Source: Planomonospora sp. ID67723 (GTDB lineage Bacteria; Actinomycetota; Actinomycetes; Streptosporangiales; Streptosporangiaceae). Taken from it: a DNA stretch of 64,000 nt. How positions within the stretch are numbered: position 1 is the stretch's first letter; every line of letters starts with the position of its first letter. The notes beneath the pieces were generated by a model that had not been told where the DNA came from, ran no database searches, and saw only the letters and a program-made list of their open reading frames with translations. Below are positions 1-64,000 of the stretch, in pieces. The position numbers and the translations under genes are program-made. Location: assembly GCF_015711605.1 (NCBI RefSeq), contig NZ_JABTEZ010000007.1, positions 62,001-126,000 of the forward strand, written 5' to 3'.

Positions 1-109
1 TCGCGGACGCGGCGGCCTGCGGCGCGAAGCCGGTGGTGAAAAGCAGCGTGGCCGAGAGCAACGCCGTCAGCGCCGACAGGACGGCCCTGCGCCAGCGGGA
101 AACGGGCAT
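1..109 (-). CDS. Secreted protein, N-terminal fragment (cut by window edge)
   Basis: Only the first 36 codons are present, running off the left edge. They read as a classic Sec signal peptide: basic start (MPVSRWRR), a hydrophobic core rich in Leu and Ala, and an alanine-rich end suited to signal peptidase cleavage. The ATG at 109 lies about 55 bases downstream of a long structured leader (166-356) that is repeated in front of the operon at 3.7 kb, so a riboswitch probably controls the gene. In actinobacteria c-di-AMP leaders commonly precede cell-wall hydrolases (Rpf, NlpC/P60). Such a product is a guess, because no catalytic domain is visible. Confidence 0.6.
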   Translation of the reverse strand, partial: MPVSRWRRAVLSALTALLSATLLFTTGFAPQAAASA

Positions 110-165
110 AGGAGAAAGACCCCCACAACGAAGCGAACCGACGCCGGTCAGGACGTCGCATGACA

Positions 166-356
166 GGGTGTGGGTTCGGTCTCGCCATTGGCTCCCCGAG
201 ACGGCTAGGCGGCCGAATTCCTACGTGCGCGAGCGGTACCGCGTCGCGTCGTTGAGGCCGTCTCGGATCATCGCATCCCCGATGAACTACCGCGGTATAT
301 GCCCCTACCTGCGGGTTCGCCTTCAGGGTAACCCTGGGTCATCAAACGGGCAAACC
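166..356 (-). ncRNA. Structured leader RNA, candidate c-di-AMP (ydaO-type) riboswitch, copy 1
   Basis: Read on the minus strand this region closely matches the region at 3907-4096 over about 190 bases, including a nearly identical 50-base block. The blocks GACCCA, GGCGAA, GGTAGGG and CCGAG occur in the order seen in ydaO aptamers. A perfect ten-base pair CCGAGACGGC / GCCGTCTCGG links the aptamer-like part to the part nearest the gene, as an expression platform would. Both copies precede minus-strand genes. The family name rests on remembered consensus, not on a covariance search. That this is a conserved leader is much surer than its ligand. Confidence 0.55.
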
Positions 357-399
357 ACTCGGAAAACCTTTACCCAGTGTGATCCGGAGGGGTACGCGA

Positions 400-430
400 C
401 CGGTCCGGGACTCCCTCGTTCCCGGACCGG
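400..430 (-). terminator. Hairpin downstream of the DUF2334 gene
   Basis: Perfect 11-base inverted repeat CCGGTCCGGGA / TCCCGGACCGG with a nine-base loop, just past the stop at 439. No T-run, as is usual for high-GC actinobacteria. Confidence 0.6.
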
Positions 431-438
431 TCGGGAGG

Positions 439-2070
439 TCAGAGGGAGCCGGGGGCCGCGAAGGTGTAGCCCAGCCGCTCGATCCCGTCGATGGTCTCGC
501 CGAGCCGCTCGGTGCCGAGGTAGGGGTGGTAGAAGAAGCTGGCGACGCCGTCGCGGACGACGAGGTTGGCCTCGGCCGCCTTGACCAGGTCGGCCGGGAG
601 CACTGACGGGTGGTTGTTGTAGCCCTTCGGGATCAGGTTGCCGATGTTCTCCGGCAGCACCGTCGAGCCGTAGACGTCGGTGACGGTGTAGGGGAAGAAC
701 TGCCCGGCCATATGGTCGTAGCGCGGCGCCGTACCGGAGAGCGTCCCGGCGAAGTAGAGGCTGCGCTCGTAGCGCGTGCCGAAGCGCGACCTGGCCGCCT
801 TGTAGTCCTCCGCCGAGGCGGCGTAGTGCGGGAACTCGAAGATCGTCGGCACGGGCAAGCCCGCCGCCCTGAACTCCGCGGCCGAGGCGTCGATCCGGCC
901 CCGCGCCCAGTCGGCGGAGTCGCCGGCGACGGGCCCGTCGTAGACGACGTAGTCCTTGTCGTCGACGTGGGCGGCGTAGAACTCGAAGTCGTCGCCGCTG
1001 GCCCCGTTGTAGGGGTTGGGCTTGTCGGCGTACTGGTGGGTGTACCCGTGCATGATCATCGTGCCGCCGTTGGCCAGCATGTACCTGAGAGCCTCGACCA
1101 CCGCGGGCCGGTCCCGCAGCCGGATCTCGACGCCCTTCTCGGGCTCCCTGTGGAGCGGGTAGACGCCGAAGGAGTAGGGGATCTTCCGGCGGGCCAGCTC
1201 GGTGGCGATCTCCATCAGGCCGGCGGGGTCGGCGGCGGGGCCGATGTCCTCCAGGCGGACCATGGCGCGGTGCCGCTCGGGGGTCTGCGGGGCCAGCGCG
1301 TCGAACAGCAGGTCGGCGAAGACCAGGTAGCGGTCGGAGGCCGAGGTGTAGGCGAAGGGGATCTCGCCGACGTAGGTCAGGTTCTTCGAGCGGATCGCCC
1401 AGGGAAGCTGCGTGCCGTTGGCGCGTACGGCGCTGGCCAGCACCTTGGCCTTGCTCCCGTCGACGGCGGCGTAGCCCATCAGGCCCGCCTCGTTGCCGGT
1501 GTCCCGGGTGAGCGTGCGGCCCTTGTAGAGCACCTGCCCGATGGCTCCGCGCTCCAGCTGGGACGGCATCCAGCCGTATGCGGCGGCGAAGTCGGGGGTG
1601 GAGGAGGTGAGCTGCCAGATGTTGTGGTTCAGCCAGATCACCGGGCGGTCGGCGGTGCGCACGTCGGCCAGGAACGCCTGCGGCAGCGGCTCGTCATAGG
1701 TGGAGCCCACGTAGACGACCGCGGTGAAGCCCTTCATCGCACCGGCGGTGTAGGCCGAGACCGGCATCGCGGTGAACGTGCCGAAGTGCCCGGTGAGGTT
1801 GACCGCCTGGGTGGCGTACAGCTCGCCGGCCTGAGGCCACCGGCCGGTCGTGTCGTACAGCACGAGCGTGGAGCGGCCGGTGCCCGCCAGACCCCCCTTG
1901 AAGACGGGTGCCGCGGCGCTCACGGTCCCGACCGGGGGCTGCGGTCCCGCGGCGGCGGGAGGCTGCGGCCACAGCAGGCCGGCGGCGAGGAACGCGCCGG
2001 CGGCCAGGAACGCCAACGCCGTCAGGGTCGCCGTACGGCGTCGCCACGGGGAGCGGGTGGAGAGGGGCAT
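439..2070 (-). CDS. DUF2334 (polysaccharide deacetylase-like) exported protein
   Basis: 543 residues. An N-terminal hydrophobic segment at about 15-38 (signal or anchor) precedes an extracytoplasmic region. The C-terminal half carries the hallmarks of DUF2334, a branch of the NodB-type deacetylase fold: MVRLEDIGP, MIMHGYTHQY, FEFPHY and FFYHPYLG, whose Asp and His residues would hold a metal. The ATG at 2070 has AAGGAAAG just upstream, and the longer open frame above it lacks coding character. It is the last gene of a three-gene operon, 62 bases after the GT2 gene. A membrane polymerase followed by a deacetylase-like protein suggests synthesis and trimming of an amino-sugar exopolysaccharide such as poly-GlcNAc. 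Substrate is inferred. Confidence 0.8.
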   Translation of the reverse strand: MPLSTRSPWRRRTATLTALAFLAAGAFLAAGLLWPQPPAAAGPQPPVGTVSAAAPVFKGGLAGTGRSTLVLYDTTGRWPQAGELYATQAVNLTGHFGTFTAMPVSAYTAGAMKGFTAVVYVGSTYDEPLPQAFLADVRTADRPVIWLNHNIWQLTSSTPDFAAAYGWMPSQLERGAIGQVLYKGRTLTRDTGNEAGLMGYAAVDGSKAKVLASAVRANGTQLPWAIRSKNLTYVGEIPFAYTSASDRYLVFADLLFDALAPQTPERHRAMVRLEDIGPAADPAGLMEIATELARRKIPYSFGVYPLHREPEKGVEIRLRDRPAVVEALRYMLANGGTMIMHGYTHQYADKPNPYNGASGDDFEFYAAHVDDKDYVVYDGPVAGDSADWARGRIDASAAEFRAAGLPVPTIFEFPHYAASAEDYKAARSRFGTRYERSLYFAGTLSGTAPRYDHMAGQFFPYTVTDVYGSTVLPENIGNLIPKGYNNHPSVLPADLVKAAEANLVVRDGVASFFYHPYLGTERLGETIDGIERLGYTFAAPGSL

Positions 2071-2132
2071 GGGCTTTCCTTGTCCGGGGCCGGTCCGGGA
2101 CCTGTACGGAGTGGTGTCCACAGGGAGAAGGG

Positions 2133-3386
2133 TCAGGTGCGGGCGGTCTTGAGCCAGGTCTGACGGCCGGAGACGGCGCGTCCGACCGCCCACCAGCCCG
2201 CGGCGAACCACTGGTAGCCGTAGAGCACGAACAGGTGCCCCATCAGCAGCGAGCGCAGCAGGCCCAGCTCGCGGTCGCGCCGCCAGTAGACGTAGCCGTA
2301 GACCAGGGCGACGCCGAAGGACAGGCCGTACCAGAGGGCGAACATGCCGGGCGAGACCACGCTGTGCCCCGCCTGCAGCGAGGCCGCGACCAGCGCCAGG
2401 CCCGAGGCGGCGAAGGCCAGCGGCATCACCGAGGTGAGCAGCAGGAACCAGGGGCTCATCAGGTGGTAGACCAGGTCCGGTACGGCCTTAGCCGGGGCGC
2501 GGCGGATGACGAGCGGCAGCAGCCTGCCCGCCTGCAGGTGCCCCTGGAACCAGCGCGAGCGCTGCCGTACCAGCCGCTTGGGCGACAGGACGGCCTGCTG
2601 GTGGACGGCGGTGGTGTGGCAGAACCGGTTGCGCCAGCCGGCGGCGAGCAGCCGCACGCCCAGGTCGAGGTCCTCGGTCAGGCAGTCGCTCCACGGGTCG
2701 GCGCCGAGGTCGGCCAGGGCGCTCAGGCGCATGAACTGGCCGTTGCCGCCCAGGCCGACGCTGCCCAGGTGGCGGCGGCCGTTCTGGAAGACGTCGGTGT
2801 AGACGACGAATTCCATGTCCTGCATCCGCGCCAGCAGTCCGGCGTGCCGGTTGTACATGCGCACGCCGATCTGGACGCCGCCGGTGGCGGGGTCGGCGAA
2901 GTACGGCGCGACCTCGTCCAGGGCGTCGGCGTCCAGGCGGCCGTCGGCGTCGAGCACGCAGACGACGACCTGCGCGGGGTCGCGTCCGGCCAGCAGTCCG
3001 GAGGTGGTCAGGTGGGCCAGGCCCGCGTTGAGCGCCGCCCCCTTGCCGCGGCGGGCGTTGGGCAGGGTGCGCTGGAGCAGCCAGATCCGGTCGTCCTCGG
3101 CCGCTGCGGCGCGGACGATGTCGGCGGTGGCGTCGGAGGAGGCGTCGTCGACGACCAGTACCGCGAGTTCGCCGGGCAGGGAGCGCAGCCGTTCCAGGCT
3201 GGCGGAGAGCACCTTCTCCTCGTCCAGGCACGCCATGAGGAAGACGAAGAAGGGCGCGGGCTCGGCGGGTGCGGCGGGGCGGCGCACGCCCCGTGAGAGC
3301 AGGAACATCATCGCGGTGTAGCCGAGGCCGAGCACGATGACGGCGGAGCTCAGCCAGAGCAGGGCGGTCGTGACCGGGGCGTTCAT
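2133..3386 (-). CDS. Membrane glycosyltransferase family 2, processive type
   Basis: 417 residues. An N-terminal membrane segment is followed by a cytoplasmic GT-A domain with VVDDAS (about 77-82), the metal-binding DAD in VLDADGRLD, TED in LTEDLDLG and the product-binding QRSRWFQG motif. Four or so membrane segments follow. The D, DxD, TED and QxxRW set marks processive polymerases (PgaC, NodC, hyaluronan or cellulose synthases). The start overlaps the stop of the small upstream gene by four bases (ATGA), so translation is coupled. With the DUF2334 protein downstream it probably builds a surface or sporangial-matrix polysaccharide. The sugar cannot be read from the sequence. Confidence 0.88.
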   Translation of the reverse strand: MNAPVTTALLWLSSAVIVLGLGYTAMMFLLSRGVRRPAAPAEPAPFFVFLMACLDEEKVLSASLERLRSLPGELAVLVVDDASSDATADIVRAAAAEDDRIWLLQRTLPNARRGKGAALNAGLAHLTTSGLLAGRDPAQVVVCVLDADGRLDADALDEVAPYFADPATGGVQIGVRMYNRHAGLLARMQDMEFVVYTDVFQNGRRHLGSVGLGGNGQFMRLSALADLGADPWSDCLTEDLDLGVRLLAAGWRNRFCHTTAVHQQAVLSPKRLVRQRSRWFQGHLQAGRLLPLVIRRAPAKAVPDLVYHLMSPWFLLLTSVMPLAFAASGLALVAASLQAGHSVVSPGMFALWYGLSFGVALVYGYVYWRRDRELGLLRSLLMGHLFVLYGYQWFAAGWWAVGRAVSGRQTWLKTART

Positions 3387-3715
3387 CGCGTCACCCGCGC
3401 GGTCAGGCCGTGCCGGTCGTCCCGGGGGGCGAGGCCGCGCCGGCCGTCCCGGTCTCCGCGCGAGGAGAGCCGCCGGCCGGCGGCGGCGCCGCGCAGGACC
3501 GCTCCGGCGGCCAGCAGGGCGACCATGGCCAGCAGGAAGAGGCCGAACCCCGCACCGGTGACCATGAGCATGACGCGGGCCGTCTCCACCGCGGAGGTGG
3601 TCAGGTCCGCGGCGGCGGTGCCCGGCAGGGCCAGGTCGGAGGCGGACGGCAGGGCGGTCGAGGCGGCCACGCTCATCCCGGTCCCGGTGAAGGCGAGGGC
3701 GCTGTTGGCGTACAT
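3383..3715 (-). CDS. Small membrane protein with N-terminal LAFTG motif
   Basis: 110 residues starting MYANSALAFTGTG. A single strong hydrophobic segment at about 47-72 is followed by an arginine-rich tail. LAFTG at residues 7-11 resembles the LAxTG pentapeptide of class E sortases, but a true sorting signal sits at the C-terminus before a membrane segment and a short basic tail, with a signal peptide at the start. Here the motif is 36 residues before the only membrane segment. The ATG at 3715 has GGAGG eight bases upstream. First solid gene of the exopolysaccharide operon and coupled to the GT2 gene. Perhaps an accessory subunit of the polymerase; function unknown. Confidence 0.65.
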   Translation of the reverse strand: MYANSALAFTGTGMSVAASTALPSASDLALPGTAAADLTTSAVETARVMLMVTGAGFGLFLLAMVALLAAGAVLRGAAAGRRLSSRGDRDGRRGLAPRDDRHGLTARVTR

Positions 3716-3716
3716 C

Positions 3717-3851
3717 TCAGGCACCCTCCGCCGTCGCCGGGCGGGCCGGGAGGACTGCGGCGCTGGGGAGGACGGCGCTGAGGAAAACGGCGCCGGGGAG
3801 GACGATGGCGCTGGGGTGGCCGTGGAACGGCAGCGCGGGGCGAGCGGGCAT
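3717..3851 (-). CDS. Possible 44-codon leader ORF
   Basis: A short frame starts at ATG 3851 with GAGGG five bases before it and ends one base before the ATG of the LAFTG gene. The peptide is rich in Pro, Ala, Val and Leu and looks vaguely like a signal peptide. It lies between the riboswitch-like leader and the operon, so its translation could couple the two. It may equally be untranslated spacer with a chance frame. Confidence 0.25.
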   Translation of the reverse strand: MPARPALPFHGHPSAIVLPGAVFLSAVLPSAAVLPARPATAEGA

Positions 3852-3906
3852 GGGACCCTCACGACGAAACGGACCCGGACATCCGAAGACGGGATGTCAC
3901 CTGACA

Positions 3907-4096
3907 AGGTGATGGGTGCGGTCTCGCCATTCGCTCCCCGAGACGGCTAGGCGGCCGAATTTCTACGTGCGCACGCTGCGTCGCGTCGCGTCGTTGAGGC
4001 CGTCTCGGATCATCACGTACCCGTGAAGGCCGCAGGCATATGCCCCTACCTGCGGCTTCGCCATCACGTTAACCCTGAGTCACGAAAATGGCAAAC
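3907..4096 (-). ncRNA. Structured leader RNA, candidate c-di-AMP (ydaO-type) riboswitch, copy 2
   Basis: Second copy of the leader at 166-356, same strand, upstream of the LAFTG/GT2/DUF2334 operon. It keeps the GGCGAA and GGTAGGG blocks, the CCGCAGG/CCTGCGG hairpin and the CCGAGACGGC/GCCGTCTCGG pairing, while loop positions differ, which is what selection on structure would leave. A separate small hairpin (ACATCC/GGATGT) follows toward the gene. If the ligand is c-di-AMP, polymer synthesis is tied to cell-wall or osmotic status. Ligand assignment is tentative. Confidence 0.55.
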
Positions 4097-4145
4097 ACGG
4101 CGTCAAAGATATTACGTAGCGTGATGGTCACTTATTGTTACGAAT

Positions 4146-4820
4146 GTGGATCTTCATCGGGTGCGGAAGACGCTGGCTCTGGCCGTCCTGGCCGCCGTGA
4201 TACTCACCGCCGGGGGCTCCTGCGGCAGTGAGGGGAGCGGCAACGGGGACGGCGAGCGCTGGGCCGAGGGCAGCGTCCACGGTGACTGGCGCGTGGTCTT
4301 CGACGGGGGAGGGTTCACCGGCCGCGCGCCCGGCGGGACGATCCGGATCGACACCCCGCCGCCGTCCGCCGCCGGGGAGACCCACGCCGGCCTCATCGTC
4401 TCCACGGCCACGACCGGCGCGCCCGACCTGCGCCTGCGCCTGCGCACCCTCCGCCAGACCCGCGCCGCCCCCAACGTCTGGGAGGTCGCCTGGGCGGTGT
4501 GGCACTACACCGGCCCGCAGAATTTCTACTACCTGCTGCTCAAGCCCAACGGCTGGGAGCTCGGCAAGGCCGATCCCGCCTTCCGCGGTGCCCAGCGCTT
4601 CCTGGCCACCGGCCCGGGCCCGTTCCCGACCGGTCGATGGTACGAGGTGCGGGTACGGCAGATCGGCGCCCGCATGACGGCCTGGGTCGACGGCCGCCAG
4701 GTGGTCGACTACACCGACGGGCAGGACCCCTACGTGCGGGGTGCGGTCGGCCTGTACGCCGAGGACGCCGTCGCCGACTTCACCGCCGTCAGCCTCGACG
4801 GCCGCCCGCTGGGCGGCTGA
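4146..4820 (+). CDS. Secreted DUF1080/LamG-like beta-sandwich protein, possible lipoprotein
   Basis: 224 residues. The start RKTLALAVLAAVILTAGGSC is a signal peptide whose Cys could be lipidated, though GGSC is a poor lipobox. The remainder (VVFDGGGFTG, FYYLLLKPNGWELGK, GRWYEVRVRQ, AWVDGRQVVDYTD, GAVGLYAEDAVADF) matches the strand pattern of laminin-G/DUF1080 carbohydrate-binding or -cleaving domains. No catalytic residue could be named. The frame opens at GTG 4146; GTG 4161 fits the signal peptide slightly better. No ribosome site is evident, so the message may be leaderless. Converges with flhB. Confidence 0.65.
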   Translation: MDLHRVRKTLALAVLAAVILTAGGSCGSEGSGNGDGERWAEGSVHGDWRVVFDGGGFTGRAPGGTIRIDTPPPSAAGETHAGLIVSTATTGAPDLRLRLRTLRQTRAAPNVWEVAWAVWHYTGPQNFYYLLLKPNGWELGKADPAFRGAQRFLATGPGPFPTGRWYEVRVRQIGARMTAWVDGRQVVDYTDGQDPYVRGAVGLYAEDAVADFTAVSLDGRPLGG

Positions 4821-4869
4821 CTCCGTACGGCCCGCGCCGGGAACCCGTCGAGGCGGTTCCGGGCTCCCC

Positions 4870-5958
4870 TCAGGCGGCGAGGCGGTGGAAGCCGGCGGCC
4901 GAGCCCTTGGCCTTCAGGGTCATGACGAAGGCGAGCACCTTGGCGACCGCGCCGTACATCTCCGCGGGGATCTCCTGGCCGACCTCGCAGCTCTTGTACA
5001 TGGCGCGGGCCAGCGGGACGTCCTGCACCATCGGGATGCGGTTCTCGGAGGCGATCTCGCGGATCTTGGCGGCGACGGTGCCGGAGCCCTTGGCGATCAC
5101 GCGCGGGGCGCCCTTCTCGGGGTCGTAGCGCAGCGCGACCGCGACGTGGGTGGGGTTGACCAGGACCACGTCGGCCTTGGGGACGTCGGCCATCATGCGG
5201 TTGCGGCTCATCGCCTGCTGGCGGGCGCGGATCTGGCCCTTGACGTGCGGGTCGCCCTCGGAGCGCTTGTACTCCTCCTTGACCTCCTGCTTGGTCATCT
5301 TGAGCTGCTTGCCGATACGGCGGCGCGCCATCGCGTAGTCGGCGGCGGCCAGCGCGACTCCGGCGGCGCCGGCGAAGCGCAGCAGCGACAGGATCGCGTC
5401 GCCGACGGTCGACAGCAGCACGCCCAGGGGCAGGGAGCCGGAGGCCATGAGGACCGGGATGAGGTCGCGGATGGCCATGTAGGCGACGCCGGTCAGCGCC
5501 GCGGTCTTCATCAGCGCCTTGGCGCTCTCCCACAGCGCCTGCGGGCCGAACATGCGCTTCAGGCCGGAGAACGGGTTGAGCTTCTTGAACTGCGGCTTGA
5601 ACAGCTTGGAGGCCGGCTTCAGGCCGGTCTGGCCGCCGGCGGCGAGCAGGGTGACCACCACGGTGGCGGCGGCGATGGGCGCGATCGCCAGCAGGCCGTC
5701 CTTCAGACCGGTGATGAGCAGGTCGAGCGCCATCCTCGGGTCGGGGTCCCGGACGATCTCGCCGAGCTGGAGCATGAGACGCTGCGCGGCGCCCACGGCG
5801 TTCTCCAGGACCATCGGCAGGATGATCCCGGCCGCCAGCATCGAGCCCCACGCCCCGAAATCAGGGGTCTGGGCGACCTGCCCCTGTTTCTGGGCGTCCT
5901 TCTTCTTCTTGGCTGTGGGCTCTTCGGTCTTCTCCCCGCCGCCGCCTCCGCCGCTCAT
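4870..5958 (-). CDS. flhB: Flagellar export switch protein FlhB
   Basis: 362 residues. A basic N-terminus (EKTEEPTAKKKKDAQKQGQ) leads into four membrane segments and a cytoplasmic C-domain with the self-cleaving motif NPTH in VLVNPTHVAVAL. Cleavage between Asn and Pro switches the export gate from rod/hook to filament substrates, working with FliK. The ATG at 5958 overlaps the fliR stop (ATGA). Last gene of the fliM-flhB run. Length and motif are normal for the family. Confidence 0.96.
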   Translation of the reverse strand: MSGGGGGGEKTEEPTAKKKKDAQKQGQVAQTPDFGAWGSMLAAGIILPMVLENAVGAAQRLMLQLGEIVRDPDPRMALDLLITGLKDGLLAIAPIAAATVVVTLLAAGGQTGLKPASKLFKPQFKKLNPFSGLKRMFGPQALWESAKALMKTAALTGVAYMAIRDLIPVLMASGSLPLGVLLSTVGDAILSLLRFAGAAGVALAAADYAMARRRIGKQLKMTKQEVKEEYKRSEGDPHVKGQIRARQQAMSRNRMMADVPKADVVLVNPTHVAVALRYDPEKGAPRVIAKGSGTVAAKIREIASENRIPMVQDVPLARAMYKSCEVGQEIPAEMYGAVAKVLAFVMTLKAKGSAAGFHRLAA

Positions 5959-6719
5959 GCGCCCGCCAGGCCCATCATCAGGCGGACGGCCTGGTCGGTC
6001 AGGCCGTCGATGACGCCGGGCAGCACCGCGATGGCGATGCCTGCCAGGCTGAGGGTGAGGAAGATCTTCACGGGGAATCCGAGGGAGAAGGCGTTGAGGG
6101 CGGGAGCGGCCTTGCTGAGCAGGCCGAGCGCCAGGTCGGCGCAGAACAGCACCGCGATGAGCGGGCCGGCGATCTGCAGGGCGGCGACGAACAGGTCGGC
6201 CAGGCCCCCGGTGATCAGGTTGCTGAGGGTCTCCAGCGACAGCGTGCCGCCCAGCGGCAGGGCCTTGTAGGTCTGGGTGAAACCGAGCAGGACGAACTGG
6301 TAGCCGCCGCTGACCATCAGCAGCGTGGTGCACAGCAGGTTGTAGAACTTGCCGAACACCGAGCTGGCCGCCATCGACAGGGGGTCGAAGGCGGTGGCCA
6401 GGGAGAAACCGCCGAAGATGTCGAGCAGGTCGCCTGCGGCCTGGACGGCGGCGAACACCAGCGAGGTGAGGAAGCCGAGGGCGACGCCGGCGACGACCTG
6501 CTCGACCGAGCCGACCAGCATGGTGACGGCGGTGATCTCGGGGAGCTGCGTGGCCAGCTGCGGGGCCGAGGGCAGGGCGATCGCGAGGGCCAGCAGGGCC
6601 TTGACCGCTCCTGGGATGGCCTTGGAGTTGAACGGCGGGCTCATCAGAAGCCAGGCGGCGGCCCGGAGCGAGCCCAGCAGCAGGGCGGCCAGGGTGGGCG
6701 CGGAGACCAGTCCCGTCAT
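5955..6719 (-). CDS. fliR: Flagellar export gate protein FliR
   Basis: 254 residues, nearly all hydrophobic, with about six membrane segments. Shows the family landmarks PPFNSKAIPG near residue 30 and GFLTSLVFAAVQAAGDLLDIFGG in the middle. FliR joins FliP and FliQ in the helical export gate of the flagellar type III system. Six bases after fliQ and overlapping flhB, so part of the same message. Confidence 0.94.
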   Translation of the reverse strand: MTGLVSAPTLAALLLGSLRAAAWLLMSPPFNSKAIPGAVKALLALAIALPSAPQLATQLPEITAVTMLVGSVEQVVAGVALGFLTSLVFAAVQAAGDLLDIFGGFSLATAFDPLSMAASSVFGKFYNLLCTTLLMVSGGYQFVLLGFTQTYKALPLGGTLSLETLSNLITGGLADLFVAALQIAGPLIAVLFCADLALGLLSKAAPALNAFSLGFPVKIFLTLSLAGIAIAVLPGVIDGLTDQAVRLMMGLAGA

Positions 6720-6724
6720 GGGCC

Positions 6725-7000
6725 TCAGCCGCCGTGGATGAGCTGGGGTACCTGGTCGAACAGGTTGGTGGTGAAGGACATCAGCTCGTGCAGCATCCAG
6801 TTGCCGCTGAACATCAGCGCCACGGCCACTCCGGCCGCCTTGGGCACGAAGGAGAGGGTGACTTCCTGGATCTGGGTCACCGACTGGAACAGGGAGATCA
6901 CGAAGCCGATGAGCAGGGCGGTGATCAGGATGGGGGCGCCGAGCTTGGTGGCGAGCACCATCGCCTGCGTGCCGATGTGCAGCACCTGGGTGTCGGTCAC
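6725..7000 (-). CDS. fliQ: Flagellar export gate protein FliQ
   Basis: 91 residues with two membrane hairpins and the conserved LIGFVISLFQSVTQIQEVTLSFVPK region that defines FliQ/SctS. Four copies normally pack around the FliP-FliR ring. Standard length. Eleven bases after fliP. Confidence 0.95.
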   Translation of the reverse strand: MTDTQVLHIGTQAMVLATKLGAPILITALLIGFVISLFQSVTQIQEVTLSFVPKAAGVAVALMFSGNWMLHELMSFTTNLFDQVPQLIHGG

Positions 7001-7011
7001 GGTTCAGATCC

Positions 7012-7926
7012 TCACTGGTAACTGCCGACCAGGGACGTCACGATGAGTCCCCAGCCGTTGACGAGTACGAAAAGCAGGAGCTTGAAGGGCATCGCCACCG
7101 TGACCGGCGGGAGCATCATCATGCCCATCGACATCAGGGCGGCCGAGATGACCAGGTCGATGATGAGGAACGGTATATAGATGACAAACCCGATGATGAA
7201 CGCGGCGCGCAGCTCCGAGAGCACGAACGCGGGGATCAGGGTGGTCATCGGCACGGCGTCGGCGTTGGCGGGCTTGCCCTGGCCGGAGACCTTGGTGAAC
7301 AGCGCCAGGTCGTCCTTGCGGGTGTGCTTCGTCAGGAACTCGCGCACCGGCGGGGTGCCGGCCTCGACGGCCTGCGAGACGCTCTTCTCGCCCTTGATGT
7401 AGGGCTGGATGGCCTTGTCGTTCACCTCGGAGGCGACCGGCCCCATGATGAACAGGCTGATGAAGATGGCCAGGCCGGCCAGCACCTGGTTGGGCGGGAC
7501 GTTGGACAGGCCGAGGGCGTTGCGCGTGATGCTCAGCACCACGAAGATCTTGGTGAAGCTGGTGCACAGCAGCAGGATCGCCGGGGCGACGGAGAGCACC
7601 GTCATGCCCAGCATCAGGACGATGGACTGGCTCGGCTTGCCGTTGACGCCGTTGAGGTCGATGGTGAGCGTGTCGTCGCTGGGGCCCTTCGGCCCCTTGG
7701 CGCCGCCCGGGCCGGAGGGCGAGGCCAGGACGGGGGCGGCCAGGGCGGCGGGCGCGTCGGCCGTCTGGGCCGAGGCGGGGGCCGAAGCGGCGGGGGCGGA
7801 GACGGCCGGGGCCGCCTGCCGTACCGGCTGGGTGGCCAGGGCGTCCGCCGAGGCGGCCGAGGCGCCGAGCACGAGCGTGCCGGCCACGGCCAGGCCGGTC
7901 ACGGCCAGGCTGAGGATCCGCTTCAT
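7012..7926 (-). CDS. fliP: Flagellar export gate protein FliP
   Basis: 304 residues, longer than the usual 245-260 because of an N-terminal signal peptide plus a low-complexity Ala/Pro/Ser-rich stretch (about 27-85). The conserved body begins near TIDLNGVNGKPSQSIVLML and includes TSFTKIFVVLSITRNALG, PPNQVLAGLAIFISLF and the C-terminal MGMMMLPPV segment. The ATG shares a base with the fliO stop. The extended periplasmic-side N-terminus is seen in other actinobacterial FliP proteins; its role is unknown. Confidence 0.95.
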   Translation of the reverse strand: MKRILSLAVTGLAVAGTLVLGASAASADALATQPVRQAAPAVSAPAASAPASAQTADAPAALAAPVLASPSGPGGAKGPKGPSDDTLTIDLNGVNGKPSQSIVLMLGMTVLSVAPAILLLCTSFTKIFVVLSITRNALGLSNVPPNQVLAGLAIFISLFIMGPVASEVNDKAIQPYIKGEKSVSQAVEAGTPPVREFLTKHTRKDDLALFTKVSGQGKPANADAVPMTTLIPAFVLSELRAAFIIGFVIYIPFLIIDLVISAALMSMGMMMLPPVTVAMPFKLLLFVLVNGWGLIVTSLVGSYQ

Positions 7927-8378
7927 CAGTTACGAGCCGTCCGTTCGCGGAGCATTTCCAGGGCGCTCTTCCAGGTCTGGGGCGAGAGCGCGGAGCCTGC
8001 CAGGGGGCCCTTGAAGGGGCCCTGGGCGGCCGCCGCGTCGTCAGCCGGAGAGGAGGCGGCTGTCGTGGCGGCGGCCGACAGGGAGACCGGGATGCGCTCC
8101 TCGGCCTGCCCGCGCTGCTCGGCTGCGGCCTCCAGGGCCTCCAGGTCCGTCTCCGTCAGGAGGGTGACCTGGCCTTCGGTGACGCCGAGCACCAGGGCCC
8201 GGTCGGTCACCCGGACGATGGCCACCGAGGAGTTGCGGGTCAACTGCTGGCGGGCGATCACGGAGAGGTGTCCTCCGCCGCGGCCGGCCAGCGGCTTGCG
8301 GGCGACCTTGGACAGCCCCCACACCAGGAGGAGGACCACCAGGAGCGAGAACGTGATTCTCAGGACGGTCTCGATCAT
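7926..8378 (-). CDS. fliO: Flagellar protein FliO
   Basis: 150 residues: one N-terminal membrane segment (about 5-24), then a short cytoplasmic domain with the beta-rich FliO signature (LSVIARQQLTRNSSVAIVRVTDRALVLGVTEGQVTLL) and an Ala/Ser-rich tail. FliO helps FliP assemble. Position between fliN and fliP is the canonical order. Sequence identity within the family is low, so position carries much of the weight. Confidence 0.88.
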   Translation of the reverse strand: MIETVLRITFSLLVVLLLVWGLSKVARKPLAGRGGGHLSVIARQQLTRNSSVAIVRVTDRALVLGVTEGQVTLLTETDLEALEAAAEQRGQAEERIPVSLSAAATTAASSPADDAAAAQGPFKGPLAGSALSPQTWKSALEMLRERTARN

Positions 8379-8443
8379 TTCGGGCTGCTCCTAGAAGGGG
8401 GCGGTCTCGGTCGTCGGGGCGGGGTGCTCCCCGCTGTGGCCGG

Positions 8444-9175
8444 TTACGGCCGGTCGCCGGTGGGCGCGATGATCTCGGTGATGCGGATGCCGAAGTTCTC
8501 GTCGATGACGACGACCTCTCCCCGGGCGACCAGGCGGCCGTTGACGAGCAGGTCGACGGGGCTTCCCGCGGCGCGGTCGAGCTCGACCACGGCGCCGGGG
8601 GCCAGCGACAGCAGCTCGCGGACGGTCATCCGGGTGCGGCCGAGCTCGGCGGTGACGCTCATCTCCACGCCGTGGAGCATCTCCAGGCCGCCCTTGCGGG
8701 CGGAGGCGGCGGGAGCGGCGCCGGGAGCCGCCGGCCACGGGAGGGCGACCAGGGCCAGGACGGCGCGCACGTCGCCGTCCTCCAGCAGCGGCACGAAGAT
8801 GGCCTCGCCGCGGTTGGCGAGCGCGCCGAGGCCGACCTGGGTCTCGACGGCCTGGGCGGGGGCGACGACGACCGGGCCCAGCACCTTGGCGGCCGCCTCC
8901 AGGGCGGGCTGCACGGCCTTGGCCAGGTCGAGCTCGCCGAGCGGGCTGTCCTTCAGTGCGTCGACCAGGTCCTGGCCGACGACGACCGCGACCTCACCCT
9001 GGACGCTGCCGGAGAAGCGGGCGCACACGGCCTGACCGGCCGGGATCTCGGCGGGGATGGAGGTGACGGGCGCGCCGGCCTCCAGGGTTCCGCCGGCGGG
9101 CAGCAGGGCCAGGGCGGCCTCGGCCGCGTCGAGGGCGAAGGCCACGCGCGGGGCGACGGTGATCGTGGTGGTCAT
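8444..9175 (-). CDS. fliN: Flagellar switch protein FliN, long FliY-like form
   Basis: 243 residues, about twice the length of enterobacterial FliN. The C-terminal third is a SpoA domain ([32 protein letters not shown] ... [20 protein letters not shown]). The N-terminal part ([40 protein letters not shown]) resembles a CheC/CheX-like domain, as in FliY, but I see no clear ExxN phosphatase pair. Forms the C-ring base with FliM and FliG. The ATG at 9175 overlaps the fliM stop. Confidence 0.92.
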
Positions 9176-10134
9176 GACTGGACTTCCGTTTCGTTCTGCG
9201 GCGTGGGCACGACGAGGCAGGCAAGGCGCGGACCCTGGCTGCCGGGCACTGCGTGGGCGAAGATGATGTCGGCGGCGGTCACCGTCAGCGGGGCCGTCAC
9301 CGCGTGGCTGAGCGGCACGACGTCGCCCGGCTCCAGCTTGACGATCTGGTCGGGCCTGAGCTGGACCGAGTCGAAGCGGACGGCGACCTCGATGGGCGTG
9401 GTGCCGAGCGCGGCGACCATGCTGCGGTGGGCGTCCTCGCGCGTCTTGCGCTGGGAGTCGCTGAGCGTGATGTCGGTGCCGCTGCTCTGGAGCTTGGGGA
9501 AGATCGAGGTGAACGGCAGGCAGAACGTCATCAGGCATTCCTCGCTGCCCACGGCCATCGTGAAGGTGGCCACGATGACGGCGTCGGCGGGGGCCGCGGC
9601 CTGGACGAACTGCGGGTTGTAGTCGATCGCGCCCAGCATCGGCCGGAAGTCGGTGATGGACTCGAAGGCGTAGTGCATCTCGTCCAGGACCCGGTTGAGC
9701 AGGTCGCGCAGGAGCGGGAGCTCCATGTCGGTCAGCGGGCGCTCGATCTGGGGGCCGCCGGGGCCGCCGAGCATGTGGTCGATGCTGGCCATCGCGCTGC
9801 TGAGCGAGAACTCCATGATGGCCGCGCCGGGCAGCGGGTCCAGGGTCAGCGTGGCGACGATGGTCGGGTTGGACAGGCCGGAGATGTACTCGTCGTAGGT
9901 GAGCTGCTGGATGGAGACCAGCGACACCTGCGACACGACGCGCAGCGTGGAGGTGAGCAGCGTCGTGTACTGGCGGGCGAAGGTCTCGTAGGCGATCTGA
10001 AGCGTGCGGGTGTGCTCACGCGACAGCTTGATCGGACGGCGGAAGTCGTAGGTGTGCGGCTCAGAGGTCTTCGCCCGTCGGGACACGCGTCCTAGCAGGC
10101 GATGCGTCGGGGCCGAAGTCTGCGTCTCGCTCAC
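9172..10134 (-). CDS. fliM: Flagellar motor switch protein FliM
   Basis: 320 residues from GTG 10134. The FliM core is clear: [27 protein letters not shown] near the start, [40 protein letters not shown] and a C-terminal SpoA domain. It binds CheY-P and sets rotation. The usual N-terminal CheY-binding peptide (LSQxEIDALL) is absent. A longer frame opens at ATG 10146, but that ATG is part of the -10 element of a sigma-28-type promoter (10142-10171), so the true start must be downstream. GTG 10134 falls about where transcription should begin, suggesting a leaderless message. Confidence 0.94.
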
Positions 10135-10141
10135 GGAAACA

Positions 10142-10171
10142 CCCATCGGCGACGCTTCTCCCCGTATGAGG
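10142..10171 (-). promoter_or_regulatory. Sigma-28 (FliA/WhiG)-type promoter of fliM operon
   Basis: CCTCA, 16 bases, GCCGATGGG on the minus strand. One of twelve sites in the window with this form and spacing. Confidence 0.8.
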
Positions 10172-10304
10172 AAATGCCGGAAATCGGGTTCACCTCGTGA
10201 CGGAGGGTCCCGTGTCCCGCGGGGCCGCGCCCCGCCGATGTTCTGTTCTCTCCCTGCTTCAGGTGCTCCTTTCCGCCCGGTGCGGCGGGTGTGAGGGGGT
10301 CTCG

Positions 10305-10354
10305 CGGGCCGGCCGGCCCGGGTGGTCCTGCCCGGGCCGGCCGGCCCGGGCAGG
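10305..10354. terminator. Double GC palindrome between fliL and fliM
   Basis: A 28-base perfect palindrome at 10327-10354 (half site GGCCGGCCCGGGCAGG read outward) lies beside a related 16-base palindrome at 10305-10320 (CGGGCCGG / CCGGCCCG). They follow the fliL stop by 16 bases and probably end the flbD-motA-motB-fliL message. No T-run. A cruciform or protein site is also possible. Confidence 0.5.
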
Positions 10355-10369
10355 TGGTACGGCGGGCGC

Positions 10370-10831
10370 CTACTGCATCACGAACTCGGTGAAGTAGATG
10401 TCCATGACCTCGCCCTCGTAGGCCTTCTCCACCTTCTCCAGCAGTTCCTTCTTGGCCAGGTTGCGCGCCTTGTCCGAGGAGAGCTCGTCGACCGGCCTGT
10501 TGCTGAACTGGTTGATGGCCAGGTCCAGGGCCTTGCTGCCGTCAGGCGCCTCCTTGACTTCCTTGGTCGCCTGCAGGGCCAGTTTGAGCTTGAGGAAGTG
10601 CCCGTCGGCCAGGTTGATGGTGATCGCGTCCAGCGCCGCGACGGCGCCGGGCTCCGGCTTGGGCTCCTCCGCCGGCTCCCCGCTCCCGGCGAAGAGCAGG
10701 AAGTAGGCCGCCGCGGCCGCCACGACGACGAGTACGGCTCCGGCGATGATGAAGAGCTTCTTCTTCGACTTCTTGCCGCCGTCCTTCGCCTCCTCGGCGT
10801 CGGGCGCGGCCTTGAGCTTTGCGGTGGCCAT
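10370..10831 (-). CDS. fliL: Flagellar basal-body protein FliL
   Basis: 153 residues: lysine-rich cytoplasmic start, one membrane segment (about 26-47), an acidic Pro-rich linker and a stomatin-like extracytoplasmic domain (ITINLADGHFLKLKLALQATKE ... EVMDIYFTEFVMQ). FliL surrounds the stator and stabilises it under load. Follows motB by 16 bases in the motA-motB-fliL run. Confidence 0.93.
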   Translation of the reverse strand: MATAKLKAAPDAEEAKDGGKKSKKKLFIIAGAVLVVVAAAAAYFLLFAGSGEPAEEPKPEPGAVAALDAITINLADGHFLKLKLALQATKEVKEAPDGSKALDLAINQFSNRPVDELSSDKARNLAKKELLEKVEKAYEGEVMDIYFTEFVMQ

Positions 10832-10847
10832 GGTTCTCTCCTGGGTG

Positions 10848-11753
10848 TCAGTGGCTCGTGCTGGGCACGCCCGCGGCGGCGGGCAGCAGCGCCTTGGTCT
10901 GGGCGTCGAGGTCGGACAGGACGACCACCTCGACCCGGCGGTTCAGCGTCACCGACCGGGGGTCGGTGTCGGGGTAGAGCGGTCGCTGGTCGGCGTAGCC
11001 GGAGGCGTTCACCCGCGAGGCGGGAAGGCCCCTGGTGATCAGCCTGCGGACCACCGTGGAGGCCCGCGCGGTCGACAGCTCCCAGTTCGACGGGTACGGG
11101 CCCGAGTTCACCGGCAGCCAGTTGGTGTGCCCGTCGACCTCGATCTTGTTCTTCTCGGTGCGCAGGGCCGGAGCGATCGCGTCGATGATCCTGCGGCCGT
11201 CCGACAGCAGCGTGGCGCTGTTGTTGCCGAACACGACGGAGCTGGTGACGACGGTGACGACCAGGCCGCGCTCGTCGACGCGGAACTGCACGCTGTCGGA
11301 GGCGTTCTGCTTGTTCAGCGCCGCCTGGATCTTCTTCTTGATCCGGTCGAACTTCTCGACCTCCTTCTCCGCGTTCTTCGCGCGGGCGGAGGCCTTGGCA
11401 CGGTCGAGGGCGGCGAGGGCGGCACGGGCCTGCTTCTCCGCCTCCTCCTTCTCTTCCTTGGTGGCCGGGGCGGAGATGTCCATGGGGGCCGAGTCGCCGC
11501 CGCCGGCGTCGCCGGCCACCGCAGAGCCCGGTGCGGCGAAGGTGACCGAGGGGTTGCCGAAGGCCATCGACAGGCTCGACTTGAGCGCGTTGAACTTGTT
11601 CTGGTCGACCTGGCTCATGGCGAACAGCACGATGAACAGGGCCATCAGCACGGTCAGCATGTCGCCATAGGTGACCAGCCAGCGCTCGTCGGCGTGCGCC
11701 TCCTCCTCATGGCCTCCCGCGTGCTTCTTGTGTCGGCGGACCTTGGTGCTCAT
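10848..11753 (-). CDS. motB: Flagellar stator protein MotB
   Basis: 301 residues. The single membrane helix begins TYGDMLTVLMALFIVLFAMS; Asp31 is the proton-carrying residue. An Ala/Lys/Glu-rich linker follows, then an OmpA-like peptidoglycan-binding domain (VDGHTNWLPVNSG, NWELSTARASTVVRRL, GYADQRPLYPD, RRVEVVV). It anchors the stator to the wall. The ATG overlaps the motA stop. Confidence 0.96.
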   Translation of the reverse strand: MSTKVRRHKKHAGGHEEEAHADERWLVTYGDMLTVLMALFIVLFAMSQVDQNKFNALKSSLSMAFGNPSVTFAAPGSAVAGDAGGGDSAPMDISAPATKEEKEEAEKQARAALAALDRAKASARAKNAEKEVEKFDRIKKKIQAALNKQNASDSVQFRVDERGLVVTVVTSSVVFGNNSATLLSDGRRIIDAIAPALRTEKNKIEVDGHTNWLPVNSGPYPSNWELSTARASTVVRRLITRGLPASRVNASGYADQRPLYPDTDPRSVTLNRRVEVVVLSDLDAQTKALLPAAAGVPSTSH

Positions 11754-12523
11754 CAGGCGGCCTTCTTCTCCTCGGCCTCACCCGGGGGAAGCAGGCTCCT
11801 GAGCTTCTGCGAGACCAGGCGCGGGTTGGTGCCGGCCTGGATGTTGGCGATGCCCTCGATGGTCAGTTCCATCTGGGCGCACTCCAGCTCGCTGAGGCGC
11901 TTGAGCCGGTTGCCGATGGGCAGCCAGATCACGTTGGCGCTGAACACGCCCCACAGCGTCGCGACGAACGCGGCGCCGATCATGTGTCCGAGCTTCGAGG
12001 GGTCGCTGAGGTTCTCCAGGACCAGCACGAGGCTGATGACGGTGCCGATGATGCCGATCGTGGGGGCGTAGCCGCCCATGTCGGTGAAGATCTTGGCGCC
12101 GGACTTGTCGGCCTTGCGCTTGGCCTCGACCTCGGCCTCCAGGATCTCCCGGAGCTCCTCGGGGTCGGTGCCGTCGATGGCCAGCTCCAGGCCGCGGCGG
12201 AGGAACGGCTCCTCCACTTCCTTGATCGCGTCCTCCAGGGCCAGCAGGCCCTCGCGGCGGGCGCGCTCGGCGAGCTTGACGATCGACTCGACCAGCTCGG
12301 TGCCGGGCACCGGCTTGGACTTGATGGCCCGCTGGATCTGCTTGCCGATGCCGAGGCTGTCGCGCAGGACGCCGCCGGCCATCGCCACACCGAAGGTGCC
12401 GCCGAAGACCAGGATGAGCGGGGCCGGGAGCATGATCGACATCGGGTCGGCGCCCTCGAGCAGCATCATCGCCAGCATGGAGACGACGGCGATGCCGATA
12501 CCTGCCAGGGTTGCCGGATCCAT
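11753..12523 (-). CDS. motA: Flagellar stator protein MotA
   Basis: 256 residues with four membrane segments and the conserved cytoplasmic loop that contacts FliG (ESIVKLAERARREGLLALEDAI). The GGYAPTIGIIGTVISLVLVLENL and GAAFVATLWGVFSANVIWLPIGNRL segments line the proton channel. Starts directly after the flbD stop, consistent with coupled translation. Confidence 0.96.
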   Translation of the reverse strand: MDPATLAGIGIAVVSMLAMMLLEGADPMSIMLPAPLILVFGGTFGVAMAGGVLRDSLGIGKQIQRAIKSKPVPGTELVESIVKLAERARREGLLALEDAIKEVEEPFLRRGLELAIDGTDPEELREILEAEVEAKRKADKSGAKIFTDMGGYAPTIGIIGTVISLVLVLENLSDPSKLGHMIGAAFVATLWGVFSANVIWLPIGNRLKRLSELECAQMELTIEGIANIQAGTNPRLVSQKLRSLLPPGEAEEKKAA

Positions 12524-12808
12524 TTATCGCTCCTGCCGGTGGAGGCGCACGACACGCGCCTGATCGGATTCGGCGGAACCGGTGGACGGCAGGCGGTGCG
12601 TGCCCGAGGAGACGAGGATCTCGGCGTCGGCGATCAGCTCGGCGCGGTAACGGCGCACCAGGCCGAGGAACTCGCTCAGGGACTCCGCGATGATGTACTT
12701 GGTCCCGTCCACGAGAGTGATCACCGTGTCGGGAGTCTGGTCGGCTCGCTCGATCAGGTCCGGGTTCAGTGCGAACTCCGGCCCGTTGAGGCGCGTAAGA
12801 AGTATCAC
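12524..12808 (-). CDS. flbD: FlbD-family flagellar protein
   Basis: 94 residues from GTG 12808 (VILLTRLNGPEFALNPDLIERADQTPDTVITLVDGTKYIIAESLSEF). This matches the short FlbD/SwrD family, which in Bacillus raises stator power and always sits next to motA. GGACGG precedes the start. The open frame continues far upstream but that part overlaps a sigma-28-type promoter at 12873-12902 and lacks family similarity. First gene of the motA-motB-fliL operon. Confidence 0.9.
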   Translation of the reverse strand: MILLTRLNGPEFALNPDLIERADQTPDTVITLVDGTKYIIAESLSEFLGLVRRYRAELIADAEILVSSGTHRLPSTGSAESDQARVVRLHRQER

Positions 12809-12872
12809 TGGGGTCCGTCCCTTGAAGTCGTCGGCGGGCAGCGAGCGGCCATCCCTGAACCGCGCTGTCTTC

Positions 12873-12902
12873 CCCATCGGCCGCCGCCGGTCCCGCCTGA
12901 GG
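12873..12902 (-). promoter_or_regulatory. Sigma-28-type promoter of flbD-motA-motB-fliL
   Basis: CCTCA, 16 bases, GCCGATGGG on the minus strand, about 65 bases before the flbD start. The spacer nearly repeats that of the flhA promoter. Confidence 0.8.
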
Positions 12903-13322
12903 AAACACGGCGGCCGAGGTCCCCGTCCGCGCGGACCGCCCGGTTTCGGCGTTGCCCCCGGCACGGTCGTGGCACTAAGATCGAAAACGTGACTGCCGGG
13001 TCGGCCATGGGCCAACGACGAGTAGGGCACCCGGCCGCCGAGTGAGCGCCGGGCGGCCCAGAGGTCCGCCTTCTTCTCTCCTCCCGCGCCTCCCGCGTGA
13101 GGTCTCCACGTGCTCGGCGGCGCGCCGCCGCCGCTTCCGGGGACCGTCGGCGAGCCCGCCGGATGCACGGCGAGCCTTCGCCGCCCCCCTGGTTTCCGCA
13201 CGCCACCACTCCTGCACCACGGCCGAGGCCGCCCGTGGTGAGCCCTTACCGCCCGCCGGGCGGTTGTCCGTCATGCCCGCGAACGGCCCGCGGGACCACC
13301 GATCCCGACCAGAAAGCAGAGA
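12903..13322. other. Intergenic, no gene recognised
   Basis: Divergent gap between the flbD promoter and the F420-type/hemerythrin gene. Frames here in both strands lack family similarity. No clear promoter, repeat or RNA was seen apart from general GC-rich inverted repeats. Confidence 0.5.
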
Positions 13323-14159
13323 ATGCCGAACGATTTCAACCAGCAGATCATCGAAGAGTTCCGCGCCAACCAAGGACGTGTCGGCGGCATGTTCGAGGGG
13401 GCCCGGCTGCTGCTGCTGACCACCACCGGAGCACGGTCCGGCACCCGGCACACGACCCCGGTCGGCTACTTCCCCGACGGCGGCGAGCGGGTCCTGATCA
13501 TCGCCTCGGCCGGCGGCGCGCCGAACCACCCCGCCTGGTTCCACAACCTGGTGGCCGACCCCCGCGTCACCGTCGAGGACGGCGTCTTCACCTACGAGGC
13601 CGAGGCCGTCGTCCTTCAGGGCGCCGAGCGCGACCAGGCCTTCGCCCGCGCCGTCGAGGCCGACCCCGCGTGGGCCGACTACCAGGCCAAGACCTCGCGG
13701 GTCATCCCCGTGGTCGCCCTCCGGCAGGTCGCGGGCGGGCCGCCGAACGCGTCGTCGTGGGGCGCGGCCCTCAAGCTGATCCACGACGCGTTCCGCCGGG
13801 AACTCGCCCTGATCCGCAAGGAGATCGCCGAATCGGGCCCCGGCCTGGGCGCCCAGCTCCGGGTGAACTGCCTGACCTTCTGCCGGGGGCTGCACCACCA
13901 CCACACCAACGAGGACGCCGGGATGTTCCCGGCCCTCGCCGGGCAGCGCCCCGAGCTCGCCCCGGTCCTGGACCGGCTGGGCGAGGAGCACCTGAAGATC
14001 GCGGCTCTCCTCGACGACCTGCAGAAGGTCATCTCCGCCGAGGGCGCCGACCCGCTGCTGGTGCTCTCCGAGGTCGAGCGGCTCACCGATGCGCTGGAGA
14101 GCCACCTGACCTACGAGGAGGAGCAGCTGATCCCGATCCTCGACGCCCCGGCCTCCTGA
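13323..14159 (+). CDS. F420-type nitroreductase/oxidoreductase fused to hemerythrin domain
   Basis: 278 residues. Residues 1-135 are a Ddn/DUF385-like split-barrel (LLLTTTGARSGTRHTTPVGYF, HPAWFHNLVADPRVTVE), a family that binds the deazaflavin F420. Residues about 150-278 are an HHE hemerythrin domain (LHHHHTNEDAGMFP, EEHLKIAALLDDL, HLTYEEEQLIPIL) that would hold a di-iron site. The fusion is known in actinobacteria; the substrate is not. ATG 13323 follows a purine-rich AGAAAGCAGAGA. Sits on the opposite strand inside the flagellar island, so it is an insertion relative to the usual gene order. Confidence 0.85.
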   Translation: MPNDFNQQIIEEFRANQGRVGGMFEGARLLLLTTTGARSGTRHTTPVGYFPDGGERVLIIASAGGAPNHPAWFHNLVADPRVTVEDGVFTYEAEAVVLQGAERDQAFARAVEADPAWADYQAKTSRVIPVVALRQVAGGPPNASSWGAALKLIHDAFRRELALIRKEIAESGPGLGAQLRVNCLTFCRGLHHHHTNEDAGMFPALAGQRPELAPVLDRLGEEHLKIAALLDDLQKVISAEGADPLLVLSEVERLTDALESHLTYEEEQLIPILDAPAS

Positions 14160-14240
14160 ACCGACGCCGTCCTGAATCCGGTCGTACGGCAGGCGCCTGC
14201 CGTACGACCGCACCCGGAGCGCGGTTCGCCGCCTTCCGCA

Positions 14241-14299
14241 AATAGTGGAACAGATCATTCCGATCTGCTATTCTGGAACAGAACGAAACATTCTGTTCC
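14241..14299 (+). promoter_or_regulatory. Two inverted repeats, candidate operators upstream of the epoxide-hydrolase-like gene
   Basis: AATAG-TGGAA-CAGATC-ATTCC-GATCTG-CTATT spans 14241-14272, and GGAACAGAA-N7-TTCTGTTCC spans 14275-14299. Both share GGAACAGA half sites and end 19 bases before the start codon at 14318. The layout suits a TetR-type repressor, but no such gene is adjacent. Confidence 0.6.
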
Positions 14300-14317
14300 C
14301 GGACGTGAGGACTGAGC

Positions 14318-15439
14318 ATGAGCGCGATCCGCCCCTTCCGCATCGAGATCCCTCAGGCCGACGTCGACGACCTCCGCGACCGGCTCGTCCGCGCCCGCTG
14401 GGGCACCGAGATCCCCGGCCAGGGCTGGTCGCGCGGCGTGCCGGTCGACTACCTGCGCGGCCTGGCGCAGTACTGGGCCGACGGCTACTCCTGGCGCGCC
14501 GCGGAGGCCCGCCTCAACGAGCTGCCGCAGTTCCTGACGGAGGTCGACGGCCAGACCCTGCACTTCGCGCACGTCCGCTCCGCCAACCCGGACGCGGTCC
14601 CGCTGCTGATCACGCACGACTGGCCGGCGTCGTTCGTCCTCTACCTGCCGGTGATCGAGGCCCTCTCCGCCGACTTCCACGTCGTGCTCGCCAGCAACCC
14701 CGGCGTCGGCTTCTCGGGCCCGCTGACGGCGCCCGGCTGGAACACCGGCAAGGCGGCCGCCGCCTTCAACGAGATCATGGCTCGCCTCGGCTACGACCGC
14801 TACGGCGTCCAGGGCACCGGCGGAGGCGGCTGGATCGCGGTGGAGATGGGCCGCCAGGCCCCGTCCCACGTCATCGGCGTCCACGTCAACGGCCATGTGA
14901 CCTTCCCCTCGGACGACCCGGCGGACTTCGCGGACCTGACCCCGGCCGAGCAGGAGCGCCTGCAGCGGCTGCAGGAGTTCCGCGACGACAAGATGGGCTT
15001 CAACGCCATCCAGTCGACCCGGCCGCAGACCCTGGCCTTCGGCCTGCACGACTCGCCGGTGGGACAGCTGGCCTGGATCGTCGAGAAGTTCAAGGAGTGG
15101 ACGGACCCGTCGGCCGAGCTGCCCGAGGACGCGGTCGACCGCGATCTGCTGCTGACCAACGTGAGCCTGTACTGGTTCACCGGGACGGCGGGCTCGTCGG
15201 CCAACGTCTACTGGGAGGGCGCGCACGACCCGTCGGCGTGGGCCCCGAAGGAGAAGTCGGCCGTGCCGCTGGGCGTCGCCCTCGGCGTCACCGACATCAC
15301 GGTCCGCCGGTACGCGGAGCGGGACGCGCCCGTCGTCCACTGGACGGAGCTCCCCCGGGGCGGCAACTTCCTCTCGGCCGAGCAGCCCGGCCTGTTCGCC
15401 GACGACGTCCGCGCCTTCTTCGAGAACCACCGCAAGTGA
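14318..15439 (+). CDS. Epoxide-hydrolase-family alpha/beta protein lacking catalytic residues
   Basis: 373 residues. The N-terminal EHN domain (FRIEIPQADVDDLRDRLVRARW) and the alpha/beta-hydrolase core are normal in length and order. However, the nucleophile motif, usually QGGDWG, reads QGTGGGGW, so the Asp is a Gly. The general base in the usual GGHFAA-EQP motif reads GGNFLSAEQP, so the His is an Asn. The oxyanion motif HGWPGS is HDWPAS. The protein should not hydrolyse epoxides by the family mechanism and may be a binding protein or use another chemistry. The start follows a GTGAGGACTGAGC leader and two inverted repeats. Confidence 0.8.
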   Translation: MSAIRPFRIEIPQADVDDLRDRLVRARWGTEIPGQGWSRGVPVDYLRGLAQYWADGYSWRAAEARLNELPQFLTEVDGQTLHFAHVRSANPDAVPLLITHDWPASFVLYLPVIEALSADFHVVLASNPGVGFSGPLTAPGWNTGKAAAAFNEIMARLGYDRYGVQGTGGGGWIAVEMGRQAPSHVIGVHVNGHVTFPSDDPADFADLTPAEQERLQRLQEFRDDKMGFNAIQSTRPQTLAFGLHDSPVGQLAWIVEKFKEWTDPSAELPEDAVDRDLLLTNVSLYWFTGTAGSSANVYWEGAHDPSAWAPKEKSAVPLGVALGVTDITVRRYAERDAPVVHWTELPRGGNFLSAEQPGLFADDVRAFFENHRK

Positions 15440-15550
15440 GACGACCGGCGTGTGCCCCGGATGACCTCGCTTCCGAGCGGGCTCCGGGGCACGGCCCTTT
15501 CAGACCGCGATCTCCGCGCCGCCGTACGGCACCGCGCGGGTGAAGCGAAA

Positions 15551-15585
15551 GGCCCCGGGCACGCGTGCGGTGCGTGCCCGGGGCC
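15551..15585. terminator. Bidirectional terminator hairpin
   Basis: Perfect 14-base stem GGCCCCGGGCACGC / GCGTGCCCGGGGCC with a seven-base loop, between the convergent epoxide-hydrolase-like gene and flgE. Confidence 0.8.
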
Positions 15586-15616
15586 GGTGCGATCCCCGCA
15601 TGCGGGGAGGCGCAGA

Positions 15617-16465
15617 CTAGCGCTTGAGGTTGACCAGGTCGTTCAGCAGCTCGTCGGAGGTGCTGATCACCTTGGTGTTGGCCTGGAAACCGCGCTGGGA
15701 GATGATCAGGTTGGTGAACTCCTGACCGAGGTCGACGTTGGACATCTCCAGCGCGCCGGTCTGCATCAGGCCCATGCCGCCGGTGCCCGCGGTGCCGACC
15801 GCGGCGTCACCGGAGTTCACGGTGGCGCGGTAGGTCGAGCCGCCGGCCTTCTCCAGACCACCCGGGTTCACGAAGTTGCCCATGGCGACCCGGGCGATCG
15901 GGCGCTTGGTGCCGTCGGTCATGACACCGACGAGGGTGCCGTCCTGGGAGATGGTGTAGGACTCCAGGGAGCCGTCCATCGGCAGCTGCACGGGCGTCAC
16001 CGGGTCGGTCGTGTCGAAGGTGCCGTCGGCGGTGTTCCAGCCGAGGACGAAGTTGCCGTCGGGGGTGACCATGGTGCCGTTGGCGTCGAAGCTGAACGAG
16101 CCCGCCCGGGTGTAGAGCTGCTCGGCGCCGTTCTGCACGACGAAGAAGCCGTCGCCCTGGACCATCAGGTCGGTCTTGCGGCCGGTGGTCTGCGCCGCGC
16201 CCTGGCCGAAGTTGGTCTCGATGCCGGCCAGGCGCACGCCCAGGCCGACCTGCGCCGGGTTGGAACCACCGGCGGCCTGGTTCACGCCGTCGGCGACCTG
16301 CGGGGCGCCCGCGGCGCGCATCATCTGGCTCAGGGTGTCCTGGAACGTGGTCTGGGACGACTTGAAGCCGGTGGTGTTGACGTTGGCGATGTTGTTACCG
16401 GTCACGTCCATCATCGTCTGGTGGACGCGCAGGCCGCTGATGCCCGAGTACAGGGAGCGAAGCAT
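15617..16465 (-). CDS. flgE: Flagellar hook protein FlgE (FlgE/F/G family)
   Basis: 282 residues. The N-terminal rod motif MLRSLYSGISGLRVHQTMMDVTGNNIANVNTTGFK and the C-terminal coiled region (VDLGQEFTNLIISQRGFQANTKVISTSDELL) frame a short central domain with DLMVQGDGFFVV and YTRAGSFSFDANG. Next to flgD and fliK this is the hook protein; it is shorter than the 400-residue Salmonella hook but typical for actinobacteria. Last gene of the flgB operon, before a strong hairpin. Confidence 0.92.
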   Translation of the reverse strand: MLRSLYSGISGLRVHQTMMDVTGNNIANVNTTGFKSSQTTFQDTLSQMMRAAGAPQVADGVNQAAGGSNPAQVGLGVRLAGIETNFGQGAAQTTGRKTDLMVQGDGFFVVQNGAEQLYTRAGSFSFDANGTMVTPDGNFVLGWNTADGTFDTTDPVTPVQLPMDGSLESYTISQDGTLVGVMTDGTKRPIARVAMGNFVNPGGLEKAGGSTYRATVNSGDAAVGTAGTGGMGLMQTGALEMSNVDLGQEFTNLIISQRGFQANTKVISTSDELLNDLVNLKR

Positions 16466-16466
16466 T

Positions 16467-16928
16467 TCAGTTTCCTTCGGTGGATTCGGTGCCGGGCCGG
16501 CCGGCGCTGGTGACTTCCTTGACCGAAGACAGCGGTACATCCGTGTTCCCGACCCGCAGGGTCGGGGTGCTGCCGAACGAGGCGGAGGTGACCACACCGA
16601 CGGCGTCCGTGCCGTCTGGTCCGGTGTAGCCGATGGTCTTGCCGACGAGGTTGCTGGCCGAGAGCTGGAGCTGGGCCGCCAGCAGGTCGCCCTGCTGCTT
16701 GACGAGCTGCTCCATCCGCTCGACCTCGGTGAACTGCGCCGTCTGTGAGAGGAACTGGGAGGTGTCGGCCGGCTTGCTCGGGTCCTGGTAGCGCATCTGG
16801 GCCACGAGCAGCTTGAGGAAGGTGTCCTTGTCGAGCTGGCTGTTGCCCGTCGCCGACGGGGCCGCGGCGGACGTGGCGGTCGTGGCGGCGGTGATCGGGG
16901 ACGTCGCCCCACCCACGGAGTTGGTCAC
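16467..16928 (-). CDS. flgD: Hook-assembly scaffold FlgD
   Basis: 153 residues from GTG 16928 with AAGGAA upstream. The conserved N-terminal block LDKDTFLKLLVAQMRYQDPSKPADTSQFLSQTAQFTEVERMEQL is unmistakable. The C-terminal tudor/FlgD-Ig region is short (GKTIGYTGPDGTDAVGVVTSASF). It caps the growing hook. One base separates it from flgE. Confidence 0.94.
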   Translation of the reverse strand: MTNSVGGATSPITAATTATSAAAPSATGNSQLDKDTFLKLLVAQMRYQDPSKPADTSQFLSQTAQFTEVERMEQLVKQQGDLLAAQLQLSASNLVGKTIGYTGPDGTDAVGVVTSASFGSTPTLRVGNTDVPLSSVKEVTSAGRPGTESTEGN

Positions 16929-16952
16929 GTGCGATTCCTTGCGGGAGACGGA

Positions 16953-18200
16953 TCAGAGACGGACATTGAGCAGACGGGAACCGGGGCGGACGGGCGGAGG
17001 CTCGTCGGCGGGGGCGGCGAAGGCGTCCCCGGTACGGCCCGCCTGGGCACTCCCACCGGAGGCCGGTCCCTGCTGGTCGAGCGCCCGCCGGTCCTGGCCG
17101 GGCTGACCGCCGTTCGGAGCCTCGCGCTGCAGGTCCAGGGTGCAGGAGGAGAAGCCGCCCTCCTCCAGCTCCTGCTTCAGGTCCGGCAGCGCCGAGCGGA
17201 GCGCGTCGAAGGCGACGTCGCTGGTCCCCGCGAGCTGCAGGTGCACCGCGCCGTTGCGAAGCTCGGCGACGACGCTGATCGGGCCGAGATCGACGGGGTG
17301 CAGGTGGATGGTGAGCCGGTGGATCCCGTCCGGGTCCTGACGCAGCGGCAGCACGTGGACCGCGATCTGCGAGGCGGGAGGGGCGGGCTGCTGGGGAGCG
17401 GGCGCGGAGACGCGCTCCACCGCGGCGGCCTGGGTGGTGGCGAAGGACTGGGGTGCGGCCGGCACGGCCGGGGCGGTGGCCTCGGCCACCGGTCCGGACC
17501 CGGTGTCGGAGCGGCGGGAGCCGTCCTCGCCCGTCCCCGTTCCCATGCCTGCGCCGGAGCCCGCGGTCTGGGCCGGGGCGGTGGCGACCGGGCCCGTCGC
17601 GGCCTGCGGCTGCTGCGGGTCGGCCGGAGCGGCGTCGGCGGCCGGTACGGCGGAGGCGGTGGACTGCGCGATGAGCGCGTCGGTGCCCGTGCTGACGTCG
17701 GTGCCGGCGTTGGCGTTGGCGTTGGCGGCCGCCGCGAGCGCGGTGAGGGCCGCGGCGTCGGTGGCCGTCGTGGTGGATGCTCCGGCCAGGAGCGCGGCGG
17801 GCACGGCCTGCGCCCCCTCCGCCGAGAGCTGCCCGGCCGCCGGAAGGCCGAGCTGGCCGGCGAGCTGGCCGGTGAGCTGGGCCGGGAGGAGCGGGACGCC
17901 CTGCTCCTGGCCCGCCGACAGGACCAGGCCCTGCGCCTGGGCGGCGAACAGGGTCTGCGCCGGGAATGAGGCGGTCGTGGCGACCGGGGCCGTCGTCTGG
18001 GCCGAGCCGGTGGAGCCGGTGGGGACGTCGAGGCCGGGGAGGACTCCCTGCGGCAGCGGCCCGCCGCCCGCGAGGAGGGCGAGCAGGGCGGCGAAGGCGT
18101 CTCCCGCCCCGTTCTGGCCCGTCTGCCCCTCACCGGAGGCGCCTGAGGGCGCCGTCATCGGCGACGGGCTCCCCGCGAGGGGGATCGAAGGCACGGTCAA
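16953..18200 (-). CDS. fliK: Hook-length control protein FliK
   Basis: 415 residues from TTG 18200, with AGGAGAG seven bases upstream. The N-terminal 270 residues are an Ala/Pro/Thr/Gln-rich ruler of low complexity. The C-terminal domain is conserved (LTIHLHPVDLGPISVVAELRNGAVHLQLAGTSDVAFDALRSALPDLKQELEEGGF), the part that acts on FlhB. GC-rich repeats in the ruler suggest length can change by slippage. Position before flgD is usual. Confidence 0.92.
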   Translation of the reverse strand: MTVPSIPLAGSPSPMTAPSGASGEGQTGQNGAGDAFAALLALLAGGGPLPQGVLPGLDVPTGSTGSAQTTAPVATTASFPAQTLFAAQAQGLVLSAGQEQGVPLLPAQLTGQLAGQLGLPAAGQLSAEGAQAVPAALLAGASTTTATDAAALTALAAAANANANAGTDVSTGTDALIAQSTASAVPAADAAPADPQQPQAATGPVATAPAQTAGSGAGMGTGTGEDGSRRSDTGSGPVAEATAPAVPAAPQSFATTQAAAVERVSAPAPQQPAPPASQIAVHVLPLRQDPDGIHRLTIHLHPVDLGPISVVAELRNGAVHLQLAGTSDVAFDALRSALPDLKQELEEGGFSSCTLDLQREAPNGGQPGQDRRALDQQGPASGGSAQAGRTGDAFAAPADEPPPVRPGSRLLNVRL

Positions 18201-18214
18201 GATCGTCTCTCCTG

Positions 18215-18349
18215 TTATCCGATGCCGTTCACGGTCGACTGGATGGTGCTGCGGTAGGCCTGGACCTGAGCGGACAAGCCGGTACTCAGCTCATCGGCAG
18301 CACCGCACGGCACCTGCGGCAAAACGTCCATTCCGTTGGAGCCGATCAC
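18215..18349 (-). CDS. Short unknown ORF between fliJ and fliK
   Basis: 44 codons from GTG 18349, read VIGSNGMDVLPQVPCGAADELSTG at its start and ending 14 bases before the fliK start codon. Its GTG overlaps the stop of another short frame that runs on from the fliJ stop. In related actinobacteria a wall hydrolase gene often stands here, so this 260-base stretch may be a decayed remnant. No family is recognised. Confidence 0.3.
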   Translation of the reverse strand: MIGSNGMDVLPQVPCGAADELSTGLSAQVQAYRSTIQSTVNGIG

Positions 18350-18461
18350 GGCCGTGCCGTGTCCGGTCCGGATCCGGCCGGCGGTTCGCCGCGCATGCCG
18401 TACCCGGCGCCGGTCGGGGAGGGCGGAACCGCGAGCGGGACCGCCGCGGTCTCCGCGATGC

Positions 18462-18899
18462 TCAACGGCCGGTCCCTCGGCCCGTCTGCGGCCTGCGCGT
18501 GGTCGAAAGGTCGTCGACGGCGCGCTGGTCGGCCGCGGCATCGGCCTGGCGGCGGGCGGTCTCGTGCCGCTCGGCCAGCTTCTCCACCATCCGGCGGCGC
18601 TGGGAGGCGGCGCTCCAGTTCTCCACCTTGGCACCGACCCGCCGCTCGGCCTCCTCGGCCTGCTGCCGCCGGATGGACAGCTCGCCGGCGATCGCACGGC
18701 GCGCGGCCATCGCCGCGACGAAAGCGGCGGCGTCGGACGGGTCCGGCATGATCATCCGGTTCTGCAGCTCGACCGCCTGCTGCTCGGTCCGCTGGGCGGC
18801 GGCTCTGGCCTCGGCCCGGGCCCGGAGCACGCCGCCCTTGGCGGCGTCTTCTTGGGCCTTGCGGGCCCGCAGGATCGAGGACAACCGGAATCGGCTCAT
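18462..18899 (-). CDS. fliJ: Flagellar export chaperone FliJ
   Basis: 145 residues, almost wholly charged coiled coil (FRLSSILRARKAQEDAAKGGVLRARAEARAAAQR...). FliJ links the FliI ATPase to FlhA, like the gamma stalk of F1. Sequence similarity is weak across the family; the start MSRFRLSSILRARK and the place directly after fliI make the call. Confidence 0.87.
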   Translation of the reverse strand: MSRFRLSSILRARKAQEDAAKGGVLRARAEARAAAQRTEQQAVELQNRMIMPDPSDAAAFVAAMAARRAIAGELSIRRQQAEEAERRVGAKVENWSAASQRRRMVEKLAERHETARRQADAAADQRAVDDLSTTRRPQTGRGTGR

Positions 18900-18962
18900 C
18901 GAGACTCCTCAGTGTGGAGGTTCAGTGCTTCGGACCGGGGAAGGGGCGGCGGGAGCGGCCCT

Positions 18963-20267
18963 TCAGCCCAGCAGGGCCCGCAGTGAGTCCCAGGCCTCCG
19001 CGGCCGGGGTCTGGTCGTCCATGTCCTGACGCAGGAAGGCCTCGATGCGCGGCCAGAGCGCACGCGCCAGGTCGGCGTCGGGGTTGGTGCCGGGCACGTA
19101 GGCACCGATCTCCACCAGCTCGCGGATGTCGCGGTGGGCGGCCATCAGGCGGCGCAACGCGGTCGCGTCCGAGCGCTGCTCGCGGCTGGTCACCGCACCG
19201 GCGACACGGGAGACCGACTCCAGGACGTCGATCGTCGGGAAGTGCCCGGCGGTCGCCAGGCGGCGGTCGAGGACGACGTGGCCGTCCAGGATCGAGCGGG
19301 CCGCGTCGGCGATCGGCTCGTTGTGGTCGTCGCCGTCGACGAGGACCGTGTACAGGCCGGTGATGCTGCCGTTGACGCCGGGTCCGGCCCGCTCCAGCAG
19401 CCGGGGGAGCATCGCGAACACCGACGGCGGGTAGCCGCGGGTCGCCGGGGGCTCGCCGGCCGAGAGGCCGACCTCGCGCTGGGCCATGGCGGCCCGGGTG
19501 AGGCTGTCCATCAGCAGCAGGGCGTCACGGCCCTGGTCGCGGAACCACTCGGCGATCCGGGTGGCCACGAAGCAGGCCCGCAGGCGGACCATGGGGGGCT
19601 GGTCGGAGGTGGCCACGATCACGACGGATCGGGCCAGTCCCTCGGGCCCCAGGTCGTTCTCCAGGAACTCCCGGACCTCGCGGCCGCGCTCGCCGACCAG
19701 GGCCACCACGGTGATCTCCGCCTCGGTGCCGCGGGTGATCATGGACATGAGGCTGGACTTGCCGACGCCGGAGCCGGCGAAGATGCCGAGACGCTGCCCG
19801 TTGCCGACGGTGATCATGGTGTCCATGGCGCGCACGCCCAGCGGCATGGGCTCGGAGATGCGACGGCGCTGCAGGGCCGGCGGCGGCTCGTTCTCCACCG
19901 GGACCATCTCCAGCCCGGCCAGGGAGGGGCCGCCGTCGAGCGGGCGGCCGAGGCCGTCCAGGACCCGTCCGCGCAGCGCCTCGCCGACCGGGATCCGCAG
20001 CGCGTCACCGGTGGCGATGACGGGGCTGCCCACCCCGATGCCGGTCAGGGGGCCCAGAGGCAGGCAGCTCAGCCGCCCGCTGTCGAGCGCGACCACCTCG
20101 GCGGGGACCGCGGCGAGGCCCTCCCCGAGGTACACCAGGTCGCCCACCTTGCCGGACACGCCCTCCACGGTGACCGACAGGCCGATCACGGCGGAGACGC
20201 GGCCGGTCACGACGGGCCTCGCGGCCTGGGCGGCGGCGGTGATGCGGGAGTTGAGCAGCGAGATCAC
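18963..20267 (-). CDS. fliI: Flagellar export ATPase FliI
   Basis: 434 residues from GTG 20267, whose GTGA overlaps the fliH stop. Walker A is GSGVGKSSL, the family motif GERGREVREFL follows, and Walker B is DALLLMDSLTRAAMAQREVGLSAGEPPATRGYPPSVF. Hexameric F1-beta-like ATPase that unfolds export substrates with FliH and FliJ. Confidence 0.97.
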   Translation of the reverse strand: MISLLNSRITAAAQAARPVVTGRVSAVIGLSVTVEGVSGKVGDLVYLGEGLAAVPAEVVALDSGRLSCLPLGPLTGIGVGSPVIATGDALRIPVGEALRGRVLDGLGRPLDGGPSLAGLEMVPVENEPPPALQRRRISEPMPLGVRAMDTMITVGNGQRLGIFAGSGVGKSSLMSMITRGTEAEITVVALVGERGREVREFLENDLGPEGLARSVVIVATSDQPPMVRLRACFVATRIAEWFRDQGRDALLLMDSLTRAAMAQREVGLSAGEPPATRGYPPSVFAMLPRLLERAGPGVNGSITGLYTVLVDGDDHNEPIADAARSILDGHVVLDRRLATAGHFPTIDVLESVSRVAGAVTSREQRSDATALRRLMAAHRDIRELVEIGAYVPGTNPDADLARALWPRIEAFLRQDMDDQTPAAEAWDSLRALLG

Positions 20268-20929
20268 AGGCCCAGGGCCTCCTTGACGCGGTCGAGGGCG
20301 GTGGACAGGCGGGCGTCGACGGCGGTCGCGTCGCACTCGGCGACGGCGTCGCCGGGCTTCAGCCGGGCGTCGACGACCATGGTCACGTTCCGGCCGTCCA
20401 TGTCGAAGCTGTTCTGCCCCGCACCGACGATGGCGGCGTGGTCGGCGGGGCTCAGCCGGACGAGCACGGGGTGGTTCTCGGGCACCAGCTCCAGTGCCCG
20501 GGTGAGGGCCTCGCGGCCGGGCTCGGGGCTGTGGGCGATCTCCCTGCCGAGCACGGCCTCGGCGAGGGTGTAGGCGGTCTGAACGATGAGCTCCTCGATT
20601 TCGGCGGCGGCCGGGGCGGTCTGTCGCTCCAGCCGGTCAGCCGAAGCGGTGATCGCAGCCAGAGCGCTCTCCAGCCGGGCGATCTTGCGGGCCTCGGCCC
20701 GGGCGACGCGCTCGGCCTCGTCCCGGACCTCGGCCGCGGCGGCCTGGCGGGCCTCCTCGCGGCCCTGGGCCCAGCCCTCTGCGTAGCCGGTGGCCTGGGC
20801 TTCGGCCCGGGTCCGCTCGATGACCTCGGCCGGGACGTTGGTGACGACGTTGAAGTCGGTGGCGAACCGCGCCGTGCTGAAGGTTCGCGCCTGTGCTCCT
20901 CGTACAACCATTTCAGGCGACGAACTCAT
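20264..20929 (-). CDS. fliH: Flagellar export regulator FliH
   Basis: 221 residues from ATG 20929, with GAGGGG six bases upstream (an ATG at 20935 is too close to it). A central Glu/Ala/Arg coiled coil (GYAEGWAQGREEARQAAAAEVRDEAERVARAEARK) carries GxxxG-like repeats, then a V-ATPase subunit-E-like C-domain (VLVRLSPADHAAIV, VVDARLKPGDAVAECDATAVDARL). Negative regulator of FliI. Overlaps fliG by 17 bases. Confidence 0.92.
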   Translation of the reverse strand: MSSSPEMVVRGAQARTFSTARFATDFNVVTNVPAEVIERTRAEAQATGYAEGWAQGREEARQAAAAEVRDEAERVARAEARKIARLESALAAITASADRLERQTAPAAAEIEELIVQTAYTLAEAVLGREIAHSPEPGREALTRALELVPENHPVLVRLSPADHAAIVGAGQNSFDMDGRNVTMVVDARLKPGDAVAECDATAVDARLSTALDRVKEALGL

Positions 20930-21926
20930 CCTCATCCCCTCGACGAATCATGATTTGACCTGATTCCTCCAGGGCCCGGATCGCGTGGACGATCTTGGCC
21001 TGGGCCTCCTCGACCGTGCGCAGCCGCACCGGGCCGAGCAGCTCGATCTCCTCGACGAGGTTCTCGGCGGCCCGCTCGGACAGGTTGCGCGTGATCTTGT
21101 CGAGCACGTCCTGGCCGACGCCCTTGAGCGCGGTGGCCAGGTCGGCGGTCTCGACCTGCCGGACCACGAGCTGGACGGCGCGGTCGTCGAGGTGGACGAC
21201 GTCCTCGAACATGAACATCCGGCTGCGGACCTCTTCGGCGAGCTCGGGGCTGCGCCCCTCCAGGCCCTCGAGGATCAGGCGCTCGGTGACGCGGTCCGCG
21301 CGGTTGATGATGTCCACCAGCGGCTGGAGACCGCCCACCGCCGACAGGTCGGACGGCTGGAGCACCGAGGAGAGCTTGCGCTCCAGCATCGACTCCACCT
21401 GGCGGATGATGTCCGGCGAGGTGCGGTCCATCACCGCGATGCGGTGCGCCACGTCGGCCTGCAGGGTGGCGCTGAGCCCCGAGAGGATCTGCGCGCCCAG
21501 GTGCGCCGGAAGGTGCGCCAGCACCAGCGCGATGAGCTGCGGGTGCTCGTCCTGGACGAACGAGAGCACCTGACGGGGGTCGGCCCGCTGCAGGAAGCTG
21601 AAGGGCAGGTCGACCAGGGAGGCCGAGAGCCGCTCGACGATCTGGCTGGCCCGCTCCCGGCCCAGCGACGCCTCCAGCAGTTCGCGGGCGAAGTCCATGC
21701 CGCCCTGCCCGGCGTAGCGGTAGGCGGTGGTCAGGTCGCGGAACTCGGAGAGGATCTCCACGGCGTCGCCGGGGTCGACGGTGCCGAGCCGCACGATCTC
21801 GGCGGTCAGCTCCTCGACCTCGCCCTCGCGCAGCTGCGAGAGCACCTTCGCCGAGTCGTCCTTGCCCATCTGCACCAGCAGGACGGCGGCCTTGCGGAGG
21901 CCGGACATGGTCTCGGTCATCGGCAT
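20913..21926 (-). CDS. fliG: Flagellar motor switch protein FliG
   Basis: 337 residues from ATG 21926 with AGGAGG eight bases upstream. N-domain MSGLRKAAVLLVQMGKDDSAKVLSQL, the middle-domain FliM-binding EHPQ motif (DEHPQLIALVLAHLP), and C-terminal torque helix with charged residues (DDRAVQLVVRQVETADLATALKGVGQDVLDKITRNLSERA). FliG transmits stator force to the MS ring. Confidence 0.97.
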   Translation of the reverse strand: MPMTETMSGLRKAAVLLVQMGKDDSAKVLSQLREGEVEELTAEIVRLGTVDPGDAVEILSEFRDLTTAYRYAGQGGMDFARELLEASLGRERASQIVERLSASLVDLPFSFLQRADPRQVLSFVQDEHPQLIALVLAHLPAHLGAQILSGLSATLQADVAHRIAVMDRTSPDIIRQVESMLERKLSSVLQPSDLSAVGGLQPLVDIINRADRVTERLILEGLEGRSPELAEEVRSRMFMFEDVVHLDDRAVQLVVRQVETADLATALKGVGQDVLDKITRNLSERAAENLVEEIELLGPVRLRTVEEAQAKIVHAIRALEESGQIMIRRGDEDEFVA

Positions 21927-21928
21927 GG

Positions 21929-23545
21929 TCAGTTCCTCCTGTCCGCGAGCCAGCTGCGCAGCACCTGGGCGACTTCCTCGGGCTGGCGCTCGACCATCCC
22001 GGCGATCTCTTCACGCAGTTCTTCGCGCTTGTCCGCGTCGGGCTCGGCGGGCTGGTTGCCGGTCCCGGCGGTCAGCGCCTCGCGCTCGGCGGCCTCGATG
22101 GCGGCCTGGGCCGCCTCGACCCGGACGCGCTCCAGTTCGGCCTGGAGCTCCGCCAGCCTCGCCTGCTCCTTCTTCGACAGCGCCGAGCGGCGCTTGCGGC
22201 GGCCGCGCAGCAGTCCGACGATGAACAGGAGCGCGATGATCAGGCCGGCGCCGCCGATCTTGATCAGCTCCGTCGTCCGCGCGTCCTGCTCGGCCTTCTG
22301 CGTGGCGGCGAGCTCGGCCGCGGCCTTCTCGGCGGCGCTGTTGTCGAACGGCATCGCGGCGACGGCGATGGTGTCTCCGCGCTGGGCGCTCACGCCCGCG
22401 GCCGAGGAGACGATGCGCTGGATCTCCGCGACGTCCATCCCGACGGCCGCCTGGCCGTCGACCATCACGGCGACGTCGAGCTTGCGGACCTTGCCGGGGG
22501 CGGTCTTGCGAGACTCGGTGACCAGACCGACCGCGTTGTCGCGGGTCTCGGTGGTGGACTTGTAGTCGTTGCCCGTCTGGTTGCTCGGCACCTGGATGTT
22601 GTCCGGGCCCAGGACACCGCCGGTCGGCGTGCCCCCGCCGCTGTAGGACTCCTCCTTGGTCGTCGACGACAGCGGCGGCAGGGTCGGGTCGTTGACGTAC
22701 CGCTGGCTCTTGGTCTCGGTCTGGTCGTAGTCGAGGTCGGCGGTGACCTTGACGACGGCCTTGCCCGGACCGAGGACCTGGGTCAGCATCTGCTGGATCG
22801 AGCCGCTCATCCGCTGCTCGAACGCCTGGGTCTGCTGCTCGCGCTCGTCGCCGGAGGCGCTGAGCGCCTGCTCGCCGCCGGCCGACAGCACCTTGCCGGT
22901 GGAGTCGGCCAGGGTGACGTCGACCGGGTCCATGCCCTCGACGCTGGAGCCGACCAGGTTGACCACGGCCTTGACCTGGCTGTGCGTCATGGGCTTGTCG
23001 GCCTGGGTGCTCACCAGGACCGAGGCGGTCGGCTTGGCGGCGTCGTCGGTGAAGACGTCCTTCTGCGGGATCGCGAGGTGCACGCTGGCGGAGGTGACGC
23101 CCTCGATCGACTTGATGGTCTTGGCCAGCTCGCCTTCCAGGGCGCGCTGGTAGCCGACGTGCTGCATGAAGTCGGAGGTGGTGATGCCCTGCTTGTCCAG
23201 CAGGGAGTAGCCGCCGCCGTCCTCCTGGGTGGGCAGACCCTCACCGCTCATCTGCAGGCGCAGGTCGTAGACCTGGGCCTGGGGGACCTGGATGGTGCTG
23301 CCGCCGTCGGTGAGCTGGTACGGGACGCCGTCGGCGGTGAGCTTCTCGACGATCGCGTTGCCGTCGGCGCCGGACAGGTTGGAGTACAGCGTGGCGTAGG
23401 AGGGCTGGGAGGCCCACTGGGAGAAGAAGAACCCGCCGACCGCGAGGGCGAGGACCATGGAGATGGTGACGGCCTTCTGGCCGGTGCTGAACGACCCGAA
23501 CGTGGAACGGGCCTTGCGAAGGGCGGCGAGCGCGCGTTCCTGCAT
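21929..23545 (-). CDS. fliF: Flagellar MS-ring protein FliF
   Basis: 538 residues. Membrane segments at about 25-45 and 430-450 flank the large ring-building extracytoplasmic domain (YSNLSGADGNAIVEKLTADGVPYQLTDGGSTIQVP, GYQRALEGELAKTIKSIEGVTSASVHLAIPQKDVF). A Glu/Ala-rich cytoplasmic tail ends in the FliG-binding stretch VAQVLRSWL. Starts on the fliE stop. Confidence 0.97.
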   Translation of the reverse strand: MQERALAALRKARSTFGSFSTGQKAVTISMVLALAVGGFFFSQWASQPSYATLYSNLSGADGNAIVEKLTADGVPYQLTDGGSTIQVPQAQVYDLRLQMSGEGLPTQEDGGGYSLLDKQGITTSDFMQHVGYQRALEGELAKTIKSIEGVTSASVHLAIPQKDVFTDDAAKPTASVLVSTQADKPMTHSQVKAVVNLVGSSVEGMDPVDVTLADSTGKVLSAGGEQALSASGDEREQQTQAFEQRMSGSIQQMLTQVLGPGKAVVKVTADLDYDQTETKSQRYVNDPTLPPLSSTTKEESYSGGGTPTGGVLGPDNIQVPSNQTGNDYKSTTETRDNAVGLVTESRKTAPGKVRKLDVAVMVDGQAAVGMDVAEIQRIVSSAAGVSAQRGDTIAVAAMPFDNSAAEKAAAELAATQKAEQDARTTELIKIGGAGLIIALLFIVGLLRGRRKRRSALSKKEQARLAELQAELERVRVEAAQAAIEAAEREALTAGTGNQPAEPDADKREELREEIAGMVERQPEEVAQVLRSWLADRRN

Positions 23546-23856
23546 CAGGCCTGCATCCTCATGATCTCGGTGAAGGCGGCGACGGCCTTGTCACGGATGG
23601 CGACGGTGAGCTGGGTGGCGAGTGCGGCCTCCATGCTGGCGGCCATGTAGTCGTGGGCGTCCTGCAGGTCGCCGGTGGCCGCCTTGACGGCCAGCCCGTC
23701 GGCCTTGGACTGCGTGGCCTGCAGAGTCTCGATGTTCTGGGTGAGCAGGCCGCCGAAGACGTCGGCGGCGTTCCCGGTCGCCTCCGCACCGGCGGGGCCG
23801 GTGGGGGCGGTGATGCGCAGCGGTCCGGCGATCGGCCCGATCGAGTCGATGCTCAT
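23545..23856 (-). CDS. fliE: Hook-basal body adaptor FliE
   Basis: 103 residues; the C-terminal helix SMEAALATQLTVAIRDKAVAAFTEIMRMQA is the family signature. FliE joins the MS ring to the rod. ATG 23856 overlaps the flgC stop. Confidence 0.94.
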   Translation of the reverse strand: MSIDSIGPIAGPLRITAPTGPAGAEATGNAADVFGGLLTQNIETLQATQSKADGLAVKAATGDLQDAHDYMAASMEAALATQLTVAIRDKAVAAFTEIMRMQA

Positions 23857-24266
23857 CCATTCCTCCCGAGCTGGAGTGCGGCCTGGTAGGCGTCATAGGC
23901 ACGGTCGACGACGGAAAGGTTTGCCTGGTAGGAGCGCTGCGCCATCATCAGCTGCCCCATCTGCGCGCCCAGGTCGATGTCGGGGTAGCGCACGTAGCCG
24001 TTCTCGTCGGCCAGGGGGTGGTCGGGCTCGTGGACCATCCGGCCCTCCGCGTTGCCCAGGACGATCCCGCCGACCTGTGCGCCGCCGGTGCCCGAGCCGT
24101 AGTCGACCGCCTGGGCGACCACGAAGCGCTCGCGGAACGCCTCCCCGCTGGTGGGGCTGACGTTGTTCATGTTGGCGATGTTGTCCGACACGGCGTCCAG
24201 CCACTTGCGGTAGACGGTCACACCCGTGCCGGCGATGCCGATTGCCCTGAAGGGACCCATGGTCAC
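23853..24266 (-). CDS. flgC: Proximal rod protein FlgC
   Basis: 137 residues. MGPFRAIGIAGTGVTVYRKWLDAVSDNIANMNNV and the C-terminal MGQLMMAQRSYQANLSVVDRAYDAYQAAL are the paired rod helices. ATG 24266 overlaps the flgB stop. Confidence 0.95.
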   Translation of the reverse strand: MTMGPFRAIGIAGTGVTVYRKWLDAVSDNIANMNNVSPTSGEAFRERFVVAQAVDYGSGTGGAQVGGIVLGNAEGRMVHEPDHPLADENGYVRYPDIDLGAQMGQLMMAQRSYQANLSVVDRAYDAYQAALQLGRNG

Positions 24267-24613
24267 GCGCCTCCCCTGATGACGGTGCGGAGCAGTCCGT
24301 GCTTGGCGTCGAGCGCCTTCAACATCGTCTGGTAGCGCAGCACGGTGTCCATGTGCGACAAGGTCTCGTGGTCGAGGTTGACGTTGTTGCCGTTCTCCCG
24401 GGTGGGCTCGAGGGAGCGGGCGACGGAGGGCTCCACCCGGCCCGGGGACGACTTGGTGCTGACGGCGGTCCGCAGGGCGTCCTCGAACTGGACGCGGCCG
24501 GCGAGGAAACCGGGAGTCTCGATATTGGCGATGTTGTCGGCGATGACACGCTGGCGCTGGGCCAGGCCCTTCAGCGCGACGTTTACCACGCTGGAGGTGA
24601 CGTCCTCGAGCAC
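24263..24613 (-). CDS. flgB: Proximal rod protein FlgB
   Basis: 116 residues from GTG 24613, with GGAG seven bases upstream; the longer frame above lies in the untranslated leader behind the promoter at 24690-24719. Contains ALKGLAQRQRVIADNIANIETPGFLAGRVQFEDALR, NNVNLDHETLSHMDTVLRYQTMLKALD. First gene of an eleven-gene basal-body and hook operon down to flgE. Confidence 0.93.
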   Translation of the reverse strand: MLEDVTSSVVNVALKGLAQRQRVIADNIANIETPGFLAGRVQFEDALRTAVSTKSSPGRVEPSVARSLEPTRENGNNVNLDHETLSHMDTVLRYQTMLKALDAKHGLLRTVIRGGA

Positions 24614-24689
24614 GAACAGACTCCGTTCGCTCTTCTCTACGACCGCCGATCCATGGCGTAACGGGGTGAGCACTCCCTGCTCAGGTCTC

Positions 24690-24719
24690 CTCATCGGACG
24701 GCGCGGAGAGGTCCTGAGA
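24690..24719 (-). promoter_or_regulatory. Sigma-28-type promoter of the flgB operon
   Basis: TCTCA, 16 bases, TCCGATGAG on the minus strand, about 75 bases before the flgB start. Confidence 0.7.
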
Positions 24720-24755
24720 ACTTTTCCGTCCTTCGCTGTCAGCTCCGGCATAAGT

Positions 24756-24786
24756 CCTCAGGTGACGACGGCGTCCTGCCGATGCT
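24756..24786 (+). promoter_or_regulatory. Possible sigma-28-type promoter of the peptidase-like gene
   Basis: CCTCA, 17 bases, GCCGATGCT on the plus strand, divergent from the flgB promoter and about 35 bases before the start at 24822. The spacer is one base longer than at the other sites. Confidence 0.5.
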
Positions 24787-24821
24787 GCAGACGCCCGCCA
24801 TGTCCAGCGAGGGGAGCCCGA

Positions 24822-25484
24822 ATGACCGAAGGCATCAGCGCCATCCACAGCCGGATCACCGAACTGCAGGGCCAGTTCGGCCAGCTGTCGGCGCGTCCCA
24901 GCGTCTCCGGCCAGCAGTTCGCGGCCCAGCTCACCGCCGCGCAGCAGAAGGCCGGCACCGCCACCAAGGCCACCACCGCCCCGTCCGTCTCCACGCCGTC
25001 CGTCTCCACGCCGTCCACTCCCACGGCCAGCACGACGGGCACCGCCACCACGACGGGCACCTCGGCCGCGACGGGCGCCGAGAAGGCGCATGCGCACTCC
25101 AAAGTCCTGGGCGGAGGCGACCGCATCACCCCGACCATGCAGAAGGTGATCGACGCCGTCGACGCGAAGTTCGGCCCGTTCCCCGCCATCGGCGCGTGGC
25201 GGGCCGACGGCGGCATGCCCGGCAGCGACCATCCCACCGGCAAGGCCGCGGACTTCATGCTGAGCTCCGGCGGCAAGATGCCCTCCCCGGCCAAGCTCAA
25301 GGAGGGCTGGGAGACCGCCAACTACGTCAAGGACAACGCCGAGAAGCTCGGCATCAAGTACATCATCTTCGCCCAGCACATCTGGAGCCCCTCCCGCGCG
25401 GGCGAAGGATGGCGGCTGATGAGCGACCGCGGCAGTGTGACCGCCAACCACTTCGACCACGTGCACATCTCCGTGGAGAAGTGA
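24822..25484 (+). CDS. Putative flagellar-locus peptidoglycan peptidase (M15-like fold)
   Basis: 220 residues. N-terminal helix MTEGISAIHSRITELQGQFGQL, then a Thr/Ser/Ala linker with a duplicated PSVSTPSV stretch (about 55-85), then a C-domain with GSDHPTGKAADFML and HFDHVHISVEK. These two metal-ligand blocks (HxxGxAxD and DHxHxS) recall LAS/M15-type DD-peptidases and the actinobacterial ARB_07466 C-terminal domain. No signal peptide is seen, so it may leave through the flagellar export gate, like FlgJ, and open the wall for the rod. Divergent from flgB with AGGGGAG upstream. Function inferred. Confidence 0.7.
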   Translation: MTEGISAIHSRITELQGQFGQLSARPSVSGQQFAAQLTAAQQKAGTATKATTAPSVSTPSVSTPSTPTASTTGTATTTGTSAATGAEKAHAHSKVLGGGDRITPTMQKVIDAVDAKFGPFPAIGAWRADGGMPGSDHPTGKAADFMLSSGGKMPSPAKLKEGWETANYVKDNAEKLGIKYIIFAQHIWSPSRAGEGWRLMSDRGSVTANHFDHVHISVEK

Positions 25485-25563
25485 TCCACGGCGCGTGACC
25501 GTACTCCCCGGCCGGTGGACCCGTACGGTAACCAACGGCAACCGGCGCGGAAATGGAGACGAC

Positions 25564-26472
25564 ATGGGGCGACGACCTCCGGCGGACGGCGGCCTGACCG
25601 ACGGACCGGCACCGCTGCGGAGCCCGCGGCCGAGGCGTCGCCTGCGCGGACCCGCCGGGACGCTCGCCGTACTCGTCGTGGCGGCTGTCGCTCTCGCCCC
25701 CGCCGCCGCCTGCGCAGCCCCGGCCGGGACGCGGGCGATGTGGCTGTGGCAGAAGGCCGACCCCGCCGCCGTGGTGCGGTGGGCCACCGCCCAGAAGGTG
25801 AGCGAGATCTTCGCCTACGTGCCGCCGAAGCTCAGCGGGAGCGAGCGCACCCGCCTGGCCAAGCTGAAGAAGGGCGCCGACGCCGCCGGGATCAGGCTGG
25901 CCGCCCTCGGCGGCACCCCCGAGTGGGCCTTCGACCACGCCGCCGCGCTGGCCTGGCAGCGCACCGCCATGGGCACCGGGCTGTTCCACGCCGCCCACGT
26001 CGACGTGGAGCCGTACCACCTGCCCGCCTGGAAGACCGACCAGGCGGGGACCGCCGCGTCCTTCGCCGCGCTCCTGGCCAAGCTGCGCGACGCCGACCCC
26101 CGGCCGCTCGAGGCCGACGTGCCGTTCTGGTACCACACCGTCCCGTCCGGCACCCGCACCCTGGCCGACGAGGTCCTGGCCCGCGTCGACGCGGTGACCG
26201 TCATGTCCTACCGCGACACCGCCACCGGCACCGGCTCGATCATGGAGATCTCCGCCGACATGCTGCGCCGCGGCGAACAGGCCGGCCGCCCGGTACGGCT
26301 CGGCGCCGAGACCCTCGATCTCCCCGACTGCCCGCACTGCACCTTCTACGGGCAGAGCCGCCAGGCCCTGACCGCCGCGCTGGCCGAAGTCGACGCCGCC
26401 GCCGCGGCCTATCCCGCCTACGCCGGCATCGCCGTCCACGACTACGCCGCCTGGACCGCCCTCCGCCCCTGA
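25564..26472 (+). CDS. Secreted protein, probable TIM-barrel fold, unknown function
   Basis: 302 residues. A long basic start and hydrophobic segment to about residue 52 (LAVLVVAAVALAPAAACAAPAG) form a signal peptide. The mature part (GTRAMWLWQKADPAAVVRWATAQKVSEIFAYVP, AAHVDVEPYHLPAW, DAVTVMSYRDTATG, YAGIAVHDYAAW) alternates strands and helices, with acidic residues at strand ends, as in glycosidase-like barrels. No named family is recognised. ATG 25564 has GGAG eight bases upstream. 79 bases after the peptidase gene and perhaps cotranscribed. Confidence 0.65.
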   Translation: MGRRPPADGGLTDGPAPLRSPRPRRRLRGPAGTLAVLVVAAVALAPAAACAAPAGTRAMWLWQKADPAAVVRWATAQKVSEIFAYVPPKLSGSERTRLAKLKKGADAAGIRLAALGGTPEWAFDHAAALAWQRTAMGTGLFHAAHVDVEPYHLPAWKTDQAGTAASFAALLAKLRDADPRPLEADVPFWYHTVPSGTRTLADEVLARVDAVTVMSYRDTATGTGSIMEISADMLRRGEQAGRPVRLGAETLDLPDCPHCTFYGQSRQALTAALAEVDAAAAAYPAYAGIAVHDYAAWTALRP

Positions 26473-26531
26473 TCCGCCGTTCTCCCGGTGGCCGTCATGC
26501 GGTGCCGTACAGCTCAAGGATCATGTGATGA

Positions 26532-26777
26532 TCATGGCCATTCGAGGCGGATGAGGTACACCTCGCGCTGCTCGTCCATAACCACATACGTCGCCAGGCC
26601 GCGCTCGCCGAAGGCGTGGGTGAGCATGTTCGCCTTGGGATTGGCCGGGTTGTACGGCTGACCGCTCCAGGGCGCCACCTGCAGCAGCGTGAACAGCTCC
26701 GCGAGAGGACGGAGCGCTTCCTACGGAATCGCGGCGATCTGCTCTTCGGCGATCGGGTCGGTAATGACCTTGTACAC
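26532..26777 (-). pseudogene. RelE-like toxin broken by an in-frame stop
   Basis: From GTG 26777 the frame reads VYKVITDPIAEEQIAAIP, then TAG at codon 19 (26721-26723), then continues in the same frame to a stop at 26532 with good RelE/ParE-like sequence (LRPLAELFTLLQVAPWSG, HAFGERGLATYVVMDEQREVYLIRLEWP). Read through, it would be an 81-residue toxin of normal length. It begins one base after the stop of the DUF6247 gene, the usual antitoxin-toxin order. A point mutation has silenced it, unless the stop is a sequencing error. Confidence 0.75.
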
Positions 26778-27110
26778 CTACAGGTCGACCCCTCGCGCAG
26801 CGAGAAGCTCACGCCACGGCTTCCCCTGCGGGACCGGCTCACCTGCGATGATCTGCTCGGCCCGGGCATGCATCCGGCGGCGCCCTTCGGGATCCTTCAC
26901 CGAGTCGCACGCGGATATCCACCAGCGGTGCAGGAAAGCGTTCAGCACGCCGAGATCCAAACTGACCCGGACCTCGTCCAGCACGGCCTTCAGTCCGGCG
27001 TCGAACGCTTCACGGTCCTGCGGCGTGACCAGCGCGGCACGGATGGCCCGCAGGCTCTTCTCCGGTGCGGAGGGACTGAAGGGCGAAAGGTCTTGCGGCT
27101 GCGCAGTCAT
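26778..27110 (-). CDS. DUF6247-type protein, likely antitoxin partner
   Basis: 110 residues (MTAQPQDLSPFSPSAPEKSLRAIRAALVTPQDREAFDAGLKAVLDEVRVSLDLGVLNAFLHRWW...). Alpha-helical protein of an actinobacterial family (DUF6247, from memory) commonly encoded before RelE-like toxins. The adjacent toxin here is interrupted, so this antitoxin may be free of constraint. Confidence 0.65.
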   Translation of the reverse strand: MTAQPQDLSPFSPSAPEKSLRAIRAALVTPQDREAFDAGLKAVLDEVRVSLDLGVLNAFLHRWWISACDSVKDPEGRRRMHARAEQIIAGEPVPQGKPWRELLAARGVDL

Positions 27111-27230
27111 GCTGAACGACTCCTCTCCCTGCCCGAGAGCCTACAGAGCACAACCGACGAATTCATGCCTTCGGGGCCGACACCACCGTCCATGACCACA
27201 CCGCCTGGACCTCCTTGCACGTCTGAGTCG

Positions 27231-27857
27231 TCACAGCGTGATCCGGTCGGATCGGATCGCGCGGTCTCCCGGGATGACGATCGGGTCCGCGACCTCCACC
27301 ACCCGTCCGCGGGAGTACATGAGCCGGGTGATGGAGAACACCGGGACTCCGGCGCCGATGCCGAGCCGTGACGACTCCTCCGGGATGGGCATGCGGATCG
27401 CGGTCTCCTCGGTGATGTCGTCGACCTCGATGCCGAGCGTGCGGAGCTGGCCGATGTTCCCGCCCGGCCACGGCTCGTTGTGCGGGTCGGCCACCGGCGT
27501 CCCCTCGACGTCGGCGGCGAGCAGGCAGGAACGGGACATCTGGCTCGGGACGTCCTGGGAGTAGAAGACGAACCGGCGCTCCAGGATCCGCGTCCCGGGT
27601 TCGACACCGAACAGACCGGCCAGACGCTCGTCGGCCTCGGTCCATCGGAATGCCTTGTCGAGGCGGTACTCGCTCCAGGTGATGCCCTGATCGGCGGTGA
27701 AGCTGGTCCGGGGTGTGTCCTGCGGCCCGGCGTCGGCCCGATAGCGGTCCATCGAGATGCGCCGTACAGGTGGACGGGCTCGCACATAAGTGCCGGATCC
27801 CTGCCGGGACTCGACCAGGCCCTCGTTGCGGAGCACGTCGAGCGCGCGGCGGATCAG
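27231..27857 (-). pseudogene. GntR/UTRA regulator missing its N-terminal DNA-binding half
   Basis: The C-terminal UTRA ligand domain is intact (ERRFVFYSQDVPSQMSRSCLL, ITEETAIRMPIPEESSRLGI, YSRGRVVEVADPIVIPGDR), as is the end of the winged helix (RRALDVLRNEGLVESRQGSGTYVR). The first 45 or so residues of the GntR helix-turn-helix are absent. Sequence before about 27857 is instead a plus-strand antitoxin-like fragment. The open frame continues to 27935 but without family similarity. A deletion or recombination joined two unrelated genes; it probably no longer binds DNA. Confidence 0.65.
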
Positions 27858-27990
27858 GATCTCGCCGACGCGGCCCGGGCTTCCGGCAACACCTCGGCCT
27901 ACATCGCCGATGCCCTGCGCGAGCAGCATGCTCACGATGCAGGGAACAGGTCGTTCGCCGAGACCTCGCGCGACCCTGAAACGGCCCCCG
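27858..27990 (+). pseudogene. Antitoxin-like C-terminal fragment
   Basis: Plus-strand frame reads LADAARASGNTSAYIADALREQ and continues through HAHD, which resembles the middle of actinobacterial VapB/RHH-type antitoxins (the intact VapB at 28.9 kb has GGNMSAYILDAVRARVDKD). No start codon or N-terminal strand precedes it; it abuts the truncated GntR gene tail to base. Likely a remnant. Confidence 0.4.
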
Positions 27991-28017
27991 ATCTTCAGAT
28001 CGTGGGATGGAATCTGA

Positions 28018-28290
28018 ATGACCGTCTACAGCTTCGAGGTGAACTTCACGGCACCGGCCGGTGAAGTGGTGATCGACACGCTGTACGAGGCCGGATGGGA
28101 CGATGCCACGGTCTCACTCGACCCGCACACGGGCGGGGTGGGGATCGCCGTCTTCGACCGGGAGGCCACCACCGCTGCGGAGGCGATCGCCTCCGCGATC
28201 ATTCAGGGACGGGCGGCCGGGGTCGAGGTGACCAGGGTGAATGAGGATCTCGTGGCTCTTTCCGAGACCAGCGTGGATCCGGCGGGCTGA
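28018..28290 (+). CDS. Conserved hypothetical protein, possibly a TA or defence accessory
   Basis: 90 residues (MTVYSFEVNFTAPAGEVVIDTLYEAGWDDATVSLDPHTGGVGIAVFDREATTAAEAIASAIIQGRAAGVEVTRV). The pattern of two beta-alpha units with FxV, LYEAGxDDAT and FDREAxxAxxAIxSAI is a recurring small family I know only as uncharacterised. ATG 28018 has GGATGG upstream. Flanked by toxin-antitoxin genes. Confidence 0.6.
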   Translation: MTVYSFEVNFTAPAGEVVIDTLYEAGWDDATVSLDPHTGGVGIAVFDREATTAAEAIASAIIQGRAAGVEVTRVNEDLVALSETSVDPAG

Positions 28291-28336
28291 GCTGACGGAT
28301 CAGGCCCTGGCCTTGGAGACCGGGCAACCCTTGAGG

Positions 28337-28765
28337 TCAGCGCCAGCCGGTCGGCAGGCCGGGGACCACTTTCCGGTACACCTCGGGATGCTCGGTCACG
28401 ATCGCCCAGTCGTAGAGGGGATCGCTCTGGTTGCGGCGCTCGACGGTGGCCCACAGCGCGTGACCCATCGACAGATCGTCGACTCCGGTGAGCTGGCAGA
28501 CTGTGCCGATGTCTCGTGCGGACACCCGACTGACGTCATCGAACAACTCAGGCGCGCTGAGAACAGAGACCAAACCGATCAGACGTTCCCGCGCCGGGCC
28601 GGGTACGGCCTCGCGGTAGGCCTGGGTCAGCACGAGGGCCGGAACCACGATCGGGCGTTCGGTCTCCAGTGCCATACCGATCATGGCAGCGGTGTAGACG
28701 TCACCGGACAGATGGAGCCGGACGGTGCTGGCGTCCAGAACCAGGCCTCGGCCCAGAACGCTCAC
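28337..28765 (-). CDS. PIN-domain toxin, VapC-like
   Basis: 142 residues. LVLDASTVRLHL near the start places the first acidic ligand of a PIN ribonuclease; later acidic residues (ARDIGTVCQLTGVDDLSMGHALW, YDWAIVTEHPEVYR) could complete the metal site. Starts at GTG 28765, overlapping the antitoxin stop by four bases. Cleaves RNA in family members; target unknown. Confidence 0.75.
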   Translation of the reverse strand: MSVLGRGLVLDASTVRLHLSGDVYTAAMIGMALETERPIVVPALVLTQAYREAVPGPARERLIGLVSVLSAPELFDDVSRVSARDIGTVCQLTGVDDLSMGHALWATVERRNQSDPLYDWAIVTEHPEVYRKVVPGLPTGWR

Positions 28766-28998
28766 GCCGACTCGGGCAACTGGAGGAAGGAGCGGATGCG
28801 CGCCACCGCCGCCTGGTCTTCCTCGCTGTCGCTGAGGTGTGGCTTGCCACCGATGCTGGCGTGATAGGCGCGCACCTTCAGGTCCTTGTCCACGCGAGCA
28901 CGTACAGCGTCCAGGATGTAGGCGGACATGTTGCCGCCGGCGAGCTCGCGCACGTGCGCCTCAAGGTCCTCAGGTATCGCGACACTGATTCGGTTCAT
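28762..28998 (-). CDS. Ribbon-helix-helix antitoxin, VapB-like
   Basis: 78 residues: N-terminal beta strand RISVAIPEDL, then helices (HVRELAGGNMSAYILDAVRARVD), then a toxin-binding tail. Coupled to the PIN toxin. A perfect palindrome GTATGCATAC stands 15 bases upstream, a likely operator for self-repression. Confidence 0.78.
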   Translation of the reverse strand: MNRISVAIPEDLEAHVRELAGGNMSAYILDAVRARVDKDLKVRAYHASIGGKPHLSDSEEDQAAVARIRSFLQLPESA

Positions 28999-29012
28999 AC
29001 ATTCAACATACG

Positions 29013-29022
29013 GTATGCATAC
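29013..29022. promoter_or_regulatory. Palindrome GTATGCATAC, candidate VapB operator
   Basis: Ten-base perfect palindrome 15 bases upstream of the vapB-like start, in an AT-rich patch that also holds the likely promoter. Confidence 0.5.
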
Positions 29023-29173
29023 TGATCATGTCAGGGTTTCTCCCGCCTCTTGGCCTCGCATGTCACCGAGCTGGGCAGCACTCTCAGGGTCGACGATGCC
29101 CCCTGTGTCCGCGACGATGTGGGCCGCAACGGTGATCCGACCGGGGACGGTCCAACGCGAATCGGGGTACGGC

Positions 29174-30268
29174 ATGGATGCCATGACCGAGCGGGCGTAC
29201 GAGCTGGCGGCGGCGGGGCGGTTGCCCGCTTTCGTCTACGACCTGGCGGGGCTGGACGAGCACGTGGCGGCCGTACGGCGGGCGCTGGGCGGCGTCGAGC
29301 TGTACTACGCGGTCAAGGCCAATCCCGACCCCGAGCTGCTGCGCGTGCTGGCCCGGCAGGTGGACGGCTTCGAGGTGGCCTCGGGCGGGGAGCTGGCGCA
29401 CGTGCGGGCACTGTTCCCGGACATGCCGGTCGCGCTGGGCGGGCCGGGCAAGACCGACGCGGAACTGGCCTCGGCGGTGCACCGGCTGCACGTGGAGAGC
29501 CCCGGCGAGCTGGAGCGGCTGCTCGCCTCCGGCCGCCGGGCCGACGTGCTGCTCCGGGTCAACCTGGAGGTCCCCGTCGAGGGCGCGTCGCTGGCGATGG
29601 GCGGCGGGGCGACCCCGTTCGGCATGGATCCGGCCGGCGTCGCCGCGTGCGCGGGGCTGCTCGCCGGGCAGGATCGGGTACGGCTGCGCGGCGTGCACGC
29701 CCATCTGGCCAGCGGCCTGGACGCGCAGCAGCTCCTGGAGCTGGCGGAGGCGGTGCTGGACTACGCGCGGGGGATCGGGGCCACCGAGATCAACCTCGGC
29801 GGGGGCATGGCCGTCTCCTACGACGATCCCGAGGCGCGGTTCGACTGGATCGCGTACGGCGAGGGCCTGGCCAAGCTGCGCCGCGAGGGGGAGACGCTCC
29901 GGGTGGAGCCGGGCCGGTCCCTGACCGTCTACTGCGGGCGGTACGCGACCCGGGTGATCGACGTCAAGCGCGTGCACGGCGAACTGTTCGCGATCGTCGC
30001 GGGCGGCACCCACCACCTGCGGACCCCGGCGACCAAGGGACACGACCAGCCGGTCGTCCCCGGCCGGGCCGGGGAGCCGGTCACGATCGCCGGGCAGCTC
30101 TGCACCCCGAAGGACCTGCTGGCCAGGAGGGTGCCGGTCGCGCTGGAGCGCGGTGACGTCGTGGAATTCGCGATGGCCGGGGCCTATGCCTGGAACATCT
30201 CCCACCACGACTTCCTGATGCATCCGCACCCGGAGTTCTCCTACCTGGGGAGGCGTCCGGGGGAATGA
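29174..30268 (+). CDS. Type III PLP-dependent decarboxylase (DapDC/ODC family)
   Basis: 364 residues. YYAVKANPDPELLRVLARQVDGFEVASGGEL holds the PLP-binding lysine; GVHAHLASGLDAQQLLELAEAV and NLGGGMAVSYDD are family blocks, and GQLCTPKDLLA holds the C-terminal Cys-x-x-x-Asp contributed across the dimer. The fold matches diaminopimelate, ornithine and siderophore-pathway (SbnH-like) decarboxylases. Stand-alone setting argues against lysine biosynthesis; no siderophore synthetase is nearby. Start could be ATG 29174 or 29183. Confidence 0.82.
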   Translation: MDAMTERAYELAAAGRLPAFVYDLAGLDEHVAAVRRALGGVELYYAVKANPDPELLRVLARQVDGFEVASGGELAHVRALFPDMPVALGGPGKTDAELASAVHRLHVESPGELERLLASGRRADVLLRVNLEVPVEGASLAMGGGATPFGMDPAGVAACAGLLAGQDRVRLRGVHAHLASGLDAQQLLELAEAVLDYARGIGATEINLGGGMAVSYDDPEARFDWIAYGEGLAKLRREGETLRVEPGRSLTVYCGRYATRVIDVKRVHGELFAIVAGGTHHLRTPATKGHDQPVVPGRAGEPVTIAGQLCTPKDLLARRVPVALERGDVVEFAMAGAYAWNISHHDFLMHPHPEFSYLGRRPGE

Positions 30269-30356
30269 GAGAACCCGGCGGGGGAGCGCACCCCCGAGGC
30301 GCGCTGGGGGGCCTGCTCCGCCGCCGGGCGGCCGCCGTCGACCGGCGGGGAGTGCG

Positions 30357-30992
30357 TCAGACCGCGGGGTCGGCCGGGTCGGTCGGCTCGGCCGGGTCCG
30401 TGGGCTCAGCGGGGTCGGTCGGCTCGGCCGGGTCCGTGGGCTCAGCGGGGTCCGTGGGCTCAGCGGGGTCCGTGGGCTCGGCCGGGTCGGTCGGCTCGGC
30501 CGGCTCCTCGGGCTCGGGCTCGGGGTCGTGGGCGTTGACGTGAGCGGCCGCGTAACCGGTCACGCTCTTGACACCGTTCGCGGTGACCACGTCATCGACG
30601 GCCAGGAGGTCGAAGCCGCCCTTGACGTCGTCCTTCACGATCTTGGTGGTGGCGGTCACGCGGATGACGATGTCCGTTCCGCGTGCGAGCTTGGAGCCGC
30701 TGGTCACGTCCATGGTGATGGTGCGGGCCGTGGCGTCCACCGCGGTGACCGTGCCGACCGCGGCGAAGGGCTGCACGGCCTTGGCCCGGGCGGCGGCGGC
30801 CTTGGCCTTGGCGGCGGCGGCGGCCTTGGCGAGGGCGGCGGCCTTGGCCTTGGCGGCGGCGGCCTTGGTGGTCGCCGCCTTCGTGGTCTTGCTCTTCGGA
30901 GCGGCGTTCGCGGTGCCTGCGGCCACGGGCACGCTCACGGTCACCGCGGCGGCCAGCAGCAGCGCGGTCCAGCTCTTCCTGATGTTCGACAC
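30357..30992 (-). CDS. Secreted repeat protein in the flagellar-type regulon
   Basis: 211 residues from GTG 30992 with GAGGACG upstream. A signal peptide ending GTANA-APK is followed by a Lys/Ala-rich helix (TTKAATTKAAAAKAKAAALAKAA), a small beta domain (VGTVTAVDATARTITMDV ... TKIVKDDVKGGFDLLAVDDVVTANGV) like DUF5666/OB folds, and an acidic tail with about eight EPTDPA repeats. A sigma-28-type promoter lies at 31031-31060. The polycationic stretch and polyanionic proline-rich tail suggest a wall- or matrix-binding surface protein. Function unknown. Confidence 0.75.
   Translation of the reverse strand: MSNIRKSWTALLLAAAVTVSVPVAAGTANAAPKSKTTKAATTKAAAAKAKAAALAKAAAAAKAKAAAARAKAVQPFAAVGTVTAVDATARTITMDVTSGSKLARGTDIVIRVTATTKIVKDDVKGGFDLLAVDDVVTANGVKSVTGYAAAHVNAHDPEPEPEEPAEPTDPAEPTDPAEPTDPAEPTDPAEPTDPAEPTDPAEPTDPADPAV
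30361..30515. repeat. 18-base tandem repeats encoding EPTDPA
   Basis: About eight imperfect units (GGGTCGGTCGGCTCGGCC and variants with CCGTGGGCTCAGCG) at the 3' end of the secreted protein gene. Unit length divisible by three means copy number can change without frameshift. Confidence 0.85.
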
Positions 30993-31030
30993 AACGTCCT
31001 CTTTCGGCTACCGATAGCGACTACATGATG

Positions 31031-31060
31031 CCGATCGGCACGAGGAAGGACCGCTTGAGG
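31031..31060 (-). promoter_or_regulatory. Sigma-28-type promoter of the secreted repeat protein
   Basis: CCTCA, 16 bases, GCCGATCGG on the minus strand, about 38 bases before the GTG start. Confidence 0.72.
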
Positions 31061-31149
31061 GAAAAACCGAAAAACACCGCTCTCGCTCCGTTCCCGCACC
31101 TCGTACGGCATGCGGGCGCCGTACGAGACGGGGACGGCCGGAGCGGTGA

Positions 31150-32019
31150 TCAGTCGAAGACGGGCAGGCCGAGCACGGACAGGCAGGGGTCGAGCAGCCG
31201 CTCCAGCAGGGCCGCCTCCAGCAGGTCGGCGACGGTGAGGGCGTGCACGGCCCCGCTGAGCAGGTTCCACACGCCGCCGGCGCGCTCTGCCACCGGGATC
31301 CCCGCGGCGTCGACGGCCTGGACGAGCTCGAACTGGGCGGTCGCCGCGGCACGGACGCGGTCCGACATGTGCACCGCCCACGAGGCGCCGTGCACCGCCT
31401 GCGACCAGGCGTTGGTCTCGGGGCGGGCCCGGTCGGCGAGAGCGGACAGGCGCTCCACCTCGGAGGCACCGAGCGTCTCCACCCGGCGGCACAGCGCCAT
31501 GACCGCCTCGTGCTGGGGGCCGGTGTCGACCGGCCGGTCCACCAGGTCGCGGATGCCGCCGAGCCAGCCCACGGCCAGCCGGCGCCGGGTGTCGGCCGGG
31601 AGCAGCTCGCGCAGATAGGTGGCCATCACCGCGTCGCAGACGACCGACGTCGCGCGGGCCGCCACGTCGTCCTGGCGGCGGACGCCGTCCTCCTCGCGCC
31701 AGGTCCAGCCGAGCACGTCGTGCCGGATGCAGTGCAGCAGCGCGTCGGGGGTGCCGATGGGGGCGCGCTCCAGCAGCGCGAGCGCACCGTCGGGGTCCTG
31801 CTGGGACAGGCCTCGGACGGTCGGGCGCAGGACGGTCGCGGCGTGGATGTCCTGCCAGAGCTGGGCGCGGACTTCGTCACCGGGCAGCCTGCGGGCCAGC
31901 GCCACGAGGTCGCCGGAGTCGAGGCGGAGGGCGCGGGAAAGCACGGCGGCGGTTGCCGCTCCGCCATCCAGCCGCGTCAGGTCGAAACCGAGGACGGGGG
32001 CACTGACCAGGGAATACAT
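31150..32019 (-). CDS. Hypothetical protein, helical
   Basis: 289 residues from ATG 32019 (MYSLVSAPVLGFDLTRLDGGAATAAVLSRAL...), with AGGTG upstream. Largely alpha-helical, no membrane segment, no motif recognised (WLGGIRDLVDRPVDTGPQHEAVMALCRRVETLG). The 120 bases before it are unusually AT-rich for this genome and contain GGTAA/TTACC inverted repeats, so it has its own regulated promoter and may be a newcomer. Function not assigned. Confidence 0.6.
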   Translation of the reverse strand: MYSLVSAPVLGFDLTRLDGGAATAAVLSRALRLDSGDLVALARRLPGDEVRAQLWQDIHAATVLRPTVRGLSQQDPDGALALLERAPIGTPDALLHCIRHDVLGWTWREEDGVRRQDDVAARATSVVCDAVMATYLRELLPADTRRRLAVGWLGGIRDLVDRPVDTGPQHEAVMALCRRVETLGASEVERLSALADRARPETNAWSQAVHGASWAVHMSDRVRAAATAQFELVQAVDAAGIPVAERAGGVWNLLSGAVHALTVADLLEAALLERLLDPCLSVLGLPVFD

Positions 32020-32115
32020 GCAAGCAGTGTTACACCTGGTAAGGCTTTGCACCCAACTGATCACGGTTTTTATTACCAATTATCACAGTGCGTTCTAAGC
32101 ACAACACATTTAGTT

Positions 32116-32136
32116 GGTAAAAATGCGCGTTTTACC
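32116..32136. promoter_or_regulatory. Inverted repeat GGTAAAA-N7-TTTTACC
   Basis: Perfect seven-base arms in the AT-rich region upstream of the hypothetical gene at 31150. Related TTACC/GGTAA elements recur at 32030-32042 and near 32073. Looks like a cluster of repressor half sites. Confidence 0.5.
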
Positions 32137-32205
32137 TGATAAATGGATCAGGCCGCCCGCGGTCATGCCGTGGGCGGCCCTCGTGCCGCGGCCCCGCACC
32201 GGGGT

Positions 32206-32234
32206 CCGCCCCGGCCGCGGTGCGGCCGGGGCGG
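32206..32234 (-). terminator. Terminator hairpin after the chemoreceptor at 32245
   Basis: 13-base perfect stem CCGCCCCGGCCGC / GCGGCCGGGGCGG with a three-base loop; a second weaker hairpin lies at 32152-32178. Confidence 0.75.
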
Positions 32235-32244
32235 AGGGGAGGTG

Positions 32245-33903
32245 TCAGTAGCGGAAGCGGGAGACCAGGTCGTGCAGGCGGGTCGACAGCTCGGCCAGGT
32301 TGGCCGCGGCCCGCTGGCTCTCGGTCACGCCCTCGGCCGTGACGTGCGCGGCGCTGGCCAGCACCGAGATGTTGGTGGCGATGTCGGCACTGCCCTGGGC
32401 GGCGTCGGCGACGTTGCGGTTCATCTCGTTGGTGGTGGCGGTCTGCTCCTCCACCGCGCTGGCGATGGTGAGCTGGTAGTCGTTGATCTTGCCGATGATG
32501 GAGGAGATCTCGGCGATCGCGGCGACCGCGCTCTCGGTGTCGGCCTGGATGGCCTCGACCCGCTTGGAGATGTCCTCGGTGGCCTTGGCGGTCTCCTGGG
32601 CCAGGTCCTTGACCTCCCCGGCGACCACGGCGAAGCCCTTGCCGGCGTCGCCGGCGCGGGCGGCCTCGATGGTGGCGTTGAGCGCCAGCAGGTTGGTCTG
32701 CTCGGCGATCGAGGTGATGACCTTGATCACGGAGCCGATCTCCGCACTGGAGGTGCCCAGCTTGGCGACGGTCTCGTTGGTGGACTCGGCCACCGCCACC
32801 GCCTGGGAGGCGACCTTGGCGCCCTCGTTGGCGTTGTGGGCGATCTCCCGGATGGAGGCGCCCATCTCCTCGCTGCCGGCGGCGACGGTCTGCACGTTCT
32901 GCGAGACCTGTCCGGCGGCGGCGGCGACGTTGCCGGCCTGGGAGGAGGCCTCGTCGGCGGAGGCGGCGATCTGCTCGGAGACCTGCGACAGCTCGCCCGA
33001 GCTCGCCGCCAGGGTGTCGGCGCTGGTGGCCAGGGCCTGGATGGCCTGACGGATGGAGTCGTTGGCCTGGTTGACCGCGATCGCCATCTGGCCGACCTCG
33101 TCGCGGGAGGCGACCTCGACCTTCTGGGTCAGGTCGCCCTTGGCCATTCCGCCCAGCGCGTGCGAGACCGCGCTCAGCGGGCCGGTGATCAGGCGGGAGA
33201 CCAGGAAGGCCACGCCCAGCGCCAGCAGCAGACCGGCGGCGACCAGGATCAGCAGCAGCGTCCGGGCGTCCTCGTACTCGGAGGTCGCCTCCGCGGCGAC
33301 CGTCTTGGCGTCCGCCTCTTCCTGCTCGGCCATCTCCTGCATGTTGGTGTTGAGCCGTTCGGAGGCGGCGGCGAACTGCGACAGCAGCTGGGCGGGGTCG
33401 GCGCTCACGGTGAGCCCGGCCGGCGGTTTCTGCCCCATGAAGACGACGCCGCGGAGGGTCTGGTATGCCTCCCAGCCCTCCTCGAAGTCCGCTACGGCCT
33501 TCTGGACGCCCTCCTGGGAAGCGGCCTTGTCCTTGTACTCCTCGAAGGCGGCGGTGACGTCGTCGGTGCTCTCCAACAGCTTGTCGAGAGTGGCTTTCTT
33601 GAGCGCCGGCTGAGTGACGGCGACATAGCCCGCGCCGACGTCGTACATGCGCGACAACCGGCTGTTCAGCTCGTTGAGGTGGATGAGGCGGCGGACGTTG
33701 CCCTGCTCCATGGCGTGCAGGTCGTTGTTGAGCTCGGCCATGCGGCTCATCGCGACGGTGCTGATGCCGCCGCCCAGGACGGCGACGATGCCGACCGCGG
33801 CGAGGATCTTGGTGTTGATCCGCCGGTCGGCGAACCAGCCCAGCAGCGCGTTGCGGTGAGCGGTCACCGCGGGCCGTACGGGGTCAACATGGTGATCGGT
33901 CAC
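32245..33903 (-). CDS. Methyl-accepting chemotaxis protein (MCP1)
   Basis: 552 residues from GTG 33903 with GGAAAGGA upstream. Membrane segments at about 30-50 and 215-240 enclose a four-helix-bundle type sensor. HAMP follows, then a long signalling coiled coil whose hairpin tip is [39 protein letters not shown]. Ala/Glu-rich methylation heptads are present on both arms. Ligand unknown. Preceded by a sigma-28-type promoter. Confidence 0.95.
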
Positions 33904-33969
33904 GATCAGGTCCTTTCCAGTGCGAGACCGGTAGCGCTGCGAGGCAACGGAAGATGGATGTCCAAGGTG

Positions 33970-33999
33970 CCCATCGGCCGCGCGGAGCCCGATCTGAGG
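33970..33999 (-). promoter_or_regulatory. Sigma-28-type promoter of MCP1
   Basis: CCTCA, 16 bases, GCCGATGGG on the minus strand, about 65 bases before the start. Confidence 0.8.
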
Positions 34000-34042
34000 C
34001 TGACCCGTGACGACGCCGGATGGCTGCCGGGTCCCGCGGGCG

Positions 34043-34417
34043 TCAGCCGCCCGGAGGAAGCGCCGCGGTCTCCGCCGAGGGGGACCCCGCGGCCGTGAGC
34101 TCCCCGACGGGAGCCTGGGCCGGCGCGTCGGCCCGGTCGGCCACCCGCCTGCCCCCCGTCGGCACCCTGTCCACCGACACGGTCGTGACCCTCCCCGTGA
34201 GGGTGTCCGCGTCGCTCTCCGGTTCGTCCCCGGGCCCGTAGGAGGAGGTGACCCTGTGGAGCACGCCGAGCATGAAGGCGCTCACCACCACGGCCGCCAG
34301 ATACCGCATCAGGGCGGTGGCGATCTCGAGGTCCTCCAGGATGAACGCGTGCCACAGCGCCGGACCGGCGAGGACCAGGGCCATCAGCAGCGTCAGGGGA
34401 TTAGCGAGAAGTACCAT
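34043..34417 (-). CDS. Small membrane protein at the end of the flhA operon
   Basis: 124 residues with two membrane segments (about 5-27 and 37-57) and a hydrophilic Pro/Ala-rich tail. Starts inside the last codons of the PilZ gene (17-base overlap), so translation is coupled. No family recognised; the linkage to flhA-flhF-PilZ suggests a motility role. Confidence 0.65.
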
Positions 34418-35039
34418 CGGTGGCCGCCTTCCTGGCTCGGATCTGCGCGTTCATCACATAGCGGCGGATCAGTTTCGCCTGGGCCTCCGGCGGGTCGTAG
34501 ACGACCACCACGGTGACGCCCTCCCCGCTGGACCTCGTCGTGGTGAGCACGTCGCCTTCCACCGCCAGGAGGTTGTTCTCCAGCACCATCTTGACCAGGA
34601 CGGTCTGCTCGGAGGAGACCCCGGCCGCGGTCCCGCGGCATCGGACGCCGCGCTCGGAGATGTCGATGAACCGGCCGTGGAACACCTCCTCGCCGCCGTC
34701 GAGGTCCAGCAGCCGGATCGGCTCACCGGCGGACACCCGTACGGCGTTGCGCCGGCTGAAGTAGTCCACGCTGCCCTCGGCCTCGATCGTCCAGAGGCTG
34801 ACCCGGGAGCGCTCAAGGGCGGTGAAGGTGCCGGGCGCGGTGTACAGGCCCCGGGGACCGGTCCAGCGGACGGCCACCTCCGTGCCGAGCTCCGGTACGT
34901 CGATGTCTCCGGCGCCGCGCGGCGCGGCGACCTTGAGCATGAGGCCGTCGGTGTCCTCCACCCTGGTGGGATAGACCCTGCCGTCCGGCAAGGCGATCTC
35001 CACCAGCGCGTTGACGTCGGGCAGGCCGATGAATGTCAC
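34401..35039 (-). CDS. PilZ-domain c-di-GMP receptor, YcgR-like
   Basis: 212 residues from GTG 35039, overlapping the flhF stop. The N-half is a YcgR-N-like beta barrel (VEIALPDGRVYPTRVEDTDGLMLKVAAP). The C-half is a PilZ domain with both c-di-GMP contact motifs: RRNAVRV (RxxxR) at about 110 and DISERGVRCRG (DxSxxG). Both are intact. In other bacteria such proteins brake the motor by touching MotA or FliG. With the GGDEF-EAL protein at 56 kb it indicates second-messenger control of swimming. Confidence 0.9.
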   Translation of the reverse strand: MTFIGLPDVNALVEIALPDGRVYPTRVEDTDGLMLKVAAPRGAGDIDVPELGTEVAVRWTGPRGLYTAPGTFTALERSRVSLWTIEAEGSVDYFSRRNAVRVSAGEPIRLLDLDGGEEVFHGRFIDISERGVRCRGTAAGVSSEQTVLVKMVLENNLLAVEGDVLTTTRSSGEGVTVVVVYDPPEAQAKLIRRYVMNAQIRARKAATDGTSR

Positions 35040-36382
35040 GACTGCATCTCCTCCAGTCGCTCGCACAGCAGCGCGGCCCACGCCTGGGAGGTGGAGGGAC
35101 GGTCTGCCAGGTAGGAAACGGGCAGGTTCAGTTCGAGGACGCTCGCCGGGTCACCGGTGGCGTCGGGTGCGTTCACGACGATCGCGTCGACCTTGCCGAG
35201 CGAGCCCAGGTGGCGCGCGGTGTCGGCGGTCTTGCGGGTCGCGTCGACGACGGCCCACACCGCGGTCGCGCCGAGGCCGTCGGCGACCGCGCTCACCCAC
35301 TCGCCGTTGCGGTCCTCCGGGGTGGTGGCGACGACGACCACATACGGGACGTCGTCCCGGTGGATCTTGCGGGCCTTCTGGATGGCGGCCCTCGGGCCGG
35401 ACAGGCGGCGGGAGCTGTGGACATCGGTGCCGGCCGTGGAGGGGGCCGCCAGCAGGATCTGCCCGGCGCCCACGTTCAGGGTGCGGGCTACCTGCTTCGC
35501 CATGCGCAGGGCGGCGTGCGTCTCACCGGCGATGACGAGCACGTCACCGGGGCGGCTCGGGGCGTCGGGGGCCTCGGGCAGGTCCGCGAGCGCCTGCTTG
35601 ACCGCACCGTACATGTCGGGCCCGACGGCCTTGCGGGCCATGTGCTCGGGCATGCCGAGCTCCATGAGCGCACCCGCGAACGGCCGCTCCGCCTGGACCA
35701 CGGGCGGCCGGTAGGCCCGCGCCACCTCGGTGGAGGGCTGCTCCTCGGCGACGGCCGGCGGCTGGTAGGCCCGCGCCACCATCGCACCGGAGCCGGTGGC
35801 GGCAGCGGCGGCGCCGTCGCGCTGGAGCGCGGCCAGCATGCCGGCGAACGCCTGGTTCTCGGTGCCCGTCTCGACGACGAAGTTCTGGGGCGCCGCCGGC
35901 GGAACCGGGGCGGCGGCGGTCTTGATCTGCGCCGAGACCTGCGCCGGAACGGCCTGCGCGGGGTTGAAGGACGCCGCCTGGACCGGGGCGGTGAAGCTCT
36001 GCGCCGCCGCGGCGAAGCCCTGGGAGGCGGGCCTGGCCGCCGCGGTGAGCTGCTGCGGGACGCCCGCGGGGACCAGGTTGGCGGCCGTACCCAGCCGGCG
36101 CTCCTGCTCCTCGGCCTGGGCCAGGAGCATCGCCATCGGGTCGGCGGGCGCCTGGCCGGCCTGGGCCTGCTCGGCGGGAACCTGCGGCCGGGCGGCCGGG
36201 AGGTCGGGCTCGTCGTTGACCTCGACGGTCAGCTCGTAGCGCTGACGGGCGAAGAACCCGGCGAACCCGCCGGTGCGGACCCGGTCGGCCGACACGATGG
36301 AGATGTTCGGCCCGTGCTCATCGCGAACCCGGGTCAGCAGCTCCTCGATGTCGGTTCCCTCAAGCAGCAAGCGCTTCGGCAT
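35036..36382 (-). CDS. flhF: FlhF-like protein with degenerate GTPase site
   Basis: 448 residues. The N-terminal B domain is recognisable (RLLLEGTDIEELLTRVRDEHGPNISIVSADRVRTGGFAGFFARQRYELTVEV). A long Ala/Pro/Gln linker follows, then an SRP-type NG region. Where FlhF normally has the P-loop GxTGVGKTT, this protein reads VIAGETHAALRMAKQVA, without the GKT/S. VVVVATTPEDRNGEW stands where the DTAGR switch motif should be. It should not bind GTP normally. Lies between flhA and PilZ, the usual flhF slot. Overlaps flhA by 23 bases. Confidence 0.82.
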   Translation of the reverse strand: MPKRLLLEGTDIEELLTRVRDEHGPNISIVSADRVRTGGFAGFFARQRYELTVEVNDEPDLPAARPQVPAEQAQAGQAPADPMAMLLAQAEEQERRLGTAANLVPAGVPQQLTAAARPASQGFAAAAQSFTAPVQAASFNPAQAVPAQVSAQIKTAAAPVPPAAPQNFVVETGTENQAFAGMLAALQRDGAAAAATGSGAMVARAYQPPAVAEEQPSTEVARAYRPPVVQAERPFAGALMELGMPEHMARKAVGPDMYGAVKQALADLPEAPDAPSRPGDVLVIAGETHAALRMAKQVARTLNVGAGQILLAAPSTAGTDVHSSRRLSGPRAAIQKARKIHRDDVPYVVVVATTPEDRNGEWVSAVADGLGATAVWAVVDATRKTADTARHLGSLGKVDAIVVNAPDATGDPASVLELNLPVSYLADRPSTSQAWAALLCERLEEMQS

Positions 36383-38405
36383 CGGTCACAACTCCCAGGG
36401 TCTCGATGCGGAACGTGCATTCCGCGATCTCGTTGTAGGACAGCAGGGGCAGGCGGGGGGCGGACAGCTTCAGCATCCGGCGCAGCGGCATCCGCAGCTG
36501 GGGCGAGCAGACCAGGACGGGCGCGATGCCCTGCTGCTCCGCGGCTTCGACGAGCCGCTGGGACTGGATGATCACGGCCTCGGCCCGGGCCGAGTCGATG
36601 ATCAGCTGGATGCCGTGCTCCGTGGGGCGCAGCGACTCCAGCAGCGAGTGCTCCAGCCTGGGGTCCAGCGTCAGCACCGGCAGGCCGCCCTCCGGGGTGG
36701 CGTGCTGGGCGGCGATGGCCGGGCCCAGGGAACTGCGGACGGCCTCGTGGAGCGTGTCCAGGTCCGAGGTGTTCTTGCCGGCGAGCGAGAGCGCCTCGAA
36801 GATGCGCACCAGGTCCCGGATGGACACTCCCTCGTCGAGCAGCGACTGCAGCACCATCTGGATCTGGCCCAGGCTCAGCAGCGCCGGGGTGAGCTCCTCC
36901 ACCACGACCGGGTGGGTGCGCCGTACGGCCTCGACCAGCGCGCGGACGTCCTCGCGGCCCAGCAGGCGGCTGGCGTTGGCGCGCACCACCTCCGACAGGT
37001 GGGTGATGATGACCGAGGCGCGGTCGACGACGGTCGCTCCGGTGAGCTCCGCCTGGTGGCGCAGCTCGGCCGGGACCCACTTGCCCTCCAGGCCGAACAC
37101 CGGCTCCAGGCCGGCCCGGCCCGGCAGGCTCTCCAGCCCGTCGCCGATGGCCAGCACCGTGCCGGGCGGGGCCTGGCCGCGGGCGACCTCCACGCCGTTG
37201 ACGCGGACCACGTAGGTCGACAGGGGCAGGTCGAGGTCGTCCCGGGTGTGCACCGGCGGCATGATGATGCCGGTCTCCAGAGCGATCTTGCGGCGGAGCG
37301 AGCGCACCCGGTCGAGCAGGTCGCCGCCGGCGGCGTCGACCAGATCGATGAGGTCGGGGGCGAGAGCCAGCTCCAGCGGGTCGACCCGGATCTCTCCCAT
37401 GAGGGACTCGGGCGAGTCCGGCGCCGGACCGGCGATCGCGGCGGCCTCGGACTCCTCGGACTCCTCGGCCGGGGCGGAGGGCGCGCGCTGGGCGATGAAC
37501 AGGACGATGCCGCCGATGACGAGGAAGGGAAGCTTGGGCAGGCCGGGGATGAGGACCAGGGCCAGGGCGGCTCCGCCGCCGACCTGCAGCGCGCGCTTCT
37601 GGGCGCCGAGCTGGCTGGTGACCGAGCTGCCCATGTCGCCCTCGCCGCTCGCGCGGGCCACCATGAGGCCGGTCGCGACCGACAGCAGCAGCGCGGGGAT
37701 CTGGGAGACCAGGCCGTCACCGATGCTCAGGAGGCTGTAGGTCTGGATCGCCTCGCCGGCCGGCATGCCGTTCTGGATCACGCCCACGGTGAAGCCGCCG
37801 ACGAGGTTGATGAAGGTGATGATGATGGCGGCGATGGCGTCGCCCTTGACGAACTTCGAGCCACCGTCCATCGAGCCGTAGAAGTCGGCCTCGGCGGTGA
37901 CCTCGTGGCGGCGCTTGCGGGCCTCGGCCTCGTCGATGAGACCGGCGTTGAGGTCGGCGTCGATGGCCATCTGCTTGCCGGGCATCGCGTCGAGGGTGAA
38001 GCGCGCGCCGACCTCGGCGACGCGCTCGGCGCCCTTGGTGATGACGATGAACTGGATGATGACCAGGATCGTGAAGATCACGATTCCGACGATCAGCGAG
38101 CCGCCGACGACGAAGTGGCCGAAGGCCTCGATGACCTTGCCGGCGAAGCCGTCGAGCAGCACCAGGCGGGTCGCGCTGATGTTGAGCGCCAGCCGGAACA
38201 GCGTGAGGACGAGCAGAAGCGCGGGGAAGGAGGAGAACTCCAGCGGCCGCTTCACGTTCATGCTGACCATGACCACGATCAGGGCGATCGTGATGTTGGC
38301 GGCGATGAGCATGTCGAGCAGGACCGTCGGCATCGGGATGACCATCATCACGACGATCAGGACGACACCGATGGGAACGGCCATCTGGCTCAGGCCTTTA
38401 GGCAA
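36360..38405 (-). CDS. flhA: Flagellar export gate protein FlhA
   Basis: 681 residues from TTG 38405, chosen because GGAGGGG stands seven bases upstream and the protein then begins PKGLSQMAVPIGVVLIVVMMVIP, the normal FlhA N-terminus. The frame continues upstream but overlaps the promoter at 38485-38514. Eight membrane segments are followed by the FHIPEP-region block FSSFPALLLVLTLFRLALNISATRLVL and DADLNAGLIDEAEARKRR, then the cytoplasmic nonameric domain that receives chaperone-substrate pairs. Confidence 0.96.
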   Translation of the reverse strand: MPKGLSQMAVPIGVVLIVVMMVIPMPTVLLDMLIAANITIALIVVMVSMNVKRPLEFSSFPALLLVLTLFRLALNISATRLVLLDGFAGKVIEAFGHFVVGGSLIVGIVIFTILVIIQFIVITKGAERVAEVGARFTLDAMPGKQMAIDADLNAGLIDEAEARKRRHEVTAEADFYGSMDGGSKFVKGDAIAAIIITFINLVGGFTVGVIQNGMPAGEAIQTYSLLSIGDGLVSQIPALLLSVATGLMVARASGEGDMGSSVTSQLGAQKRALQVGGGAALALVLIPGLPKLPFLVIGGIVLFIAQRAPSAPAEESEESEAAAIAGPAPDSPESLMGEIRVDPLELALAPDLIDLVDAAGGDLLDRVRSLRRKIALETGIIMPPVHTRDDLDLPLSTYVVRVNGVEVARGQAPPGTVLAIGDGLESLPGRAGLEPVFGLEGKWVPAELRHQAELTGATVVDRASVIITHLSEVVRANASRLLGREDVRALVEAVRRTHPVVVEELTPALLSLGQIQMVLQSLLDEGVSIRDLVRIFEALSLAGKNTSDLDTLHEAVRSSLGPAIAAQHATPEGGLPVLTLDPRLEHSLLESLRPTEHGIQLIIDSARAEAVIIQSQRLVEAAEQQGIAPVLVCSPQLRMPLRRMLKLSAPRLPLLSYNEIAECTFRIETLGVVTDAEALAA

Positions 38406-38484
38406 TGCGGTGCCCCCTCCGCTTCTGGCTTGGATCGCTTCCGCAGGTCTGCTCCATGACCACGCTGCCGTCCTGGCGACTTCT

Positions 38485-38514
38485 CCCATCGGCCGCCGCC
38501 GGATCCTCCTGAGG
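38485..38514 (-). promoter_or_regulatory. Sigma-28-type promoter of flhA-flhF-PilZ operon
   Basis: CCTCA, 16 bases, GCCGATGGG on the minus strand, about 75 bases before the flhA start. Confidence 0.8.
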
Positions 38515-38547
38515 GTTTCCGCGAGGCCCGGCGAGAAAAAGGGCATG

Positions 38548-38593
38548 CCGGTGGAGCCGCGACGCATGCGAGGGCGCGCCGCGGCTCCACCGG
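38548..38593 (-). terminator. Intrinsic terminator of wecB
   Basis: 14-base perfect stem CCGGTGGAGCCGCG / CGCGGCTCCACCGG, 18-base loop, followed on the minus strand by CCCTTTTTCTC. One of the few hairpins here with a U-run. Confidence 0.82.
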
Positions 38594-38600
38594 GGAGGGG

Positions 38601-39767
38601 TCAGGCGACGGCCAGGTCGTCCTCACCACGCTCGGTACGGCCGGTCAGGTCGAAGGCGAGCCGGCGCACGATGCGCTCGGCCGCCCGCCCGTCCCCGAAG
38701 GGATTGACCGCGCACGCCATCCGCCCGTAGGCGATGCGGTCGTCGAGCAGGCGGTGGGCCGCGGCGGCGACCTCGCCCGGCTCGGTGCCCACCAGGAGGG
38801 CGACCCCGGCGTCCACGGCCTCGGGACGCTCGGTGGTGGTGCGCAGCACCAGGACGGGCTTGCCCAGCGTGGGCGCCTCCTCCTGGACCCCGCCCGAGTC
38901 GGTCAGCACGAGATCGCAGGCGTCGAGCGTGGCGGCGAAGTCGAAGTAGTCCAGCGGCTCGACGAGCCGGACGCGCGGGTGGTCGCCCAGGATCGGCAGC
39001 AGGGCGTCCCGCACGGCGGGGCTCTTGTGCAGCGGCAGCACGATCTCCACATCGGACCGGCCGGCCAGCTCGCCCAGCGCCGTGGCGATGCCCTGCATGG
39101 TCTCGCCCTGGTTCTCCCGGCGGTGCAGGGTCACCAGCACCCGCCGCAGACCGGAGGTGGTGAACGCCGAGCGGCCCTCGCCGCGCTCCAGCACCCACAG
39201 CAGGTTGTCGATCACGGTGTTGCCGGTCACCTCGACCTGATCGGGGTCGACGCCCTCGGCCATCAGGTTGGCGGCCGAGCCCTCGGTGGGCGCGAAGTGC
39301 CAGCGCACCATGGGCGCCACGAGGCGGCGGTTGAGCTCCTCGGGGAAGGGGTTGCCGATGACTCCGGTGCGCAGCCCCGCCTCCACGTGCGCGACCGGCA
39401 CGCCCTCGTAGAACGCGGCCAGCGCTCCGGTCATCGCCGTCGTCGTGTCCCCCTGGACGATCACCACGTCGGGTTCGTCGGCCCGCACGGCCTCGCCCAG
39501 ACCGCTGATCAGGCGGGCCGTCAGCCCCGACAGCCGCTGGCGGTCGCGCATGACGGCGAGGTCGCGGCTGCTGTCCATCCGCAACCGGCTCAGCATCTGG
39601 TCGAGCATCTCCCGATGCTGTCCGGTCGAGACGACCATGGGCTCGAAGAGCGGAGAGGCGCTCATCGCGCGCAGGACCGGGGCGAGCTTGATCGCCTCCG
39701 GCCGGGTCCCGAGGACGAGGGCGGCACGGATGCGGCCCCGTCGCAGGGGAGGGTGGATCGCGGACAT
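38601..39767 (-). CDS. wecB: UDP-N-acetylglucosamine 2-epimerase (non-hydrolysing)
   Basis: 388 residues from ATG 39767 with AGGAG upstream. LVLGTRPEAIKLAPVLRAM, STGQHREMLDQML, VIVQGDTTTAMTGALAAFYEGVPVAHVEAGLRTG, NPFPEELNRRL, LVTLHRRENQG and LTDSGGVQEEAPTLGKPVLVLR are the full set of family motifs. Makes UDP-ManNAc for teichoic or other surface glycans. Alone among motility genes; a possible sigma-28-like site lies at 39849-39878, so it may serve surface or flagellin glycosylation. Confidence 0.95.
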   Translation of the reverse strand: MSAIHPPLRRGRIRAALVLGTRPEAIKLAPVLRAMSASPLFEPMVVSTGQHREMLDQMLSRLRMDSSRDLAVMRDRQRLSGLTARLISGLGEAVRADEPDVVIVQGDTTTAMTGALAAFYEGVPVAHVEAGLRTGVIGNPFPEELNRRLVAPMVRWHFAPTEGSAANLMAEGVDPDQVEVTGNTVIDNLLWVLERGEGRSAFTTSGLRRVLVTLHRRENQGETMQGIATALGELAGRSDVEIVLPLHKSPAVRDALLPILGDHPRVRLVEPLDYFDFAATLDACDLVLTDSGGVQEEAPTLGKPVLVLRTTTERPEAVDAGVALLVGTEPGEVAAAAHRLLDDRIAYGRMACAVNPFGDGRAAERIVRRLAFDLTGRTERGEDDLAVA

Positions 39768-39848
39768 CGCCGGAACTCCTGACCGTGTGGGATGAGTCAC
39801 GGGTTGCCGGGACACCGAGAACGGCGTGCCGCAGCGATCCCGCGCCTT

Positions 39849-39878
39849 CCGATCGGCAGAAAGCAGGCGTTGCTTAGC
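39849..39878 (-). promoter_or_regulatory. Possible sigma-28/WhiG-like promoter of wecB
   Basis: GCTAA, 16 bases, GCCGATCGG on the minus strand. The -35 departs from the CTCA seen elsewhere but approaches the TAAA of WhiG sites. Confidence 0.4.
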
Positions 39879-40146
39879 CAGATCCGGCGCCCGCCGGAAG
39901 TCGTCGGTGCGGGCGGGACGGCGGGGCCGGCACCGGGATCTCAGATCGCGGTCTCCGCCGCCGATGGGGGCGGCGGTCCCCGCCCCCGGGAGCCTCCGGC
40001 GTCTGCGGGGATCTTCCCGTCTTCGCGGGTCTCCCCGTCCCGGAGGGCTTTCCCGGGCCTTCGGGATCCGCGGTCCGCGGCGCTTGCCCGCCGCGCGCAC
40101 GCCGCCGTCTCTGCTCCTGAAATATGACTGTTCCGCTCCTCGAAAT

Positions 40147-40176
40147 CCTCAACCGACGCCCTACGCGGCCGATCTT
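40147..40176 (+). promoter_or_regulatory. Sigma-28-type promoter of MCP2 and sugar-binding lipoprotein
   Basis: CCTCA, 16 bases, GCCGATCTT on the plus strand, about 50 bases before the MCP2 start. Confidence 0.75.
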
Positions 40177-40226
40177 CCGACAGCCGCGCGTTGTCGCCGG
40201 CCATGAGTGGAAGGAACACGGGGCCG

Positions 40227-41894
40227 ATGAACGACGCCTCAGACGAGACCGCCCGGCGGGCCGCCGGTGCTCCGGCAGCGGGTGCGACGCACGGGGGAGG
40301 ACTCCGGCGGGTCGTGGCGAACATGGCGATCTCGCGGAAGCTGCTGCTGCTCGTGGCCCTGGGCTGCTCGGTCGCGACGGTCGTCGTCGCGGTCGGCCTG
40401 TCCGGCCTCGGCAGCGTCGACCAGCGCGTCGAGGACATCTACCGCGGCAACCTGGAGCCCTCGGCCCGGCTGGCGGCGATCAACTCCGCGGCGCTGCGCG
40501 TGCAGAACAACATCGCGAACCTGGCCCTGTCCGACGGGCAGGTCGCCAGGAAGTCCTTCCGCGACGGGATCGACGAGGCAGACGAGCAGCTCGCCCAGGC
40601 CCTGGAGGCCTACCGCACGTCGGTGAGCGAGAAGGCCCAGCGCGAGCTGGTCGACCGGTTCGACATCTGGTGGACGGCCTACCGCACCATCCTGGAGCAC
40701 CGTCTCCTCCCGCTCGCCGAGTCCGGCGACGCCGCCGCCTTCCAGCAGGCCTACCTCGGCGACGGGCAGATCACCAGCGCCAACGCGATGACGGCCCTGG
40801 AGGAGCTGCTCCGCTACGAGCAGACCAGCGGCGCCGCCGCGGCGGCCGCGGCGCACTCGGCCCACGACACCGCGCGCACCGTCATGGTCGCGACCCTCCT
40901 GGCGGGCCTGGTCGTCGCGCTCGCGCTCAGCCGCTACATCTCCGGCCTGATCGTCAAGCCGATCCGGCGGGTGCGCCGCGTCCTGCAGGCCGTGGCCGCC
41001 GGTGACCTCACCGCCGAGGTGCAGGCCGTACAGCGCGACGAGGTGGGCGAGATGGCCGAGGCGCTGGCGATCGCGACCGCCAGCACGCGCGACGCCGTCC
41101 GGGCGCTCGGCGAGAACTCCGCGTCGCTGGCCGCCGCCTCCGAGGAGCTGTCGGCGATCAGCACGCAGATGGGGGCGAGTGCCCAGGAGGCATCCGGCCG
41201 CGCCGACGGGGTCGCCGGCGCGGCGGCCGAGGTCAGCTCGCACGTGGCGGCGGTCGCCGCCGGCGCCGAGGAGATGGGCGCGTCCATCCAGGAGATCTCC
41301 CGCAACACGACCGAGGCGGTCGAGGTGGCCAGCCGGGCCGTGGGCATCGCGAGGTCGGCGAACGAGACGATCGGCAAGCTGGGCACCTCCAGTGCGGAGA
41401 TCGGCGACGTCGTCAAGACCATCACCTCCATCGCCCAGCAGACCAACCTGCTGGCGCTCAACGCCACCATCGAGGCCGCCCGCGCCGGCGAGTTCGGCAA
41501 GGGCTTCGCGGTGGTGGCCCAGGAGGTCAAGGAGCTGGCCCAGGAGACCGCCAAGGCCACCGAGGACATCGGCCACCGGGTGCAGGCCATCCAGGCCGAC
41601 ACCGATGCGGCGGTCTGCGCGATCAGCGAGATCACCGGCGTGATCGCGCAGATCAGCGAGTACCAGGAGACCGTGGCCGCCGCCGTCGAGGAGCAGGCGG
41701 TGACGACCCGGGCGATGAGCCACAGCGTCTCCGACGCCGCCGCCGGATCCGGCGGCATCGCGGCCAACGTCGGCGGTGTCGCCGAGGCCACCGACATGAC
41801 CAGGCAGGGCGTGGCCAGCACCGCCGAGGCCATCGACGAGCTGGCGGGGATGGCGGCGCGGATGCGCACGCTCGTGTCCCGCTTCACGTACTGA
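40227..41894 (+). CDS. Methyl-accepting chemotaxis protein (MCP2)
   Basis: 555 residues from ATG 40227, with AAGGAACACGGGG upstream; ATGs at 40191 and 40203 also lie in frame. Membrane segments at about 35-60 and 215-240, four-helix-bundle sensor between, HAMP, and the signalling tip [39 protein letters not shown]. 41 bases before a sugar-binding lipoprotein gene that probably presents ligand to it. MCP2 here has Gln in QQTNLL. Confidence 0.95.
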
Positions 41895-41935
41895 TCCGGC
41901 CGGCCAGCGGCCCTGTCGAAAGAGACGAGAACATC

Positions 41936-43033
41936 ATGCGCACATACCGACGGATCCTGGCGGCGGTGACCGCCGCGGTCGCCGGAACGCTCCTGGCCGG
42001 CTGCGGCATCCTGCCGGCGTCCGACGACGGTGACACGGCCGGAGGCGTCCCGGGCGCGGCCACCGGGCGGGTGGCACTGCTGCTGCCGGAACGCGCCGCG
42101 AGCCGCTACGACGCGGCGGACGCGCCGTACTTCTCCCAGCGGCTCAAGCAGCTCTGCCCGGACTGCGCGATCGACTACCGCAACGCCGGGCAGGACGCGG
42201 CCGAGCAGCTCTCCCAGGCCGAGGAGGCGCTGGAAGAGGGCGCGAAGGTACTGGTGCTCACCCCGGTCGACAGCGCCGCCGCCGCGAAGATCGTGGAGCG
42301 GGCCAGGGAGCGCGACGTGCCGGTCATCTCCTACGACCGGCTGGTCCTCGGCACGCCCGTCGACTACTACGTCTCCTTCGACAACGCGAAGGTCGGCCGG
42401 CTGCAGGCCGAGGCGCTGCTGGCCGCGCTGGGCGACCGGGCGCGCTCCGGTGAGATTCTGTGGATCAACGGCTCGCCGACCGACAACAACGCGACCCTCT
42501 TCAAGAAGGGCGCGCACGAGACCCTCGACGGCAAGGTCCGCATCGCCGCGGAATTCGACACCCCCGAGTGGAACCCGGACAACGCCAAGGCCTGGACCGC
42601 GCGCACGCTGCCGTCCCTGCGCGGGCGCGACCTGGTCGGCGTCTACGCGGCCAACGACGGTACGGCGGGCGGTGCGATCGCGGCGCTGAAGGCGGCCGGC
42701 CTGCCGGATGTGCCGGTCACCGGCCAGGACGCCGAGGTCGCCGCGCTGCAGCGCATCCTCGCCGGGCAGCAGCACATGACCGTCTACAAGGCCGTGCGCC
42801 TGGAGGCGGAGAAGACCGCCGAGCTGGCGTTCAGGCTCCTCGGCGGCGAGCGCCCGGAGATGGACGACACGGTGGACAACGGCGCCGGTGCCGTGCCGTC
42901 CCTCCTGCTCGACCCGGTCACGGTCACCAGGGACACCATCGAGGAGACCGTGATCAAGGACGGCTACGTCACCCCGGGCGCGCTGTGCGCCGGCGCGTAC
43001 GCCGAGGCGTGCTCGGCGGCGGGCATCGCCTGA
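41936..43033 (+). CDS. Sugar ABC-type substrate-binding lipoprotein, orphan
   Basis: 365 residues with a lipobox LLAGC (residues 19-24), a disordered Gly/Asp/Ala linker, then a type I periplasmic-binding fold of the xylose/ribose class (ALLLPERAASRYDAADAPYFSQRL, VLVLTPVDSAAAAKIVERARERDVPVISYDRLV, VYAANDGTAGGAIAALKAAGL, TGQDAEVAALQRILAGQQHMTVYK). No permease or ATPase gene is near. Cotranscribed with MCP2, so it is more likely a chemotaxis ligand receptor than a transporter part, like ChvE or RbsB acting through a chemoreceptor. Confidence 0.88.
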   Translation: MRTYRRILAAVTAAVAGTLLAGCGILPASDDGDTAGGVPGAATGRVALLLPERAASRYDAADAPYFSQRLKQLCPDCAIDYRNAGQDAAEQLSQAEEALEEGAKVLVLTPVDSAAAAKIVERARERDVPVISYDRLVLGTPVDYYVSFDNAKVGRLQAEALLAALGDRARSGEILWINGSPTDNNATLFKKGAHETLDGKVRIAAEFDTPEWNPDNAKAWTARTLPSLRGRDLVGVYAANDGTAGGAIAALKAAGLPDVPVTGQDAEVAALQRILAGQQHMTVYKAVRLEAEKTAELAFRLLGGERPEMDDTVDNGAGAVPSLLLDPVTVTRDTIEETVIKDGYVTPGALCAGAYAEACSAAGIA

Positions 43034-43065
43034 CCGGCCGCCCGGTCCGCGCCTCTCTTCTCCGC

Positions 43066-43093
43066 GTCCCGCCCGCCGTGCGGCGGGCGGGAC
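43066..43093 (+). terminator. Terminator hairpin after the sugar-binding gene
   Basis: 13-base stem GTCCCGCCCGCCG / CGGCGGGCGGGAC around TG. Confidence 0.7.
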
Positions 43094-43110
43094 GGCACTC
43101 CGGCCGGGAC

Positions 43111-43140
43111 CCTCAACTTCGGCCTCGCGCTACCGATCTG
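43111..43140 (+). promoter_or_regulatory. Sigma-28-type promoter of MCP3
   Basis: CCTCA, 16 bases, ACCGATCTG on the plus strand, about 33 bases before the start. Confidence 0.65.
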
Positions 43141-43172
43141 TCTCCTAGAGTCGATTGAAGGAGCTGAAGACG

Positions 43173-44264
43173 ATGAAATGGTGGCGGTCTCGCCGCAAGA
43201 GCGCGGACGTCCACCCGGTGGTGCAGTCCCACGACTCACTGATGGCAGCGCTCGACAAGGCCCCCGCGGTGTTGCTGATCGTCAACGAGGCCGGGGACGT
43301 CCTGTACCGCAACCAGGCGGCTGACAAGCTCATGCAGGACACGATCGCGACCTACGGGATCGAGGCCCTGATGATGCTGGCCGAGAGCCTCAAGACCCAC
43401 CTGCGCAAGGCGTCCTCTTTCCCGTACACCTCGCTGTCCACCCTGGACCTCGAAGGTCAGACGACCTACGGGTCGATGGGCTTCGACCGGATTCCCGGCG
43501 GCTACATCGTGACCTGGGAGGACGCGACCGATCGGGTGCGGACCGACAAGGCCGTGCGGGAGCTGAGCCAGGAGCTCTCCGCGACCAGCGCGCTCCTGGC
43601 CGAGGCCGGCGAGGAGCTGTCGCGCACCGCCGGGGAGAGCGCGGGGCAGGCGGAGACCGTCTCGCACAGCTCCACGGAGCTGACCGAGAGCATCCAGGAG
43701 ATCTCCCAGGGGGTCAGCAGCGCCGCATCCAGCACCGCGACGGCCGTGGAGTCCGCCCGCGACGCCACCCGCAGGATGGAGCAGCTGCAGGAGTCCAGCC
43801 GGCAGATCGGCAGCATCACCAAGCTGATCACCGAGATCGCCGAGCAGACCAAGCTGCTCGCCCTGAACGCCACCATCGAGTCCGCCCGCGCCGGTGAGAT
43901 GGGCAAGGGCTTCGCGGTCGTGGCCAGCGAGGTCAAGGACCTGGCCGCCCGTACGGCCGAGGCGACCGCCCAGATCACCGACATGATCGACGGCATCCAG
44001 GCGGAGAGCACCCAGGCCGCCGCGGGGATCTCCGGCATCGCCAGCCTGATCGACGCCGTCGCCGAGCAGCAGACGCTGATCGCCGCCGCGGTGGAGGAGC
44101 AGAGCGCGACCAGCGCGGAGATGTCCCGCGGGATGGCCTCGGTCGCCGGTTCCGGGCAGGCCGCGGCCCAGGCGGCCGAGACCGTGCTCACCGCCGCCGC
44201 ACGGCTGAGGGACCAGTCCGCGCAGCTCAGCCAGGTGGCCGACGTCGTGGTGGCCGGGCGCTGA
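43173..44264 (+). CDS. Soluble PAS-type chemoreceptor (MCP3)
   Basis: 363 residues from ATG 43173 with GAAGGAG upstream. No membrane segment. An N-terminal PAS-like domain ([28 protein letters not shown] ... [13 protein letters not shown]) leads directly to the signalling domain with tip [39 protein letters not shown]. The tip departs from the others (EQTK, IESARAG, LAARTA) and the coiled coil is shorter, so it may form a separate cytoplasmic array. PAS cofactor unknown. Confidence 0.93.
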
Positions 44265-44311
44265 GCCGGGGCACCACGACGGCGCTCTGAGATCGGGCGC
44301 AACACGGCGTC

Positions 44312-44351
44312 CGACCGGGGCCGCTTCCCCGCAGGGAAGCGGCCCCGGTCG
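44312..44351 (+). terminator. Strong terminator hairpin after MCP3
   Basis: 18-base perfect stem (CGACCGGGGCCGCTTCCC and its complement) with loop CGCA. Confidence 0.82.
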
Positions 44352-44418
44352 CGTCGGCGGGTCGGGGCGGCGGGTCGAGGCGGTCGTTCCCCGGACGGAG
44401 GCCCGGCTCGGGAGCGCC

Positions 44419-44448
44419 CCTCAGATAAGGGCGGCTGGTGCCGATGGG
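44419..44448 (+). promoter_or_regulatory. Sigma-28-type promoter of MCP4
   Basis: CCTCA, 16 bases, GCCGATGGG on the plus strand, about 33 bases before the start at 44482. Confidence 0.8.
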
Positions 44449-44481
44449 ATGAGAAATATCTCACCACCTCGAAAAGGTGCC

Positions 44482-46068
44482 ATGATGCGTCGACTTGTAA
44501 GAGACCTGTCACTCGGCTGGAAGCTCCGCGCGGGGTTCGGCATCGTCCTGGCACTGCTGATCGTGGTGGTCGCCGACGGTTTCGCCGTCCGCGACGACCT
44601 CAACGAGCAGGCCCGCCGGGTGGCCGAGGAGATCGATCCGAAGGCCCGGACGGTGGCGCTGCTGCAGTTCCGCTTCTCCGACATGTACGGCCTGCAGACC
44701 GCCTACACGGCCTCCGAGGCGTCCAGGGACGCCAAGCGCGAGTTCTTCATCGGGGCCCGTGACAAGGCCGCCGCGCTGGTCGAGGAGGTCGAGGCGATGG
44801 CCTCCCCCGGAGAGCAGCGCGAGGCCGTCGCCACGATCCGCGATGGATTCGATGAGTTCATCCGAATTGACGAGCAGGTGTGGACGGCCATGCGGTCAGG
44901 TGACCGCGAGGAGGCCGTCCGCCTCAGCAACGACGTCGAGGGCCCGCCGTACTTCAAGGCCATGGACGCCGCCGCGGCGTTCGACGCCTCGGTCGTGGCC
45001 GAGCGCAACGCCCAGCTCGCCGCCCTGGCCGAGAGCCGCGACGCGGCCAACCGGCGCGCCGGCCTGCTCGCCGCCGTGGCCGTCCTGCTCGGGGCGGCCT
45101 GCGCCGTCCTGCTCACCCGTACGGTGCGCAAGCCGGTCGAGCGCGTCGTCGACATCCTGGAGAAGGTCGCCGGCGGCGACCTGACCCCGCGCCTGGGGAT
45201 CGACCGCGGCGACGAGATCGGCCGCATGAGCACGGCGCTGGACGAGGCGCTGGAGCGGATCTCCGGCACCCTGCGGGGCATCGCCGAGAACACCGACCAG
45301 GTCGCCCACGCGGCCGGCGACCTGAACGGGCTCGCCGCGAGCCTCAACGGCGACTCCGCCCAGGCCTCCGTCGAGGTCGCCTCGGTCGCCTCGGCCGCCG
45401 GGGACGTCTCCCACCACCTGGAGAGCGTGGCCAGCGGTTCGGAGGAGATGGGGGCCTCGATCAGCGAGATCTCCCGCAACACCTCCGCCGCCGCGTCCGT
45501 CGCCGACGCGACGGTCGCCAAGGTGAACGACGCCACCGAGACCGTCGCCCGTCTCGGCGAGTCGTCCGCCCAGATCAGCAACGTCGTCAAGCTGATCACC
45601 TCGATCGCCGAGCAGACCAACCTGCTGGCGCTCAACGCCACCATCGAGGCCGCCCGCGCCGGCGAGGCCGGCAAGGGCTTCGCGGTCGTGGCGGGCGAGG
45701 TCAAGGACCTGGCCCAGGAGACCGCCAAGGCCACCGAGGACATCTCCAGGCGCGTGCAGGCCATCCAGGCCGACACCGCCGACGCGGTGTCGGCGATCGA
45801 CCAGATCGCCTCGGTGATCAGCAAGATCAGTGAGGCGCAGCAGACCATCGCCGCGGCCGTCGAGGAGCAGACCGCGACCACCGAGGAGATGAACCGCGGC
45901 GTCTCCAGCGCCGCCGGGGGCAGCTCCAAGATCGCTGCCAGCATCTCCGGCGTCTCCGCCGTCGTGGAGCGCGCCCGCCTGGGCGCCGAGCGGTCGCAGC
46001 AGTCCGCCGACGCGCTGGCCACGATGAGCGGCGAGCTCCGCCGGCTGGTCGGCCGGTTCCGCTTCTGA
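44482..46068 (+). CDS. Methyl-accepting chemotaxis protein (MCP4)
   Basis: 528 residues from ATG 44482 with AAAAGG upstream; an in-frame ATG at 44449 directly follows the -10 element and is excluded. Membrane segments at about 17-37 and 190-212 flank a helical-bundle sensor. HAMP (TVRKPVERVVDILEKVAGGDLTPRL), then the tip [39 protein letters not shown]. Ligand unknown. Confidence 0.95.
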   Translation: MMRRLVRDLSLGWKLRAGFGIVLALLIVVVADGFAVRDDLNEQARRVAEEIDPKARTVALLQFRFSDMYGLQTAYTASEASRDAKREFFIGARDKAAALVEEVEAMASPGEQREAVATIRDGFDEFIRIDEQVWTAMRSGDREEAVRLSNDVEGPPYFKAMDAAAAFDASVVAERNAQLAALAESRDAANRRAGLLAAVAVLLGAACAVLLTRTVRKPVERVVDILEKVAGGDLTPRLGIDRGDEIGRMSTALDEALERISGTLRGIAENTDQVAHAAGDLNGLAASLNGDSAQASVEVASVASAAGDVSHHLESVASGSEEMGASISEISRNTSAAASVADATVAKVNDATETVARLGESSAQISNVVKLITSIAEQTNLLALNATIEAARAGEAGKGFAVVAGEVKDLAQETAKATEDISRRVQAIQADTADAVSAIDQIASVISKISEAQQTIAAAVEEQTATTEEMNRGVSSAAGGSSKIAASISGVSAVVERARLGAERSQQSADALATMSGELRRLVGRFRF

Positions 46069-46079
46069 CCCGAAGTCGC

Positions 46080-46130
46080 CGGTGGATGTCCCGGTTCCTG
46101 GAATTCGCCCACGAACCGGGGCATCCACCG
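46080..46130 (+). terminator. Terminator hairpin after MCP4
   Basis: 18-base stem (CGGTGGATG-T-CCCGGTTC against GAACCGGG-G-CATCCACCG, one U-G pair) with a 15-base loop. Confidence 0.75.
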
Positions 46131-46323
46131 AGGCGCACCCGGCCTCATCCACCGCGACCATCCGCAGTGCTGCGGCCTCCGGGCCCAGGAGGCCGGCAAG
46201 AGCCGCCGTCCCCGTGACGGGCACGGTGCCGGGCCGGCTCGGGCTCGGCTGATCTCCATGTCCGCCGGCCCGGGATCGAAGGGTCCGTGGCCGCCGGACC
46301 GGGCGGTGGCGGCCGCCGACCGT

Positions 46324-46342
46324 CGTCAATACAGTATTGACG
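46324..46342. promoter_or_regulatory. Palindromic operator overlapping a start region
   Basis: CGTCAATAC-A-GTATTGACG, perfect nine-base arms, ends at the base before GTG 46343. Binding would block both transcription and leaderless translation of the following gene. Confidence 0.6.
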
Positions 46343-47224
46343 GTGCCCACGAGAACGATCCGCGCCGTACCGGAGTCCGACGCCCTGCGCCGCGTCGAGG
46401 AGATCATCGCTCGGCGCTCCCGCTGCGACGACCCCGACCTGGAGGCCCTTCCCGACGGGCCGCTCGAGGTGGCCTCCTACGTGGCGGCCCACCGGCGCGT
46501 GCCCGGCGAGGTGCTCCGGCGCGACGTCCTGGACGCCCTGGTCCTGCTGGAGTACGGCAGGCGCGCGATCCCCGCCCTGCCCGGCCGCCTGGACCGGCTG
46601 GAGTCCCGGCTCCTCGCCCTCGGTGTCGAGGCCGGGCTGAGTCTGGGGGAGCTGGCGGGCGCGCTGGGGCTCCGCTCCCGCCAGGCCGTACAGCACCGCA
46701 TCCTCCGCCACGCCGCCGCCGAACGGGGCGGGCCGCGCAGCGAGGTCGCCGAGCGGGCCGCACGCCGTACCGAGTCGCGGGAGCGGGCCTGGCTGGACCG
46801 GAACGGAGCCGCCCTGCTGACCTGCACCGCCCGGCTGCTGGAGCACCGCGACCTGCTCGCCACCGCGAGCACCGGCTCCCCCTCCGCGGATCCCGCACCC
46901 GGCGTCCCGTCCGAGGGCCCCGCGCCCGCCGCTCCCCCCGGTGCCGCGTCCGGCCCCGCTCCGGACCCCGCGCGGCTTCCGGACCCCGACCTGGCCGAGG
47001 CCTTCGACGAGCTGGCCGAGTCCCTCTCCCGCGTCCCGGACGACCCCGGCCACCCCGGCCGCGTCACCCGGATCCGCCACCTGGCCGCCCGCCTGCGCCT
47101 CCTCCTGGCCGACCTCGCCCCCGCCGCGCTCCCCGGCGACCACCCGGTCCACGTCCTGCTGGCGCGCACCGCCCGCCTGGCCGCCGCCCACCAGTCCGTG
47201 AGCTCCTCCGGCGGGGCCGACTAG
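46343..47224 (+). CDS. Putative helix-turn-helix regulator
   Basis: 293 residues from GTG 46343 (TTG 46337 is also in frame but inside the palindrome). A helix-turn-helix is suggested by SLGELAGALGLRSRQAVQHRI at about 98-118. The N-part (LEVASYVAAHRRVPGEVLRRDVLDALVLLEYGRRAIPALPGRLDRLE) is helical, and residues 170-220 are a Pro/Ala/Ser-rich linker. Related actinobacterial proteins are annotated only as hypothetical or, dubiously, type III effectors. The operator at its start points to self-control. Confidence 0.65.
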   Translation: MPTRTIRAVPESDALRRVEEIIARRSRCDDPDLEALPDGPLEVASYVAAHRRVPGEVLRRDVLDALVLLEYGRRAIPALPGRLDRLESRLLALGVEAGLSLGELAGALGLRSRQAVQHRILRHAAAERGGPRSEVAERAARRTESRERAWLDRNGAALLTCTARLLEHRDLLATASTGSPSADPAPGVPSEGPAPAAPPGAASGPAPDPARLPDPDLAEAFDELAESLSRVPDDPGHPGRVTRIRHLAARLRLLLADLAPAALPGDHPVHVLLARTARLAAAHQSVSSSGGAD

Positions 47225-47259
47225 GTGTACACAATGAGCACATGCATTAATGTGTCCAC

Positions 47260-47556
47260 ATGGAGATGGAGCAGATCGGGATCGTCGAAGCCCGTAAGCG
47301 CCTGGGCACCCTGGTGTCCCGCGCCGTGCACGGCCACATCCCGGTGCGCATCAGCCGCTCGGCCGACGAGCACGCCGTGCTCATCGGCGAAGAGGAGTAC
47401 GCCGAGCTCCAGCGGCTCCGGGCGCAAGCCGAGGTCGCGGAGATGAAGGAACGCATGGCGGCCGTGGAGCGCGGCGAGGCCCGGCTGACCGGCTTCGCCG
47501 GCAAGGAGGCGGCCTACGCCCACTTCGGCGTGCCGCTGCCGGGCACACGTGACTGA
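47260..47556 (+). CDS. Phd/YefM-type antitoxin
   Basis: 98 residues: MEQIGIVEARKRLGTLVSRAVHGHIPVRISRSADEHAVLIGEEEYAELQ is the Phd/YefM DNA-binding fold, followed by a helical toxin-binding tail. ATG 47260 (or 47266) has no evident ribosome site; the AT-rich region before it holds GTGTACAC and ATGTGTCCACAT, likely operator repeats. Coupled to the next gene (TGATG). Confidence 0.85.
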   Translation: MEMEQIGIVEARKRLGTLVSRAVHGHIPVRISRSADEHAVLIGEEEYAELQRLRAQAEVAEMKERMAAVERGEARLTGFAGKEAAYAHFGVPLPGTRD

Positions 47557-47792
47557 TGCGGACCGTTCTGTGGAGCTCCCAGGCCGAGGAGTCGGTCCTG
47601 AAGCTGCCGCTCGGCCTGCGCGCGGCCGTCCTGGAGACGGTCTACTCCCTGCCGGAGGAGCCCGAGCCGCTCGGCACGCGGCCGTACGGGATGATCCCGG
47701 CCGCTTTCGAGATCGTGACGGACTCCTTCACATTGCGCTACACCTACGGCGACGACCACGTGTCCGTCTGGGTCGTCCGGGCCAACACCTGA
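47556..47792 (+). CDS. RelE/ParE-like toxin
   Basis: 78 residues (MRTVLWSSQAEESVLKLPLGLRAAVLETVYSLPEEPEPLGTRPYGMIPAAFEIVTDSFTLRYTYGDDHVSVWVV). The arrangement of two helices then beta strands fits RelE-type ribonucleases. Start shares a base with the antitoxin stop. Intact, unlike the related gene at 26.5 kb. Confidence 0.75.
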   Translation: MRTVLWSSQAEESVLKLPLGLRAAVLETVYSLPEEPEPLGTRPYGMIPAAFEIVTDSFTLRYTYGDDHVSVWVVRANT

Positions 47793-47815
47793 TCCGGGAG
47801 TCCTGAGCGCGCGGG

Positions 47816-47847
47816 GCCGTCCGGCGGGAGGCACCCCGCCGGACGGC
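47816..47847. terminator. Bidirectional terminator hairpin
   Basis: 13-base perfect stem GCCGTCCGGCGGG / CCCGCCGGACGGC, six-base loop, between the convergent toxin and VOC genes. Confidence 0.78.
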
Positions 47848-47896
47848 GTCCCGCATGTTTCTCGCCGGACGCGCCTCTCCCCGGCCCCGCGGCCGG

Positions 47897-48316
47897 TCAT
47901 GCCTGCCGGAATGATCCAAGAATGTCCAGGTAGTGCGGGTTGTACATGACGCCCAGGATGTTGCCGAACGGATCGGTCACCGAGGCCGTCACGAACCCCT
48001 TGCCGCGGTCCACGGGCCTGTCGTGCTCCACCGCCCCCATGGCCAGCAGCTTCTCGAAGACCGCCTGCACGTCGTCGACGTGCCAGTACACGATGGCTCC
48101 GGCCGGACCGGACGACGGGCGCCAGGGCGCGTAGCGGCTGTCGATGATGCCCAGCTCGTGCTGGTAGTCGCCGAGGCGGAATTCGACGTACCCCAGGCTG
48201 CCGTCCGGTCCGTGGCGGTTGAAGTACGGCTCCAGGCCCAGCAGTTCGGTGTACCACCGCTTGGCCGCCTCCAGATCGTCGGCGTAGAACGAGACGGTGG
48301 TGAGTCCTCGCAGCAT
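47897..48316 (-). CDS. VOC (glyoxalase/bleomycin-resistance) family protein
   Basis: 139 residues from ATG 48316 with GGGAG seven bases upstream; GTG 48361 would add a poor extension. Two beta-alpha-beta-beta-beta modules (LRGLTTVSFYADDLEAAKRWYTELLGLEPYF; GAIVYWHVDDVQAVFEKLLAMGA ... SVTDPFGNILGVMYNP). His and Glu metal-ligand positions are not all evident. Enzyme or resistance protein; substrate unknown. An inverted repeat at 48379-48403 may be its operator. Confidence 0.82.
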   Translation of the reverse strand: MLRGLTTVSFYADDLEAAKRWYTELLGLEPYFNRHGPDGSLGYVEFRLGDYQHELGIIDSRYAPWRPSSGPAGAIVYWHVDDVQAVFEKLLAMGAVEHDRPVDRGKGFVTASVTDPFGNILGVMYNPHYLDILGSFRQA

Positions 48317-48378
48317 CTGTGCTCCCTGGGTCGCGGCGGGATCCGCCGTGGTGACTGACACAGATCATTCTCCGCTTC

Positions 48379-48403
48379 AAAGTGCTCATCCACTGAGCAC
48401 TTT
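48379..48403. promoter_or_regulatory. Inverted repeat AAAGTGCTCA-N5-TGAGCACTTT
   Basis: Perfect ten-base arms, 62 bases upstream of the VOC start. Followed on the plus strand by TTT, so it also looks like an intrinsic terminator, but no plus-strand gene ends here. An ArsR- or TetR-type operator is the better reading. Confidence 0.5.
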
Positions 48404-48499
48404 TTTCGGCGAAGTCAATTTCGTGCCGACCTCCAGGAGGTTCCAGCCGACATCCGGCAGTCGATCTCCGCATGGCCGTACCGGAACGCGGGAACGCCG

Positions 48500-48535
48500 A
48501 AGGCGCCGCCCCCCACGGGAGGGGGACGGCGCCTT
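48500..48535 (-). terminator. Terminator hairpin of the che operon
   Basis: Outer stem AAGGCGCCG / CGGCGCCTT with an inner C5/G5 stem, 38 bases past the last che gene. Confidence 0.7.
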
Positions 48536-48573
48536 GCGGGTTGAACTCCCTGTCCGGCCGGGCTGCGGGCCGG

Positions 48574-49062
48574 TCAGCCGGCCAGGGAGAGCCAGAACTT
48601 CCCCTTGCCGTACCCGCCGATCTCGACCACCAGATCGAGGCGGGCACCGAGGGCGAGCAGGCGGGCGATGGCGTCCGCCGGCGCGGTCTCGCCGGGCATG
48701 TACGACTCGTACAGCTTCAGGTGAGGCAAGTCCAACTGGTTGAGCATGCCGGTGATGATGTTGCAGACCTCGCGCACGTTGTCCGCGAGCATCGGGGTCA
48801 GCTCCCCGTCCTCGATCGACGCCTCCGCACCGCCGGCCGGGATCAGGCCGATGGCCGCCCCGGCGTAGGAGGCGAGCTTGAGGTCCATGCCTGCCACTGC
48901 CGTGAGTTTCCTCGAGTTGTCGACGTAGAGGGCTACGACCGCCTTGTTCAGGTCGGCGGTGACCGCGGGGTCGGTTGCGCCCACGGTGACAGGACGGCCG
49001 AGCAGGTCCTCGAACAGGTCCTTGATGTTCTTCGGGACCGGAAGTGTCGACATGGCAGGCAT
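48574..49062 (-). CDS. CheX/CheC-like protein
   Basis: 162 residues. MLADNVREVCNIITGMLNQ contains one ExxN pair (E-V-C-N), the residues by which CheX/CheC phosphatases reach CheY-P, and overall length and helical pattern fit. Otherwise divergent from the CheX two genes upstream. Starts directly after the cheY stop (or at ATG 49053). Could be a second phosphatase or a scaffold. Confidence 0.65.
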   Translation of the reverse strand: MPAMSTLPVPKNIKDLFEDLLGRPVTVGATDPAVTADLNKAVVALYVDNSRKLTAVAGMDLKLASYAGAAIGLIPAGGAEASIEDGELTPMLADNVREVCNIITGMLNQLDLPHLKLYESYMPGETAPADAIARLLALGARLDLVVEIGGYGKGKFWLSLAG

Positions 49063-49425
49063 CTACCCCAGGATCGGACCGAGAACGTCGGTGAAATTGT
49101 CCGCGGTGAACGGCTTGGTGATCAGGAAGAGTGCACCGGCCTGCTCGGCCATCTGCCGCATCTCGTCAGTGCCCTCCGAAGTGACGAACCCGAACGGCAC
49201 GTTCACCCCACCGGCTCGCAGTGCCCGCAGAACCTCGATGCCGGTCATTTCTGGCATGTTCCAGTCCGAGAGAACCAGGTCGGGCTTCTCGGAGATCGCG
49301 AGGTCGTGAGCCTCGCGACCGTCGGCCGCCTCGACGAGCTCGTGCCCGCCGAAACCGGCCTGACGCAGGGTCCTCGTGACGATCTGACGCATGACCCGGC
49401 TGTCGTCAGCGATGAGAATCTTCAT
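49063..49425 (-). CDS. cheY: Chemotaxis response regulator CheY
   Basis: 120 residues, a single receiver domain: acidic pair Asp7-Asp8, phosphoacceptor Asp54 in LVLSDWNMPEM, Thr/Ser in FVTSEG and Lys in TKPF. The longer frame above lacks family sequence. Paired with the CheX-like gene downstream. Confidence 0.93.
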   Translation of the reverse strand: MKILIADDSRVMRQIVTRTLRQAGFGGHELVEAADGREAHDLAISEKPDLVLSDWNMPEMTGIEVLRALRAGGVNVPFGFVTSEGTDEMRQMAEQAGALFLITKPFTADNFTDVLGPILG

Positions 49426-49439
49426 GATGTGAGGTTTCC

Positions 49440-49901
49440 TTACCCAGTGCTCTTGCTGGTCCACACACTGATCGCGATCGGCTCGTTCTGCCAGCTACCC
49501 CGCAGGTGGCAGACCTCCACCGCCGCCGGCCACTTATTGACACCTTCGTCGATTGTCGCCACGTGCGGGAGGGAGAGCAGGGAGCCGTCGGGCAAAAGGC
49601 TCTTGACGTTGCCGCCGATCACGTTCACCAGCTCGCCGACGGCGTCGGCGATGTCGTCGCGGGTGACCTCCTCGTCCTCCATGCCCATCAGCGCGGAGGC
49701 CGCCAGTTTGGAGGCCGGCTCGGAGAAGGACATGACGACATGTCCTTCCCAGGCGCCCGTCACCGAGACCGCGGCGATCACGCAGGGCATGCCCGGGGCC
49801 TCCTCCGAGGGGAGGAAGGGGTTGATCCCCTCGGGATCGAGGTAGGAGAGCCAGACCTGCTCGGTGATGGCCTGCAGGTCGTCAGTGGTGGGAGAGGTCA
49901 T
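49440..49901 (-). CDS. cheX: CheX-type CheY-P phosphatase
   Basis: 153 residues. IADAVGELVNVIGGNVKSLLPDG carries the ExxN motif (E-L-V-N) and the GGN that follows in CheX; CVIAAVSVTGAWEGHVVMSFSEPASKLAASALMGM is the preceding strand-helix unit. Overlaps the upstream cheY stop. Confidence 0.88.
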   Translation of the reverse strand: MTSPTTDDLQAITEQVWLSYLDPEGINPFLPSEEAPGMPCVIAAVSVTGAWEGHVVMSFSEPASKLAASALMGMEDEEVTRDDIADAVGELVNVIGGNVKSLLPDGSLLSLPHVATIDEGVNKWPAAVEVCHLRGSWQNEPIAISVWTSKSTG

Positions 49902-50284
49902 GACAGGGTTCCGCTCGGTACGAGGCCCAGGAGGGCCAGCTTCTCCGTAATGGCGTCGGGGGTGAACGGCTTGATGACGTATTCGTGCGCCCCGGCGGCC
50001 AGCGCGCGGACGATCTGCCCGTGCTCGCTCTCCGTGGTCACCATCATCAGCGTTATCTGCCGGAACCGCTCCTGGGAGCGGACCGCCGAGACGAACTCCA
50101 GCCCGTTCATCTCCGGCATGTTCCAGTCGATGAGCGCCACCTGCGGCGGCTCACTCATCGACTCCAGCAGGTCCAGGGCCTCTCGGCCATTGCCGGCTTC
50201 GTGTACTTCGAAGCCCAGCTGCGTGACGATGCGGCGCAGGATGAGGCGCATCGCTCGCGAGTCGTCGATCACCATGGCGTGCAC
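49898..50284 (-). CDS. cheY: Chemotaxis response regulator CheY
   Basis: 128 residues from GTG 50284: Asp7-Asp8, phosphoacceptor Asp53 in ALIDWNMPEMNG, Thr in MMVTTESE and Lys in IKPF. About as close to CheY of alpha- and actinobacteria as the other copy; the two probably share the CheA signal. Confidence 0.93.
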   Translation of the reverse strand: MHAMVIDDSRAMRLILRRIVTQLGFEVHEAGNGREALDLLESMSEPPQVALIDWNMPEMNGLEFVSAVRSQERFRQITLMMVTTESEHGQIVRALAAGAHEYVIKPFTPDAITEKLALLGLVPSGTLS

Positions 50285-50291
50285 CGCGGTG

Positions 50292-51137
50292 TCACCCCTT
50301 TCTCATTGCGCCGACCGGCGCAGTGGTCGCGGCGCGTGGCCTGTATGCCGACGCGCGCCCGGCGACGACGCGTTCGAACCCGTCGTCGATCCCGATGGTC
50401 GTCTCGGCCGCTCCAAGGAAGAGCCAGCCGTCCGGACGCATCAGGCTGCGGATACGCCGCAACACGGAACGTTTGGTCTCCAGATCGAAGTAGATGAGGA
50501 CGTTGCGCAGGAACACCACGTCGAAGGGCTGCACCGGCGGCAGTGGCGCCGCCAGGTTCACCTTCTGGAACGTGATGTTGCGACGCAGCGCGTCGTTCAC
50601 CTGCCATTCCGTACCCGCTCGCTGGAAGTACTTCACCAGCATCGGGACAGGCAGTCCCCGGTTCACTTCGAGCTGGCTGTAGCGGCCGTTCTTCGCCCGC
50701 TCGAGCATCTCCGCGGAGATGTCGGTCGCGAGGATCTCGTACTGCCGGCTGCTCTTCAGAGTCTCCTCCAGGAGCATGGCCAGGCCGTACGGCTCCTGAC
50801 CGCTGGAGCAGGCGGCCGACCAGACGCGCAGCTTCTGCATGGGTGTGCGCTGCTCCATGAGGCCGGGCAGCACGATGTCGGTGAACGCGCTGAACGGCTC
50901 ACGGTCGCGCAGCCACGACGTCTCGTTGGTGGTCAGAGCATCGACGATCTGGTCGGCGAGCGCGCGCTCGCGCTGTGCCCGCGCGACGAACTCCGACACC
51001 GAGGGGGTGCCGGTCCGCCGGGCGAGCGGCAGCAGCCGCGCCTCTACCAGATATTCCTTGCCCGTCTCGAGGACGATCGCCGCCTCGCGCCGGACGAGCC
51101 CGCTTACGAAGGCGAACTCCTGTTGGGTCAGAGCCAT
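50292..51137 (-). CDS. cheR: Chemotaxis methyltransferase CheR
   Basis: 281 residues from ATG 51137. N-terminal helical domain (FAFVSGLVRREAAIVLETGKEYLVEARL), then an AdoMet-binding domain with LRVWSAACSSGQEPYGLAMLLEE and FDVVFLRNVLIYFD. Methylates receptor glutamates. No C-terminal pentapeptide-binding features needed. Four bases after cheB. Confidence 0.95.
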   Translation of the reverse strand: MALTQQEFAFVSGLVRREAAIVLETGKEYLVEARLLPLARRTGTPSVSEFVARAQRERALADQIVDALTTNETSWLRDREPFSAFTDIVLPGLMEQRTPMQKLRVWSAACSSGQEPYGLAMLLEETLKSSRQYEILATDISAEMLERAKNGRYSQLEVNRGLPVPMLVKYFQRAGTEWQVNDALRRNITFQKVNLAAPLPPVQPFDVVFLRNVLIYFDLETKRSVLRRIRSLMRPDGWLFLGAAETTIGIDDGFERVVAGRASAYRPRAATTAPVGAMRKG

Positions 51138-51141
51138 CGGG

Positions 51142-52251
51142 TCATCCTCGGGGCCTGACCGTGCGGCCACCGGCCGCACGGTTGATTAGATGGTGGGAAA
51201 TCTCGTTCAGCGGGAGGACGGAGTGGGCCAGGCCCGCGCCTGCCACCGCTCCCGGCATCCCCCAGACAACCGAGGTGGCCTCGTCCTGGGCGACGATCTC
51301 CGCGCCCTTCGCGATCAGGGACTCGCTTCCGCGCTTGCCGTCCTGGCCCATTCCGGTCAGGATCACGCCCAGCGTCGCCCCGCCGTACACCGTGGCGACC
51401 GACCGGAACAGCACGTCCACGGCGGGACGGCAGAAGTTCTCGGGCGGGCCCTGCTGCAGCTGGGTGAAGACGCCGCCACCGCGCCGCACGACCTCCAGGT
51501 GGTAGTCGCCGGGGGCGATGTACACCGTTCCCGGCTGCACCGGCATGTTGGCCTGGGCCTCGACGACCCTCAGCGCGGCGGAGCGGTCGAGACGCTCGGC
51601 GAACATCTTGGTGAACACCTGCGGCATGTGCTGGACCACGACGATCGGAAGCGCGAACGAGGCGGGAAGCACGCTGACGACCTTGGTCAGGGCGTCCGGT
51701 CCGCCGGTGGAACATCCCACGGCGACCACCTGGGGGGCTCCCGTCCCGACCGCCTGACGCGTCGCGGGCCCGGCACCGGGCCCGGCACCGGGCGCGGTGC
51801 CCGGTGCCGGACGCGGGGCGAGGCGGACCGGGGGCCGAGGCGGCCCGCCGGTCCTGCACAGCGCGTGGATGCGCGGGATGATCTGCTCACGGACGCTCTT
51901 GATCGACTCGGCGACGCTGCCGACGTTGGCCGGCTTGGTGACGTAGTCGCTGGCGCCCGAGGAGAGGGCCTCCAGGGTCGCCGACGCGCCGACCGAGGTC
52001 AAGGTGCTGAACATGATGACCGGCAGGCGCGGATGGACCTTCCGGATCTCCTTGATCGTGGTCAGCCCGTCCATGACCGGCATCTCGATGTCGAGCGTGA
52101 CGATGTCGGGCTTCAGCATCTCGATCTTGGAGAGGGCGACCTTGCCGTTGGGCGCGGTGCCGACCACCTGGATGCCAGGATCCGCACTCAGCGCGTCGAC
52201 AATCAGACGCCGGACGACGACCGAGTCGTCGACCACCAGAACTGATACCAC
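51142..52251 (-). CDS. cheB: Chemotaxis methylesterase/glutaminase CheB
   Basis: 369 residues from GTG 52251 with AGGAGG upstream. Receiver domain with Asp54 in IVTLDIEMPVMDG, a Pro/Gly/Ala linker encoded by short GC repeats, then the esterase domain with Ser in GCSTGGP, His in VVQHMP and Asp in GMGQDGKRG. First gene of the che operon; cheA and cheW are not in this window. Confidence 0.96.
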   Translation of the reverse strand: MVSVLVVDDSVVVRRLIVDALSADPGIQVVGTAPNGKVALSKIEMLKPDIVTLDIEMPVMDGLTTIKEIRKVHPRLPVIMFSTLTSVGASATLEALSSGASDYVTKPANVGSVAESIKSVREQIIPRIHALCRTGGPPRPPVRLAPRPAPGTAPGAGPGAGPATRQAVGTGAPQVVAVGCSTGGPDALTKVVSVLPASFALPIVVVQHMPQVFTKMFAERLDRSAALRVVEAQANMPVQPGTVYIAPGDYHLEVVRRGGGVFTQLQQGPPENFCRPAVDVLFRSVATVYGGATLGVILTGMGQDGKRGSESLIAKGAEIVAQDEATSVVWGMPGAVAGAGLAHSVLPLNEISHHLINRAAGGRTVRPRG

Positions 52252-52307
52252 GCGAGTGCCTCCTGTGCGAGAAGCGGGACATGTGTCACCGCCCGTCCGT
52301 CGCGCTT

Positions 52308-52337
52308 CCTATCGACAGACAGGGCGCGGGGATAAGG
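52308..52337 (-). promoter_or_regulatory. Probable sigma-28-type promoter of the che operon
   Basis: CCTTA, 16 bases, GTCGATAGG on the minus strand, about 55 bases before cheB. Two mismatches from the common form but identical spacing. Confidence 0.5.
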
Positions 52338-52500
52338 ATTCGCCGGACTTCCGCGAAGACGGATATGACCGATCCGATATCGCGTCGCGACCACAGTGCG
52401 ACATCGAACCATTACAAGGGGCTACCACTCGGAGCGGCCGGGGCAGGGCCGGACATGGCGTCGCAGGCGGAGTCCTTGCCGGGAGCATGCCTTGCTGTCA

Positions 52501-52529
52501 CCGGCGCGTGCCGGACCGGCACGCGCCGG
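52501..52529 (-). terminator. Terminator hairpin of the MFS gene
   Basis: Perfect 14-base arms CCGGCGCGTGCCGG / CCGGCACGCGCCGG separated by one base, five bases past the stop. Confidence 0.7.
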
Positions 52530-52533
52530 GCCG

Positions 52534-53922
52534 TCAGGCGCGGGTACGGCGGGCCGGGCGGCGGGTTCCGGCACGCGCCGGGGCGGGGGCCGGGCCGGGA
52601 CGGGACGGGGCAGCCGGCCGGCCGTTCCGGGACGCCTGCGGCCGGCGGAGGGGGGTCGCCCGGCGGATCCGCCGGGAGCCGCGCAGCGCGACGATCGTGG
52701 CGGCGACCGGGAGCCTGTGGCCGAGGGAGCGCGCCAGCAGCACCGCGGCGGCACACGTCACCGCGGTGGTCACCAGGCCCGCCAGGAGGAGGGCCGTACG
52801 GGGCCCCAGGGTGTCGCAGAGCATGCCGAGCAGCGGGCCCCCGACGGCCCCCGAGGCCGCCCCGACCATCGACTGCGCCGCCAGCACGCGACCCCGCATC
52901 GACGGCTCGGTGCCGAGCTGCGCACGGGTGCTGACCGTGGTGTCGAGGACCACCGCGCCGGCGGCGATCGGCAGCAGCACGAGGGCGAAGCCGACCAGTC
53001 CGGGGACGACCCCGCTGACGGCCTGCCCCACGCTGGTGAGCAGCGCGGCGGCGAACAGGATCCGGAACGTCAGGCTCGGCCGGGAGGCCGCGTACAGGCC
53101 GCCGAGGACGGCGCCGACGGCGAAGACGACGGACAGGATCCCGTAGCCGGTGGCGCCGGCCGCCAGGGGCCCGTCACTCATCGAGGCCATGGTGACCTGG
53201 TAGTTGCGGCCCAGCGCGCCGAGGACGAAGGCGAGGCCGAGCAGGACGAGCAGCCACCGGGTCCGCCCGATGTAACGCAGTCCGGCCGCGATGCCGGTCT
53301 CCCCGGCCGCCGCGCGCGGCAGGGGGTGCATCTCGCCGCCGCGCATGCACAGCACCGTGACCATGACCAGGACGAAGCTCAGCGAGTTCAGCAGGAAGAG
53401 CGTTCCGGCGCCGGTGAGGGGGATGAGAACGCCGGCCAGGCCCATGCCGACGATGCGCCCCGCGGAGCTGATCACCGAACCGAGGGCCAGCGCGTTGGAC
53501 AGGTCCTCGGGACCGACGACCTCCGCCCCGAAGCGGCCCAGGGTGGGGCCGTCCAGGGCGGAGACCACCCCGCCGAGGAGGGCGACCGCGTAGATGGGCC
53601 AGAGGCTCTGCGTGCCGGAGAACGCGATCACCGCGAGGGCCGCCGCGAGCAGGCCGTGCAGGGCCTGGCCGGTCAGCAGCAGCGGGCGGGCGGGCAGACG
53701 GTCGGCGAGGGAGCCCCCGACGAAGGCCAGCAGCAGGGTCGGGACCGACTGCAGGAACAGGCCGAAGCCCAGGCTGGTGGCCGAGTGCGAGATGGACAGC
53801 AGGAGCCAGTTGACCCCCAGCACCTGCATCCACGTCCCGGCCACCGACAGGAAGTCGGCTCCCGCCCACAGGCGGTAGTTGTGGTTGCGCAGGGCACGCA
53901 GCATGTCGGGCCGTGACGACAA
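52534..53922 (-). CDS. MFS exporter (EntS/MFS_3-like)
   Basis: 462 residues from TTG 53922 with AGGAAG eight bases upstream; ATG 53904 is next in frame. Twelve membrane segments. N-half motif LRALRNHNYRLWAGADFLSVAGTWMQVLGVNWLL and GSLADRLPARPLLLTGQ match the EntS-like exporters of drugs or siderophores. A basic Pro/Arg-rich C-terminal tail (about 40 residues) is extra. Its upstream region carries a sigma-28-type promoter, so it may belong to the motility regulon. Substrate unknown. Confidence 0.87.
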   Translation of the reverse strand: MSSRPDMLRALRNHNYRLWAGADFLSVAGTWMQVLGVNWLLLSISHSATSLGFGLFLQSVPTLLLAFVGGSLADRLPARPLLLTGQALHGLLAAALAVIAFSGTQSLWPIYAVALLGGVVSALDGPTLGRFGAEVVGPEDLSNALALGSVISSAGRIVGMGLAGVLIPLTGAGTLFLLNSLSFVLVMVTVLCMRGGEMHPLPRAAAGETGIAAGLRYIGRTRWLLVLLGLAFVLGALGRNYQVTMASMSDGPLAAGATGYGILSVVFAVGAVLGGLYAASRPSLTFRILFAAALLTSVGQAVSGVVPGLVGFALVLLPIAAGAVVLDTTVSTRAQLGTEPSMRGRVLAAQSMVGAASGAVGGPLLGMLCDTLGPRTALLLAGLVTTAVTCAAAVLLARSLGHRLPVAATIVALRGSRRIRRATPLRRPQASRNGRPAAPSRPGPAPAPARAGTRRPARRTRA

Positions 53923-54068
53923 GGTCGTTCTTCCTCTCCGGATACTCACGGCCGAGAGGTTTCGCTGTGCCCACCCCGCCGAGTCGCGCCACAACGTGCC
54001 GGCGCCGCAGGAGGGCGGTCGTGCGGCACGCGGGCCCCAAAGGCTCCGGGCGCTCCGTCCTCCGCAGG

Positions 54069-54098
54069 TCCATCGGCACGGGGCGGCGGGCCCTGAGT
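54069..54098 (-). promoter_or_regulatory. Sigma-28-type promoter upstream of the MFS gene
   Basis: ACTCA, 16 bases, GCCGATGGA on the minus strand, about 140 bases before the MFS start. No other minus-strand gene lies between. Confidence 0.6.
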
Positions 54099-54118
54099 GT
54101 TCGCGGGCGCGGACACGC

Positions 54119-54149
54119 CGACGGCTCCGGCGGGGAGCCGGAGCCGTCG
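54119..54149 (-). terminator. Terminator hairpin of MCP5
   Basis: 12-base perfect stem CGACGGCTCCGG / CCGGAGCCGTCG, seven-base loop, 45 bases past the MCP5 stop. Confidence 0.75.
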
Positions 54150-54193
54150 GTGGACCGCCGGGGGACAGCGATCCGGGGGAGGCGGGGTCGTCG

Positions 54194-55780
54194 TCAGACG
54201 GAGAAGCGGCCGACGACGGCGCGCAGCTCCTCGGACATGCGGGCGAGCTCCTCGGAGGCCCGCTGGGTGTCGCCCACGCTCGAGCTGGTGAGCTGGGCCG
54301 CCTGGGCCACCGCCGAGATGTTCCCGGCGATCTGCCCGGAACCGGCCGCGGCCTCGGCCACGCTGCGGTTCATCTCGTTGGTGGTGGCGGTCTGCTCCTC
54401 CACCGCGCTGGCGATGGTGAGCTGGTAGTCGTTGATCCGCGCGATGATGTCGCTGATCTCCGCGATCGCCGCCACCGCGCCGCTGGTGTCGGCCTGGATG
54501 GCCTCGACCCGCTTGGCGATGTCCTCGGTGGCCTTGGCGGTCTCCTGGGCCAGGTCCTTGACCTCGCCCGCCACGACCGCGAAGCCCTTGCCGGCGTCGC
54601 CGGCGCGGGCGGCCTCGATGGTGGCGTTGAGCGCCAGCAGGTTGGTCTGCTCGGCGATGCTCGTGATCGTCTTGATCACACTGCCGATCTCCGCGGAGGA
54701 CGCCCCCAGCTTGCCCACGATCTCGTTGGTCGACTGCGCCGCGGTCACCGCCTGCGCGGCCACCTTGGCGGCCTCACTGGCGCTGTGGGCGATCTCGCGG
54801 ATCGCCGAGCCCATCTCCTCGGCGCCGGCGGAGACCGTCTCCACGTTGCGGGAGACCTCGTCGGCGGCGGCGGTCACGACCCCCGCCTGCAGGCTGGTCT
54901 CCTCGGCGCTGGCGGCGATCTGGGTGCTGGTGACGGTCAGCTCCTGCGAGGCCGAGGCCAGCGAGGTCGACGATCCGTCGATGGTGCGCACCGCGCTCCG
55001 CATCGACTCGATCGCCTGGTTGAGCGCAACGCCCATCTCGCCGACCTCGTCCCGGCTGCGGACCCCCACCCGGCCGGTCAGGTCGCCGGCGGCGACCCGC
55101 TTGAGCGTGTCGGCCACCGAGCGCACCGGGCCGACGATCACCCGGGAGACCACCAGGGCGCTGGCGACCCCCCAGACCATGCCGACGGCCAGGAGAAGGA
55201 TGACGAGGAAGCGGGCGGAGTCCACGGTCTCGTTGAACTCGGCGCTGGCGGACAGCTTGGCGGTCGCCTCCTCCAGGGCGGCGTCCAGCTTCTCCTCGTA
55301 GGCCTTGCGCAGCGCCCGGTTGGCGCCGAGGGCCGCCTCGGTCGCGGCCGCCTTGTCGGTGGCGTAGAGGGTGAACTCGGCGGCCAGGGCGTCCTTCCAC
55401 GCGCCGATGCTGTCGGCGATCTCCTCCACCTGCGCGCTCTGCGCCGGGGAGTCGGCGAAGGCGGCGGTCTCCCCGAGAGCGTCATCGATCTTCGCGAACC
55501 GCTCCGCGACCTCGTCACTGAACCCGGGGTCCCCGGTCATCAGGAACCCGCGCTCGTCATTGGCGGCGGCCTTGGCTGTCAGCGCGACCTTCTGCAGGCC
55601 GGTGATGAACGGAACGGACTTCTGCAACTGCTCGTTGTGCACGTCCTGCAGGGCGCTGATCTTCATCAGGCCGGTCACCCCGGTGACCACGGCGGTCAGG
55701 GCGAGGATCGCCACCGCCATGAAGATCTTCGTGCTGATCCGGCGGTCCGCCAGCAGCCGCCAGGGTCCCTTCACTTCCAC
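54194..55780 (-). CDS. Methyl-accepting chemotaxis protein (MCP5)
   Basis: 528 residues from GTG 55780 with GAGGA six bases upstream (GTG 55786 is too close to it). Membrane segments at about 17-40 and 190-210, CHASE3/4HB-like sensor between ([19 protein letters not shown]), HAMP, and tip [39 protein letters not shown]. The signalling half is nearly identical to MCP1, suggesting duplication. Confidence 0.95.
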
Positions 55781-55832
55781 TGTCACTCCTCAAGCCGCTC
55801 CGGGCGGCGTTTTAGTCATAGGTGCCCGACCC

Positions 55833-55862
55833 CTCATCGGCACAGGGGAGAAGGACCTGAGC
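55833..55862 (-). promoter_or_regulatory. Sigma-28-type promoter of MCP5
   Basis: GCTCA, 16 bases, GCCGATGAG on the minus strand, about 53 bases before the start. Confidence 0.75.
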
Positions 55863-55947
55863 CGGGGAACAGGCTTTCCCACCCGCGCGCCCGGGATTTT
55901 CGTACGGTGCCGCCCCGGTAGGGCCGAGCCCTCGCCGCGCGGCTCCG

Positions 55948-58386
55948 TCAGCCGGCCAGCCGCTCGCCTCCGGCGGGCTCGGGCCCGCCGAGGGGGGACC
56001 GGCGCCCGGACGGGCCCTCGATCTCACCTTCGGTCAGCAGCCGGCCCAGCTCGGCGGCGGGCACCGGCCGGCTGAAGAGGTATCCCTGACCCAGCGGGCA
56101 GTGCATGTCCCGCAGGAACTCCTCCTGTTCGCTGGTCTCCACCTTCTCCGCGATGGCGGGCAGGTCCAGGCTCTCGCAGAGGCTGAGGATCGCCTTGGTG
56201 AAGGCGTGCCGCTGGCGCGAGTCGGAGTCCGTCCCGCGTTCGAGGGTGGTGAAGGCGCCGTCGATCTTGACCACGTCCACCGGCAGGTGCTGCAGGTAGG
56301 CCAGCGAGGAGTACCCGGTCCCGAAGTCGTCGATGGCGATCCGCACGCCGTGCCGGCGCAGGTCCGACAGGTAGCCGATGACCCGGGCGGTCTCCTCCCG
56401 GCCCGTGGCGAGCAGCGCGGTCTCGGTGATCTCCAGGATGAGCGCGTCCCCCGGCAGACCGCTCTCCTCCAGCGCCGTCAGCACCGAGGAGACGAACTCC
56501 TTGCGGCGGAGCTGCCGGCCGGAGACGTTGACGTTGACGGCGATGCCGTAGCGCTCGTACCAGAGGGCCGCGTCGCGGCAGGCGCGGCGGAGCACCTGGG
56601 CGCCGATCGGCACGACCAGGCCGGTCTCCTCGGCGGTGGGGATGAACGCGTCCGGCGGGACGATCCCGTCGGGGGACTGCCAGCGCAGCAGCGCCTCGAC
56701 GGCCTGGACCTGCCCGGTCGCCAGGTCCACCACGGGCTGGTAGTTCAGTACGAACTCCTCCCGCTCCAGCGCACGGCGCAGACCCTCGGTGAGGCGGGCC
56801 TGGCCGAGCTGCTCGACGCGCAGGCCCGGGTGGAAGACGCTGATCTGGTTCTTGCCCGCGGCCTTGGCCGCGTACAGGGCGAGGTCCGCGTCGCGCATGA
56901 CGTCCTGCGCCGCGGCCGACTCGGCGATCATGTACAGGCCCACGCTGGCGGTGACGTGGAAGGAGTGCTCGCCCACGGCGAAGGGCCGGGCCATCACGTC
57001 GACGACCCGCGCGGCCACGTGGCCCGCCTCCTCGGCGCTCACGTCCTCCAGCAGGATGGCGAACTCGTCTCCGCCGAGCCGGGCCAGCGTGTCGGCCTCG
57101 CGCAGGATCTCGCCCAGCCGGTGACCGGCCTGGACGAGGAGCTGGTCACCGGCCGGGTGGCCGTAGGTGTCGTTGACGTGCTTGAACCCGTCGAGGTCGA
57201 GCATGAGCAGGGCGTGCCTGGCCTCGGGCGCGCGCCGGACGGTGGCCTGCTCCAGCCGGTCGTGGAAGAGCGCCCGGTTGGCCAGGCCGGTCAGGTGGTC
57301 GTGCATCGCCCGGTGGCTGAGCAGCTGCTGCAGGGCCTGCTGCTCCTCCAGCGCCCGGGAGAGTTCGGCGGCCTGCTCGTCGAGCAGCGAGGCGCGGCGC
57401 TCGGCCACATTGGTGTTGGTGATCAGCCGGAAGACCAGGAACACCATCAGGACGATGAAGATGGCCATCGGCACCACGAGTTCGGACGGCCGCACCACCG
57501 TGCCGGGCTCCATGTTGAACGCGAGGGAGAGCGGTCCCGCGCAGGCCGCCACCAGGAAGGTGAGGCTCCGCGCGGTGGTGAGGCGGGCGGCGCGGGTCTC
57601 CGCGCCGCGGGCCGCGGGGTGCAGCACGGACGCGCCCATGAGGACGAACCACACCAGCCAGCCGGCGTTGCCGAGGAGGCCGTAGTTCCAGCTCTCCCCG
57701 CGCTGGAGCATCATGGCGTAGGTCACGTCGCCGAAGAGCATCCCGGCCAGGCCCAGGTTGAGCATCGCGTAGGACGGGTTGCGCAGGCCGTGCGTGAACC
57801 AGAGCCGGACCGCCATGAAGTGGACGATCATGTCCGCGAAGGGGAACGTCGACGCCAGCAGCAGGTCCCGGCCCGACAGCGTCCGGAATCCCCCGTAAGG
57901 GTTGAAGGACATCGTCCAGTACACGAAGAGCAGCCCCAGCACGATGACCATCGCATCCAGCATCACGCCGACGTTCCTGGAGCGGATCGAGTTGCCCGGC
58001 ATCTTCCCCAGGCCCGCGATCAGCAGCGGGTACGCCGCCAGGTAGGCCAGGTCGATCCACGGAGGGACCTCACCGCCGTCCGCTCTCAGGTACCAGCCCG
58101 TCCACAACAGGTCGGCGCCGACCCATGCCGCCAGGCCCGCGGCCAGCAGCCGCCACGCCGCCGCCGCGGCCGGGCGCTGCCGGCGGATCCCGGCGACCAT
58201 CGTGATCACGGCGCCGATCGACACGAGCAGCCTGGTCATCACCCCGGCCTGGTCCGGCAGGAGCAGGCCGGCGACGCTCAACGCCGCACCGGCCAGGAGG
58301 AAGACCAGCCAGAGGCGGGATCGGATGCCCGTACCGCGCCGCCTCCGGTCCGTCGCCCTCTTCAGGAGGGAGGCGTCTGGCTGCAT
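55948..58386 (-). CDS. Membrane GGDEF-EAL protein (c-di-GMP synthase/phosphodiesterase)
   Basis: 812 residues from ATG 58386 with AGGAGAAG upstream. About nine membrane segments in residues 20-320 form a sensor of unknown type. The GGDEF domain has an intact active site (TLARLGGDEFAILL), with DLDGFKHVNDTYGHPAGDQLL. The EAL domain has VQAVEALLRWQSPDG, NVNVSGRQL, LEITETALL and IAIDDFGTGYSSLAYLQHLPVDVVKIDGAF, so it too looks active. Net direction cannot be told. It would feed or drain the pool read by the PilZ protein at 34.4 kb. Confidence 0.93.
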   Translation of the reverse strand: MQPDASLLKRATDRRRRGTGIRSRLWLVFLLAGAALSVAGLLLPDQAGVMTRLLVSIGAVITMVAGIRRQRPAAAAAWRLLAAGLAAWVGADLLWTGWYLRADGGEVPPWIDLAYLAAYPLLIAGLGKMPGNSIRSRNVGVMLDAMVIVLGLLFVYWTMSFNPYGGFRTLSGRDLLLASTFPFADMIVHFMAVRLWFTHGLRNPSYAMLNLGLAGMLFGDVTYAMMLQRGESWNYGLLGNAGWLVWFVLMGASVLHPAARGAETRAARLTTARSLTFLVAACAGPLSLAFNMEPGTVVRPSELVVPMAIFIVLMVFLVFRLITNTNVAERRASLLDEQAAELSRALEEQQALQQLLSHRAMHDHLTGLANRALFHDRLEQATVRRAPEARHALLMLDLDGFKHVNDTYGHPAGDQLLVQAGHRLGEILREADTLARLGGDEFAILLEDVSAEEAGHVAARVVDVMARPFAVGEHSFHVTASVGLYMIAESAAAQDVMRDADLALYAAKAAGKNQISVFHPGLRVEQLGQARLTEGLRRALEREEFVLNYQPVVDLATGQVQAVEALLRWQSPDGIVPPDAFIPTAEETGLVVPIGAQVLRRACRDAALWYERYGIAVNVNVSGRQLRRKEFVSSVLTALEESGLPGDALILEITETALLATGREETARVIGYLSDLRRHGVRIAIDDFGTGYSSLAYLQHLPVDVVKIDGAFTTLERGTDSDSRQRHAFTKAILSLCESLDLPAIAEKVETSEQEEFLRDMHCPLGQGYLFSRPVPAAELGRLLTEGEIEGPSGRRSPLGGPEPAGGERLAG

Positions 58387-58767
58387 CGTCTTCTCCTGGC
58401 GTGTGGTCATCTGCCGTGGTGGTACAGGTCGTGGGGGCGTGAGCCGGTCGGGTTCGCCCGGGGGACGGGCGGTCCCGCGGGCACGACCAGGAGAGGGGGA
58501 GGGCCCGATACCGGTGACGGGCAGGGGTTCAGCGCGCGCCGGGGGCCGGATCGGCCATCGAACCGACGTTCGGTCATGCGGGATGAGCGTTCGGTTGCTC
58601 CACGGGTGCAGATCCGTTGCCGGGGAGGCCACGCGAATTCAAAGCCTCGGTCACAACCACATGAACAGGGTTGATAACGTTCTGTTTGGGGTGAATCGCT
58701 ATATGTGATGAAGCTTCAAGGTTCTGGGGAGGACCGTGAGGCGCCGGGGGAGCCTGTGGGGGGCAGC
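58387..58767. other. Divergent intergenic region
   Basis: Between the GGDEF-EAL and kinase genes. The stretch at 58640-58705 is AT-richer and probably holds the kinase promoter (TTGATAACG region). No sigma-28-type site with correct spacing and no RNA structure was seen. Confidence 0.4.
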
Positions 58768-59847
58768 ATGCTGAACAGCGGTGATCGTCTTGGTCGCACC
58801 GCCTCGTATCGGCCTGATGCTTCGGACACGACCCGGGCGATCCTCGGCCTGCTCAGCGAACGGCTGCGCGGCTCCGACGACTCCGGCGGGGTGAGCACGG
58901 ACACGACGCTGCTGTCCGGGCTGCGCAGCGTTCCCGGCATCTCCTCCGCGGAGCTGCGGCCGGCCGACGCCTCCCCGCCACCCGACGGGGAGCTGTTCTG
59001 GCCTGCCGGACCCGGCAGGCTGCTCGCCGTGGTCCTGGAGGAGGGCTACAACGGCCACGGGATCCCCGAGGCGCTCTCCTGCCTGGCCGCGGCCCTGGAG
59101 GCGATCTGGCGCCGGGACGAGGAAACCCGCGCCGACTCCTCCTCCGACACCACGCTGGCCAAGGCGAAGACGGAGTTCATCGGCCAGGTCGTGCACGACC
59201 TGGCCACTCCCATAACGCCGATCCTGGCCTACGCCGGCCTGCTGTCCGATCCGGACACCGGGCCGCTCACCACCGACCAGCGCGAGTTCGTGAAGGTGAT
59301 CGAGCGCAACGCCCTGCGCCTGTCCGAGCTGCTCAACGATCTGCCCCTGCTGGCCGACCCGGCCTCTCCCGAGCTGGAGCTGCGTTCGGAACGGGTGGAC
59401 CCGATGGAGCTGCTGCGCGACATCACCGCCCAGTTCCGGCCCGGAGCCATGCACGCCGGGATCACCCTCCGGTACCAAGCCCGCCCCGGCCCGGCTCTGA
59501 ACTGCAACGCGATCCGGATCCGCCGCATGTTCGACCTCCTGCTGACCACGGCGATCACCCGCTCCCACCCCGGCGGGACCGTCGAGGTCGACGCCCGGCC
59601 CACGGTCGACGGATGGTGGATCGACGTCATCTGCCTGCCCGCCACCTCCGAGGCGGGCCCCGGCGATGCGGCCGAACGGCGCGAGCAGCCCGCAGGAGAG
59701 ACCGCCTGGCCCCGGATCGGCATGGCCAGGGCCATCGCCGGCATGCACGGCGGCACGATCGACATCACCGACCAGGGGACGAAGGGGTCGGTGATCAGAG
59801 TGGAACTGCCCTGGGAACCGCTCCGAGACCGGAGGGAAGCACCTTGA
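58768..59847 (+). CDS. Soluble histidine kinase with degenerate ATP site
   Basis: 359 residues from ATG 58768 (GTG 58705 and ATG 58708 are alternatives). No membrane segment. An N-terminal divergent GAF-like region is followed by a HisKA helix with QVVHDLATPITPILAYAGLL. The catalytic domain is unusual: the N-box reads FDLLLTTAITRSHPGGT without the conserved Asn, and the DxGxG box is replaced by VDGWWIDVICLPATSEAG. It may dimerise and pass phosphate without ATP binding, or act as a phosphatase or scaffold. Overlaps the response regulator gene (TTGA). Confidence 0.78.
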   Translation: MLNSGDRLGRTASYRPDASDTTRAILGLLSERLRGSDDSGGVSTDTTLLSGLRSVPGISSAELRPADASPPPDGELFWPAGPGRLLAVVLEEGYNGHGIPEALSCLAAALEAIWRRDEETRADSSSDTTLAKAKTEFIGQVVHDLATPITPILAYAGLLSDPDTGPLTTDQREFVKVIERNALRLSELLNDLPLLADPASPELELRSERVDPMELLRDITAQFRPGAMHAGITLRYQARPGPALNCNAIRIRRMFDLLLTTAITRSHPGGTVEVDARPTVDGWWIDVICLPATSEAGPGDAAERREQPAGETAWPRIGMARAIAGMHGGTIDITDQGTKGSVIRVELPWEPLRDRREAP

Positions 59848-60563
59848 GCAAGCTGCTGGTCATCGAAGACGACTCCGACACTCTCACCGCCATCCAGGTG
59901 CTCCTCAGTCACGGCGGGCACGAGGTGATCCCCGCGACGGACGGCCGCAGCGGCCTGCGTCTGCTGCACCAGCACAAGCCGGACGTGCTGATCCTCGACA
60001 TCGGCCTGCCCATCATGGACGGCTGGCAGGTGCTCGAGCGGGTCAGGGACATCAGCGACCTTCCGATCCTGATCCTCACCGGCCGGGGACAGGAGCGGGA
60101 GAAGGTGCGAGGGCTGCGCGCCGGAGCCGACGACTATCTCGTCAAGCCGTTCTCCCGTGCCGAGCTCACCGCCCGCGTGGAGGCGCTGCTGCGCCGCTCC
60201 GGCGCGGCGACGTGGGCCGAGGACGTCTACGACGACGGGGTCGTGCGGGTGGAGCCGTCGACCCGCACGGTCTTCGTCGAGGGCAACGACGTCCATCTGA
60301 CGCCCACCGAGTTCCGCCTGCTCAACACGCTCGTCCGGCACGCCGGCAACGTCCTGAGCTCCTCCCAGCTGCTCTCCCTGGTCTGGGACGACCCGACGGG
60401 CCTCAGCCCGGAGCGGGTGAAGTTCGCGATCCTGCGCCTGCGCCGCCGCATCGGCGCCGACGCGGCCAGCTCGCCCATCGAGGCGGTCCGCGGCGTGGGG
60501 TACCGCTACCGCCCCCCGACCCAGCAGCAGGGCGGTCGTGACGCCCTGTCCGCCCGGCGCTGA
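59844..60563 (+). CDS. OmpR-family response regulator
   Basis: 239 residues from TTG 59844 with GGAGGGAAG upstream. Receiver domain: Glu8-Asp9-Asp10, phosphoacceptor Asp52 in LILDIGLPIMDG, Lys in VKPF. C-terminal winged helix (VHLTPTEFRLLNTLVRHAGNVLSSSQLLSLVWDD ... AILRLRRRIG ... VRGVGYRYR). Partner is the overlapping kinase-like gene. Targets unknown. Confidence 0.94.
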   Translation: MSKLLVIEDDSDTLTAIQVLLSHGGHEVIPATDGRSGLRLLHQHKPDVLILDIGLPIMDGWQVLERVRDISDLPILILTGRGQEREKVRGLRAGADDYLVKPFSRAELTARVEALLRRSGAATWAEDVYDDGVVRVEPSTRTVFVEGNDVHLTPTEFRLLNTLVRHAGNVLSSSQLLSLVWDDPTGLSPERVKFAILRLRRRIGADAASSPIEAVRGVGYRYRPPTQQQGGRDALSARR

Positions 60564-60625
60564 CGGCCCCGGGGTCCGCGGGGGCGCGCCCATCGGCCGT
60601 CCGGGGCCCGGGAGCAGGCGTTTCA

Positions 60626-60655
60626 CCTCACTTCTGACCGTTTTCTGCCGATTCT
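60626..60655 (+). promoter_or_regulatory. Sigma-28-type promoter of the secreted metalloprotease
   Basis: CCTCA, 16 bases, GCCGATTCT on the plus strand, about 85 bases before the start at 60743. Confidence 0.75.
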
Positions 60656-60742
60656 TCGTACGAGGAGTGCCGTCGAGGCGGCTCCTTGCCGGACCGGCGA
60701 CCCTTGCTCGCCAGGCAGGCCAGGCGAGTCAGGGGTTCCAGG

Positions 60743-61585
60743 TTGAGGAGTCGCGTCGGCAGAGTGCTGCCGGTGGTCCTCGCGGGTTGCGCGGTGGCCG
60801 TCACGCTCGTGGCATCGGTGGCATCGACCGTGGACGAGCTGCGTCTTCAGTCGTCCCCCGCCGAGGAACTGCTGGTCGACATGGACGCGGTGTACCCCGG
60901 CGACCGGACCGCCTCCCAGGTGGAACCGGACACGAGAACCTCTGCGAAGGCCAAGCGGTCGCGCGCCCTGACCTCCAGCGCGGCCCGCGCGCAGTGCCGT
61001 GACAGCGCTTACGCCCTCGCGGGCTGGCGCGTCAAGGGCGGCCTCAACTGGTACTACAACCCCTCCGGGGCCCCCTCCGCGGTCTCGCGCTCGGCGCTCG
61101 CCGCGGTCAGGTCGGCGGCCCAGTCCATGGCCACCGGCCAGAACGAGTGCCGCCTGCCCGGCCCGTTCAAGGTGGCCCAGAAGTACGGCGGCACCACGAA
61201 GCGGACAGCCGCCGTCTCCAGCGCGTCCACCGCCGCGTGCGGCAGGGAGGACGGCTACAGCGTGGTCTCCTGGAAGCGGCTCGGCTCGACCGCGCTCGCG
61301 GTCACCTGCACCTGGTGGACCCGCTCCGGCGGAGTGGTCTCCTCCGACATCGTCATCAACACCCGGTACCGGTGGTTCACCACACAGCCGAGCCGCTGCG
61401 CCTCCACCTACGACGTCCGGTCGGTGATGACCCACGAATGGGGCCACACGTTCGGGCTGAACCACGTCTCCCCCGCGCGGCACGGCACCCAGGTCATGGC
61501 CTCGACGATTCCCGCCTGCTCCTCGACCCGCACCCTCGGCGCCGGCGACCACAACGCCATGCGCAAGCTGTACGGCGTGCGCTGA
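60743..61585 (+). CDS. Secreted matrixin-like zinc metalloprotease
   Basis: 280 residues from TTG 60743 with AGGGG eight bases upstream (TTG 60686 is an alternative). Signal segment RSRVGRVLPVVLAGCAVAVTLVASVAS. The active site is THEWGHTFGLNHVS, i.e. HExxHxxGxxH of the metzincin superfamily, followed by a plausible Met-turn in TQVMASTI. Six Cys suggest disulfides. A pro-like segment with basic residues (TSAKAKRSRALTSS) precedes the catalytic part. Driven by a sigma-28-type promoter, so made when flagella are made. A role in degrading sporangial matrix for zoospore release is attractive but inferred. Confidence 0.85.
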   Translation: MRSRVGRVLPVVLAGCAVAVTLVASVASTVDELRLQSSPAEELLVDMDAVYPGDRTASQVEPDTRTSAKAKRSRALTSSAARAQCRDSAYALAGWRVKGGLNWYYNPSGAPSAVSRSALAAVRSAAQSMATGQNECRLPGPFKVAQKYGGTTKRTAAVSSASTAACGREDGYSVVSWKRLGSTALAVTCTWWTRSGGVVSSDIVINTRYRWFTTQPSRCASTYDVRSVMTHEWGHTFGLNHVSPARHGTQVMASTIPACSSTRTLGAGDHNAMRKLYGVR

Positions 61586-61623
61586 GCGTCAGCGTGCCGC
61601 GCGGTCCGCACACGCGTCCGCGC

Positions 61624-63675
61624 TCAGCCCTCGCCGCCGCCCCGCGGGGCGTCCGGTCTGCCCTTCTCGTTCGCGCAGACCGGGATCCGCATCGCCGCCT
61701 CCGTCCCCTTCCCCTCCTCGGACCGCAGGTCGAAGGTGCCCGAGTGGTTGGCGACGATGCTGCGCACGATGGACAGCCCCAGTCCGGTGCCGGGAATCGA
61801 CAGCTCGGTGGCGTTGGAGGCGCGGAAGAACCGGGTGGACAGCCGTGACATCTCCTCCTTGGGGATGCCGATGCCGGTGTCGGCGACGGTGACCACCGCC
61901 TGGTCGTCCTCCACCGTGACCTTCACGTTCACGTTCCCGCCCGCCCGCGTGAACTTGACGGCGTTGGACAGCAGGTTGGCCATGGCGCGGTCGAGCTGGT
62001 TGGGATCCCCGTCGACGGCGACCGAATCGTCGGGGCAGTCGATGTGCAGACCGACCTGCGCCTTGTCCGCGGTGGGGCGCATGGCGGTGACGGCCCCCTC
62101 GACGACCGCGCACAGGTCCGTCCGCTGCCGGAGGCTGCGGAAGGCGCCCGCCTCGATGCGCGAGAGCGTCAGAAGGTCCTCGATGAGCAGCCGCAGGCGC
62201 GTGGTGTTGCGTTCGATGGCGTCGAGCATGCGGTCCTGGGCGGGGTTGACCTCACCGGCCTCCTCATCACGCAGGATCTCCAGGTAGCCGGCGATGCTGG
62301 TCAGCGGGGAGCGCAGCTCGTGGGAGACCGTGGACATGAAGTCGGTCTTGGCCGAGTCCAGGGCCCGCAGTTCCTTGACCAGCTCCCGCTCGCGGCCGTA
62401 GAGACGGGCCTGATCCAGCCCGCGCCCCAGATCGGTGCCGACGACCTTGACCGCCTCCATCTCGTCGGTGCTCCAGGCACCCTTCGATGAGGCCCTGGTG
62501 AGCAGGATGCTGCCGAGCGCCTTGTCCCCGACCCCGAAGGGGACGAGGAGGAACTCCTTGTCCCCGAGCCGCCGGAGCGCTCCGGCAGGGGCCTCGGGGA
62601 CGTAGTCGGGCGGGTCGCTGGTGGACCCGACCGGGGTCGCCCCCCGGAGGTAGAGATCCTCGGTGTCGCCGGCGGGGACGGCGGGGAACTGCATCCCGTC
62701 CTTGAGGACCCGCCCGTCCGACCACTCCATCTCCGCCGGGCCGATCATGCCCTCCCGGATGAGCTGGACGAACACCTGGTCGGCGGGGAGCTTGGCGCCG
62801 AGCGCCGCCACCGCCTCGTGGACGACCTGCTCGGCGTCGAGGGTCCGGCGGATGCGCGCGGCGGCCTCGTGCGCCACCTTGCCCAGGCGCGCGCGTTCCC
62901 GCTCGGCGTCGCGCAGCCGGTCGCTCTCGTCGGCCAGCATGTTGATGGCGGCGCCGAGCTGCCGTATCTCGGTCGGACCGCTCCCGGAGGGGACGCGCGC
63001 CGTGTGGTCCCCCGCGGCGAGCCGGCCCAGGGTGTCGCCCATGGCGGCGAGCGGCGGCACCAGCGCCTGGTAGGCGCGCAGGGCGGTGAGCAGGGCCATG
63101 GCACCGGCGAGCACGGCGAAGACGAGGGTCGTGACGGTTCCCCAGAAGCGGTTGCGGGCGCCCTGCTGCTCGAGCTCCACGGTCCTGCGCGTCAGCTGGG
63201 CTTCCAGGGTGTCGCTGGCGCGCAGGATCTCCTCGTAGCGCAACCGGCTGCCCTCGGCGTACTGCGGGACCTGCGGCTCTCCCGGCCGCACCTGCTCGGC
63301 CCGGGAGGCGTAGTCGAACCAGGCGAGGACCTTCCTGCGGAGATCCTCGATCAGCGGGCGCTCCTCGGGACGGCCCGACCGTTCGACCAGAGCCTCCAGA
63401 TACGGCGGATAGGTGGCGCGCGCCTGCTGGTAGGTGGCCTTGCTCTGCTCGTAGAGCAGGTAGTTGCGCAGTCCCCGGGTGGCGTCGCCCATCGTCGATC
63501 GCAGCTTGAGGTTGTTCAGCCGCAGGGGAAGGTTGTGGTCGAAGAGCTGGTTCAGCGCCTCGCTCTGCCGCGTCGACTCGATCGTCGCAACGACCCCGGA
63601 CAGCAGGACGAGCGCGACGAGCAGCCCGAAAGTGCCCCGTAGGGCCCTCCCGACACTGCGGTTCAGCCACTTCAT
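61624..63675 (-). CDS. Membrane sensor histidine kinase (CHASE3-like, HAMP, GAF)
   Basis: 683 residues from ATG 63675. Membrane segments at about 13-33 and 175-200 flank a helical CHASE3/4HB-type sensor (LRLNNLKLRSTMGDATRGLRNYLLYEQ). HAMP, a coiled coil, a GAF domain (about 290-440), HisKA with MSTVSHELRSPLTSIAGYLEIL, and a complete HATPase (NLLSNAVKF, VADTGIGIP, GTGLGLSIVRSIV). No regulator is adjacent. The ATG overlaps the stop of the upstream glycosyltransferase (ATGA). Confidence 0.92.
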   Translation of the reverse strand: MKWLNRSVGRALRGTFGLLVALVLLSGVVATIESTRQSEALNQLFDHNLPLRLNNLKLRSTMGDATRGLRNYLLYEQSKATYQQARATYPPYLEALVERSGRPEERPLIEDLRRKVLAWFDYASRAEQVRPGEPQVPQYAEGSRLRYEEILRASDTLEAQLTRRTVELEQQGARNRFWGTVTTLVFAVLAGAMALLTALRAYQALVPPLAAMGDTLGRLAAGDHTARVPSGSGPTEIRQLGAAINMLADESDRLRDAERERARLGKVAHEAAARIRRTLDAEQVVHEAVAALGAKLPADQVFVQLIREGMIGPAEMEWSDGRVLKDGMQFPAVPAGDTEDLYLRGATPVGSTSDPPDYVPEAPAGALRRLGDKEFLLVPFGVGDKALGSILLTRASSKGAWSTDEMEAVKVVGTDLGRGLDQARLYGRERELVKELRALDSAKTDFMSTVSHELRSPLTSIAGYLEILRDEEAGEVNPAQDRMLDAIERNTTRLRLLIEDLLTLSRIEAGAFRSLRQRTDLCAVVEGAVTAMRPTADKAQVGLHIDCPDDSVAVDGDPNQLDRAMANLLSNAVKFTRAGGNVNVKVTVEDDQAVVTVADTGIGIPKEEMSRLSTRFFRASNATELSIPGTGLGLSIVRSIVANHSGTFDLRSEEGKGTEAAMRIPVCANEKGRPDAPRGGGEG

Positions 63676-64000
63676 CCCCTTTTTCCTCCCGTGGGCTTGC
63701 CCGGGGTGGAGAACCCCTCCCGCGTCATTACCCCCCAGACCTGTTTCGTACGGCGCAGCGCCGCAAAGATCCCCTGCAATCCCCACCACGCGTTGAACTG
63801 GCGGTATCCGAAGTTCTCCGCGACCGACGCCAGCACGGCGACGCCCAGGTCCCGCCAGCGGCTGTAGCGGCGGAAGGCGTACTCCTCCACGGCCAGCGCC
63901 ACGAAGCCCACCAGGACCGCATACCCGAAGGAGGCCAGCAACAGCGCCAGGGCGAACGGGATGTCGATGGCGTCCACCAGCAACGCCACCGGGACCAGGA
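63672..64000 (-). CDS. Glycosyltransferase family 2, C-terminal fragment (cut by window edge)
   Basis: The last 109 or so codons: two membrane segments, then YSRWRDLGVAVLASVAENFGYRQFNAWWGLQGIFAALRRTKQVWGVMTREGF. This ending is typical of actinobacterial membrane GT2 polymerases. Catalytic motifs lie outside the window. Coupled to the sensor kinase, so polymer synthesis and sensing may be linked. Confidence 0.65.
   Translation of the reverse strand, partial: LVPVALLVDAIDIPFALALLLASFGYAVLVGFVALAVEEYAFRRYSRWRDLGVAVLASVAENFGYRQFNAWWGLQGIFAALRRTKQVWGVMTREGFSTPGKPTGGKRG

Follow-up and report, generated by a model that had tools for sequence, protein, structure and literature searches.

A CTCA-type flagellar sigma promoter predicted to define one regulon, including most GGDEF genes, in Planomonospora sp. 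ID67723

The motif CTCA-N16-[GAT]CCGAT recurs in the 64,000-nucleotide stretch of the Planomonospora sp. ID67723 genome analysed here (the window), and its sites are very probably sigma-28 (FliA)-type promoters of a single genome-wide regulon read by the FliA/WhiG-family sigma factor of this genome. RNA polymerase carrying the one clear sigma of this family would read a -35 element of cTCA(G/A) and a -10 element of GCCGAT, after which GG is frequent; the T in TCA is set as far from GCCGAT as that of TAAA in the textbook form TAAA-N15-GCCGATAA. The regulon would comprise genes for flagellar structure, export and the motor, for chemotaxis and chemoreceptors, for a PilB-like pilus ATPase, for cell-wall hydrolases and for most GGDEF enzymes, and would presumably be turned on at zoospore formation, a stage that we infer for this strain from its genus. 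The motif, its spacing, placement and conservation, the content of the regulon and the co-occurrence of sigma and flagellar genes are all read in the sequence itself; that the sigma reads the sites, and where and when transcription would start, we infer.

All twelve sites listed by the first-pass annotation were present with a spacer of exactly 16 bases, at most 3 bases from the positions it gave, and a thirteenth match absent from that list was found at 39940-39965 (+). The 13 matches compare with 0.54 ± 0.78 expected from 100 dinucleotide shuffles of the window (largest 3). All 13 were intergenic, outside predicted genes, in a window with a coding share of 87%, and each had a gene start ahead of it in the correct orientation at a distance of 36-349 bases, which bears out the earlier view that such exact spacing and orientation would be hard to obtain by chance. 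The whole genome (8.34 Mb) contained 82 matches, compared with 20 for the backward-read control pattern, and the window makes up 0.8% of the genome yet holds 13 of the 82. Of the genome matches, 49 were intergenic and at most 350 bases from a gene start, 4 were intergenic with no called start in that range and 29 lay in genes, so that the equal density over coding DNA which the annotation had named as evidence against a regulon was not seen. The 49 between-gene sites had one orientation, with a median distance to the start codon of 68 bases.

A weight matrix trained on the 36 between-gene sites outside the window recovered all 13 window sites. At ≥11.5 bits the matrix gave 24 hits, 6 of them in genes, and two in-gene hits (15.5 and 15.2 bits) scored above the weakest listed site, 60627 (13.7 bits). 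The 29 in-gene genome matches and site 39940 are likely to be a background by-product of base bias, and site 39940, judged by its letters in the sister genome G001, is probably non-functional. The predicted promoters and weaker candidates of the window are listed in Table 1.

Table 1. Predicted promoters and related matches in the window. Conservation is given as motif letters retained out of nine in the sister genome G001 and in G016; bits are matrix scores from two scans.
Feature	Position	Strand	Gene downstream	Conservation or score
Predicted promoter	10145..10170	-	fliM (g12), 59 bases	9/9 in G001 and G016
Predicted promoter	12876..12901	-	flbD (g16), 68 bases; then motA, motB	9/9 in G001 and G016
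Candidate weaker promoter, CGCA form	18293..18318	-	g21	14.6 and 15.5 bits
Predicted promoter	24693..24718	-	flgB (g29), 80 bases	9/9 in G001 and G016
Predicted divergent promoter, CTCA-N17-GCCGAT	24757..24783	+	g30, 39 bases	9/9 in G001
Predicted promoter	31034..31059	-	g38, 42 bases	9/9 in G001
Predicted promoter	33973..33998	-	chemoreceptor g40, 106 bases	9/9 in G001
Predicted promoter	38488..38513	-	flhA (g44), 104 bases	9/9 in G001
Candidate weaker promoter, CTAA-N16-GCCGAT	39852..39877	-	UDP-GlcNAc 2-epimerase g45	13.7 and 14.0 bits
Strict pattern match	39940..39965	+	g46, 349 bases	3/9 in G001
Predicted promoter	40148..40173	+	chemoreceptor g46, 141 bases	9/9 in G001
Predicted promoter	43112..43137	+	chemoreceptor g48, 36 bases	9/9 in G001
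Predicted promoter	44420..44445	+	chemoreceptor g49, 37 bases	no g49 ortholog found in G001
Predicted promoter	54072..54097	-	MFS transporter g60, 168 bases	9/9 in G001
Predicted promoter	55836..55861	-	chemoreceptor g61, 56 bases	9/9 in G001
Predicted promoter	60627..60652	+	M10-type peptidase g65, 112 bases	9/9 in G001

Nine of the twelve listed sites preceded flagellar operons or chemoreceptors, as had been claimed (fliM, flbD, flgB, flhA and five MCP genes), and the other three preceded a secreted-looking protein, the MFS transporter and the M10-type peptidase. With 39940 scored as a miss, flagellar and chemotaxis targets thus make up 9 of the 13 window sites. Downstream of flgB come flgC, a gene judged fliE-like by eye, and fliF, and downstream of flhA come flhF-like and PilZ genes. 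The product of g30 (220 aa) matched no family, nor did that of g38 (211 aa), which has a signal-peptide-like start by eye; g21 is fliK-like by eye only, the family search giving none. Three further near matches had been suggested: the one at 24756 stood as the N17 site 24757, the one at 39849 is plausible (39852, 13.7 bits) and the one at 52308 is weak (8.7 bits).

In the sister genome G001, all nine motif letters were retained at 11/11 testable listed sites and, with 24757 included, at 12 of the 13 sites tested, the exception being 39940. Over the same 13 sites the spacers retained 148/209 letters and the flanks 381/520. All nine letters were also retained at the three sites tested in G016 (3/3).

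The textbook sigma-28 promoter has a spacing of 15 bases, TAAA-N15-GCCGATAA. With a 16-base spacer, the T and the final A of CTCA coincide with the T and the third-position A of TAAA at a 15-base spacer, and CTCA is thus a base change within the same -35 register and not a shifted element. The resemblance to the FliA/WhiG consensus noted in the first-pass annotation, with CTCA as the -35, is upheld with this refinement. The likeness to the textbook form lies in the GCCGAT core, the T/A register and the flagellar and chemotaxis targets, whereas the second base of the -35 is here C and not A and the fourth is mostly G. Among the 49 between-gene sites the leading G of GCCGAT was present in 37 (CCGAT itself being fixed by the search pattern), and the -10 ended in GG or GA in 33, and not in the textbook AA. 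TAAA-N15 had no match in any of the 75 loci with a sigma hit. These departures from the textbook -35 and from its final AA count against the promoter reading. The consensus of -35 TAAA and -10 GCCGATAA for sigma-28/FliA/WhiG is given in excerpts of PMC8325347.

A further likeness is to the flagellar promoters of a zoospore former. The -10 is mostly GCCGAT in this genome and GCCGAA at flgN, and both forms occur in the more distant genome G052. Jang and colleagues reportedly described the flagellar promoters of Actinoplanes missouriensis in 2016 as CTCA(N15-17)GCCGAA, and since that form would already be published, the promoter itself is not new. The CTCA -35, similar spacing, GCCGA -10 and flagellar genes of that reported consensus recur here, with a spacer of 16 bases in 13 window sites and 17 at 24757. 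The present sites differ from it in being mostly GCCGAT, often GCCGATGG, in belonging to a different actinobacterial family and in being tied to most GGDEF and chemoreceptor genes. The word CTCA was absent from the Actinoplanes papers PMC12691653, PMC10733313 and PMC7682106 and from PMC8325347, and literature searches by title and abstract (CTCA with flagella; FliA with diguanylate cyclase and zoospore) returned no paper with this regulon.

The one clear FliA/WhiG-family sigma gene of the genome lies 15 kb outside the window, where it adjoins flgN-flgK-flgL-fliW-csrA and flagellin genes. The protein is homologous to E. coli FliA (6pmi) and to WhiG (6pfv). Its score of 185-186 bits falls just below the curated TIGR02479 cut-off of 189.6, which counts against the assignment, as does the lack of a CTCA-type promoter upstream of the fliA gene itself against the regulon. 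Across 60 genomes the sigma and FliF co-occurred, both being present in 4 and neither in 56. The search for FlgM likewise counts against the reading, as its best hit (E 0.87) did not reach the cut-off, but with this short model, which passed in only 3/14 control genomes, a divergent FlgM might escape notice. The RsiG motif E(X)3S(X)2R(X)3Q(X)3D was found neither in the window nor in its flanks of ~38 kb. A recognition-helix cause of CTCA was considered and rejected: the CTCA-linked clade carries SQ[LM]R-x-EA in place of the SQ[LI]H of E. coli FliA and of WhiG, but R at the same position also occurs in 8/9 deeper-clade flagellar loci without CTCA-N16 among the top eight signals, and R alone therefore does not explain CTCA.

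An unbiased tetramer and spacing scan of 12 flagellar loci (L058 and L060-L070; L059, with no flagellar gene nearby, was excluded) ranked CTCA-N16 first, with 34 observed and 1.85 expected. It again ranked first (17 observed, 0.91 expected) in seven further loci chosen for having flagellar genes (L104, L105, L137, L138, L141, L142 and L170), of which L104 and L105 have no sigma gene, that genome's sigma being in L170. The promoter code was present in Planomonospora and Planobispora flagellar loci and in those of Nocardioides-type genomes, and at least one CTCA-N16 match occurred in 23/24 loci where this sigma type has flgK, flgL or further flagellar genes close by. Two results count against the promoter reading: CTCA-N16 was not found in the Planomonospora parontospora locus L057, which has flgK, flgL and fliC, and it was outside the top eight signals in nine flagellar loci of a deeper sigma clade (2 matches in L155, 1 in L157). 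It was mostly absent from sigma loci without nearby flagellar genes (L059 and most of L071-L081) and outside the top eight signals in seven WhiG loci, with one match in L174. CTCA-N16-GCCGATGR occurred 34, 27 and 16 times in the genomes of three family members that have FliF (5, 7 and 4 times when read backwards) and 1-13 times per genome in 34 members that have neither FliF nor this sigma; the margin separating 16 from 13 is narrow. G052 had only 3 such hits; its promoters read GCCGAAC, GCCGATAA or GCCGATCA, so the pattern misses them.

Could codon or oligonucleotide bias, in a genome of 71% GC, have produced the pattern? The background-like 29/82 matches in genes and the 1-13 GATGR-form matches of the 34 relatives without FliF would fit such a bias, but the excess over window shuffles, the intergenic position of 13/13 window sites and the retention of the motif at 12/13 sites in G001 while the spacers drift leave this explanation with next to no probability. 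Real promoters read by another sigma of the genome would be compatible with the eight further sigma genes that match the same family model at ≤118 bits; this is very improbable given that family members without this sigma have no genome-wide promoter excess and that CTCA-N16 occurs in nearly all loci combining this sigma type with flagellar genes.

The two blocks might also be half-sites of an activator or repressor and not a -35 and a -10, as a dimeric regulator would fit fixed spacing and conservation too, and putative direct-repeat TcrA boxes before gimA and gimB of Actinoplanes are described in part of PMC12691653. The blocks are, however, neither repeats nor inverted repeats of one another, the 3' block is GCCGAT, the -10 core of sigma-28 promoters, at a promoter-like spacing (occasionally 15 or 17), and the between-gene sites share one orientation close to start codons, which makes half-sites very improbable.

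The predicted regulon is much wider than flagella. Promoters had been expected before fliC, flgK and cheA, and they were found before flagellin (L048:16379), cheA (L049:13264) and flgN, where the GCCGAA form (L048:15194) lies upstream of a gene sitting just before flgK and flgL. The expectation of secreted genes was likewise matched by cell-wall hydrolase genes (GH25, CHAP), and a PilB-like pilus ATPase gene was also a member. The promoter or a one-change variant was found at 25/32 GGDEF (c-di-GMP) genes, the strict count comprising 14 genes within 2600 bases plus the long kinase-GGDEF gene C2:962978 added later. The same held for 16/22 chemoreceptor genes, or 17/22 if the chemoreceptor domain C7:33207 is included, which was left out because the first gene downstream of its site is one of 80 aa. 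The c-di-GMP enzymes are the largest class found here, and the reach of the regulon into GGDEF and chemoreceptor genes looks new. Three GGDEF genes common to non-flagellated relatives have no promoter in this genome.

In a published survey (PMC10746217), GGDEF enzymes were found to surge in actinobacteria that form zoospores, and a link to flagellar control was proposed. For the Rubrobacter WhiG regulon (PMC8325347), starts were mapped at 12 promoters, of which 5 precede DGC/PDE genes and 3 belong to a cluster for type IV pili. This regulon likewise ties a FliA/WhiG-family sigma to type IV pili and to enzymes of c-di-GMP turnover; it differs in that its promoters are TAAA and its RsiG anti-sigma binds c-di-GMP. 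Outside Planomonospora, a GGDEF gene was testable where the fetched stretch extends upstream of the called start. Micromonospora sp. NBRC 107566 (G452; L059) had 19 GGDEF genes, 11 of them testable, with a promoter in 1/11 (L250); G052 had three, 2 testable, with a promoter in 0/2; and the GGDEF search in Nocardioides solisilvae (G453; L066) gave no hit. The c-di-GMP link is thus not extended beyond Planomonospora by these three genomes. Five control relatives without FliF gave 15 GGDEF loci, of which 10 reach upstream of the called start, with hits in 0/10. The other five, orthologs of C5:206063, were called near the locus edge, and L270 among them had a matrix hit of 14.6 bits ~60 bases upstream of its called start.

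We lean towards the view that the c-di-GMP network of this Planomonospora lineage has been captured by its flagellar sigma factor, a reading weakened by the 1/11 in G452 and by the matrix hit at a non-flagellated ortholog of a core gene. If true, the c-di-GMP enzyme surge of zoospore formers would, at least here, be an expansion of the flagellar regulon, each new enzyme having come with, or gained, a FliA promoter, and c-di-GMP turnover would be built in the swimming cell, where it could time the end of swimming. A flagellar sigma promoter on most GGDEF genes makes the link between c-di-GMP and flagella testable gene by gene in this organism. In addition, the CTCA promoter code offers a means to predict motility regulons in actinobacteria that a textbook TAAA search would miss. 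Overall, the regulon suggests that one flagellar control factor switches on the whole swimming-spore programme.

A search of the window for CTCA-N16-[GAT]CCGAT produced 13 matches against 0.54 expected from dinucleotide shuffles. All twelve sites listed in the first-pass annotation were recovered, together with one that it had overlooked (39940). In a codon-based gene model of 67 genes (87% coding), every one of the 13 sites was intergenic and faced the beginning of a gene at a distance of 36 to 349 bases. With CCGAG or CCGAC in place of CCGAT and spacers of 14-18, the window again gave 13 matches, 12 of them within genes, which indicates that the final T of CCGAT matters. GCCGATGG was present in 7 of the 13 sites, and GG or GA followed the T in nine. 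Family matches were obtained for FliM, FlbD, FlgB, FlgC, FliF, FlhA, MotA, MotB, FlgN, FlgK, FliW, CsrA, CheA, two flagellin-domain proteins (FlgL and FliC) and the chemoreceptors; the match for FlhF was weak, and fliK-like and fliE-like genes were named by eye. Coordinates of individual features are collected in the table.

Features of the window and of other parts of the same genome
Feature	Position	Strand	Observation
c-di-GMP-II-GAG riboswitch	window 167-287	-	45.6 bits; apparently ahead of a gene resembling g01
g01, DUF2334 gene	window 439-2070		apparent tandem pair with its riboswitch-linked lookalike
Spacer-17 site	window 24757	+	before g30
g31	window 25738-26472		no family; behind g30, which has the N17 site; resembles the L185 gene by eye
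L185 gene	L185:1736-2446		no family; strict CTCA site
Strict site	window 39940	+	before g46
g51, g52	window 47260-47792		short, adjacent; antitoxin-toxin-like pair by eye
g62, GGDEF-EAL protein	window 55948-58386	-	within flagellar region yet no promoter of this type
Kinase-GGDEF gene, long	C2:962978		fifteenth GGDEF gene with a strict site
Core GGDEF genes	C5:187668; C5:206063; C5:796186		promoter of this type absent
Tad pilus-like cluster	L049:1-6829 (C7:42001-48829)		by eye; upstream of chemotaxis genes
Additional chemoreceptor	L049:7107		matrix score 16.1
FliA-type sigma gene	C7:141448		about 15 kb past window end
Tandem flagellin genes	L048:16464-17848 (C7:142464-143848)		first 80 residues identical; both with CTCA promoter, the second with CCCGAT; second gene truncated by the contig end

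Measured from GCCGAT, the T and A of CTCA-N16 fall in the same positions as those of TAAA-N15, which can be read off the sequence itself. The -35 therefore departs from the textbook TAAA at the second base, with C for A, and mostly at the fourth, which was G in 28 and A in 9 of 49 intergenic genome sites. The earlier claim that the -35 is CTCA rather than TAAA holds as a base change in the same register. An unbiased scan, assuming only [GAT]CCGA[TA] and tallying all upstream tetramers at spacings 12-19, put CTCA-N16 at the top in two sets of loci: 12 flagellar ones from Nocardioides-like and other genomes, with 34 occurrences for 1.85 expected, and another seven, with 17 for 0.91 expected. The signal was outside the top eight in 7 WhiG loci and 9 deeper-clade loci. 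At least one CTCA-N16 match was found in 23 of 24 loci having this sigma type and nearby flagellar genes, the exception being L057 with zero, and TAAA-N15 had no match in the 75 loci with a sigma hit. Jang and colleagues reportedly described CTCA(N15-17)GCCGAA for flagellar genes of Actinoplanes missouriensis in 2016.

The genome (8.34 Mb, 9 contigs) contained 82 strict matches: 49 intergenic and no more than 350 bases from a gene start, 29 within genes and 4 elsewhere. Beyond the window, the sites also precede cheA and flagellin, chemoreceptor genes, genes for GH25 and CHAP hydrolases and for a PilB-like ATPase carrying an MshEN domain, and numerous genes for GGDEF or EAL proteins. A same-strand strict site lay at most 2600 bases ahead of 14 of the 32 GGDEF domains (opposite-strand control, 1/32) and 10 of the 22 chemoreceptors, one of them indirectly (control, 2/22). 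A matrix built from the 49 intergenic sites was run over 200 bases upstream of 213 other genes, a non-random sample from own-genome stretches chosen because they held a pattern match or a sigma, GGDEF or chemoreceptor gene. Seventeen genes reached 13 bits (10 GGDEF, 6 chemoreceptor and flgN), all one base or one spacer base away from the strict form; none of the other 196 did, and these take in some promoterless GGDEF and chemoreceptor genes. Overall, the promoter or a near variant was present at 25 of the 32 GGDEF genes and at 16 of the 22 for chemoreceptors.

Five relatives without FliF had three GGDEF genes apiece, and all 15 matched the three core genes, five per gene. Since the core genes lack the promoter, all 25 carriers are found among the 29 additional GGDEF genes, and g62 is one of the four without it. 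No promoter was found in the 10 of these relatives' 15 GGDEF genes that were testable upstream. Among the other five, L270 had a 14.6-bit matrix hit about 60 bases ahead of the called start and is an exception to a clean split between core and expansion.

The FliA_WhiG model gave one clear match in the genome (186 bits), the runner-up at 118 bits being another sigma-70-type gene. The matched sigma gene was flanked by flgN-flgK-flgL-fliW-csrA on one side and two flagellin genes on the other, and its protein was closest to that of Planomonospora venezuelensis (96%). FliF and a FliA-type sigma were co-present in the same four of 60 genomes, and CTCA-N16-GCCGATGR counts went along with them: the three family members with FliF had 34, 27 and 16, and 34 other members of the family had 1-13.

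Conservation was assessed by aligning the regions upstream of orthologs, which were identified by comparing proteins. In the sister genome, all nine motif letters were kept in 12 of 13 testable sites (11 of the twelve first listed and the spacer-17 site) and three of nine at 39940, while 148/209 spacer and 381/520 flank letters were kept over the 13; chemoreceptor g49 had no ortholog there. A second Planomonospora-type relative kept 27/27 motif and 29/48 spacer letters at three testable sites (fliM, flbD, flgB). G052, of the same class and a different family, had CTCA-N16-GCCGA[AT] ahead of flbD-, fliM-, flhA- and cheA-like genes.

Planomonospora makes motile spores. The data are best read as a FliA regulon whose -35 is an actinobacterial variant and which would span the zoospore programme, with promoter activity and timing inferred. 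Counting against generality of the GGDEF link, the promoter was found at 1 of 11 testable GGDEF genes in a genome titled Micromonospora sp. NBRC 107566 and at 0 of 2 in G052, and no GGDEF gene was found in Nocardioides solisilvae. One published study notes a surge in c-di-GMP enzymes among zoospore formers (PMC10746217), and another describes a related sigma in Rubrobacter with mapped promoters ahead of c-di-GMP and pilus genes (PMC8325347). The results here suggest that the flagellar sigma is tied to c-di-GMP genes as in Rubrobacter, on a larger scale.

Follow-up and report, generated by a model that had tools for sequence, protein, structure and literature searches.

A candidate FliA-transcribed exported metzincin with a possible role in zoospore release in Planomonospora

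Motile sporangiospores are formed by Planomonospora, Planobispora and Spirillospora. To our knowledge, enzymes of zoospore exit from sporangia are known in Actinoplanes only, and these are polysaccharide hydrolases. A 64,000-nt stretch of the Planomonospora sp. ID67723 genome (hereafter the window) holds flagellar and chemotaxis genes together with a gene for a putative exported metalloprotease. Is this protease made with the flagella, and could it help the motile spores to emerge? The initial annotation of the locus had proposed both. The features discussed below are collected in Table 1.

Table 1. Positions of the protease gene, its upstream region, further promoter motif copies and the GH25 muramidase gene. 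Positions are those of the window unless a locus or contig is named.
Feature	Position	Strand	Details
FliA-type promoter	60626..60652	+	-35 CCTCA 60626-60630, 16-bp spacer, -10 GCCGAT 60647-60652
Protease 5' leader	60653..60742	+	~90 nt; conserved, two predicted hairpins
Exported matrixin-like metzincin protease (putative)	60743..61585	+	280 aa, TTG start; PF00413 29.9 bits
Signal peptide or membrane anchor	60743..60829	+	~residues 1-29; predicted cleavage point
Zinc-binding motif HEWGHTFGLNH	61433..61465	+	protease residues 231-241
Met-turn methionine, QVMAST	61496..61498	+	protease residue 252
Promoter motif directly before fliM	10145..10171	-	exact motif
Promoter motif before exported-looking 211-aa protein gene	31034..31060	-	exact motif
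Promoter motif before chemoreceptor gene	33973..33999	-	exact motif
Promoter motif directly before flhA	38488..38514	-	exact motif
Promoter motif directly before chemoreceptor gene	44419..44445	+	exact motif
Exported GH25 muramidase	L039:332-1459; G000:C2:591253-592380	- (L039)	PF01183, 171 bits

The promoter and leader of the protease gene

A perfect CCTCA-N16-GCCGAT site had been described in front of the protease gene. An exact site is present (CCTCACTTCTGACCGTTTTCTGCCGAT, spacer exactly 16), 90 bp upstream of the protease start, and the motif is enriched and of the flagellar type. The window contains nine copies of CCTCA-N14-18-GCCGAT versus 0.33 expected, and none of 100 shuffles reached nine copies. 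A scan of spacers from 10 to 22 gave eight copies with spacer 16, one with spacer 17 and none with any other. These copies mostly adjoin flagellar or chemotaxis genes (FliM, FlhA, chemoreceptors and others) and lie at or shortly before their starts. Across the 8.3-Mb genome, 18 exact N16 sites were found, compared with 7 in the reversed control; a 70-kb flagellar region (C7:52,319-122,652) accounts for 10 of the 18. CCTCA-N16-GCCGAT is a real flagellar-type motif. The flagellar consensus TAAA / GCCGATAA is common to WhiG and FliA (PMC8325347). Counting against the protease site, the sequence after its -10 element is GCCGATTCTT, unlike the GCCGATGGG of several flagellar sites. The genome encodes a single strong FliA-type sigma factor (C7:141448-142098), whose gene adjoins flagellin and whose score of 186 bits is slightly below the TIGR02479 curated cut-off of 189.6; sigma matches in the non-flagellate relatives tested gave ~127 bits at most.

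Two further groups of genes behind this motif were noted. The 211-aa exported-looking protein (30357-30992, minus strand) is rich in alanine and lysine, has no Pfam match and is a further candidate zoospore surface protein. Four GGDEF proteins (L040, L041, L044 and L045) are preceded by exact CCTCA-N16-GCCGAT sites, a pattern that suggests that FliA may also control c-di-GMP turnover in this genome.

Absence of the promoter upstream of orthologs had been named as the finding that would speak against the proposal. We examined nine distinct orthologs: the window protease, those of five named species (Planomonospora venezuelensis and Planobispora longispora, takensis, rosea and siamensis), two from genus g16 and one from genus g38; a distant relative occurs in Klenkia taihuensis. 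Within the family the proposal withstood this check: an N16 site was found upstream of all nine. The sites end 80-90 bp short of the start and have 0, 0, 0, 1, 0, 1, 2, 2 and 2 mismatches. Such sites occurred in shuffled sequence at frequencies of 0 to 0.04. For the two-mismatch sites the frequency was 0.03-0.04, so that it is their aligned position that convinces, and not their score. When equally long stretches were drawn at random from the distant-homolog loci, 147 of 2100 contained a site with at most two mismatches. When other sporangium-forming genera were searched for the pair of promoter and protease, as the annotation had suggested, it was located in four Planobispora species, two g16 genomes and one g38 genome.

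The leader between promoter and start codon is also conserved, with a mean column identity of 82% in six species. Its consensus fold contains two pairs with two-sided compensatory change, but the fold as a whole has no favourable covariation term. A role in regulation or mRNA stability is possible. No Rfam family was found for the leader; a mir-1729 match in this region was rejected at 20 bits (cut-off 80).

The encoded protease

The reading frame stops at 61585, and TTG 60743 is preferred as the start because a GTG occupies the same aligned position in orthologs of other species; a purine-rich stretch precedes these aligned GTGs. The product begins with arginines and a hydrophobic stretch (Kyte-Doolittle hydropathy up to 2.35 over 19 residues). 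Behind these come a linker that varies and a domain that holds six conserved cysteines, HEWGHTFGLNH and the Met-turn. Among 43 protease homologs, the H, E and H residues of HExxH are invariant and the next G, L and H are at least 90% conserved, as is M252 after the third histidine. Pfam Peptidase_M10 (PF00413) matches the protease at 29.9 bits against a cut-off of 24, with the C-terminal part alone covered. Among proteins of solved structure, a profile of the 43-member family matched matrix metalloproteinases best, with MMP-8 on top (E 9e-11), and the alignment spans the zinc site and the C-terminal helix. AlphaFold2 returned pLDDT values of 33 for the whole protease and 31 for its catalytic domain; the motif and the profile argue for a probable metzincin fold. 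The assignment as an exported metzincin, first made from a signal-peptide-like N-terminus and the zinc motif, is borne out by the residues, the motif, the Met-turn and the Pfam score.

HExxHxxGxxH, the Met-turn and an alignable C-terminal part are common to the protease and the Peptidase_M10 matrixins (MMP-8 and relatives). In contrast to MMP-8-type enzymes, the window protease carries six conserved cysteines in its exported domain, and its N-terminal half has no recognisable similarity to them. No PRCGxPD cysteine-switch motif is present in its sequence, and we therefore call it matrixin-like and not a classical MMP. NCBIfam NF041905 (myxosortase-dependent metalloprotease) matches all 43 family members weakly (best E 1.5e-15). 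The window protease reaches 51 bits, far under the 250-bit cut-off, and differs from that family in stopping at the catalytic domain, with no C-terminal anchor. A likeness to clostridial toxins was rejected: the phmmer matches in the PDB were weak, involved mostly repeat regions and fell on protease residues 71-119. These were judged to be low-complexity resemblance, since they lie outside the catalytic motif and the profile search yields matrix metalloproteinases instead.

Association with flagella and with a GH25 muramidase

Flagellin is present in 10 of 299 Streptosporangiaceae genomes. Close protease orthologs, defined by a score of 240 bits or more, were found in 9 of these 10 and in 0 of the 289 flagellin-less genomes (Fisher p 2e-16 with genomes that are non-independent; ~6e-6 when counted roughly by genus). 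Phylogenetic non-independence weakens these counts. The exception, G037, has flagellin and FlhA and gave no protease match. In 7 of the 9 ortholog genomes the protease shares a contig with flhA or flagellin, and the other two are fragmented assemblies. The orthologs form a supported clade (99/98) of flagellate genomes only. Homologs with roughly 27-40% identity exist in 27 flagellin-less g38 genomes; those fetched form a separate clade and have no such promoter at the right place.

An exported GH25 muramidase shows a similar distribution. An exact N16 site (C2:592422-592448) lies 41 bp before its gene. Of 156 sampled family genomes, only nine, all of them flagellate, contain a GH25 ortholog scoring at least 340 bits, and all nine have the promoter with a spacer of 16 and 0-1 mismatch. 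GH25 paralogs and the homologs of non-flagellates have at least two mismatches and no consistent site. G037 has the GH25 enzyme and lacks the protease, G291 has the protease and lacks a close GH25 ortholog, so the two genes co-occur usually but not always. Given their shared promoter, both lytic enzymes appear to be under FliA control together with the flagella.

Outside the family, a class-wide sample gave no significant association between homologs and FlhA (2/38 vs 8/303), and the general flagella claim was dropped for this reason. Among 250 genomes of the order of Klenkia, FlhA is present in 11 of the 14 that have protease homologs, compared with 76 of 250 overall. Flagellates of this order have homologs in 7 of 8 genomes of 8 Mb or more versus 4 of 68 smaller ones, where the 8-Mb cut, chosen after the data were seen, stands in for mycelial life. 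This distribution favours a tie to spore-forming mycelial flagellates over one to flagella as such. The large-genome homologs group with the clade of the window protease at moderate support (84/86). No FliA site was recognisable near the starts of the homologs in these large flagellate genomes. One group of them (L073, L075, L076, L086, L087 and L088) shares a conserved upstream near-palindrome, GGAAACTTTTCCG, which is perhaps the site of a different regulator.

Possible roles in zoospore development

Spore release in Actinoplanes missouriensis requires GimA and GimB, GH5 glycosidases under TcrA (PMC12691653). Like the window protease, these are exported hydrolases tied to motile-spore release in a filamentous actinomycete. 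They differ in that GimA and GimB act on matrix polysaccharide and have TcrA boxes, whereas the window enzyme is a putative metalloprotease with a FliA-type promoter; no TcrA box was found near 60626 with up to two mismatches allowed. Elsewhere in the window, an exact TcrA box (GCACCCG-n4-GCAACCG), overlapped by a repeat of it with one mismatch, lies at 58592-58620 (minus strand), between GGDEF/EAL and histidine kinase genes, and a TcrA-like regulator may control that locus. For A. missouriensis, PMC13293333 cites a report (Hashiguchi 2020) that the FliA-family sigma factors FliA1-3 act in sporangium formation, dormancy and dehiscence; they are of the same sigma type as that proposed for the window protease. 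The literature searched, which included few subscription papers, contained no metzincin target of FliA1-3 and no paper joining sporangium dehiscence with a metalloprotease. Proteases of other kinds may also be active in sporangia, since a subtilase-family gene adjoins asfR in Actinoplanes (PMC11960193).

What the sequence itself shows is a conserved promoter, an export signal, a zinc site, close orthologs confined to flagellates within the family, and a muramidase gene behind the same promoter. These features are consistent with a FliA-transcribed exported zinc endopeptidase of the zoospore regulon, acting outside the cell with GH25 to free or ready motile spores, an account that we favour while giving it only about an even chance. 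Weighing against it are the flagellate G037, which lacks the protease, the homologs in large flagellate genomes of the Klenkia order, which have no recognisable FliA site, and the use of GH5 glycosidases for spore release in A. missouriensis. The FliA-type sigma factor would transcribe the protease gene within the zoospore regulon, and the protease would be produced while flagella are assembled and work extracellularly. There it would cleave protein of the sheath, the sporangium wall or the spore surface and thereby free or ready the motile spore, and the FliA-controlled GH25 muramidase would loosen peptidoglycan alongside it. Dependence on FliA, activity as a protease, the substrate, the timing and the part played in spore release are inferred. 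Sporangium opening, the use foreseen by the initial annotation, is plausible and favoured, though unproven.

The same data bear on other roles under FliA. The protease might act late, trimming the spore surface or shedding flagella once zoospores stop swimming and germinate. The shared promoter and the flagellate restriction would fit this equally well, and late functions can accompany motility genes, since the gene for FtgA, a protein that ends swimming in Actinoplanes, belongs to a cluster of chemotaxis genes (PMC11960193). The lack of a homolog in 64 of the 68 small-genome flagellates of the Klenkia order makes a general flagellar role unlikely but is compatible with one in germination; overall we consider late action unlikely, yet worth keeping in view. 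Maturation inside the closed sporangium, in which the protease remodels the spore coat or lets flagella pass and takes no part in opening, seems to us rather improbable. It agrees with the strong induction of Actinoplanes flagellar genes already in young sporangia at 3 days (PMC11960193), and spore separation or the opening of peptidoglycan could fall to the GH25 partner, but a general need for flagellar passage predicts the protease in all flagellates, which is not seen.

Explanations that dispense with a developmental role or with the promoter fare worse. A secreted metalloprotease is a common kind of exoenzyme, and non-flagellate genomes contain distant homologs, as would be expected if the protease merely supplied peptides to the zoospore or its surroundings; the tight link to flagella within the family, where the gene is also physically linked to the flagellar cluster, makes such scavenging very doubtful. 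That the promoter match is due to chance and the protease is expressed from another promoter we can hardly credit: 8 of the 18 exact genome sites do lie outside the flagellar contig, several of them within coding regions, but position and spacer are conserved in nine orthologs from four genera.

Extending the favoured account of a FliA-transcribed protease acting with the muramidase, we tentatively propose, at somewhat less than even confidence, that in sporangial Streptosporangiaceae FliA drives spore release, directing both flagella and a paired exported metzincin and GH25 muramidase. If true, zoospores would be released here by a route other than the TcrA-GH5 one known from Actinoplanes. 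Placing a protease and a muramidase under the flagellar sigma factor would represent a second solution to zoospore exit, in another lineage, and one switch would join wall opening and motility.
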